A stretch of 31,866 bases of DNA from positions 1-31,866 of the IMG/VR virus record IMGVR_UViG_3300009790_000044. One strand, 5' to 3'. The position numbers and the translations under genes are program-made. The notes under the pieces are model-generated. The model saw only the letters and a program-made list of their open reading frames with translations, made no database searches and was not told the origin of the DNA. The stretch's first letter is position 1; each line of letters opens with the position of its first letter. Positions 1-31,866 of this stretch are shown here, in pieces. This DNA comes from a virus.

Positions 1-405
1 CAGCCATAGTTGCCATTTGTTTCTCATCCTATCAGCCGCTCTCTTTGGTTCGGTGCGTTGATGATGAGGTGCAAATATAATGTATAACCAATTAGAATAC
101 TTAGGACTGTGAGGGTCTTTAGGAGTATCAAATGTTGCATGATGTGTTCTATGCCAAGCACTATAAGATATTGGAGTACCTAATAAAGCATTCATTGATA
201 TAACACTCATTATATTTTGAAACCACACTGGTGGATTCCAAAGATTGTGTGTAGCCCATCTGTGTAAAAATAAGCTCATTACAACTTCTAATAAGAAATA
301 AAATAAAATATATGCAATAAGTAAATGCTGCCAGCTAAGAACAAATAATGAATAAATAGCTAATACAAAATAAAATGTATACAAACCAGATATGTACTTT
401 CCCAT
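1..405 (-). CDS. Fatty acid desaturase, 5' part (truncated by window edge)
   Basis: The first 135 codons of an open frame run off the left edge. The protein starts with two hydrophobic stretches (about residues 5-25 and 28-47), followed by two of the three histidine boxes of membrane di-iron desaturases: HRWATH at 48-53 (HX4H) and HRTHH at 85-89 (HX2HH), then DTPKDPHSP, which resembles the sequence after the second box in delta-9 acyl-lipid/acyl-CoA desaturases. The third box should lie beyond position 1. Such enzymes insert a double bond into membrane fatty acyl chains using O2 and an electron donor. The ATG follows the stop of the preceding gene directly (TAAATG), so it belongs to the late tail transcript. 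This would be an auxiliary metabolic gene that alters host membrane fluidity during infection; that role is inference. Family assignment is fairly secure, substrate is not. Confidence 0.85.
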   Translation of the reverse strand, partial: MGKYISGLYTFYFVLAIYSLFVLSWQHLLIAYILFYFLLEVVMSLFLHRWATHNLWNPPVWFQNIMSVISMNALLGTPISYSAWHRTHHATFDTPKDPHSPKYSNWLYIIFAPHHQRTEPKRAADRMRNKWQLWL

Positions 406-903
406 TTAGTAAGTCCATATCATTTGTTTCATATTTAAATCCAAATCAGTTTCCTCTAGTGTACCAAAACATACACCATTGTTGTGCATACCTGTATAAT
501 AAGTATCAATAGCTGTATCTTTAATACATTCAATGCCCCATTTGGTACCACCCAGTGCTTGTATATAATCTTTATTAGCTTGATGAAACTCTGTGGTAGC
601 AGTCCATGATTTACTGTTATTAACTTTAGCTACTATACCCGTAACCCACAAAAAAAGACCATTTTGATATACACAATGGTTAAACATAACAGGCACGCTA
701 TCTTTGTAGATTTTTATGTTATGTTTATTTTGAACATTTTGATTATTCATTAAATTAATCATTGTTTGTTTTCTTTCTTCATCTGTCCAATCAGGGTTTT
801 GATGGATTGTCCCACTTTCTAAATCTTCTTTACTATCTTCATATAAAGAGTTCCATTCATCATCTATAGCGAATGTGTCTACTTGTACCCATGTGTATGC
901 CAT
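406..903 (-). CDS. Hypothetical protein, 165 aa, late tail-end operon
   Basis: I do not recognise this protein. It is 165 residues, soluble, without signal peptide or membrane segment, rich in Asn, Thr and aromatic residues, with an acidic N-terminal third (EDSKEDLE around residues 22-29) and a beta-rich middle (IKIYKDSVPVMFNHCVYQNGL, about 64-84). A strand-turn-strand pattern followed by helices could suit a GNAT-like fold, but no acetyl-CoA-binding motif is convincing. The ATG has a good ribosome site (GGAG, seven bases upstream). It sits between the last fibre gene and the desaturase, with TAAATG coupling to the latter. Its position at the end of the adhesin module suggests either a minor particle protein or a protein that modifies or assembles fibres; neither is shown by sequence. 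Confidence 0.75.
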   Translation of the reverse strand: MAYTWVQVDTFAIDDEWNSLYEDSKEDLESGTIHQNPDWTDEERKQTMINLMNNQNVQNKHNIKIYKDSVPVMFNHCVYQNGLFLWVTGIVAKVNNSKSWTATTEFHQANKDYIQALGGTKWGIECIKDTAIDTYYTGMHNNGVCFGTLEETDLDLNMKQMIWTY

Positions 904-912
904 TTTATCTCC

Positions 913-1458
913 TTATACAAATACTACTGTGTTAGTTCCACTACTGGATATACCACCACTATTACCCCACTCATAATGATTTCCATTCTGTACTACTGCT
1001 GATGTTCTGTTGTAATTAATAAAACTATTACCACCATTTGAAGAAACTTTCATTGTAGTCCAGCCTGTTTGGTTACTATTAAAATGTAATCTAATTCTAT
1101 CAGGTGCACCAAATCCAGCAGCTATTGGACTATCATCGTGAAAGTATAATGCTTCTATATTTGTGCCTAATCCTACTTGGTTTGCTATTGAACCAAACGA
1201 TTGATTACCTGTGCCATTATTACTTGCACCATTACTGTAACCTCTTTGGTTTGTACCAGCTTTTAAGTTTCTATTACCATTGGTTATAACAGCATTAAAA
1301 GTGACATCAGATGTACCATAAAAATCAGAAAATGTTATCATACCTGATGATGGTACTGTGTCTGAACCATAATATTCTGATAAAGCATGAGGAGCAGAGC
1401 CACCGAACTCAGTAGCTATTTCGCTTAGTTTTATTTGACCACTACTTTGTAATGCCAT
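913..1458 (-). CDS. Putative tail-associated protein with LQSSG/DFYGTS N-terminal module
   Basis: A 181-residue protein whose first ~50 residues (MALQSSGQIKLSEIATEFGG ... SEYYG ... SDFYGTS) match the N-terminus of the protein at 3536-4357 position by position (LQSSG, EFGG, SEYY, DFYGTS). This module recurs at the start of small fibre-like proteins of marine phages and probably attaches them to the particle. The rest is Gly/Asn/Ser-rich and beta-like (NGNRN, SSNGGNSF, WGNSGG), as expected for a receptor-binding or decorating domain. The start overlaps the end of the upstream gene by 17 bases and has AAGGAG at seven-base spacing inside that gene's coiled-coil codons. It is a structural tail candidate, not an enzyme; which part of the tail it joins is unknown. 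Confidence 0.7.
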   Translation of the reverse strand: MALQSSGQIKLSEIATEFGGSAPHALSEYYGSDTVPSSGMITFSDFYGTSDVTFNAVITNGNRNLKAGTNQRGYSNGASNNGTGNQSFGSIANQVGLGTNIEALYFHDDSPIAAGFGAPDRIRLHFNSNQTGWTTMKVSSNGGNSFINYNRTSAVVQNGNHYEWGNSGGISSSGTNTVVFV

Positions 1459-2278
1459 TCTTTAACTCCTTAATTTCCTCTTTAAGTTCCTTAATACAGT
1501 TAATTAATAAGCCATGTATAGCGTCGTACTCTACTGTTTTATATTTTTTACCATCTACAAGTTTAAGTTCTTTTTCTCTTACAGCTTCAGGTAAAACTTT
1601 TTCTAATTCTTGTGCAATGATACCAGCAGATTTTTGTCCGTTGTGTCTTGTAAATGTAACACCTCTGACTTCATCTATCTTATCTAAAGCATTAGGTATC
1701 ATCTCTATATCAGACTTTAATGCAACATCTGATACTGTAGTAGAGAAAGCAATAACATCTCCATCTGCATGAAAGTCTCCATCTGCTTCCATTCTAAATC
1801 TTTCAGAATCATTTGTTTTAAATCTCATGCTATTATCAGAATGAACATAAGATATTTGTCCTATATCGGGGTCATCTGTATCTGCAAAGTTAATAAAACT
1901 TGTGCCTGAGTTAGCACTGGTCAAATTCATACCACCATTACCACTCGTTTTAGACACATCTAATAATTCAGCGGGTGAGGTAGTTCCTATACCAACTCTG
2001 TCATTTGATGAATCTACTTTCAATGTAGATGTATCAACAGTAAAATCACCACTTACTGTATTAGTTATATAATTTGAATCATTAGTCCACTGAGAGATGT
2101 TTCCTGATTTGTTTGTAAATGTAGTTGTAGAATCGGCTGTAGCCATTCCAGCTATTTCACCTGACCCTACTAATGTGTGACTTCCTGACGGTAGTGTTGC
2201 TTCACTAGCTCCAGCTACAGCGGGTGCTTTTAATATCACCTCACCTGAGGTTTCACCTAATAATTTAATACTACTCAT
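1442..2278 (-). CDS. Tail fibre/spike protein with C-terminal S74 intramolecular chaperone
   Basis: 278 residues. The N-terminal two thirds are Ser/Thr/Gly-rich and repetitive, including VGIGTTSPAELLDV near 95-108, a sequence style common in phage fibres. The C-terminal ~95 residues are a peptidase S74 (intramolecular chaperone) domain: SDVALK at 183-188, where Ser183 and Lys188 are candidates for the catalytic dyad, then IIAQELEKVLPEAV (220-233) and a terminal amphipathic coiled coil (about 258-275). In the family, the domain trimerises, guides folding of the fibre and then cuts itself off at the Ser. Here cleavage would leave a mature fibre of about 182 residues. It is one of several short fibre genes downstream of the gp17-like fibre. 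Function as a trimeric adhesin is inferred from the chaperone. Confidence 0.85.
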   Translation of the reverse strand: MSSIKLLGETSGEVILKAPAVAGASEATLPSGSHTLVGSGEIAGMATADSTTTFTNKSGNISQWTNDSNYITNTVSGDFTVDTSTLKVDSSNDRVGIGTTSPAELLDVSKTSGNGGMNLTSANSGTSFINFADTDDPDIGQISYVHSDNSMRFKTNDSERFRMEADGDFHADGDVIAFSTTVSDVALKSDIEMIPNALDKIDEVRGVTFTRHNGQKSAGIIAQELEKVLPEAVREKELKLVDGKKYKTVEYDAIHGLLINCIKELKEEIKELKNGITK

Positions 2279-2280
2279 CT

Positions 2281-2592
2281 TTACTCCTTAGGATACTTGT
2301 CTTTAATTGATTTAATTGTAGTTTTCCAACCATCAATTCCATTGTGATAAATGTCATCTAGTTGGTCTTCTATGCTTGGATATTCGGCTGCTCTATTATG
2401 TTGATACACACTAGCGTCCCACAACGCCTGTAATTCAGCTAGTTTAGTGTTACATTCTTCTAATGTAGGTTGTGCATTTTCAGTGTCATTCCATTCAATA
2501 GTAGAATAATCTTGGTCTTTCATTGTAAATGTAGAAGAAGGTCTTAATGCTACTATTGCTTCCATTAATTCAGGTTGTTTACTATAATCCAT
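2281..2592 (-). CDS. Putative tail fibre assembly/adaptor protein
   Basis: A 103-residue protein. The C-terminal part (YPSIEDQLDDIYHNGIDGW ... IKDKYPKE) matches a pattern I know from small phage proteins located beside tail fibre genes, in which YPSI.DQLD is followed by a Trp and ends in a K..YPK sequence; some are annotated as XkdW-like or fibre-assembly proteins. The N-terminal half is mixed, with an acidic helix (TLEECNTKLAELQALWDAS) in the middle. No catalytic motif is visible. It lies between two fibre genes with gaps of two and eight bases, which fits a chaperone or connector for one of them. Family recognition is moderate; the functional label is inference. Confidence 0.65.
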   Translation of the reverse strand: MDYSKQPELMEAIVALRPSSTFTMKDQDYSTIEWNDTENAQPTLEECNTKLAELQALWDASVYQHNRAAEYPSIEDQLDDIYHNGIDGWKTTIKSIKDKYPKE

Positions 2593-2600
2593 TTTTACCT

Positions 2601-3338
2601 CTATGTACTAATTGTTGTGTTTGAACCAGCTAATTCTATTGCATATAAGTAACAAGACGCTCTACCATGTGATACATTTGAATCGTTGTTATCGTTTTTA
2701 CTTCTACCAATATACCATTGTCCATTATTTTCAGCAGACATTTGTACTCTGTATGTCAATGCACTTGTTGAGTTAGGTGATAATATACAAGACCCAGCAA
2801 ATAATGTTGAATGGTTATTTTCACTTGGACCTCTAATTTTAAAAGAAACTCTAGTTCTGTTTCCATCAGCGTCACCTAGACCAACCCCTGTGTTGTTTTC
2901 TGTAAATATAACTGCAACAGTATTTTTATCAGTACCTATAACACCTGTTGTAAATAATAAAATCTTGTTAGCAGCGTCTGCTGGTGTAATAGTTACTTCT
3001 AATCCTGTATTAGAAAATCCACCTGAACCACTTAAAGTTGTTGTAATCTCATCTGCTGCTATTTTTACTATCGTTCCTATTGATGATATACCTGTAAGTG
3101 ACGAGCCATCTATAGCTGGTAAAGCCCCAGTAAGTTGAGCAGATGGTAAAGCTGTTAAAGAAGCCCCACTACCACTAAACAAGTTAGCAGCTACTGTTCC
3201 TGTTGCAGTTAAAGTAGCACTGTTAACATCCCCTGTGCTAGTTAAGTCACCACTGCCTAAATCAACATTACCTGTAGCAGTATCTTTTACTACTATATCA
3301 GTGTTGTTAGCTTTAGTTCCAAATATGCTTATTGCCAT
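2601..3338 (-). CDS. Tail fibre-like protein, 245 aa
   Basis: 245 residues, low in charge and rich in Ser, Thr, Gly and Ala. The N-terminal 90 residues contain repeats typical of marine phage fibres: DLTSTGDVNSATLTATGTV, then GASLTALPSAQLTGALPAID and GSSLTGIS. A related GSSLTGL motif occurs in the protein at 4357-4767, so the two probably share a shaft element. The C-terminal ~150 residues look like a compact beta domain (TPADAANKILLFTTGVIG, RVQMSAENNGQWYIGR, ASCYLYAIELAG), probably the receptor-binding head. No S74 chaperone is present on this protein. It is one of the receptor-binding module genes downstream of the gp17-like fibre. Assignment to the tail is good; the glycan or protein it binds is unknown. 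Confidence 0.75.
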   Translation of the reverse strand: MAISIFGTKANNTDIVVKDTATGNVDLGSGDLTSTGDVNSATLTATGTVAANLFSGSGASLTALPSAQLTGALPAIDGSSLTGISSIGTIVKIAADEITTTLSGSGGFSNTGLEVTITPADAANKILLFTTGVIGTDKNTVAVIFTENNTGVGLGDADGNRTRVSFKIRGPSENNHSTLFAGSCILSPNSTSALTYRVQMSAENNGQWYIGRSKNDNNDSNVSHGRASCYLYAIELAGSNTTIST

Positions 3339-3340
3339 GT

Positions 3341-3526
3341 TTACTCCGTCTCCAAATTAGTTTTTAATAATGTAAAAAATGTTCTCATGTTATCTGCGTT
3401 TGGAAAGTTACCAGTTGTAATAACAGCGATTAACTCATTTAGTTTTGTAACTTTTTCTGTATTTGTAGCGGTGTTGCTTTTTAGTATATCTAAAACATCT
3501 TTATATGCTTGTTGATGTGCTTCCAT
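3341..3526 (-). CDS. Small helical hypothetical protein, 61 aa
   Basis: 61 residues, predicted almost entirely helical by eye (QQAYKDVLDILKS, EKVTKLNELIAVI, NMRTFFTLLKTNLE), without cysteines or membrane segment. It is tightly packed between two tail genes (gaps of two and nine bases), which supports its being a real gene. A helical hairpin of this size could be a fibre chaperone or a linker. I do not recognise a family. Confidence 0.6.
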   Translation of the reverse strand: MEAHQQAYKDVLDILKSNTATNTEKVTKLNELIAVITTGNFPNADNMRTFFTLLKTNLETE

Positions 3527-3535
3527 ATATACCTC

Positions 3536-4357
3536 TTAATTAATTGTTATTGTTACTGGATTTCCTAATGAAGTTAACATTGTACTAAGGTGTACATTTC
3601 CATAGTTTGTATAACTACCGCACAACGCACTAGCAGCTACAGTACAAAAGTCTGCGTTTCCACCGCTGCTGTTATAACTTAAAGCATTGCTAAATGGACA
3701 AGTTGTAATACCATTAGCAGTAGAACCAAATTGACCTGAAACATTAACAAAGTTACCAGCAGTGTCAAAACCCCAAACATAAATACCATTAGGAGAAGGA
3801 AGACCTTGACCACCATTATAGAATTGACTTGCACTTGTTCTATTAAAAGTTACTGAGCCACTATTAGGAACGCCTGAGCCACTAATTGTTAGTGTACTCC
3901 AACCTGTAGGGTTTGCTCCTGAAGACGCACCATTAGATGTACCTAATCCTAAAGCAAAATAACCATAACCTTGTTGTTCAGTATAATGAGATAAAAAGTT
4001 TATGTAGTAAGTAGTACCACCAATGTTTAATGAATTATTACCACCAGTCCAACTTCCATGATTAGCATTGCTATAATAAGTTGCATATTGCCCTGTGTTA
4101 TTAAAACCTGAAGCAACAGTACCTACTCTCCACACACTTCCTGTGTAGTGCCATTGTTCTTGCCCTACTAAACCAACAGTTAAAGTGTTTTGGAACATGT
4201 TACTAGAAGTACCATAAAAATCATCTAGTGCAATAGTGCCACTTGCTGGAATACCACTAGCAGCTGAATAATATTCACTAATTGATATCGGATTTGTACC
4301 ACCAAATTCAGTTTGAATATCGTTTAAACTGATAGCTCCTGACGATTGTAAAGGCAT
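3536..4357 (-). CDS. Putative tail-associated protein with LQSSG/DFYGTS N-terminal module (paralogue)
   Basis: 273 residues. The first ~52 residues (MPLQSSGAISLNDIQTEFGG ... ISEYYS ... PASGTIALDDFYGTSS) repeat the module that starts the 913-1458 protein, so the two are partial paralogues with different distal domains. The remainder is rich in Gly, Asn, Ser and aromatic residues (GQEQWHYTGSVWRVG, NHGSWTGGNNSLNIGGTTYYI), typical of a beta-structured, glycan-facing domain, and carries several cysteines near the end (TTCPF, ADFC, ALCGS). The start codon overlaps the preceding stop by one base (TAATG), implying translational coupling. It is probably a minor fibre or tip protein; the shared N-terminus is likely the docking part. 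Confidence 0.7.
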   Translation of the reverse strand: MPLQSSGAISLNDIQTEFGGTNPISISEYYSAASGIPASGTIALDDFYGTSSNMFQNTLTVGLVGQEQWHYTGSVWRVGTVASGFNNTGQYATYYSNANHGSWTGGNNSLNIGGTTYYINFLSHYTEQQGYGYFALGLGTSNGASSGANPTGWSTLTISGSGVPNSGSVTFNRTSASQFYNGGQGLPSPNGIYVWGFDTAGNFVNVSGQFGSTANGITTCPFSNALSYNSSGGNADFCTVAASALCGSYTNYGNVHLSTMLTSLGNPVTITIN

Positions 4358-4767
4358 TAAACTGTACCATATGCTGTTACATTACCTGTAACGATTAAAT
4401 TCCCTGAAGCGTCTAGCTTCATCTTGTTAGTACCGCCAGTAGCGAAGTATAAAACACCGCCTGATTCTGTAATTGTCCAGTCACCTAAATCTACTGTAGT
4501 AACTTCTAAAGTAGTTACACCAGTTATATTATTTGATTGACCGTCTAAATTACCACCTAATTGTGGTGTTGTATCATTTACAACGTCTGAGTTTAACCCA
4601 GTTAATGATGAGCCATTACCAATAAATGATGTAGCAGTAAAATTACCAGCTGCGTCCATTGACATTTTAGTTACACCATTAGATTGTAAATCAATAGCAC
4701 CGCTGCTATCTGATTCTATTAATAAACCACCAGCACCTGTGGTACTTGCGTTAATCTTACACGTCAT
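4357..4767 (-). CDS. Short tail fibre protein, 136 aa
   Basis: I place the start at the ATG at 4767, which forms an ATGA overlap with the stop of the gp17-like gene; a GTG four codons earlier is possible but has a poorer ribosome site. The protein begins MTCKINASTTGAGGLLIESD and continues with short shaft-like repeats: MSMDAAGNFTATSF, GNGSSLTGL, TTPQLGGNLDGQSNNITGV, and MKLDASGNLIVTGNV near the end. The two MxxDAxGN motifs suggest an internal duplication of a beta-helical or shaft unit. This is a common composition of phage short fibres. It probably forms a trimer that extends or decorates the main fibre. No enzymatic motif is visible. Confidence 0.75.
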   Translation of the reverse strand: MTCKINASTTGAGGLLIESDSSGAIDLQSNGVTKMSMDAAGNFTATSFIGNGSSLTGLNSDVVNDTTPQLGGNLDGQSNNITGVTTLEVTTVDLGDWTITESGGVLYFATGGTNKMKLDASGNLIVTGNVTAYGTV

Positions 4768-6323
4768 AGTACTATCCACCTCTGTCCACTAGGGACTGTG
4801 ACTACTACACCAGTATTTATAGTTAATGGTCCTACTGACATAGCATTTTTGTTTGAATTTAATGTGTAACTTGTAGTTACCGCTTGGTCTGTTTCTACAA
4901 ACACGGCGTCAGAACCACCGCCAGTAGCTCCGCCACCACCACCAATAGCACCCCATGCAGAGCCGTCATAGCCTTCAAAGGATGTTTCGGTAGAGTTAAA
5001 TCTAAGATATCCAGCTGATGGTGAACCATCTCTTTGTGCTGTAGTACCTGATGGTACATAAGCTGAGCCAGTATTACTTGATTTTTCTACTAAGTTAGTT
5101 GTACTGACAGCTGTATTATTCCATGATGAACCATCATAAACTTTCATGTTGTTGTCAGATGTATTGAAATACAAGTCACCAGCACTTAATGCGTCACCGT
5201 CATTATCTACTGTAGGGTCAGAAGACTTAGCTCCTAAATATGTGTCATCAAAATTATCTGCTGCTGCCTCAGCTGCCGCTTGAGCTGTTTGAGCTGCGGT
5301 CGCAGAAGTTGCTGCATTGGTAGCTTGAGTCGAAGCTGTAGTAGCAGAAGCCGCTGCGTTGGTTTCTGATGTACCAGCATTGGTCGCAGAAGTCGAAGCC
5401 GAAGACGCACTAGACGCCGCATTGGTTTCACTTGTGGACGCTGCCGTTGCTGAGTTAGCCGCTGCCGTAGCAGACGTGCCAGCTTGAGTTGCAGATGTCC
5501 CAGCGTTGGTCTCAGATGTACCAGCGTTCGTTGCAGCTGTTGAAGCTGTGCTTGCAGATGAAGCCGCAGCTGTAGCCGAAGCCGCTGCGTTTGTAGCATT
5601 TGTAGCTACGGATGATTCGGAAGCCGCTGCGTTAGTTGCAGAGGTCGCTGCTGCACTTGCAGAGTTAGCAGCCGCTGTAGCGGACGTGCCAGCTTGAGTT
5701 GCACTTGTGCCAGCATTAGTTTCAGACGTGCCAGCTGCTGTCTCACTAAGAGCCGCCGCTGTTGCACTAGCTGCCGCTTGAGTTGCACTTGTTGCAGCAT
5801 TAGTCTCACTGGACGAAGCGTTGGTCGCACTGGTTGCAGCCTCACTTGCCTTTGTTGTAGCCTGAGCTAACTGTGAAGACATAGCTGTTTCTGACCAGTT
5901 CTTAGTAGCTGCGTCTTGTGCAGATGTAGGGTCAGCTACATTAGTTAGACGTTTGTTTTGTGCGTCCCATTGGAAATTTGTTCCTGATATTTTAATGACG
6001 TCACCTGAGTCATCAATAGCTTCTTGAGCCATAAAGAAAGCTTGGTCACTATCCGTGTCTAAATCTGATTCTGTTAGTACTGAACCTGACGCATAATCTA
6101 CGAGCTTTGTGCCCTGACTTGTGGTTCTACGGATTTCTATAGCTACGTCAAGAGCGGGCGGACTGGTAAAGGTAATCTGTGTACCAGCTCCATTCCATGT
6201 AAATGCAGTGGTAGCGACACCAGCTAATGTAACTGCGACGTCTTCTTGTGCTCTATAGCTAAATGGTACGGAATAAGTAGCGGTGTTACCGTTACCTGTG
6301 TACCTTACAAAACTGTTTGCCAT
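4764..6323 (-). CDS. 17: T7 gp17-like tail fibre
   Basis: 519 residues. The N-terminal ~140 residues (MANSFVRYTGNGNTATYSVP ... RRTTSQGTKLVDYASGS) match the phage T7 tail-fibre N-terminal domain that docks the fibre on the tail tube. Residues ~155-355 are a long Ala/Ser/Thr heptapeptide repeat (pattern xxSxTxA), probably a coiled shaft. This is followed by YLGAKSSDPTVDNDGDAL, two copies of a DGSSW/DGSAW motif (398-401 and 453-457), a Gly hinge (461-470) and a conserved-looking end, PLTINTGVVVTVPSGQRW. Preceded by a phage promoter, a 24-base leader and GAGGA. As in T7, the gene is its own late unit downstream of gp16. The distal receptor-binding part is replaced by the separate small proteins encoded after it. 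Confidence 0.92.
   Translation of the reverse strand: MANSFVRYTGNGNTATYSVPFSYRAQEDVAVTLAGVATTAFTWNGAGTQITFTSPPALDVAIEIRRTTSQGTKLVDYASGSVLTESDLDTDSDQAFFMAQEAIDDSGDVIKISGTNFQWDAQNKRLTNVADPTSAQDAATKNWSETAMSSQLAQATTKASEAATSATNASSSETNAATSATQAAASATAAALSETAAGTSETNAGTSATQAGTSATAAANSASAAATSATNAAASESSVATNATNAAASATAAASSASTASTAATNAGTSETNAGTSATQAGTSATAAANSATAASTSETNAASSASSASTSATNAGTSETNAAASATTASTQATNAATSATAAQTAQAAAEAAADNFDDTYLGAKSSDPTVDNDGDALSAGDLYFNTSDNNMKVYDGSSWNNTAVSTTNLVEKSSNTGSAYVPSGTTAQRDGSPSAGYLRFNSTETSFEGYDGSAWGAIGGGGGATGGGSDAVFVETDQAVTTSYTLNSNKNAMSVGPLTINTGVVVTVPSGQRWIVL
5259..5840 (-). repeat. Heptapeptide-coding tandem repeat in the tail fibre
   Basis: About 27 degenerate 21-base units encode xxSxTxA heptads such as GTSETNA, GTSATQA and ATSATNA. 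One 26-residue block (AGTSETNAGTSATQAGTSAT plus AAANSA) occurs identically at 5658-5735 and 5448-5525, 210 bases apart, with many silent differences between copies. The base composition is visibly more GC-rich than the flanks. Long overlapping frames on both strands here come only from this composition. Confidence 0.9.
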
Positions 6324-6341
6324 GTGTTTCCTCTAAAATGA

Positions 6342-6364
6342 TTCTTCTAAGACGGGGACTTTAG
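6342..6364 (-). promoter_or_regulatory. Phage RNA polymerase promoter before the tail fibre (phi17-like)
   Basis: On the minus strand CTAAAGTCCCCGTCTTA precedes a G at 6347 (proposed +1, GAAGAA). It matches the motif before gp2.5, gp4 and the structural block. The gp16-like stop TAA (6363-6361) lies inside it. T7 carries a promoter at the same gene junction. Confidence 0.8.
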
Positions 6365-9300
6365 TTAGGTGGGTAGTATTTTTCAGGGTCAATGCTTTTA
6401 GGTAGTAACCCTTCTAGACCAGCGTCTCTTCTTTTCTTATCCCACTCCATTGCTTTTTGCATGTTAGTTACATTGATGTCCCTAGCTGTTTTATCAATGA
6501 TAGGAAACTCACGTAACACATGTTCTAAAGCATATTTTTCATACTTCCTAACTAAGCCAAGAATAATTGCCTGTCTTAAGTCTTTCCCTTTTACGTCAGG
6601 GTCAGGATGTGTTTTATTTAATTGACTGTTAGCCCACAACACTTCTTCATTAAATGCTTGTTTTAATGTAAGGGCTTGCTTGTAATAAGGTGAATCTTTG
6701 TCTCTACTAATGTAAATTGGGACACCTAGTACAGATGTAGTTATTTCTCCTTTTAACTCTAACCACCTATCATACGCAGTTTGGTTGTTACTGTTTCTTA
6801 TTGTAGTTAAATCTAAATTACTATCTTTATGTGTAGTTGAAGGTCTTAAGTATTGTATCTCTCTTCCTTCTGTATTAAAGAAATCAGCTATTCTACTGTT
6901 GCTTGCTTTACTCATAGCAAAAGGACTAGACCACCAACCTTTGTCATCTCCAATACCGAACATCCATCCTCTTCTTCTATCTATTGGCTCACCAAACATA
7001 TTTCTTCTAGGCATGATTCTGTTATCACCATCAAATGGATTTAAAGTTGCAAGACGGTCTTGTAAGCTTCTGTATTCTTTTTCATGGTCTCTTTGTATTC
7101 TATCAGCATATCTAAGACCACCTGATAAAGGTACAAATTTAAATGAATGTCTTTGTACCATCTGTCCACCTTTTCTAATTGGGTCTTGCCAATACAATGC
7201 ACCATCACCTAATAACAAATCTATTGTTTCCATCATAGCTTTTGTATAGAATTTAGATGTAAGGTTTCTAGTTACAGCAGCTAGAGTTCCCATTGCTGCC
7301 TCTTCCAGTTTTTGCCACTCTTCTTCAGGTACATCATCTTGATGATTGTGTGCAAGATAGTCACTTATAACATCCCACATATCAGCTGCTATACCAAAAG
7401 GCATAAACAATGGGTCTAGTCTATTCATACTAATGTATGTGTCACCATCTTTAACTGAGTATTCTTGCCAACCTGTTAATGCTTTTCTTTCCTCATTTAC
7501 TTTATAATCTCTTGAGCCACCGCCTGTTACTTTACCATTCATAGCTGCTGTAATAGCTGCCATCCATATCATCCAACCCATAGTTACTCTTGCGTCAGCT
7601 TCTGCTGCTGCTGAAGGGTCGAAGTATGTTCCGTCTTTCTTTTTCTTCTTAGCTTGTTTCATAGCAAAATGGCTATAACCTAAAGGTGAGTGTTGCCATG
7701 TGTGTCTTAACAAGTTAGAAGGGGTGTTAATAAAGTTTAATCCAAAAGCCCTAGACCATCTGTTGTTTCCAGCCCATTTTAATATTGCACCACCTATACC
7801 ACCTTGTAGTTTATTGGTTTCAGGGTCTCTAAAATATGCAGAAGCTGTATAAGTACTTTCTCTTGCATAGTATGCTGGGTCATTATATAAACTTTTCTCA
7901 CCAGCAGTTAATAACTTAGAGTGTTTAGAATCAGCATTAGAAATTAAACGCCCTTGTGTGTCTTGTAAGTTGCTTATAAGCTCATCAAACTTTTGTTTAT
8001 ACAATGTAGGGTTATCCATTAGGTCAGGAAACTCTCGAAGAATTATTGTGTTAGCTTGAGCAGCTGCTCTTGCTTTAAAGTTCATGTATTTTAAGCCTTC
8101 GTCACCAGCTCCTAAGAATCTCATTGGAAATGAAATAGCCCTCATACTTGCTTTATATGGCAGAGCAATAGCACTGGCTGCACCTTGAGCTATATCTCCC
8201 ATGAGTCCCTCAGGTTTATTCCAAAGTTTATCCATGTTATCCGCCCATTGGACTAACAAGTTTTGTCTACCAATGGCGTCTTGTTTCATAGCTACTGGGT
8301 CTAAGATAGGTTTACCAGCGTATAGAGTTCTCCAAAATTGTTTTATACCATCAACAGTGTAATACATAGTATAAATCCAAGTATCCATAGCTTCTCTAGC
8401 AGTTGTTTTTGCTAGTTGACTGTCTTTGTTTGATAGATACGCAGCCCTAATTAACATAGTAGCTGGTTTAAGTTGGGTTTGTACTAAAGATGATGTGATG
8501 TTAAGGATGTGTGTATCAGGACTTGATAACAATGAGTTGTTAACCCATTCAGTAACATAGTCCCATCTAGATACATCTATGTCTTCAGGCTTAGCCAAAG
8601 CTTTAGACATGTCTCTTTTATCTTTTATTTGAGCAAGCTTCTTCCAATACTGAGTAGCGTCTCCTTCTAGTGTTTTTTTATAATTAGCGTCAGTTGGATT
8701 AAAGATGAGTTCGATAGTTTTCATATCTAAATCTTCATCAGTAAATCTTCTTTTTGCTCTCATAGAAGCCAGTACTTGAGCCACTGATTGCTCTATTTGT
8801 TTCTTAATAACCATTAAGTGTGCATTTAACTGTCTTCTCTTTTCTAATTCTTTTATGATTCTATCAGATTCTTTTTTAGATATATTAGGAGCGTCTAGCA
8901 TTACTAACAATTTACTTGTTTCGTCTCCATTGTTTAAAAGTTGCATATCCCACGCAAAGATTCTACCCGCTAACTTTCTCATGTTCTCAGGTAACTCAGG
9001 GTTAGACATAAAATCGTTTAACTCTTTTGGATTAACGTTAAACTCTTTAGCCATAGCTTCTACCTGTTCAAATGGTAGTGAATTGCTTACAGCGTCAATT
9101 TCATTTCCTAACTCATCTGCTTGTGCATTAATAAGGTTAACTAATTCTTCTTTGTTTTCACTGTACCTATTCATATTAAAGTGTGGTGTAGGTACTACTA
9201 CTCTTTCGTTCTTGTTGTTTACATAAGCTGTTCCATCTTTATTAGTAGTGTTATAGTTTTCATCTCCCATGTCTTTTAATTTAGAAGGAAGAGGTTTATT

Positions 9301-10284
9301 TACATCTACTATTTCTTTCCTTACGATTTCTTCAGCTTCTTTAGTTGTAGCTTTAGAACCTATTAAATCTTTTAGTTGTATAGGTCTTGCTATAACATTA
9401 AATAATTCTTTACCAGTGACATCATTGACACCTAAGTTATGTAGTGTTTCCATGTTTTTTACTGCTGAGTTCTTAAAGGATTGTTTACCTAAGAACGCTC
9501 CACCAGCACCAAAGCCACCACCAAACACTGTACCAAAAGCACTGCTTATAAGTGTGTTTCTTAATGTTTGTTGTAAGTCTCTTTCATCTCTTAAACCTGT
9601 TTTCATCTCTATGCTTTGTAGCATGTGGTCGTGAGTATAGCCGTAACCAGCTCCTATTAAAGCTTCTATACCAGCACCATAACCTATAGCTTTTGTGTAC
9701 ATACCTTTTGTACCACGCTCTATAGATTCTTCTAGCATTTCTTTGCTAAGTTCTTTTAGTGCTTTATCTTTTAAAGCGTCTTTTATACTGGCATTTACTG
9801 CTGTTTTAGCTACTGCTCCACCAGCACCAAAGCCTACTAAGTTAACAGGGTCTAATACTAATGCACCACCAACATCTAACAGCCATGTACCAAAGCTTCT
9901 TGGGTCTTTATCATTGTCCCACCAAGATGGTAGTTTGTTATAAGTGTCTTGGATGTAACCAAACTGTTTATTTCTAAATTCATCTTTCTCTTCTTGTATA
10001 CGGTCTAAATCGTTATACATTCCTACTGTGTTTAAGTTACCCCATGTTCTATCTTCATAGAAATATTCTAATAAATCAGCTTCATTCATTGACTCAAAGT
10101 CTTCATCAGGTGTAGTGTATGAATAATAGCTTCTTAATGTTTTATAGAATTTAGGGTCTTGTAAACGTTTTAAAGCTTCTTTAGAGTCTTGTGCTATACC
10201 AAAATCAATATCTGATTGTATCTCTTCTTCTTGTTGTTGCACTGTTGGTGCTTCAGGGTCAAGATTCCATTTAATAAATTCCAC
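6361..10284 (-). CDS. 16: Large internal virion protein (gp16 position)
   Basis: 1307 residues, close to the ~1318 of T7 gp16, and immediately before the tail fibre gene as in T7. The start is GTG (10284), overlapping the upstream stop (TAGTG); no nearby ATG fits. The protein has Gly/Ala-rich hydrophobic stretches that could enter or span membrane (about 138-160, 199-215 and 249-266) and long helical charged regions. T7 gp16 is ejected with gp14 and gp15 to form the channel through the cell envelope. The N-terminus here (EFIKWNLDPEAPTVQQQEEE) shows none of the lytic transglycosylase motifs found at the start of T7 gp16, so wall-cutting may be absent or done by another domain. Assignment rests on size and position; sequence similarity to gp16 is not obvious by eye. 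Confidence 0.85.
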   Translation of the reverse strand: MEFIKWNLDPEAPTVQQQEEEIQSDIDFGIAQDSKEALKRLQDPKFYKTLRSYYSYTTPDEDFESMNEADLLEYFYEDRTWGNLNTVGMYNDLDRIQEEKDEFRNKQFGYIQDTYNKLPSWWDNDKDPRSFGTWLLDVGGALVLDPVNLVGFGAGGAVAKTAVNASIKDALKDKALKELSKEMLEESIERGTKGMYTKAIGYGAGIEALIGAGYGYTHDHMLQSIEMKTGLRDERDLQQTLRNTLISSAFGTVFGGGFGAGGAFLGKQSFKNSAVKNMETLHNLGVNDVTGKELFNVIARPIQLKDLIGSKATTKEAEEIVRKEIVDVNKPLPSKLKDMGDENYNTTNKDGTAYVNNKNERVVVPTPHFNMNRYSENKEELVNLINAQADELGNEIDAVSNSLPFEQVEAMAKEFNVNPKELNDFMSNPELPENMRKLAGRIFAWDMQLLNNGDETSKLLVMLDAPNISKKESDRIIKELEKRRQLNAHLMVIKKQIEQSVAQVLASMRAKRRFTDEDLDMKTIELIFNPTDANYKKTLEGDATQYWKKLAQIKDKRDMSKALAKPEDIDVSRWDYVTEWVNNSLLSSPDTHILNITSSLVQTQLKPATMLIRAAYLSNKDSQLAKTTAREAMDTWIYTMYYTVDGIKQFWRTLYAGKPILDPVAMKQDAIGRQNLLVQWADNMDKLWNKPEGLMGDIAQGAASAIALPYKASMRAISFPMRFLGAGDEGLKYMNFKARAAAQANTIILREFPDLMDNPTLYKQKFDELISNLQDTQGRLISNADSKHSKLLTAGEKSLYNDPAYYARESTYTASAYFRDPETNKLQGGIGGAILKWAGNNRWSRAFGLNFINTPSNLLRHTWQHSPLGYSHFAMKQAKKKKKDGTYFDPSAAAEADARVTMGWMIWMAAITAAMNGKVTGGGSRDYKVNEERKALTGWQEYSVKDGDTYISMNRLDPLFMPFGIAADMWDVISDYLAHNHQDDVPEEEWQKLEEAAMGTLAAVTRNLTSKFYTKAMMETIDLLLGDGALYWQDPIRKGGQMVQRHSFKFVPLSGGLRYADRIQRDHEKEYRSLQDRLATLNPFDGDNRIMPRRNMFGEPIDRRRGWMFGIGDDKGWWSSPFAMSKASNSRIADFFNTEGREIQYLRPSTTHKDSNLDLTTIRNSNNQTAYDRWLELKGEITTSVLGVPIYISRDKDSPYYKQALTLKQAFNEEVLWANSQLNKTHPDPDVKGKDLRQAIILGLVRKYEKYALEHVLREFPIIDKTARDINVTNMQKAMEWDKKRRDAGLEGLLPKSIDPEKYYPPN

Positions 10285-12359
10285 TATTTCTTACCTTCTT
10301 CTTTGTATTGATTTACTTGTTTAACTATTTCATCAAGAAACTGTTGAACAGCCATAGCGTCTTCCATATCTTTAAAGCCTAATGCTGAAGCTAGTTTTTG
10401 TAAATCAGCATTGTATAACTGTTGATTAGCAGTCTTAGTCATCTCCATTATAAGAGGTTCAATATCTGTAAAGTAATTTAATTTAAATGCAGTTTTAATA
10501 ACGTTTTCAAAAGCGTCGGAACGTTCAGTGTCTGTGTAATCAAAACCTGAAGTGTCCCTATCATCAAACAGTCCCGAAAACCCAAAGCCTTCAGGGTCAG
10601 GTAAGTCTTTTGCTTCTATAATAAACTTCTTAATGTTATCAGTCACTACTTTTGCTGTTTCTCTAGATGTTGCCAGTTCAGGATTATTAATCCTTTCTAA
10701 TTGAGCTTCTAGTTCATTTGCAGTTCGTTGTCCTTCTATTTGTTCCATAACTTCTTTAATAGGTTTGCCTCTTAAGCTTTCTTCTGAAGCTATAACATTA
10801 CCTTCTCTGTCTGTTATGTCTAAATCAGTTTCATCCATGTTATATAACTTAGAAACAATAGGCTCTAGTTGAGACATAAACCCATCACGTTCTATATTGT
10901 TAGGCTGTCTACCGTTATTAGCTTGGAAATCATCTTCAAAATCTAAGATAGACTTTTCCATAAATCTTTGTGCATTTATCATTTGTGAAGTAGATTCAGA
11001 TTTGTAATACCTTCTACCCATAGTATCTAATGCTCCATAACTAGATTTAACCATGTTTAGAGTATTGGTTATTCCTCGTTTATACATAGCATTATTTTCA
11101 AAGACAGGTGTATCTCCTTTATCTCTTAGCTCCACTCCTTTTTCATATGCTGTTACTAACTTATCCATAACAACATTGACAGGTAAATCATTGTCTTTAA
11201 TTGCTTTCATTAATTCTTCTACAGAACCATATTGACCCGTTCTAGCTGAAATTTCTATGTTCTCATATTTCTCTGTGTTAAACACAGCGTTCTTTTGGTT
11301 GTCCATTAGTCTGTCAAAGACAGCTACTGATTGTGGGTGAATCTGAATTATCTTATTACGTACCTCATCTGCTTTACTAGGGTTTGTTATTCCTTCTCGG
11401 ACTAAGTTTATAAGGCTTTCATCACGCTCTTTATTTTTCTTAAACTCATTGTTTCTAAATAAAGACTCTCTTCTTTGCATACCTTCTTTAAATAGTTTTA
11501 TAGCCTCTAAATTAGATGAACCTATTAATGACCCTAATGGATTACCGCCTTTACCTTTACCTCTGTCTAACGTTAAGAGTTCTAAAGCTTTATCAACATC
11601 TTCTTCAGTGGTAGCTGTTTTAATCATTGTGTTAGCAGCATTTATAATAAGTTGGTTTTGTTCAGCAGCTTCAAATAAGTATGTTCTTTTTCCGTCTACA
11701 TGTGGAAGTTCTACACTAAAGTTTCTAATCTTTTCTATTAAATCGTCTGAACCATTTACTAGCATTTCATTTACAATAAAGGATGTACCTTGTTCCATCT
11801 TTTTGTTTTGGTAGTATTCACCTCTCATCTTAGCGTCAGCTACTAGTGCTTTAGCTTTGTACTCATTAAAGGTAGAAGCGAAACCAGCTGTGTATCCTTT
11901 AGAAGCGTTAGAAAAGTCAGGTAAAAAGTCTTGGTAAAATTCTTCTAGAGTTTGTGGCTCTCTTGTTAACTCCCCATTTTCATTGTAAGTACCAAATGGA
12001 TTGTAATTTTCCATCTCTCCTTCAATTTTAGTAATAGCTGCTGCTGCGGCAAATTTACCGTATTGTGTATTAACAGCTTCTTCAGCATAAAAGTTAGTAA
12101 GCTCAGGATGTACACCAGCCATAATTTCCTTTCTAATATCTTCTTCTGATTTACCAGCCGCATACAGCTCATTCATCTTAGTAGTAGCTGTTGTTTCAAC
12201 ATTTTGAATATAAGCTTGTCCATACTTTTGCATAGCTGGAGTAAACTGATTAGATAAGACGTTGACCACTTGTTGTAGTTCTGAGTTTTTACCTACAGTA
12301 GGTGCTCCAGCAAAACTTGCTCCGAGATATTTATTAGTTATTCTACTTTTATATGCCAT
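10284..12359 (-). CDS. 15: Internal virion protein (gp15 position)
   Basis: 691 residues (T7 gp15 has 747), located between the gp14-like and gp16-like genes. The sequence is mostly helical and highly charged, with no transmembrane segment or catalytic motif, as expected for the gp15 ring that lines the ejection channel. The N-terminus (MAYKSRITNKYLGASFAGAP) is followed by helices with alternating acidic and basic patches, and the C-terminus ends in a Gln/Lys helix (FLDEIVKQVNQYKEEGKK). The stop is shared with the GTG of the next gene. Identification is from synteny and size; I cannot align it residue by residue with T7 gp15. Confidence 0.82.
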   Translation of the reverse strand: MAYKSRITNKYLGASFAGAPTVGKNSELQQVVNVLSNQFTPAMQKYGQAYIQNVETTATTKMNELYAAGKSEEDIRKEIMAGVHPELTNFYAEEAVNTQYGKFAAAAAITKIEGEMENYNPFGTYNENGELTREPQTLEEFYQDFLPDFSNASKGYTAGFASTFNEYKAKALVADAKMRGEYYQNKKMEQGTSFIVNEMLVNGSDDLIEKIRNFSVELPHVDGKRTYLFEAAEQNQLIINAANTMIKTATTEEDVDKALELLTLDRGKGKGGNPLGSLIGSSNLEAIKLFKEGMQRRESLFRNNEFKKNKERDESLINLVREGITNPSKADEVRNKIIQIHPQSVAVFDRLMDNQKNAVFNTEKYENIEISARTGQYGSVEELMKAIKDNDLPVNVVMDKLVTAYEKGVELRDKGDTPVFENNAMYKRGITNTLNMVKSSYGALDTMGRRYYKSESTSQMINAQRFMEKSILDFEDDFQANNGRQPNNIERDGFMSQLEPIVSKLYNMDETDLDITDREGNVIASEESLRGKPIKEVMEQIEGQRTANELEAQLERINNPELATSRETAKVVTDNIKKFIIEAKDLPDPEGFGFSGLFDDRDTSGFDYTDTERSDAFENVIKTAFKLNYFTDIEPLIMEMTKTANQQLYNADLQKLASALGFKDMEDAMAVQQFLDEIVKQVNQYKEEGKK

Positions 12360-12360
12360 G

Positions 12361-12948
12361 TTATACCTTTGGATTTGTACCTGTTATTGTCTCTGTCTCA
12401 TTAGGGTTAAATGGAGAATCAGCTCCTATCCCATAGCCAGTTAAGAATTTACGTTTACTAGCGTCTTCACTTAGATAACCAGCACCAGCTGTTGCTATTT
12501 GTAAACCAAGTCCTAATGCAGATGGTTTTGAGACAGGTGGTATCTTGTTATAAGTTCTTTGTAAAGTTGCATAAGAATTAGTGGCTTGTGTTTGTGCTTT
12601 ATACATATCAAAGTTAAACTCATTTAGAGTTTTAACCCATTGTAAATCTCTGTCTGCACCAAAGCTTCTCATAATTGCTATTGGATTTCCTAAATCCATG
12701 TTAAGGGCTTTGTGCTTATTTTGCCTATTAACTTGTGAAGCTTCAAAGTCTGATAACACTTTTTCTCTAGCTGCTAATCCTTTTTCTTTTTCTATCGCTT
12801 GTAAATCATTTAAATAAGCTATGTTAGCATTTGCTGCTGTAACTTTATTAGCTTGTTCCTGTGCTTCTGCTTGCTTTTTTTGAGCTTGATAGCCCATTAC
12901 GGATTGAGCTATTTGCAGTACAGCCATTGCTTCAGGTACGCCACACAT
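12361..12948 (-). CDS. 14: Internal virion protein (gp14-like)
   Basis: 195 residues, the same size as T7 gp14 (about 196). The N-terminus MCGVPEAMAVLQIAQSVMG combines the Met-Cys start also seen in T7 gp14 with a short hydrophobic segment, followed by a long Ala/Gln/Glu helix (QAQKKQAEAQEQANKVTAAN) and RNQ-type helices. A second hydrophobic segment, LGLGLQIATAGAGYL, lies at about 144-158. gp14 of T7 is ejected first and forms the outer-membrane pore. The gene starts inside the end of the gp13-like gene (17-base overlap) and is followed by the gp15-like gene one base after its end. Order and composition make this call firm, although the overall identity is clearly low. Confidence 0.87.
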   Translation of the reverse strand: MCGVPEAMAVLQIAQSVMGYQAQKKQAEAQEQANKVTAANANIAYLNDLQAIEKEKGLAAREKVLSDFEASQVNRQNKHKALNMDLGNPIAIMRSFGADRDLQWVKTLNEFNFDMYKAQTQATNSYATLQRTYNKIPPVSKPSALGLGLQIATAGAGYLSEDASKRKFLTGYGIGADSPFNPNETETITGTNPKV

Positions 12949-13414
12949 GTGTTATCTCCTTCATCATTAAATAAAATGGCATTTTAGCTTTGCCATATTG
13001 TTCTTCTCGTTCTATTGTATTAAATCCTAAATACCTAAGCCACTTAATAGACTTTTCATTTCTACAGTCTACGTAGTTGTATAGATATTTGTAACCTTTT
13101 CCCATTTCATCAACCCACTGGGGTGATTGTTTTATAAATTCTTTTTTATACTTAAATAATTCTTCACTAGATAATAACCAAGCTATACCATAGTCAGGTT
13201 CTATTGTTGGTACACTACCAAACATGCCTATAACATATTCTTCTTCTGTACCTATAACACTCCATGTTCTATGTCCTTTATATTCAAAAGGTGTCATAAG
13301 AGCCTCAACAGCTCCTACATTGTCTGACGCTTTGATTTCATCTAAGTCTGCTTGTCTAATTTTATCAGCAAGAAAAAGTACATCTGCTGAGATTGCCCGC
13401 CTCACATATGCCAT
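12932..13414 (-). CDS. 13: gp13-like protein with GNAT-like fold
   Basis: 160 residues. The pattern (MAYVRRAISADVLFLADKIR ... TWSVIGTEEEYVIGMFGSVP ... YNYVDCRNEKSIKWLRYLGF) is that of a GNAT-like domain: N-terminal strand and helix, a central strand with GMFG, and the late motif N-xx-SIKWLRYLGF that in GNATs packs near the acetyl-CoA tail. T7 gp13, in the same place between gp12 and gp14, is needed for particle morphogenesis and has this type of similarity. The pyrophosphate-binding Q/RxxGxG/A loop is not clear, so enzymatic activity is doubtful. The ATG overlaps the gp12 stop by one base (TAATG). An assembly role is inferred from synteny. Confidence 0.78.
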   Translation of the reverse strand: MAYVRRAISADVLFLADKIRQADLDEIKASDNVGAVEALMTPFEYKGHRTWSVIGTEEEYVIGMFGSVPTIEPDYGIAWLLSSEELFKYKKEFIKQSPQWVDEMGKGYKYLYNYVDCRNEKSIKWLRYLGFNTIEREEQYGKAKMPFYLMMKEITHVWRT

Positions 13415-15900
13415 TAAATTCTCCTAGAACGTCTATGGTAGTAACCTTCCACTTCAGCACTAGGAATAAACATAGGTAAGTGTGAGCTACTTTTTATATC
13501 TAATGTAAATAATGTATTTCTACTTTGTACAGGAACAATAATAGTACCTGACGAAATCGCTGGGTTATCAACAGTACCTGAAAAACCTACAACATAACCA
13601 TTCATAGCTGTAGTATATGTGTCTCTATTCTCAGGTGTTACTTCTACTTGGAAGAATCCACTGTCCTCATAGTCAAATGATATAGTACGTATCTGATACC
13701 TACCTGAAGTAACAGCTATAGAACCTTGTCCTGAAGCTTCTCGTACGTACTGTGGTGACAGTGTATATTTAGATTCATAAGGTACACCCATAACTAAGTT
13801 AGTGTGGTTACCTTCTATTGTATATGTTGAACCTGTTGTATTTGTTGCTGTGTAATCAGCTCCTGTGCTAGCGTTTACAGCTATTAATCCTGTTTTAGCT
13901 CCATATGGGCTAGTGAATGTAGTCTTGTCTGTTGCTGAATCATAAGTTCCAGTCACAGATTTCTTCATATCTAGATATACATTAAAGCCTATGGTTGAGT
14001 CTGATAAATCTTGTAGGTCAATACGTAGTAACTTTGTGTCTGTTCCTTCAACAACAAATAGGTATACAAAACTTTGGTCTACCATACCACCTATTATCTT
14101 AGTATTATTAAACACCCACTTGGACCATGCAGTCTGTACTTTCTCTCCTCTATCAAAGAAGTATTTGTACATATACATTGTGTCAGCGTTGGTAGGTGAT
14201 ACAGCTGTTCCTGTAGTGTATGGTGCTGTTTGTGTATCAGCTGTATCTGAGCACAGCACTACTAAAGAATCCTCTGTTGTATTGCTTAATATCGAATAAG
14301 CGTTGTTAGGTATAAGTGTTTGTACCGCTACAGTAACATCTAGACCATCATTGGTTAGCGTGTCATTGTCTGAGTAGTACTCTCTTATAGCTGTATTTAA
14401 GTTACGTTTCTGTGCAAAGTATGCGTACCTACCTGATGAGATAGGTGTTACTTCATCATTGTGTGAAAATGTAGATACTTCATTCAACACCGCAGAGGTG
14501 GGGGTGATAGTCTCTGCGGCTGAAGCGAGTTTATACTGTGAAGTGTCGGAGAACAGTAGTAAAGTCTCGTTGAATGATATTGAATTTCTTAATACGTTAA
14601 CAGTTGTACCTGAAGCTGCGACATCTATAACATCTGTATCTAATACTTGTGTTACTGTTGTCCCAAAGAAATTAAAGTAATCAGCATTACCTGATAATAT
14701 TAAGTTCTCTCCAGCTAATATACCTAGTCTATTTTTATAGAATGTAAGGTTCTGTATTTTTTGTCCTACAAATGAAGGGTCAGGGTTTGTTGTATCATCT
14801 CCAGCGTCTCTAGCTGTATAGCTTTGCTGTGCAAAAGTAAATGTACCGTTATTGTTATTAATAAGAGCGTGCGGCATTGTAGAATTATCTAGCCCTGTAC
14901 TTGTGTTAGGTGCTATACACTCTTCCCATACACCATTACCTGTATACTTAACATAGTAATCTGATGTAGTATCACCAGCGTCACCTGTTACTTTAATCTT
15001 ATCATCTAACTTTGCATAATAAGGCAGCTTAGTAAAATCTTGTATCTCATCTTTAACAGCATACAGTTCACTATTACCAGCACCATCATGTGTCTCTACT
15101 GTGTAGTTAGCGTTTTGGTCTACTACATAACCACGTAGTGCAGACTGGTGTTCTGTAAATGTAAACTCAGCTGTAATTGCTGAATAGTTGCTTAAGCCTT
15201 GTGTAGTACTTAGTGTTGCCCCATTATCTGCTCTAACTAATTTAAACTCTATACTAGAAGAAGCATTCCAATAAGCACTGCCTGTACCATATCTAAAAAT
15301 ATCTATTAGTTTTGCTGTGTCTCTAAAATCTGTATCAGTACTAGCATTGCTTCCGTCAGGCATTTGTATAACAGCATTAATACCGTATGGTAAATCAGGA
15401 TGGGTAAGATGTATTGCATACTCTCTACCAAAATTACTTACTTTAAACACTACATAAAAGTATTCTACTTTAGCTGCTGTAGTTGAACCACTTTGTGCTG
15501 GTGTTATAGATTTGTTAGATACAAAAGTATAGTCAGCAATGTTGACCATCTTAAGGTCAGCCTTAGGGTTAGTAGTTGCAAGATAAGATGTACCGTCAGG
15601 GTAGCTTACAGTCTTCTCATTACCTTGCAAGTCAAAGACTCTTACACCACCATTATAAAAAGCACAGATGTATTTATTGTTCTCGTCTCTTTGTATGTTC
15701 CATATCTTTGTAGTGTTAGGAAATACATTTGTACCATCTAGCGTAGCTATATATTCTGATGGTGGGCGTTTACCTAAGCCTTTGATTATATTGTTTTGAC
15801 AATTAATCTGTTCTTCACCTTGATTAATACCACGTTGGGTAGGTGTTTGCTGGCTTACACCATTCAGAAAGTTAGGTATCGACTGAGAAACTACTGCCAT
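13414..15900 (-). CDS. 12: Tail tubular protein B (gp12-like, nozzle)
   Basis: 828 residues (T7 gp12 has 794). The N-terminus MAVVSQSIPNFLNGVSQQTP with QINCQNNIIKGLGKRPPSEY is the hallmark start of this family, in which the NGVSQQ and G...RP segments are conserved. The remainder is beta-rich, with IWNIQRDENNKYICAFYNGG, GQKIQNLTFYKNRLGILAGE and a C-terminal HRRSRRI. gp12 forms a hexameric nozzle below the gp11 adaptor and binds the fibres. The start shares one base with the gp11 stop (TAATG). The identification is secure from both family signature and order. Confidence 0.95.
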   Translation of the reverse strand: MAVVSQSIPNFLNGVSQQTPTQRGINQGEEQINCQNNIIKGLGKRPPSEYIATLDGTNVFPNTTKIWNIQRDENNKYICAFYNGGVRVFDLQGNEKTVSYPDGTSYLATTNPKADLKMVNIADYTFVSNKSITPAQSGSTTAAKVEYFYVVFKVSNFGREYAIHLTHPDLPYGINAVIQMPDGSNASTDTDFRDTAKLIDIFRYGTGSAYWNASSSIEFKLVRADNGATLSTTQGLSNYSAITAEFTFTEHQSALRGYVVDQNANYTVETHDGAGNSELYAVKDEIQDFTKLPYYAKLDDKIKVTGDAGDTTSDYYVKYTGNGVWEECIAPNTSTGLDNSTMPHALINNNNGTFTFAQQSYTARDAGDDTTNPDPSFVGQKIQNLTFYKNRLGILAGENLILSGNADYFNFFGTTVTQVLDTDVIDVAASGTTVNVLRNSISFNETLLLFSDTSQYKLASAAETITPTSAVLNEVSTFSHNDEVTPISSGRYAYFAQKRNLNTAIREYYSDNDTLTNDGLDVTVAVQTLIPNNAYSILSNTTEDSLVVLCSDTADTQTAPYTTGTAVSPTNADTMYMYKYFFDRGEKVQTAWSKWVFNNTKIIGGMVDQSFVYLFVVEGTDTKLLRIDLQDLSDSTIGFNVYLDMKKSVTGTYDSATDKTTFTSPYGAKTGLIAVNASTGADYTATNTTGSTYTIEGNHTNLVMGVPYESKYTLSPQYVREASGQGSIAVTSGRYQIRTISFDYEDSGFFQVEVTPENRDTYTTAMNGYVVGFSGTVDNPAISSGTIIVPVQSRNTLFTLDIKSSSHLPMFIPSAEVEGYYHRRSRRI

Positions 15901-16502
15901 TAATAAGTCCTTCTTGGTGGTCTATTGATTATTGAATATGTATTTGCGTCACCTTCTAGTATGTTTACATCCTCACTTCTAGAATCAGATTGCTTAAAGT
16001 TATTATAAGCTTCTTGTTCATCTACACTCATTAATTCAGATAAACCAGCGTCACCAATAAACCTAGCTGCAAAACGTCTAGCTGCTTTAACTGTAATATA
16101 GCGTCTAGCGTATTCAGGTAGTTGTTCAAATTGTTGTACTAATACAACATCTAATGGTGGGACAGTTGTAAAAATGTCAGTGTGGTTATCTAGGTCATAC
16201 AGTTTACCGTCACGTATTACTACGTTCTTGTATCTGTGTGTTGCATGAGCGTCAGCTTGGACGCAGTTGGAAGGTAATGGAATCTTACTATCGTCGTCTA
16301 TTGAGTAAGTTACATTGTATTCAGTGTTAAAGTTCCAGCCCTCACTTTGTACAGAGAGGCTAGTCTCATCAAGTATATTTATAGCGACAGATACATCTAC
16401 GTTTGTTACGCCGCTAATAGAGTTAACAGGTGCTTCTCCAATAGCAGAGAGCATGGTGTTGATAGCTTGTAACTCAGTAGTTGGTGTTATTTGTGTTGCC
16501 AT
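15900..16502 (-). CDS. 11: Tail tubular protein A (gp11-like adaptor)
   Basis: 200 residues, the same length class as T7 gp11 (196). Typical elements are the start ITPTTELQAINTMLSAIGEAP with INSISG-type continuation (PVNSISGVTNVDV), ILDETSLSVQSEGWNFNTEY and a C-terminal RRFAARFIGDAG ... EQEAYNNFKQSDSRSEDVN. In T7 a ring of twelve gp11 joins the portal to the gp12 nozzle. The gene is the first after the capsid terminator and has GAGG nearby upstream (TTGAGGACATTATGG). Its expression therefore depends on readthrough of that terminator, as in T7. Confidence 0.95.
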   Translation of the reverse strand: MATQITPTTELQAINTMLSAIGEAPVNSISGVTNVDVSVAINILDETSLSVQSEGWNFNTEYNVTYSIDDDSKIPLPSNCVQADAHATHRYKNVVIRDGKLYDLDNHTDIFTTVPPLDVVLVQQFEQLPEYARRYITVKAARRFAARFIGDAGLSELMSVDEQEAYNNFKQSDSRSEDVNILEGDANTYSIINRPPRRTY

Positions 16503-16511
16503 AATGTCCTC

Positions 16512-16543
16512 AAGAAAGAGGGGACAGCATAAGCCATCCCCTC
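16512..16543 (-). terminator. Rho-independent terminator after the capsid gene (Tphi-like)
   Basis: The minus strand reads GAGGGGA ... TCCCCTC (arms 16543-16537 and 16524-16518), extendable by GC and wobble pairs to a stem of about eleven around a TTAT loop, followed by TTTCTT. It lies 20 bases after the capsid stop, the same place as the main T7 late terminator. Confidence 0.88.
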
Positions 16544-16564
16544 AGGGTTAAGTATAAGAAACGA

Positions 16565-17548
16565 TTAAGCTTCTTTAATACCTACAGCTGCCTCAGGACG
16601 AAGAACCCCGTGTCCCATAGCGTATTTAGCTACCATCAATGTACCTTGACGTCTTATGTCATATTCCATTTCAGTTGCTAAGTCCATGAGCTTAACAGTT
16701 CCCGCAGCTGAAGGATGGCAAACCAATGCAACATAGTTAGCTAAGTTAACTTGTTGTGGGTTAGAACCACCAGCTGTAGCAGAACCGCCATCAACGCCTG
16801 TGTTTGATGATAGGTCAGAAGCTACGAAATGTGGTGTTGGGACTAGCTCAATACCAGCTATCTTAACTACTTTACCTTCAGCAATAGAACCTTGACCGCT
16901 AAAGTCAACGTTAATAGCGTTAGTAGCGTTTGCTAATTTATAATACTCTTCAAGTCTGATGAAACATTTACGTCCTTCTTTAGGAACATAGTTTTCATCC
17001 ATTGCTTTAGCAGCATTGAAGAGTTCATCAATCATAGCGTTAGCAGCTGTAGCAGCTGTAGCACTAGCGATTGAAGTGTTTGTTAACACAGTTCCTGAAG
17101 CGTAGCCTGAATCAGATACGTTTGCAGAACCTTGTGCTGCTTGACCGATTGTTTGTAGAACGTGCTTGTCTTTTTGGAAAGCCAATGCTCTACCGATTTC
17201 GGTTGAATAAGAACCTCTAACGTCGTAGTGGTTCTTAGCTTCCTCAATATTTGATAAGAATACTGAGCTAATGAGTAAGTCATTAATTGTAATGATTTTC
17301 TCGTTGTGGTTTACATCACTACCAGTGATTTCAGCACCAGCTGTGTGGTACTCAGCACCAATTCTACCCATTACTGGGAATTGAGCTGACTTACCTGAGC
17401 TGATTGTACGGACTGTTTCAGAACCTTGAGTAACTGAAGCTCGTTCAAAAGAAGTAAGAACCTCACCACTAAAGACTTTAAGAAACAGAGCGTCTTCTGT
17501 TCCACCAGCGTTGATTCTACCGACAGATACTGGACTAGCATTTGCCAT
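16565..17548 (-). CDS. 10: Major capsid protein (gp10-like)
   Basis: 327 residues (T7 gp10A has 345). Features of the T7-type HK97-fold capsid include an N-terminal DALFLKVFSGEVLTSFERAS, then SGKSAQFPVMGRIGAEYHTAG, ITINDLLISSVFLSNIEEAK, a long helix with IGRALAFQKDKHVLQTIGQA, and a C-terminal VKLMDLATEMEYDIRRQGTL. It builds the shell on the scaffold protein encoded upstream. ATG at 17548 is preceded by TAGGAGATTATACT, a strong ribosome site, and by a 135-base leader. No slippery site or extension equivalent to T7 gp10B is seen: the stop is followed at once by the terminator. Confidence 0.96.
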   Translation of the reverse strand: MANASPVSVGRINAGGTEDALFLKVFSGEVLTSFERASVTQGSETVRTISSGKSAQFPVMGRIGAEYHTAGAEITGSDVNHNEKIITINDLLISSVFLSNIEEAKNHYDVRGSYSTEIGRALAFQKDKHVLQTIGQAAQGSANVSDSGYASGTVLTNTSIASATAATAANAMIDELFNAAKAMDENYVPKEGRKCFIRLEEYYKLANATNAINVDFSGQGSIAEGKVVKIAGIELVPTPHFVASDLSSNTGVDGGSATAGGSNPQQVNLANYVALVCHPSAAGTVKLMDLATEMEYDIRRQGTLMVAKYAMGHGVLRPEAAVGIKEA

Positions 17549-17683
17549 AGTATAATCTCCTAGTTTAAAGTTTATCGTTGTGTTGAACGCCTCTAAGTCT
17601 CGTCATCAAGATTGTCTTCCGCAGAAGGTCAAGTTACTACTACTTGTTGGCAGCTGCCATCTAACGAGATAGCACAGCTTAAA
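17549..17683 (-). promoter_or_regulatory. Capsid mRNA leader with small hairpins
   Basis: This 135-base stretch is the longest non-coding gap in the window. On the minus strand it holds a perfect 12-base palindrome TGGCAGCTGCCA (17648-17659), then CAAGT...ACTTG, CTTCTGCGGAAG and AAGACAATCTT, all able to form small stems, and ends with the capsid ribosome site. I found no copy of the phage promoter motif in it. A role in RNA stability or processing is possible but unproven. Confidence 0.45.
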
Positions 17684-17731
17684 TCATTTACCGCCTTTGC
17701 CTTTCTTTTTTTTCTTGTAATTGCAAGCCAT
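17684..17731 (-). CDS. 15-residue Lys/Gly-rich mini-ORF between scaffold and capsid
   Basis: A 16-codon frame encodes MACNYKKKKKGKGGK and stop TGA. Its ATG overlaps the scaffold stop by one base (TAATG), the coupling used at several real gene junctions of this genome, which argues against chance. Five consecutive lysine codons create an A-rich run containing AAAAAAG, so slippage is conceivable. The peptide would be strongly basic and could bind RNA, DNA or the acidic scaffold. Not recognised; it may also simply be leader sequence. Confidence 0.4.
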   Translation of the reverse strand: MACNYKKKKKGKGGK

Positions 17732-18465
17732 TATAAATTACTGTTAGCAAGTTTAGCTTGTACTTCAGCTTGGAACGCTGGGTCTTTGCTATACTCAGGT
17801 TTACTCATATCAGCTTGGACTTGAGCCCATGACTGATAACCCGCATTTGAAGTAGCACCCGCTTTACCAGCTACTAACTGTGGGTCACTACCATTAGCTG
17901 CTGTAAATCTAGCTTGTAAGCCAGTAACAGCTAACTTAATAGTTTCCATGTCCCCAGCATTTACTGCTTGGTTATATGCGTCTACTTCTGCTTCTGTTAG
18001 GTTTTGTTGAGCCCATGCTGTCATCTCAATATAAGCGTCATCTCCACCTACAAGGCTTTTAACCTCACTTTGTTGTTGTGTAGCAACAGCTTGTTGCCCC
18101 GCAATAAACTGGTCTACTGTTTCTTTTGGTATACCAGCTTTAGCTAGTGCTTCATATGATTGTTCAGCTAGCTCACCATTGTCAGCATACTCTTGAGTCA
18201 ATGCTTCCATATTAAGACCAGCTGATTCAACAGCTTTGTCAGCTATTTCTAAATCATTTGTAGGCTCTGCCTTTGCTTCTTCTTTTGGTGCTTCTTCTTT
18301 AGGTTGTCCTAATTTAGATTCCAGCTCAGCATATGATTTAGCCATAGCCTCGACAGATTCAAACTTGTCAGGTAACCCCTCAGGTCTAGTAGATTCTACT
18401 TTCTCTTCTTGTGCTGGTGCTTCTGATGTTGTTTCAGTACCTGTCATCTGTACTTGTTCTACCAT
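17731..18465 (-). CDS. 9: Capsid assembly scaffolding protein (gp9-like)
   Basis: 244 residues, strongly acidic, between portal and capsid genes. The N-terminal half is low complexity with Glu/Ala/Pro/Lys runs (PKEEAPKEEAKAEP near 55-68) and is probably disordered; the C-terminal half is helical (ETVDQFIAGQQAVATQQQSE, MTAWAQQNLTEAEVDAYNQA) and ends with a helix, PAFQAEVQAKLANSNL, likely to contact the capsid. In T7 gp9 shapes the procapsid and leaves before DNA packaging. The gene has GGAG upstream (AAAGGAGAAAATAAATGG). Composition, size (T7 about 307) and order agree. Confidence 0.9.
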   Translation of the reverse strand: MVEQVQMTGTETTSEAPAQEEKVESTRPEGLPDKFESVEAMAKSYAELESKLGQPKEEAPKEEAKAEPTNDLEIADKAVESAGLNMEALTQEYADNGELAEQSYEALAKAGIPKETVDQFIAGQQAVATQQQSEVKSLVGGDDAYIEMTAWAQQNLTEAEVDAYNQAVNAGDMETIKLAVTGLQARFTAANGSDPQLVAGKAGATSNAGYQSWAQVQADMSKPEYSKDPAFQAEVQAKLANSNL

Positions 18466-18477
18466 TTATTTTCTCCT

Positions 18478-20016
18478 TTATTGTGGTTTGGTCATGTTGT
18501 TAGCAACCTGTGGTACAGCACTTTGTGCTATATCCATCATTTGTTGTTGCTGCATTTGTTGCTGTTGAGCTTCTTGTTCTTGAGCTAGTTGTTCTTCACT
18601 CTTCATTAATCCCTCAGTGTCTATACCTAAGCTGGTAGCAACACGGGTAAGTAAGTCATTAGTATTTAATGCTTGTACTACTTCAGGACTAATCTGTGCA
18701 AGTTGTGCTATCTCTGCAACAAACTCTCTAAGTTTCTGTAAGTCATTACCACGTCCTAAGGCTTCTATACCTGTGATGATAGTAGGTGCTACAGAATCTT
18801 TTGGTAACGGTGGTATCTCATTTGCTTGAGACATACGTTTCATTAACACTTGTACTAGAGGTAGTTGAAACTCTTGAGATAGTAAAGAATAAATACCACC
18901 CATAGAGGTCTCTAGTTGTTCAGCCATATATCTTATCTCTTGTGCAGTAACACGCTCAGCGTCTCTTTGTATGGCTGTGTGTAATAAGAAAGCGTAAGAC
19001 ATACGTTCTTCTAAACGTCCTATGCTACGCTCTACTATTTGTAAATCGTATTGCTTTTCTGTTTGTAATACAGTTACATCATCTCTTTGTCCTGTAATGA
19101 TGTCACCGTTTCTAGTCTGTGATAAATCTTTTTTACGTGTGACCGCATTAGGTCTAACCATAAAGACTACTTTACTTGCAGCTGCTGATGACTCTACTAA
19201 TGATTGTGATAGTCCTTCTAGTGACTTAAGGTCTCCTAAAAATTCCTCTACATAACCACGTCCATAATCTTCACCATCTACTCTTACCATACGTAGTGCT
19301 TGGTAAGGCATGTTGTCTTTAGGGTATGTACCTACAGAAGCTGGAATCTTATAGCCCATAACTTCTTGACACACATAGAATTTACTATCAGGTAATCTGT
19401 ATATATGTGTATATATTTCACAGTCCTCATCTTCTTTATAATCAGGATATTTACCTATAACTTGTAGGGTTTCTTCATCTAATGATGTAGCATTTACTTT
19501 CTCTTTTATAATTACTTCTAACAAGTTACCTTCTTCATCACGTCTGCATACATATTGTGTTATCCCATACACACGCATGTTGCCTTTCTTAGGTAGATAT
19601 GTTAGTACATTACCACTTACAATTAAGTGTTTTAGTGCCTCGAATACAGATACTCTTATCGCTAAGTTTTCTATTTTCTTATGAATCTCACGCTCAATCT
19701 TACCTAGAGATTTTTCTACTTCAGACTGTAGTTCTTTGTTTTGCTCTAGTTCTTCTTTAGTTTTACCTGATAAAGACAGTCTAAAGAAAGGTGAGTTAGG
19801 TGGTAATAATAATAATAAGAGTTTAGAAGCTAGGTTGTTAACACCTCTTGCTCCTACAGATTGGAATGGGGTATAGATTTGCGAGCTCGACTCAAAGCCG
19901 TCGTTGGGTATAAGGGTTGGAATTGTAAGTTCGGAGCACTCACGGGCTCTATCGACATAATGTTGTTTATCTTGCTGTAGCTTCTCGTAGCGTTCTTTAG
20001 CAGTTTCTTTCATCAT
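18478..20016 (-). CDS. 8: Portal (head-tail connector) protein, gp8-like
   Basis: 512 residues (T7 gp8 has 536). Family signatures are clear: RECSELTIPTLIPNDG (25-40), TPFQSVGARGVNNLASKLLL (49-68), FEALKHLIVSGNVLTYLP, ITQYVCRRDEEGNLLEVI, YPKDNMPYQALRMVRVDGED, YVEEFLGDLKSLEGLSQSLV, ERVTAQEIRYMAEQLETSMG and PTIITGIEALGRGNDL; these follow T7 gp8 in order. The C-terminus is Gln/Met-rich (EQLAQEQEAQQQQMQQQQMM). Twelve copies form the ring through which DNA is packaged and ejected. Two ATG codons lie in tandem at the start (20016 and 20013). It is the first large gene of the structural unit. Confidence 0.97.
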   Translation of the reverse strand: MMKETAKERYEKLQQDKQHYVDRARECSELTIPTLIPNDGFESSSQIYTPFQSVGARGVNNLASKLLLLLLPPNSPFFRLSLSGKTKEELEQNKELQSEVEKSLGKIEREIHKKIENLAIRVSVFEALKHLIVSGNVLTYLPKKGNMRVYGITQYVCRRDEEGNLLEVIIKEKVNATSLDEETLQVIGKYPDYKEDEDCEIYTHIYRLPDSKFYVCQEVMGYKIPASVGTYPKDNMPYQALRMVRVDGEDYGRGYVEEFLGDLKSLEGLSQSLVESSAAASKVVFMVRPNAVTRKKDLSQTRNGDIITGQRDDVTVLQTEKQYDLQIVERSIGRLEERMSYAFLLHTAIQRDAERVTAQEIRYMAEQLETSMGGIYSLLSQEFQLPLVQVLMKRMSQANEIPPLPKDSVAPTIITGIEALGRGNDLQKLREFVAEIAQLAQISPEVVQALNTNDLLTRVATSLGIDTEGLMKSEEQLAQEQEAQQQQMQQQQMMDIAQSAVPQVANNMTKPQ

Positions 20017-20018
20017 AA

Positions 20019-20243
20019 TTAACTAATGTTTAATCCTGAACCTGAAGTAGGGATGGAAAGTCCTGAAGTTTGTAGAGCCTTTGTACCTTTACGTTTAACT
20101 TTTTTCTTTCTCTCTTCCTCTGTCAGTTTATCTTCAGCTACCTTAAGTGTAGGTGCTATCTCATCACCTGAAGGTGACGCAATAGGTGGAGCTGGAGCTG
20201 GTGCTGGTGGTGGAGTAGATACTCTTGGGCTACCTGAACACAT
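20019..20243 (-). CDS. Small Pro-rich virion protein, gp7.3-like
   Basis: 74 residues directly before the portal gene. The N-terminus is MCSGSP, followed by a Pro/Ala stretch (TPPPAPAPAPP, about 11-21), a charged Lys-rich part (TEEERKKKVKRKGTKA) and the end LQTSGLSIPTSGSGLNIS. As I recall it, T7 gp7.3, which also lies shortly before gp8 and is Lys-rich, ends in a similar Ser/Gly-rich GGINI tail, so this is its likely counterpart (a tail-associated, ejected protein needed for infectivity). The Met-Cys start and SGL-type end are shared with the next two genes. Confidence 0.6.
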   Translation of the reverse strand: MCSGSPRVSTPPPAPAPAPPIASPSGDEIAPTLKVAEDKLTEEERKKKVKRKGTKALQTSGLSIPTSGSGLNIS

Positions 20244-20251
20244 ATTATCTC

Positions 20252-20494
20252 CTATGTTTTATAAATTTCTAATCCTGTATTTTGTCCTTTGACTCTACGT
20301 TTTTGTGCTTCCATAGAAGCTATCTTATCTTTTCTGTCATCTTGATAAGCTTCTTCTTTTTCTATTGCTAACCTGTTCTTATCTTTTTCAGCATTTCTTC
20401 TGTCAGCATTACGCATGACTTGCCCCGCTGGGGTTGCGTCTTTGTACATTCTCTTGGCGTTCTTACCGCCAGCAAACATTAATCCACTACACAT
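20252..20494 (-). CDS. Small virion-associated protein with MCSG start and TGLEI end
   Basis: 80 residues: MCSGLMFAGGKNAKRMYKD, a highly charged helical middle (AEKDKNRLAIEKEEAYQDDR, around 35-54) and the end NTGLEIYKT. The first four residues match those of the 74-residue neighbour, and the TGLEI tail matches the 79-residue neighbour. The start MCSGLMFAGG looks like a short hydrophobic anchor. By place it belongs to the gp6.7/gp7.3 group of small T7 particle proteins. No enzymatic motif is seen. Confidence 0.6.
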   Translation of the reverse strand: MCSGLMFAGGKNAKRMYKDATPAGQVMRNADRRNAEKDKNRLAIEKEEAYQDDRKDKIASMEAQKRRVKGQNTGLEIYKT

Positions 20495-20496
20495 AT

Positions 20497-20736
20497 CTAT
20501 ACTCTCTGTATTTCTAGACCAGTGCTAGACTTATCTAATGGGTTAGAGCCAACAGCTGTTTTAGATTTTTTATTATTTGATTGCTTATTATTAGATTTAA
20601 TTTTCTTTAATGAAGGTGCTTGTGAGTTAGTATGTATTCTTAAAGCTTCATAAGTTTTTTCATCTTGAGTAGGTGGTACTTTAGAGACAGCTCCTTGTTC
20701 TTCAAGCATTTCTATACCACGACCCATTCCACACAT
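20497..20736 (-). CDS. Small virion-associated protein with MCGMG start and TGLEI end, gp6.7-like position
   Basis: 79 residues: MCGMGRGIEMLEEQGAVSK, a basic Ser/Asn/Lys-rich middle (KKIKSNNKQSNNKKSKTA, about 44-61) and the end SSTGLEIQRV. T7 gp6.7, an ejected particle protein encoded in the corresponding place, also starts with Met-Cys as I recall. The gene begins on the stop of the 65-residue gene (TAATG) and is probably co-translated. Function is inferred from context and shared end motifs only. Confidence 0.6.
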   Translation of the reverse strand: MCGMGRGIEMLEEQGAVSKVPPTQDEKTYEALRIHTNSQAPSLKKIKSNNKQSNNKKSKTAVGSNPLDKSSTGLEIQRV

Positions 20737-20933
20737 TACTTATCTCTATCCTTTAGTTCATTAATAAAACGAACAACATCACGTTGTCCAGCCTTGAAGT
20801 ATATGTCCTTCATTTCATCTGATAAGTCAGGTGACCTCTCAGGATACACAGTGTTTAACAATTTAATTAACTGTGGTACTGTGTTAGGTAAAGAAATTTC
20901 TTCTTCATCCCCTTCTATATCTTTTATTAACAT
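20736..20933 (-). CDS. Hypothetical acidic helical protein, 65 aa
   Basis: 65 residues, first gene after the promoter at 20940-20962, with GAAGGA eleven bases or fewer before its ATG. The sequence (MLIKDIEGDEEEISLPNTVP ... DLSDEMKDIYFKAGQRDVVR) is acidic at the start and helical afterwards. It has no cysteine or membrane segment and no motif I recognise. In T7 gene 6.5 holds the same place and is likewise of unknown function. The gene's placement at the head of the structural unit suggests high expression. Confidence 0.7.
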   Translation of the reverse strand: MLIKDIEGDEEEISLPNTVPQLIKLLNTVYPERSPDLSDEMKDIYFKAGQRDVVRFINELKDRDK

Positions 20934-20939
20934 ATTTTA

Positions 20940-20962
20940 TCCTTCTAAAACGGGTACTTTAA
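20940..20962 (-). promoter_or_regulatory. Phage RNA polymerase promoter before the structural genes (phi6.5-like)
   Basis: The minus strand has TTAAAGTACCCGTTTTA followed by G at 20945 (proposed +1, GAAGGA). This is the best-formed copy of the family. The NrdB stop TAA (20961-20959) is within it. The first transcribed bases, GAAGGA, also serve as the ribosome site of the next gene, giving a leader of only 12 bases. Confidence 0.85.
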
Positions 20963-21906
20963 GCCCACAGTGTACCAGTTATTGTTCCTTTATTGTATTC
21001 GGTTGCTCTATTCTCAAAGAAGTTAGCATGTTCAACACCATTTAGTACCCAGTCTAACCACTCTAATGGATTATCTTTTACTTTGTAGTTGGGTTTTAAT
21101 GATAGTTGTAACAGTCTACGGTCCGCAATGTACCTTATGTATTGCTTGACTTGCTTAGGCTCAAGCCCACGAATACCGCCTTGTTCAAATGCTAGGTCAA
21201 TAAACTTATCCTCTAGCTCAACCATGTCTCTACACTGTTGGTAGATAGTGGCTTTGAAATCATCATTCCATACGTTAGGATTCTCTTTAATTAGTTCTTT
21301 GAATAACTTAATCATGTTCTCTACATGGTGTGACTCATCACGGATAGACCATGTAACTATCTGACACATGCCCTTCATACGACCAAAGCGTTGGAAGTTA
21401 AGTAACATAACAAATGAAGCGAACAGTTGTAGTCCTTCACCGAACGCAGAGAAACAAGCCATGTCTCTAGCTAGTCCTTCTACACCTTTACCTTTATCTT
21501 TAAACAGGTACTTGTGCTTATCAACCATCTCTTTGTATTCTTGAAATGCTTTGTATTCAGACTCAGGTAGACCTATGGTGTCATTAAGTAGTGAGTAGCT
21601 ATGTGCATGGTTAGCTTCAGCCGCAGCAAAAGAAGTCAACATCATGCGTACCTCAGGTGCTTTAAACTTAGGCATGTATTTATCTAGGTATGCTTGTGCT
21701 ATATCTATATCACCTTGTGTAAAGAATTTAAGTATCTGATTAATAAGATTCTTCTCAGGTTCAGTCAGCCTTTCGTTCCAGTCTCTTACATCTTCATGTA
21801 ATGATACCTCTGACGGTAGCCAGTGCATTTTCTGTTGCATGTCATAGGCTTCAAACGCCCAGTCATACGTGAATGGTTTATAATATGTTCTTTCTTTGTT
21901 TAGCAT
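20959..21906 (-). CDS. nrdB: Ribonucleotide reductase class I small subunit
   Basis: 315 residues. It provides the di-iron/tyrosyl radical used by NrdA to reduce ribonucleotides to deoxynucleotides. Metal ligands by spacing against E. coli NrdB are Asp66, Glu97, His100, Glu157, Glu191 and His194 (EANH and ESHH motifs; the 31- and 34-residue spacings agree). Tyr104 lies at the radical position (seven after Glu97). The C-terminal tail, needed to bind NrdA, ends NKGTITGTLWA and keeps a Tyr (304). ATG directly follows the NrdA stop (TAAATG), with GAGGG in the last NrdA codons as ribosome site. All key residues are intact, so it should be active. It supplies dNTPs for phage replication in nutrient-poor hosts. 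Confidence 0.96.
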   Translation of the reverse strand: MLNKERTYYKPFTYDWAFEAYDMQQKMHWLPSEVSLHEDVRDWNERLTEPEKNLINQILKFFTQGDIDIAQAYLDKYMPKFKAPEVRMMLTSFAAAEANHAHSYSLLNDTIGLPESEYKAFQEYKEMVDKHKYLFKDKGKGVEGLARDMACFSAFGEGLQLFASFVMLLNFQRFGRMKGMCQIVTWSIRDESHHVENMIKLFKELIKENPNVWNDDFKATIYQQCRDMVELEDKFIDLAFEQGGIRGLEPKQVKQYIRYIADRRLLQLSLKPNYKVKDNPLEWLDWVLNGVEHANFFENRATEYNKGTITGTLWA

Positions 21907-23658
21907 TTATCCCTCGCAAGCTATACATTCCCCATCAGGAATTATTGTTCGTTCTATCTTTTGTGATACTAGTTCTGCTCTCTTGATTGCTTCCGAGCGA
22001 CAGTAGTAAAGTGTCTTCAGTTTTCTTTTCCAAGCCAACATATGTATGTCATGTAACTCACGAATGTGTACATCAGCTGGAACAAATACATTAACAGATT
22101 GTCCCTGACAAATAAACTCTTGTCTGTCAGCAGCGTGCTCAATGACCCATTGCTGATTAATTTCTATGGCTGTCTTAAATGTATCTTTCTCATAATCAGA
22201 CAGTCCTTTAAGTTCTAACACTGAGCCTCTGTTGGCTAGTATCTTTTTCCATGTCTTATCATCATTCATTCCTTTGCTTTCTAATAGTTTTTCTAGGTGT
22301 TTGTTCTTAACCAAGAATGAACCTGACATAGTCTTCTGTACATAAGCGTTAGCCCTGTAAGGTTCGATAGATGGTGAAGTAGTACCACAGATAATGGAGC
22401 TAGAAGCGTTAGGTGCAATAGCTAAGAGATGTGCGTTACGCATACCAGTGCCAGCCATGTCAGGTGCTTCACCTTTCTTAATAGCTAATCGTTTAGATTC
22501 TTGGACCGCTTGGTCTTTAATATGTTTAAACATCTGCATGTTCTTTGACTTAGCCAGTGCTGATTCAAATGGTATGCCGTGTGATTGTAAGTATGAATGA
22601 AATCCCATTGCACCCAACCCTAGACTACGTTCGTTTACAGCAGAAAACTTAGCCTTTTCTAAAGTGTCAGGTGCATTGTCGATAAAGTGTTGTAGTACGT
22701 TATCGAGGAAGTGGATTAAATCAGGTATAAACATCTTACATGTTTTCCATTCATCATACTTTTCTAAATTGACAGACGATAAACAACACACAGCTGTGCG
22801 GTCATCATCAGTTGGTAGGGTAATCTCTGTACATAAATTAGAATGATGTACTTTGAGACCTAATTCTTTTTGTGCTTCGGGTAACCCATCATTGACTGTG
22901 TCACTAAACATAATGTATGGCTCACCTGTGGCGACACGATTCTCAAGTATGCGTTGCCATAGCTCACGGGCTGAAACAGTCTTGACCACTTTGTTAGTGT
23001 GTGGGTCAATTAGATTCCATGAGTCATCATAGGTGGCTTCTTTGATACAGTTGTCTATAAGCTCCATGAAGTCATTAGATATGTTAATGCCGTGATGTAA
23101 ATTCAGGCATTTCCTGTGTATGTCACCACCACTAGGCTTACGCATTTCTAGAAACTCTATAATTTCAGGATGGCTTACGTCCATGTAAGCGGCATAGCTG
23201 CCCCTTCTAGTCTTTCCTTGAGAGAAGGCTAACATCTCTGAGTCTACTACATGTAGAAAAGGTATTGACCCTGACGACTGAGACCCATTACTTGTACCAG
23301 TTCCATCTGAGCGAACGTGTCCCCAGTATCCACCAACCCCGCCACCGACAGAAGCCAGCCATGCGTTTTCAGTGTAGTGTCCAGTCAATCCCTCTCTACT
23401 ATCAGGAACATAATTAAGGAAGCATGAAATAGGCAGTCCTCGTTCTGTTCCACCATTAGTTAATATAGGTGTTGCATACATGAACCACAGCTTAGATGAA
23501 TAATTATATATACGTTCAGCCATCTCATCATTATCAGAGAACGCTTTGGCGGCTCTCATAAATGCGTCTTGCGGTGACGACTCAGTTGGTAATAAGTACC
23601 TATCATGTAAGGTAGTCTTACCAAACGAGGTCAATAGTTCATCTCTACTGTAATCCAT
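21907..23658 (-). CDS. nrdA: Ribonucleotide reductase class I large subunit, short form without ATP cone
   Basis: 583 residues, against about 760 for E. coli NrdA. Catalytic elements are present: Cys79 (SCFL), NLCTE at 274-278 with thiyl Cys276 and Glu278, Cys292 (CCLSSVNL), the phosphate-binding PNASSSIICGTTSPSIEP (416-433), radical-relay tyrosines 551-552 (LYYCRS) and the C-terminal redox pair Cys578/Cys581 (ECIACEG). The chain starts close to the catalytic barrel (LWFMYATPILTNGG at 57-70), so the N-terminal ATP cone that shuts the host enzyme off with dATP is missing. A strong ribosome site (AGGAG) precedes the ATG. With NrdB it forms the nucleotide-supply pair between the replication and structural genes. 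Loss of overall feedback control is inferred. Confidence 0.96.
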   Translation of the reverse strand: MDYSRDELLTSFGKTTLHDRYLLPTESSPQDAFMRAAKAFSDNDEMAERIYNYSSKLWFMYATPILTNGGTERGLPISCFLNYVPDSREGLTGHYTENAWLASVGGGVGGYWGHVRSDGTGTSNGSQSSGSIPFLHVVDSEMLAFSQGKTRRGSYAAYMDVSHPEIIEFLEMRKPSGGDIHRKCLNLHHGINISNDFMELIDNCIKEATYDDSWNLIDPHTNKVVKTVSARELWQRILENRVATGEPYIMFSDTVNDGLPEAQKELGLKVHHSNLCTEITLPTDDDRTAVCCLSSVNLEKYDEWKTCKMFIPDLIHFLDNVLQHFIDNAPDTLEKAKFSAVNERSLGLGAMGFHSYLQSHGIPFESALAKSKNMQMFKHIKDQAVQESKRLAIKKGEAPDMAGTGMRNAHLLAIAPNASSSIICGTTSPSIEPYRANAYVQKTMSGSFLVKNKHLEKLLESKGMNDDKTWKKILANRGSVLELKGLSDYEKDTFKTAIEINQQWVIEHAADRQEFICQGQSVNVFVPADVHIRELHDIHMLAWKRKLKTLYYCRSEAIKRAELVSQKIERTIIPDGECIACEG

Positions 23659-23666
23659 ATTTACTC

Positions 23667-23921
23667 CTATAATATGTTAAGGGGGTTAACGTGTGTGTTT
23701 TCTTTAATCAATATATCTATATACTGTCGGGCTTTCTTTAAATCCTCAAGCTTACCTTCCATGTCCTTGTGCTTGGTACGCCAGCGACATAGATACTTGA
23801 TAACATTAGCCTCACAGTATGGTATCTCATTCTCGATAATAAACTGGATGGGTTGTATCTTATATCTTGAGTAATGCTTGGGATTGATTGCGTCTACTTC
23901 TACCTTCTTCTTGGTTGCCAT
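23667..23921 (-). CDS. DUF3310 / SaV-like small protein
   Basis: 84 residues. The sequence INPKHYSRYKIQPIQFIIEN followed by ANVIKYLCRWRTKHK and LEDLKKARQYIDIL is the DUF3310 signature found in many phages (PxHY, I.P...I, NVIKYL.R...K...EDL.KA..Y...L). A similar domain occurs in the T7 gp1.7 nucleotide kinase, so a role in nucleotide metabolism is plausible; I do not see a P-loop. It overlaps the end of the exonuclease gene by 22 bases and precedes NrdA by eight, which fits nucleotide metabolism. The family call is good and the biochemical role uncertain. Confidence 0.85.
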   Translation of the reverse strand: MATKKKVEVDAINPKHYSRYKIQPIQFIIENEIPYCEANVIKYLCRWRTKHKDMEGKLEDLKKARQYIDILIKENTHVNPLNIL

Positions 23922-24691
23922 AGTTTTACTTCTCCTTTTTTTCTATTGTAATCTCCTTTACGTAAGATACGGGCACACCTAGCTTGTTGCAAAGCTTCAG
24001 CCTCAGTGTATCCCTTCTTCTTATAGGTATATAATACTTTGTCCCACAGTTCTAAGATGGGTACATTAATATCATCCCCTAGTATCTTCTCAGCTGTCTT
24101 AATACCTATACTAGGACAGCCAGCATATCCATCTACTGCGTCACCAGTTAGGGACTGTATCATAAACCAGTAATCAGCTTCGGCTTGGGTTATCTTATTG
24201 ACGGTAGTTCCATCAGCACATACTTTTGTAGGTATCTGTCTTAAGTCTTTATCAATAGAGACAATGACATTATCATAATCATAGTATGGGTCAGGTGTTG
24301 TAGCTAAGATACCTAAGACATCATCTGCCTCTAGGTTATCCCACATCACACCTTTGTGGTTTTCCATTATGTGCTTACGTAGTAACGGTAGTACTAATGG
24401 TTTACGTTTAGCTTTACGATTGTCTTTGTATGTTGGTAGTACATCCTTCCTAAAGTTAGTAGGGGATGTTAAACATATCCTGACTTTGTCTCCGTCTAAG
24501 TTTTGTTTGAGTGTCTTAATGGCTTCATCTACTAGACCACAGCACTTGTCCTCGTATGAGTGTAGTGTCCATAGTCCATCACCCCAGTTAACTGCTTCTT
24601 CATTTTGAAGAGCGACAGTATAAATAAGAATGTCACCATCAATAAGTAACTGCTTCTTAATGTGCAGTGGTTGTTTAGGTTGTCTGTTCAA
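23900..24691 (-). CDS. 6: 5'-3' exonuclease (gp6-like, FEN family)
   Basis: 263 residues. The start appears to be TTG at 24691, overlapping the polymerase stop (TTGA) with GGAG nine bases upstream; no in-frame ATG occurs early enough to keep the needed N-terminal LLIDGDIL motif (Asp18, Asp20). Further metal-binding motifs are NLEADDVLGI, SIDKDLRQIP and the helix-three-turn-helix LTGDAVDGYAGCPSIGIKTA. These match the FEN/T7 gp6 exonuclease family, which removes RNA primers and degrades host DNA in T7. The late part contains a copy of the phage promoter motif (24047-24069). Length is shorter than T7 gp6 (about 300). Confidence 0.93.
   Translation of the reverse strand: MNRQPKQPLHIKKQLLIDGDILIYTVALQNEEAVNWGDGLWTLHSYEDKCCGLVDEAIKTLKQNLDGDKVRICLTSPTNFRKDVLPTYKDNRKAKRKPLVLPLLRKHIMENHKGVMWDNLEADDVLGILATTPDPYYDYDNVIVSIDKDLRQIPTKVCADGTTVNKITQAEADYWFMIQSLTGDAVDGYAGCPSIGIKTAEKILGDDINVPILELWDKVLYTYKKKGYTEAEALQQARCARILRKGDYNRKKGEVKLWQPRRR
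24047..24069 (-). promoter_or_regulatory. Probable intragenic phage promoter inside the exonuclease gene
   Basis: The minus strand has TTAATGTACCCATCTTA followed by G at 24052 (GAACTG). It differs from the group consensus essentially only at -13 (T for A); the other variable positions occur in other copies. It would add transcripts for DUF3310, nrdA and nrdB. Coding constraint (VPILELWD region) makes chance possible but a 16/17 match is unlikely. Confidence 0.65.
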
Positions 24692-26427
24692 TGTGTTTCG
24701 CTCCAGTTGTCACCGACTTTGTATTCACCAGTCAGTGGTATTCTTAAATCAAAGTACTTGCCTGTTGCTTCGATAGCTTCGACAGCTTTCTTACCTATGA
24801 TGTCCGCCCAGTCATTTCCACACTCTACTTGTATTTCATCATGTACCCACACCACTTGGTTAACATTCATGTACCCTTGTGTCCTTTTATTAAACTCAAC
24901 CAACCAACGTTTGCATACTAATGCACCACCTGATTGTAGTAATGTATTCAATGCTGAATGTGCTGAGCGTACCTTAACGTTCCTACCATCTAGTCCTTTG
25001 ATGTAACCTTTGGCAGCCGACGTTTGTACAGCTTCCATAAGTTTACTCAAGGCTGGTAGGTTGTTTAAGAATCTTTGTTTAACTAACTTAGCTTCCTTAA
25101 CTGACTTACCAGTAACGTCAGCTATTTTGTTAACGCCACCACCATACAAGAAACAATAATAAAAACGTTTAGCTAAGTCTCTTGAGTCTAGACCAGCTAA
25201 CTTCTGTGTCTCTGTGTGTATGTCACCATCAAGTACTACCTTAGTGTATGCCCCGTTGTCAAACTTAGCCATGTAGTGTGCTAACATTCTGACTTCCAGT
25301 GCTGATACATCTATGCCCACTAGCTTACGATTGTATGGTGTAGTAAATAATTCTCTACACTCTTTACCGTATGGTGCGTGAGCACTGGGTACTTGTGCTA
25401 AATTAGGGTAGGCATGGCTGGCTCTTGCAGTCACCGTTGAATTAGTGTTGCAAGTGCCGTGAAGTCTGCCAGCTTTAACAAGCTTCAACCATGCCTGATT
25501 CCCCGTAGCTAACTGTCCAATCCTTTTATCTAAAAGGAAATGTTCAGCGAGGAGTTTCGCTTCGGGAAAATCTAAACTATTTAATACTGCGTCATCTACC
25601 TTTGGTTTACCGTCAGATGTATACTCGTCAGGCTTCCAGCCATACTTTTCTATTAGTCTTTGTGATACGTGTTGTCTACTGGATGGATTAAATACTTCTT
25701 CAGTCTTCTTAATAAATGGTTGTCCCTTAACATACCCTCTAGTCTTGTTGTTAACTTTGGGTATGAATGTTGTCTCTTTAACAATAGGTGGGAATAATTC
25801 TTGTAACTCTTCTTCTATCTCTAAGCGTCTAGCTTCTAGTCTACCGTAGAGTTCTTTAGCTTTGTCTTCATCAAACATAAAACCAAATTGTTCTTGCTTA
25901 AATATAATCTTAGCAACGTCATGCTCTAGCTTCATAGCTTTATCAGAGTAACCCTTCTTCTCTATTGCTCTGTATAAACCAACGTTAACATGTACGTCTT
26001 GCTTACAGTACTCTAACATCTCAGGCGTAAACGTTTTCCAGTCAGTCTCTATGTGTGCTTTGTATGTACCGATACGGTGACCCCATGACTCAAGGCTGTG
26101 TCTGCCTATAAGTTTAGTTGGAAAATCTTTACCACGTTTAAAGTCTGCGTCTCTAATGTCAGGGAATAATAAACGAGTAGCAATGATGGTATCAAAGACA
26201 TCACCTTTAGGTTTAAAGTCATATAACTTTTTCAATACAGGTAAATCAAACTTTAAAATGTTATGACCCACTAGTAAGGCTGCTTTTTCCATGCGGTGTA
26301 TAGCTTCCTCTACTGGGACATCTATTAATTCATCTTTATCTAAATCATAAAGTACAATGCAATGTACCTTAGTACACTCATGTAAGAAACCATCAGTTTC
26401 TATATCAAATAAATATCTTCTCTTCAT
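24688..26427 (-). CDS. 5: Family A DNA polymerase (gp5-like)
   Basis: 579 residues (T7 gp5 has 704). Proofreading domain: FDIETDG with Asp8/Glu10, HNILKFDLPVL with Asp61 and YCKQDVHV with Asp144. Polymerase domain: motif A GIDVSALEVR (Asp373), motif B RDLAKRFYYCFLYGGG (Arg416, Lys420, Tyr424) and motif C WVHDEIQVE (Asp530, Glu531). The O-helix residue equivalent to E. coli 762 is Tyr, as in T7. The stretch between LFPP and VFNPSSR (214-251), where T7 carries its thioredoxin-binding insert, is only about 35 residues. Starts with an ATGA overlap on the nuclease gene. It replicates the genome with gp4, gp2.5 and gp6. Confidence 0.97.
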   Translation of the reverse strand: MKRRYLFDIETDGFLHECTKVHCIVLYDLDKDELIDVPVEEAIHRMEKAALLVGHNILKFDLPVLKKLYDFKPKGDVFDTIIATRLLFPDIRDADFKRGKDFPTKLIGRHSLESWGHRIGTYKAHIETDWKTFTPEMLEYCKQDVHVNVGLYRAIEKKGYSDKAMKLEHDVAKIIFKQEQFGFMFDEDKAKELYGRLEARRLEIEEELQELFPPIVKETTFIPKVNNKTRGYVKGQPFIKKTEEVFNPSSRQHVSQRLIEKYGWKPDEYTSDGKPKVDDAVLNSLDFPEAKLLAEHFLLDKRIGQLATGNQAWLKLVKAGRLHGTCNTNSTVTARASHAYPNLAQVPSAHAPYGKECRELFTTPYNRKLVGIDVSALEVRMLAHYMAKFDNGAYTKVVLDGDIHTETQKLAGLDSRDLAKRFYYCFLYGGGVNKIADVTGKSVKEAKLVKQRFLNNLPALSKLMEAVQTSAAKGYIKGLDGRNVKVRSAHSALNTLLQSGGALVCKRWLVEFNKRTQGYMNVNQVVWVHDEIQVECGNDWADIIGKKAVEAIEATGKYFDLRIPLTGEYKVGDNWSETH

Positions 26428-26756
26428 TTGTTAAAGTGTTCTCCTTTGCTCATTTGTTGTCTATATTCTTTTAAGTCACGCTTGAACCAAACCTTTTTAG
26501 TTTCAGGACAGACGTAAACTATTCTTACACCAAGCTTATTACCTAGTGCATTAGTAATACGTGAAGTGACCCAACCCTTTGGGTTGTAATATGCACATTT
26601 AAAATCAATGTAAATACATTCATGGGTCTTGCTATTAATAGCGACACAGTCAATAACACCTTGTGGTGCTACGTTGTCGAAGACCCAGTAACCTTGCTCA
26701 ACCAGCCACGCCTTGCCGAACAGCTCAGCCCAGTGACCCTTATCTCTTTTCTTCAT
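26424..26756 (-). CDS. PD-(D/E)XK nuclease, Holliday-junction-resolvase-like
   Basis: 110 residues. It has the order expected for the PD-(D/E)XK fold: KGHWAELFGKAWLVEQGYWV with Glu11, then APQGVIDCVAINS with Asp36, and IYIDFKCAYY with Asp51-x-Lys53. The C-terminal half (LGVRIVYVCPETKKVWFKR) supplies the remaining strands. Archaeal and phage resolvases and VRR-type nucleases share this layout. Overlaps of four bases (ATGA) on each side place it in the replication unit, immediately before the polymerase. It may resolve branched DNA or act at replication forks beside endonuclease I; the specific substrate cannot be read. Confidence 0.75.
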   Translation of the reverse strand: MKKRDKGHWAELFGKAWLVEQGYWVFDNVAPQGVIDCVAINSKTHECIYIDFKCAYYNPKGWVTSRITNALGNKLGVRIVYVCPETKKVWFKRDLKEYRQQMSKGEHFNK

Positions 26757-27040
26757 AATTTTATTTTAATTATTTTTTGTATTACACAAGTGGGAATAAT
26801 AGTAGTGTTGCCAATATCTTTTATCTTACCATCACTATCAATGTTGAAGTCACTAGCTAGTCTAGTAACCTTGCTGTCTTTTTTAATTAACCATCCACTA
26901 GATATACATATAGGTAGCTCGTCTGTGATTAAGTCATCTTTATCACGCCACTCACTGTCTGACTCTATGTCATACCAGTAGACCATGACAAAGTCATGCT
27001 TCATTATATCTAGTTTAGGTAAGTATCTTTTCTTTTGCAT
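26753..27040 (-). CDS. Hypothetical protein, 95 aa
   Basis: 95 residues, beta-rich, with the pattern VYWYDIESDSEWRDKDD, LPICISSGWLIKKDSKVTRL and GNTTIIPTCVIQKIIKI. A similar pattern (W.D...DSSW, then a vague CVSVGWLL and a final IPKG.I) occurs in small proteins of many phages, where the function is unknown. Both start and stop overlap neighbours (TAATG and ATGA), so it is a true part of the replication unit between gp4 and the nuclease. I do not assign an activity. Confidence 0.72.
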   Translation of the reverse strand: MQKKRYLPKLDIMKHDFVMVYWYDIESDSEWRDKDDLITDELPICISSGWLIKKDSKVTRLASDFNIDSDGKIKDIGNTTIIPTCVIQKIIKIKL

Positions 27041-27264
27041 TAGTGTACGGGGTGTTTGACCACCTCTATTTGTAGGGCTCTGTTGTCCCCCTCTTCTATG
27101 AGTTGGTCAAGAGCCATGTTTATTAAACCTTCCGCAATATCAGTACCAACAGGAATTTGAATAATATGATTAGTCTCCTCAGTCTCCTTAAGGGCTCTCA
27201 TAATTATCTGTGTCCATTGTACTGATTTGTATTCCATGTTAGAAGTCGTCCTGTACATCTCCAT
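27040..27264 (-). CDS. Hypothetical protein, 74 aa (start uncertain)
   Basis: 74 residues from the ATG at 27264, which overlaps the end of gp4; an ATG at 27237, one base after the gp4 stop, would give 65 residues (MEYKSVQWTQIIMRALKE) and is equally likely. The sequence has two helices (QIIMRALKETEETNH and IAEGLINMALDQLIEEGD) around IIQIPVGTD and a final strand LQIEVVKHPVH. No recognised family. It lies between primase-helicase and the 95-residue protein with a TAATG coupling to the latter. Confidence 0.65.
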   Translation of the reverse strand: MEMYRTTSNMEYKSVQWTQIIMRALKETEETNHIIQIPVGTDIAEGLINMALDQLIEEGDNRALQIEVVKHPVH

Positions 27265-28837
27265 CTGTCTCCGTTAAACATCCTGTTGCTAAGTCATAGT
27301 AAAGAGTACAAGCCTTGCCTGTCTCTCCACTAAACCTGTTCTTAAGAATATTTACTTGAGCCAAGTTCTTGTCTGACTGTAAATCTCTAGACATACTTAT
27401 TATCATATCAGATAATTGTCCGATTGACGCAGACCCACGTAAACTATTCATTGATACTGCTACACCATCCTCATAACCTTTGTTACCTTCAGGTCTTTTA
27501 AGATGTGATACCAATATCAGTCCTATCCCTGTCTCTTCTACTAGAGTCCTAAGCTTTGATACTGTGTAATCTATAAGTTTACGCTCGTCACTTGTAGTCT
27601 CATCACCCACAGCTGACAATGCCATGTGTAAGTGGTCGAGTATTACAAAGTCAACGCCGCACCCTTTAGCTAAGTATCTAATCTTAGATAGTAAGTTGTC
27701 ACTTGCAGTTGAACCAAAGTGATTATATAAATAAAATTTACCACTGCCTACGGTCTTGTCGAAGACAGTCTTAAGCTTCTTATCATCAACACCAGTACGG
27801 TCTAGATGTAATGGCTTACCTAATTCTATACCCATAATACCTAAGGCACTACGCTTGATAGATTCCTCAAGTGCTATGTAACCAACGCTGAAATTTTTTT
27901 TCAGTAAATGTAAGGCTACATGTCTACAGAAACTAGACTTACCTACACCACTACCAGCGGTGACAGTAACCAGTTCACCTTTACGTAGTCCATGTGTCTT
28001 GATGTTAAGACAGTCAAAAGGATACTCTACTGTAACGTAGTTGTCTTCCTTCCGTATGTCATCCCACAGGTCAGCCCCAGCTACAATGCCGTCGGGCTGA
28101 TAAGCTTTGGCTGACCAAACGCAGTCGATTAACTCTTGTGCTTTACCAGCACACAGCATTTCGTTTGCGTCCTTCAAAGGCAACGAGCATATTTTTGCCT
28201 TGTTTGGTGAGAAGATTTTTGCACATTCAGTGGCAGCCTCTTTACCAGCTGTATCATTATCAAACATTAGAACAACAGAGTCGAAACCCTCAAGCCATTC
28301 TAACTCTTTAAGTAAATCACGCTTTGCCCCCTTAGCTCCAGTCTTAACTGATACTACAGGATACTTATTCTTATTTACTTTCGAGACAGAGAGAGCGTCA
28401 ATCTCACCCTCTGTAACAATAACCATCTTACCTTTATCACGCCATAGGTGCTGACCAAATAACTGAGCGTCCTTAGCTTCACCTATCCACTGAAAACTTT
28501 TATCAGGGTAGCGTAGCTTCTGAGCTACTAGTTCATGGTCTTTGTTATAGAAATTAGCTATCTGCACTGGTCTCTTATGAGCTGTGCCTATCTGATAGTT
28601 AAACTTCTGTAACGTATCGACATCTAGTTTACGTTTGGCAAGAGAGGTGACTGTCCCACTGACAAAGTCAGCGTTGCTGTTGGTGGAAAGCTCGGGTGTT
28701 GTCATTGATTCTCCATTTGTATGATATCCACAACCAAAACAGTAACTGTGTCCGTCGCTATATACGGCAAGGTTATCCTTGCTACCACAGGATGGACATG
28801 GTGCATGGTGTAGAAATGTGCTGTCATTTGTATTCAT
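27239..28837 (-). CDS. 4: Primase-helicase (gp4-like)
   Basis: 532 residues (T7 gp4A has 566). Zinc-binding primase finger: CPSC (14-17) and CFGC (33-36). Toprim core: VTEGEIDALS with Glu143 and MFDNDTAG with Asp193/Asp195. RecA-type helicase: Walker A GSGVGKSS (295-302, Lys300), Glu324-containing ALEES, Walker B VILDHLHM (398-405), ILVSHLKRP and an arginine-bearing NSLRGSASIGQL. The C-terminus is acidic and ends in Phe (DGDVQDDF), as in T7, where this tail binds the polymerase. It unwinds DNA and makes primers at the fork. The first ATG has no clear ribosome site and lies only three bases after the predicted +1 of its promoter. Confidence 0.97.
   Translation of the reverse strand: MNTNDSTFLHHAPCPSCGSKDNLAVYSDGHSYCFGCGYHTNGESMTTPELSTNSNADFVSGTVTSLAKRKLDVDTLQKFNYQIGTAHKRPVQIANFYNKDHELVAQKLRYPDKSFQWIGEAKDAQLFGQHLWRDKGKMVIVTEGEIDALSVSKVNKNKYPVVSVKTGAKGAKRDLLKELEWLEGFDSVVLMFDNDTAGKEAATECAKIFSPNKAKICSLPLKDANEMLCAGKAQELIDCVWSAKAYQPDGIVAGADLWDDIRKEDNYVTVEYPFDCLNIKTHGLRKGELVTVTAGSGVGKSSFCRHVALHLLKKNFSVGYIALEESIKRSALGIMGIELGKPLHLDRTGVDDKKLKTVFDKTVGSGKFYLYNHFGSTASDNLLSKIRYLAKGCGVDFVILDHLHMALSAVGDETTSDERKLIDYTVSKLRTLVEETGIGLILVSHLKRPEGNKGYEDGVAVSMNSLRGSASIGQLSDMIISMSRDLQSDKNLAQVNILKNRFSGETGKACTLYYDLATGCLTETDGDVQDDF
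28703..28714 (-). promoter_or_regulatory. Internal ribosome site and start for a gp4B-like helicase
   Basis: Within gp4, GGAG (28714-28711) precedes ATG (28705-28703, codon 45) by five bases. The resulting protein would lack the whole zinc finger but keep Toprim and helicase, the arrangement of the T7 short form 4B (start at codon 64). Confidence 0.65.
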
Positions 28838-28857
28838 GTCTAAAGGGGTACTTTAGT
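28835..28857 (-). promoter_or_regulatory. Phage RNA polymerase promoter before gp4 (phi3.8/phi4-like)
   Basis: The minus strand has CTAAAGTACCCCTTTA followed by G at 28840; the segment after CCC is one base shorter than in the other copies. The stop TAA of the upstream gene (28855-28853) is within the motif. The ATG of gp4 lies at +4, so the transcript would be almost leaderless. CTAAAG and CTTTAG also form a six-base inverted repeat around TACCC. Confidence 0.72.
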
Positions 28858-29041
28858 CGTAGGGTTTTCTGTCTTGTAATTTTTTATAAGCTTGGTCAAT
28901 CAAGAAAGCTACCTCACCTGACCCACTTCTAAATGATTCTTTAGTAAGAGAGACTAGTTTTTGTTTTGTCTCATGTGTTACTACTACTTGAGTGTATTTC
29001 TGTTTTCTTTCTGCATTAACGTCTCTAAATTTTTTTTCCAT
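28853..29041 (-). CDS. Small ribbon-helix-helix-like protein, 62 aa
   Basis: 62 residues: a basic N-terminus (MEKKFRDVNAERKQK), a predicted strand TQVVVTH, helix ETKQKLVSLTKES, turn RSGSGEV and helix AFLIDQAYKKLQDR. This strand-helix-helix order is that of Arc/CopG-type DNA-binding proteins, which act as dimers and usually repress or organise DNA. It has GGAG seven bases upstream of the start and lies between amidase and gp4. A role in regulating host or phage transcription is inference from the fold alone. Fold assignment is moderate. Confidence 0.65.
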   Translation of the reverse strand: MEKKFRDVNAERKQKYTQVVVTHETKQKLVSLTKESFRSGSGEVAFLIDQAYKKLQDRKPYD

Positions 29042-29055
29042 TTTATTTCTCCATT

Positions 29056-29499
29056 TTATTTTAATAGTTCTTGTACATTAAATTCAGGCTCAGTTGTGTG
29101 GAAGATGTCCCTGTGTCCTATGATTTCTATAACGTCAGGAAACTCCATCTTCAAGTCATCTACTGTCCGCTTCAATGCTTTAAACTGGTCAAGTGTGTAG
29201 TTACATTCTGATGTACCGTCACCTTTGCCACCACCTATCAATACTATACCGATAGAATTTTTATTGGTGGGTTGATGTTTGTTTCGGTTCATTTCGTAAT
29301 GTAAGAACGCACCAGCTGAGTCAATATCTCTACCGTCCTCTACTGTTCCATCTCTCTTTATTATTTTATGAAATCCACCTTCGAGTAAACCTTCCTTGCG
29401 TCCCTCTATGTCTATCTCTCTGCTACCCCAGTTTTCACTCGGTTTAGTATGAGAACAACAGACCACTATGTACTTGGTTTTTTTTCTTTGATTTCGCAT
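29056..29499 (-). CDS. 3.5: T7-lysozyme-like amidase (gp3.5-like) with altered active site
   Basis: 147 residues from the ATG at 29499; AAGGA abuts the ATG two codons earlier but lies six bases from this one. Similarity to T7 lysozyme is clear: TKPSENWGSREID, FHKIIKRDGTVEDGRD, NSIGIVLIGG, YTLDQFKALKRTV and IGHRD. T7 lysozyme is a Zn amidase that also binds and inhibits the RNA polymerase. Aligned by motif, Zn ligand His17 is Cys14 here (with His17 three residues later), Tyr46 is Phe43, Lys128 is Thr135, and ligand Cys130 is Glu137; only His129 of the metal site is conserved. Amidase activity may be changed or lost. The gene overlaps endonuclease I by 34 bases. Confidence 0.85.
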   Translation of the reverse strand: MRNQRKKTKYIVVCCSHTKPSENWGSREIDIEGRKEGLLEGGFHKIIKRDGTVEDGRDIDSAGAFLHYEMNRNKHQPTNKNSIGIVLIGGGKGDGTSECNYTLDQFKALKRTVDDLKMEFPDVIEIIGHRDIFHTTEPEFNVQELLK

Positions 29500-29915
29500 A
29501 GCCATTCCTTTGGAATATGTTTAGTAGCATACTTGAAGCCATACTTTTCACACCACATACCATATGTAGTCTTACTCCGTTTGTTTATCTTGGCTTTAGC
29601 ATTGCTGAATAAGAAACGTATATCCAATTCAGGATACTGTTCCTTAATTAGTTTCATTTTCTGTCTATCTGCTGTCGTAAACAATCCCTTCGTCTCAATG
29701 AATATGTTTTGCTCAGGAAGATAGAAGTCAGGTGTATAAGTATGTAGTTTCTCAGGTTTAGTGTACTTTAATTTAGTCTCTTCAAACTCATATAATATAC
29801 TTTGACTTCTAAGTTCCCCAGCGATTCGTTCTTCAAGTCCTGACCTGAATCCGTAAACTAGTCCAACCTTTTTAGAAGTCAGAGGTTTCCGTTTCAGTCG
29901 TGCTCTCCATGTCAT
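29466..29915 (-). CDS. 3: Endonuclease I, Holliday-junction resolvase (gp3-like)
   Basis: 149 residues from the ATG at 29915, exactly the T7 gp3 length; the frame is open 25 codons further up, but there it overlaps gp2.5 more and no ribosome site is seen. AGGAG lies 13 bases before the chosen ATG, which is long. Active-site motifs, numbered from this start: FRSGLE with Glu28, TYTPDFYLP with Asp63 and IFIETKG with Glu74 and Lys76, matching T7 Glu20, Asp55, Glu65, Lys67. Downstream, EQYPELDIRFLFSNA and WCEKYGFKYATKHIPKEW also follow gp3. It cuts branched DNA, helps break down host DNA and resolves replication intermediates. Confidence 0.95.
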   Translation of the reverse strand: MTWRARLKRKPLTSKKVGLVYGFRSGLEERIAGELRSQSILYEFEETKLKYTKPEKLHTYTPDFYLPEQNIFIETKGLFTTADRQKMKLIKEQYPELDIRFLFSNAKAKINKRSKTTYGMWCEKYGFKYATKHIPKEWLCEIKEKKPST

Positions 29916-30495
29916 TGTTAACTTGTGTCTCCTGATGTTCGTAGCCATCTGTTTCATCAAACCCGAAGCCTTTGGCATTGCCGCCACCACCTTCTACAAG
30001 TTTAATTATTTGTACTGCTCTCAGTCTCATAGAAACACCAGCACCAACCATAGCTGTATAGTATGGGATAAGTTCAGCTGATACTTTTATCTCTGACCCT
30101 GACCATACGTTTACATCTTTCATTGGTGTACCTTTAGCGTCAAACAATGCAACCTTGTTAGGTATAATTGTTCCGTCCTTAGATACTATCTGTGCTTTAC
30201 ATTTGAATTTAAAGATAGTGTTACCAGTTGAATTACCAGCGTCATCTACCTCTTCAAAGTAAGGTGCGTCAGCTTGTTTAATCTTCTTGCCCTTAGCTTT
30301 TTCTTGAGCTAATTCTTTAGAAGTTTCTAAAGCTCGGTCAATGCGTTGCATTAACTCTCCAGCGTCCTCAGTCTTTAAGATGAGATTAGTTTTATAATGC
30401 CCATTCTCATCAAAGCGAGTATCAGGCTGTGTTAACCACGCATACTGACTAACGCCAATAGGTGTTACTACTTTTTCATTTTGTTGTGTTGCCAT
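29872..30495 (-). CDS. 2.5: Single-stranded DNA-binding protein (gp2.5-like)
   Basis: 207 residues (T7 gp2.5 has 232). An OB-fold-like body (VTPIGVSQYAWLTQPDTRFD, YKTNLILKTEDAGELMQRID, WSGSEIKVSAELIPYY, MRLRAVQIIKLVEGG) is followed by a Gly-rich hinge and an acidic tail ending TETETSDF. The T7 tail also ends in Phe and contacts DNA polymerase and helicase. The FGFDETDGYE segment before the tail is typical of marine homologues. It coats ssDNA and stimulates gp5 and gp4. First gene after the RNA polymerase; ATG with GGAG seven bases upstream, driven by its own phage promoter. Confidence 0.95.
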   Translation of the reverse strand: MATQQNEKVVTPIGVSQYAWLTQPDTRFDENGHYKTNLILKTEDAGELMQRIDRALETSKELAQEKAKGKKIKQADAPYFEEVDDAGNSTGNTIFKFKCKAQIVSKDGTIIPNKVALFDAKGTPMKDVNVWSGSEIKVSAELIPYYTAMVGAGVSMRLRAVQIIKLVEGGGGNAKGFGFDETDGYEHQETQVNNDMESTTETETSDF

Positions 30496-30518
30496 TTTAT
30501 CTCCTTGATTATGGTTTT

Positions 30519-30541
30519 ATTATCTTATATGGGTACTTTAA
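30519..30541 (-). promoter_or_regulatory. Phage RNA polymerase promoter before gp2.5 (phi2.5-like)
   Basis: The minus strand has TTAAAGTACCCATATAA followed by G at 30524 (GATAAT). The RNA polymerase stop TAA (30540-30538) forms part of the motif. It lies just upstream of gp2.5, the place of T7 phi2.5. Confidence 0.82.
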
Positions 30542-31866
30542 GCGAAGAAGAAATCACAGTCTTTTAACTGTTGAATATCTAAGTCACCCTTCTCTAGTTC
30601 TTCAGGTAACTCAGTGTGTAGTTCAACAGGTAACTGCGACTTAACATCTTCTTTAAACTCTTTAAGTACGTCCGTCTCTGTGAATGTCTGAATGAAGGCT
30701 TGCTTCAATGATACACTCAACATCTCAACGTCGGCTGCCGTAGTTCCGAAGCTGTCATGCACATTACAAAAGTTTCTTATGCCATTGTCATATGCAACAT
30801 TAACAGTCCTCATCATAGCTGCCGAGTCTAATGAGTGTACAAAGTTAGGTGCAACCCCATTGCTCATCCTCAGCTTATCCGTCTTGTCAGTCTCATAGTT
30901 TACTCGAGGCTTGATAACCTCACCGAGTAACATGGTCTTGACTCTCTTGGATTTCATTTCAGGATAGGATTGATAAACAGGGAAGCCGACAGGTGTTATC
31001 CAATGTATAGGTAGCTGCTCTTTAGATACCACCTTAGCTATCTGTTGAAGATAATCCATACCATGACGTGCTGATGTCAGGTTATCACCAATGCTGTCCC
31101 ATATGACACCAGCTAAATAAATGGCTGGCTTGAACACGTCAGTGGTGAACGGATGTTCTTCTCCCTTATCCTTACGCTTGGTCAAGTCTTCGACAACAAA
31201 GTCAGTGCATGAGTATCTAGTAGACCCATAGCATATAGTCATAATGCTACGTTTAGTGGTGCTACGCTTTACTCCATACTCTAACCATGCGTGTGCATAA
31301 GGCTTGCCCTCAGCTTTGTCTTGTTTCAGTTTCTCTGTCACTGAGTCAGCGACAAGTTGGTATATGTCCTGTGGTGTATCACTAGGCACTACATTGACCA
31401 GCTTGCCAGCTGTCTCATCACGTAACATTAGCGAGTATAACTGTAACCCATTACAGCTACCGTCAATCGAGACAGGTAAGTGAGACACAAAGCCGTAGCC
31501 TGTGTCCTGAAACTCGACCCACTCTTTACACCAAGCGAGGAATTGAAATGGTGAGTCTGCCTCTTCCCATTCCCGATTGACAATAGGGTCTTGAACGATA
31601 CGACGAAACATTTTCATGTTGTCATCATTCATGGACCAATCTGCCCTCTCTTCGAGGGTAATCTTATCATTGCCCCACACGTTAGCCCCGTGCACAGCTA
31701 ACCAAAAACCACCTGAATTATCTTCAGTGATTTCTTTACCATGACTAAACTCAAGTAAAGCTTTAGCACCTGATATTCCCTGATAATTTAGGAACGCTGG
31801 TACGCAATAGGCTCTACCTCTGAAGTCTAATTGAAGAGGGAAGTAGATGTTCTCATAATCTTTAAA
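30538..31866 (-). CDS. 1: T7-type single-subunit RNA polymerase, C-terminal half (truncated by window edge)
   Basis: 443 residues visible; the frame runs off the right edge at a point equal to about T7 residue 408, so roughly half is missing. Signatures: IYFPLQLDFRGRAY (T7 DxxGR motif), the motif A segment SIDGSCNGLQ (T7 Asp537), motif B KRSTTKRSIMTICYGS (T7 Lys631 and Tyr639), and motif C VHDSFGT (T7 His811, Asp812), with the conserved Phe-Ala end (CDFFFA). The specificity loop (around VKTMLLGEVIKPRVNYETD) differs from T7, so different promoters are expected. It transcribes the phage middle and late genes, presumably from the five motifs noted here. The stop codon is embedded in the next promoter. 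Confidence 0.96.
   Translation of the reverse strand, partial: FKDYENIYFPLQLDFRGRAYCVPAFLNYQGISGAKALLEFSHGKEITEDNSGGFWLAVHGANVWGNDKITLEERADWSMNDDNMKMFRRIVQDPIVNREWEEADSPFQFLAWCKEWVEFQDTGYGFVSHLPVSIDGSCNGLQLYSLMLRDETAGKLVNVVPSDTPQDIYQLVADSVTEKLKQDKAEGKPYAHAWLEYGVKRSTTKRSIMTICYGSTRYSCTDFVVEDLTKRKDKGEEHPFTTDVFKPAIYLAGVIWDSIGDNLTSARHGMDYLQQIAKVVSKEQLPIHWITPVGFPVYQSYPEMKSKRVKTMLLGEVIKPRVNYETDKTDKLRMSNGVAPNFVHSLDSAAMMRTVNVAYDNGIRNFCNVHDSFGTTAADVEMLSVSLKQAFIQTFTETDVLKEFKEDVKSQLPVELHTELPEELEKGDLDIQQLKDCDFFFA

What the first reader, a model, noticed from the sequence alone, without database searches (positions are those of the whole stretch)
6342..30541. A family of five phage promoters (consensus TTAAAGTACCCGTTTTA-G)
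Five minus-strand copies occur at 30541, 28857, 24069, 20962 and 6364. Three have identical 17-base spacing to a purine start (GATAAT, GAAGGA, GAAGAA), one intragenic copy agrees, and one (28857) is a base shorter. The +1 region TAGAAGGA resembles SP6, and the ACCCGT core resembles the marine Syn5 polymerase promoter as I remember it. Four positions match those of T7 phi2.5, phi3.8/4, phi6.5 and phi17. I see no copy before the capsid gene, where T7 has its strongest promoter.
Basis: partly seen in the sequence, partly recalled or inferred. Interest (0 to 1): 0.72.

Follow-up and report, generated by a model that had tools for sequence, protein, structure and literature searches.

The report
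Promoters of a SAR11-phage RNA polymerase
A virus of the ocean's most abundant bacteria (SAR11) makes its own RNA-copying enzyme, and the five short repeats found here are almost certainly the start signals that enzyme reads; this is the expected T7-like arrangement, but the signals are new and differ from the one published guess for a relative.

Summary
The window is a fragment of a T7-like phage of the HTVC019P/HTVC031P pelagiphage group (SAR11 viruses). All five minus-strand sites are real. A matrix trained only on sites downstream of the polymerase gene in other genomes ranks exactly these five first (12.7 bits or more; next 8.4).

They are very probably the promoters of the phage's own T7-type polymerase. 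The sites recur at the same gene junctions in isolates and metagenomic relatives. Where the polymerase diverges (HTVC019P, 120P, 121P, 201P, CRP-113), another motif family occupies those junctions. The copy inside the exonuclease gene is held by codon choice: its proline is CCC in 19 of 19 genomes, against 6% usage.

The Syn5 likeness is out of register by two bases. Early sites (one before the polymerase, one leftward) lie beyond the contig end.

The missing capsid promoter is real throughout the group. In its place sits a conserved structured RNA leader that is not in Rfam and may be the more novel find.

New member of a known kind; no transcript start is shown.

The parts
30525..30541 (-). 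Promoter between the RNA polymerase gene and the ssDNA-binding protein gene (T7 phi2.5 position); predicted start G30524 or A30525
   Evidence: 24.4 bits. The site follows ssb even where an extra gene lies between RNAP and ssb (L013, L015, L032-L034, L036).
28841..28857 (-). Promoter before the small gene/primase-helicase junction (T7 phi3.8 position), spacing one base short
   Evidence: 12.7 bits. The same short form is in L015 and L016; other close relatives have ATTAAGTACCCCTATAAG with normal spacing at the same place.
24053..24069 (-). Intragenic promoter near the 3' end of the exonuclease gene
   Evidence: 15.3 bits. Proline codon CCC in 19/19 and leucine codon TTA in 19/19 relatives. In HTVC201P the same place reads AATGTTCCACTTTTAG, close to that phage's own core.
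20946..20962 (-). Promoter at the end of nrdB, before small genes, portal and scaffold genes (T7 phi6.5 position)
   Evidence: 23.7 bits. The exact 22-mer is in 39 viral stretches; in 38 of 38 with sequence it lies at the nrdB stop.
6348..6364 (-). Promoter between the internal virion protein and tail fibre genes (T7 phi17 position)
   Evidence: 12.9 bits. Counterparts in HTVC109P, 031P, 142P, HTVC168P and metagenomic records.
30538..31866 (-). C-terminal part of the phage single-subunit RNA polymerase (N-terminus lies beyond the contig end)
   Evidence: phrog_414, E 4.9e-144; Pfam PF00940; 74% to HTVC109P.
30901..30963 (-). Specificity-loop region of the polymerase (PEMKSKRVKTMLLGEVIKPRV)
   Evidence: Aligned to T7 R746/N748/Q758. 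Near-invariant in phages with the CCC core, changed in HTVC019P, 201P and 121P.
17575..17681 (-). Conserved structured RNA leader upstream of the capsid gene, where T7 has phi10
   Evidence: 14 of 18 pairs with changes on both sides, 96.7% of cells paired; model hit 86.3 bits.
16518..16543 (-). Terminator-like hairpin after the capsid gene (T7 Tphi position)
   Evidence: 11-pair stem followed by TTTCTT; T7 Tphi annotated at the same place.

Best explanation
The five sites are promoters for the T7-type single-subunit RNA polymerase encoded at the window's right end. The polymerase reads a core of about 17 bp, TAAAGTNCCC-(5 to 7 nt)-G ending in TAGA. It starts at the G, or the A just before it, and transcribes leftward in window coordinates through overlapping units: replication genes (30541, 28857), exonuclease/RNR genes (24069), portal-scaffold-capsid genes (20962) and tail fibre genes (6364). 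The capsid has no promoter of its own, so its mRNA must come mainly by read-through from 20962. A conserved RNA leader before the capsid gene and a terminator-like hairpin after it probably shape capsid output. Shown here: sequence, position, conservation, replacement together with the polymerase. Inferred: polymerase recognition, start base, transcript units, leader function.
For: Independent matrix ranks exactly these five first, all on one strand. The same sites at the same junctions, plus one before RNAP and others near the genome ends, in HTVC109P, 031P, 142P and HTVC168P, and in about 80 metagenomic loci and 12 larger records. HTVC019P, 120P and 200P lack the motif, but HTVC019P, 201P, 121P, 120P and CRP-113 carry their own families, nearly all on the gene strand, mostly at the same junctions, with zero hits to reversed patterns. 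Codon-level constraint on the intragenic copy: CCC 19/19 against 22/345 proline codons in the window; other conserved prolines of the gene are never CCC. The polymerase loop VIKPR goes with CCC cores and VFAPQ/VIMPQ with CAC cores. An inserted gene leaves the promoter with ssb rather than with RNAP. T7 promoter map agrees.
Against: No transcript or binding data. Three of the five sites score within the range of simulated windows. Spacing between CCC and the G varies from 5 to 7 nt, which is loose for a T7-type enzyme. The loop/core association rests on few independent lineages and a shared ancestry. The promoter-binding N-terminus of this polymerase is outside the window. The intragenic copy is missing in one sub-clade (L028-L034, L040 read CCA), which has a weaker hit nearby.
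Confidence: 0.92

Rival explanations
1. The sites are promoters for the host sigma-70 RNA polymerase.
For: They are AT-rich and lie upstream of genes on the coding strand.
Against: The sigma-70 scan of 15000-31866 finds fewer sites than shuffles (33 against 45.6) and none coincides with the sites there. Relatives with the same host genus but a diverged polymerase have a different motif at the same junctions.
Confidence: 0.02
2. The likeness is an artefact of gene junctions: a TAA stop followed by a ribosome-binding site in compact genomes.
For: Four of five sites overlap a TAA stop, and AAGGA at 20962 precedes the next start codon.
Against: The GTNCCC core is explained by neither element. Leftward and right-end copies keep TTAAAG away from such stops. 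The intragenic copy keeps CCC and TTA by codon choice. Conservation stops before the ribosome-binding region.
Confidence: 0.02
3. The sites are operators for a phage regulator, or origin or RNA-processing signals, rather than promoters.
For: Relatives such as HTVC109P carry a MarR-type regulator. The genome-end copies are followed by AT-rich palindromes. T7-type promoters can double as origins (established for T7).
Against: Sites lie before transcription units on the coding strand at T7 promoter positions. The motif is kept in phages without annotated MarR or integrase genes (HTVC031P, 142P, 168P). Its sequence changes with the polymerase.
Confidence: 0.04

Closest known systems
T7 phi promoters (TAATACGACTCACTATAG)
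   Same: About 17 bp upstream of the start, coding strand, same genes served (ssb, primase, post-exonuclease genes, tail fibre), cognate single-subunit polymerase
   Different: Core differs (T7 scores -10.6 bits); far fewer sites than T7; no phi9/phi10/phi13 counterparts; capsid promoter replaced by an RNA leader; a promoter directly before RNAP in relatives
Syn5 cyanophage promoter (ATTGGGCACCCGTAA)
   Same: Marine T7-like phage; letters ACCCGT in one of five copies; few promoters per genome
   Different: CCC-to-start distance 4 against 6; base after CCC not conserved here; scores -5.5 bits
SP6 promoter (ATTTAGGTGACACTATAG)
   Same: AG at the start site. The CRP-113 (GATTAGGTTGCACCATAG) and HTVC019P families look closer to SP6 by eye
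   Different: Window core CCC rather than CAC; scores -6.6 bits
LUZ100 phage-specific promoters (ONT-cappable-seq; PMC10134795)
   Same: T7-like phage with a promoter just before its own RNAP and a T7-like layout; antisense RNA reported
   Different: LUZ100 keeps a local promoter before its capsid gene; this group does not
Published prediction for HTVC031P RNAP (R20 in PMC11475235): AACTAATGCTCAATTTAGAGATA
   Same: Same polymerase clade (71% to the window)
   Different: That sequence occurs once in HTVC031P, inside a lectin-domain gene, and is not this motif

Membership tests
T7-type (Autographiviridae) phage promoters | Genome encodes a T7-type single-subunit RNA polymerase | tested here: met
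   phrog_414 E 4.9e-144; close full-length relative matches T7 RNAP structures, E about 1e-131
T7-type (Autographiviridae) phage promoters | Repeated conserved motif of about 17-23 bp on the coding strand before transcription units | tested here: met
T7-type (Autographiviridae) phage promoters | Positions match T7 promoters | tested here: met
   phi2.5, phi3.8, phi6.5 and phi17 positions; phi9, phi10, phi13 absent
T7-type (Autographiviridae) phage promoters | Motif changes together with the polymerase specificity loop | tested here: met
   few independent lineages
T7-type (Autographiviridae) phage promoters | Polymerase initiates transcription at the site | not testable with these tools
   Needs in vitro transcription or 5'-end mapping
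T7 promoter itself (CACTATA core) | T7 core sequence | tested here: not met
   T7 scores -10.6 bits against the motif
Syn5-type promoter | GGGCACCCGTAA in register with the start | tested here: not met
   Register differs by 2 nt; -5.5 bits
SP6-type promoter | CACTATAGAAG core and initial sequence | tested here: not met
   -6.6 bits; nothing conserved after TAGA

The most novel reading that the evidence does not exclude
In this phage group capsid output is set not by a strong dedicated late promoter, as in T7 and LUZ100, but by a conserved structured RNA leader on a read-through transcript. Phage-polymerase promoters near the genome ends, one facing leftward across early genes, add antisense shut-off or replication start.
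Probability: 0.35. Interest if true: 0.68.

Novelty: new member of a known kind. Interest (0 to 1): 0.45.

Why it matters
Pelagiphages are among the most abundant viruses in the sea, and no promoter motif for their polymerases turned up in the papers searched. The motif gives testable polymerase-promoter pairs (CCC, CAC and CRP-113 types) for cold, marine in vitro transcription. It also shows that the promoter assigned to the HTVC031P polymerase in a published screen is probably wrong. Matched polymerase loops and promoter cores at identical gene positions are a natural series for studying how promoter specificity switches. The capsid RNA leader found where a promoter was expected is a separate open question.

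Tried and rejected
Sigma-70 promoter reading. Syn5 and SP6 kinship. A genome search with a pattern carrying one base too many in the spacer was discarded and repeated. Single-sequence folding of the capsid leader was not significant (z -0.67 and -0.54); only the alignment shows its structure. Rfam, gathering and permissive thresholds: no credible match. No tRNA in the window. A motif for HTVC200P/119P was not resolved: the candidate hits are close in number to the control. The capsid-leader model gave no match in the T7, P-SCSP1k or S-CBP3 capsid regions. No paper found describing these promoters or the leader; one leader search failed on a term error and was not repeated.

Full report
What the window is. 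The window is an IMG/VR virus record of 31,866 bases from a T7-like phage: RNA polymerase, ssDNA-binding protein, endonuclease, amidase, primase-helicase, DNA polymerase, exonuclease, ribonucleotide reductase, portal, scaffold, capsid, tail and internal virion genes, all on the minus strand. Its polymerase is 74% identical to that of Pelagibacter phage HTVC109P and 71% to HTVC031P, and up to 98% to metagenomic relatives. The contig ends inside the polymerase gene, so the early region is missing.

The observation. All five sites are present where stated. To avoid circularity I built a matrix only from sites downstream of the polymerase gene in other genomes (18 distinct sequences) and scanned the window. 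The top five hits are the five reported sites, all on the minus strand (24.4, 23.7, 15.3, 12.9, 12.7 bits; next 8.4). The 30541 site is of the trained class, and two training loci carry the identical sequence, so the independent result is the other four. With permuted matrix columns, none of 1000 gave five hits on one strand. The three weaker sites are not exceptional by score alone, since simulated windows reach 18.6 bits; position and conservation make the case.

Conservation by position. HTVC109P, 031P and 142P carry strong hits before RNAP, between RNAP and ssb, after nrdB and before the tail fibre gene, with a weaker one inside the exonuclease gene; HTVC168P has the same sites at the junctions inspected. 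About 80 metagenomic loci show the same pattern plus the primase-side site, and 12 larger records add the tail-fibre site. The exact 22-mer at 20962 occurs in 39 viral stretches and lies at the nrdB stop in all 38 that can be checked. In some relatives an extra gene sits between RNAP and ssb, and the site stays upstream of ssb.

Replacement with the polymerase. HTVC019P, 120P and 200P (polymerase 62, 52 and 44% identical) lack the motif. Instead HTVC019P and 201P have TAAMSTTACACTWTTAG, HTVC121P TAAAGTTKCACTWTTAG, HTVC120P (W)AGNNCCCNTATTAGAA and roseophage CRP-113 GATTAGGTTGCACCATAG. These lie nearly all on the coding strand, mostly at the same junctions and genome ends, with no hits to the reversed patterns. 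The polymerase specificity loop is near-invariant (KRVK[AT]ML[ML]GEVIKPR) in the CCC group, keeps IKPR in HTVC120P, and reads VFAPQ or VIMPQ in the CAC group. The changed residues align next to T7 Q758, a promoter-contact position (established knowledge of T7 RNAP). I take this as support, not proof: few lineages are independent.

The intragenic copy. In 19 CCC-type relatives the proline at the site is CCC every time, although CCC is 22 of 345 proline codons in the window and never appears at the other conserved prolines of the gene; the following leucine is TTA 19 of 19. In HTVC201P the protein stays NVPLL but the DNA reads GTTCCACTTTTAGA, close to that phage's own core. One sub-clade has lost the copy (CCA) and has a weaker hit nearby.

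Motif anatomy. Across 87 distinct sites with standard spacing, information lies in TAA(A)GT-CCC-T--(T)AG-A and falls to near zero after that A. The SP6-like AAGGA is therefore not part of the motif. Syn5, SP6 and T7 promoters score below zero. CCC-to-G spacing is 6 in most sites, 7 in 12 sites of one sub-clade, and 5 at window site 28857 and its counterparts in L015 and L016. Some tolerance of spacing is therefore likely, and the start base (G or the A before it) is open.

Mechanism. The polymerase transcribes leftward (in window coordinates) from these sites, serving the same gene blocks as T7 phi2.5, phi3.8, phi6.5 and phi17. There are no counterparts of phi9, phi10 or phi13. Relatives have a promoter directly before RNAP, as reported for LUZ100, suggesting self-amplification.

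The capsid gap. No site scores above 2.7 bits in the 180 nt before the capsid gene in 89 phages. Instead that region carries a conserved RNA: two hairpins with 14 of 18 pairs showing changes on both sides, 96.7% of cells paired against 57% or less when slid. It is not in Rfam. In fetched loci 134 of 136 core copies lie 56-131 nt before a capsid gene; the other two sit at contig ends. A terminator-like hairpin follows the capsid gene, as Tphi does in T7. The leader's function is inferred: an RNA element adjusting capsid mRNA made by read-through.

Beyond the window. In 23 of 30 loci with enough upstream sequence a strong copy faces leftward in the early region or near the genome end, often followed by an AT-rich palindrome shared with the right-end copy. 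It could drive antisense RNA across early genes or start replication; this is not tested.

Published work. One screen paired the HTVC031P polymerase with a predicted promoter, AACTAATGCTCAATTTAGAGATA (PMC11475235), which lies once inside a lectin-domain gene and differs from the family found here. In that screen 18 of 26 enzymes were inactive; the text does not say which side this one fell on. No paper describing the pelagiphage promoters was found in the held library.

Verdict.

Noticed in passing
window 17575-17681 (-); also L086:18298-18426, L088:19934-20050 and many others: Conserved two-hairpin RNA (AGUUGUGC...GGCAACU; CUUGACC-NNN-UGCG-NNN-GACAAUC) upstream of the major capsid gene in pelagiphages and a roseophage; strong covariation, not in Rfam 15.
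   Followed up: partly
L012:7573, L005 about 2443, L087:38819, L094:39018 (outside the window): Strong leftward-facing copy of the phage promoter in the early region or near the genome end, followed by an AT-rich palindrome also found after the right-end rightward copy; in 23 of 30 loci with sequence there.
   Followed up: partly
L086:33805-33827: The promoter assigned to HTVC031P polymerase in PMC11475235 lies inside a lectin-domain gene and is not the motif found here.
   Followed up: yes
window 1-405 (-): Partial gene matching Pfam FA_desaturase just at the cut-off (29.8 against 29.7 bits); possibly an auxiliary metabolic gene in a SAR11 phage.
   Followed up: partly
window about 17685-17732 (-): Tiny reading frame MACNYKKKKKGKGGK overlapping the scaffold stop (TAATG), with lysine-rich frames at similar places in some relatives.
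   Followed up: no
window 16518-16543 (-): Strong terminator-like hairpin directly after the capsid gene, at the T7 Tphi position.
   Followed up: no
L058-L084, sites downstream and upstream of RNAP: In this sub-clade the two sites flanking RNAP have 7 nt between CCC and G, while other sites in the same genomes have 6.
   Followed up: no
window 12932-13414 (-): Weak Pfam match to T7 Gp13 (26.0 against cut-off 25); otherwise unannotated.
   Followed up: no
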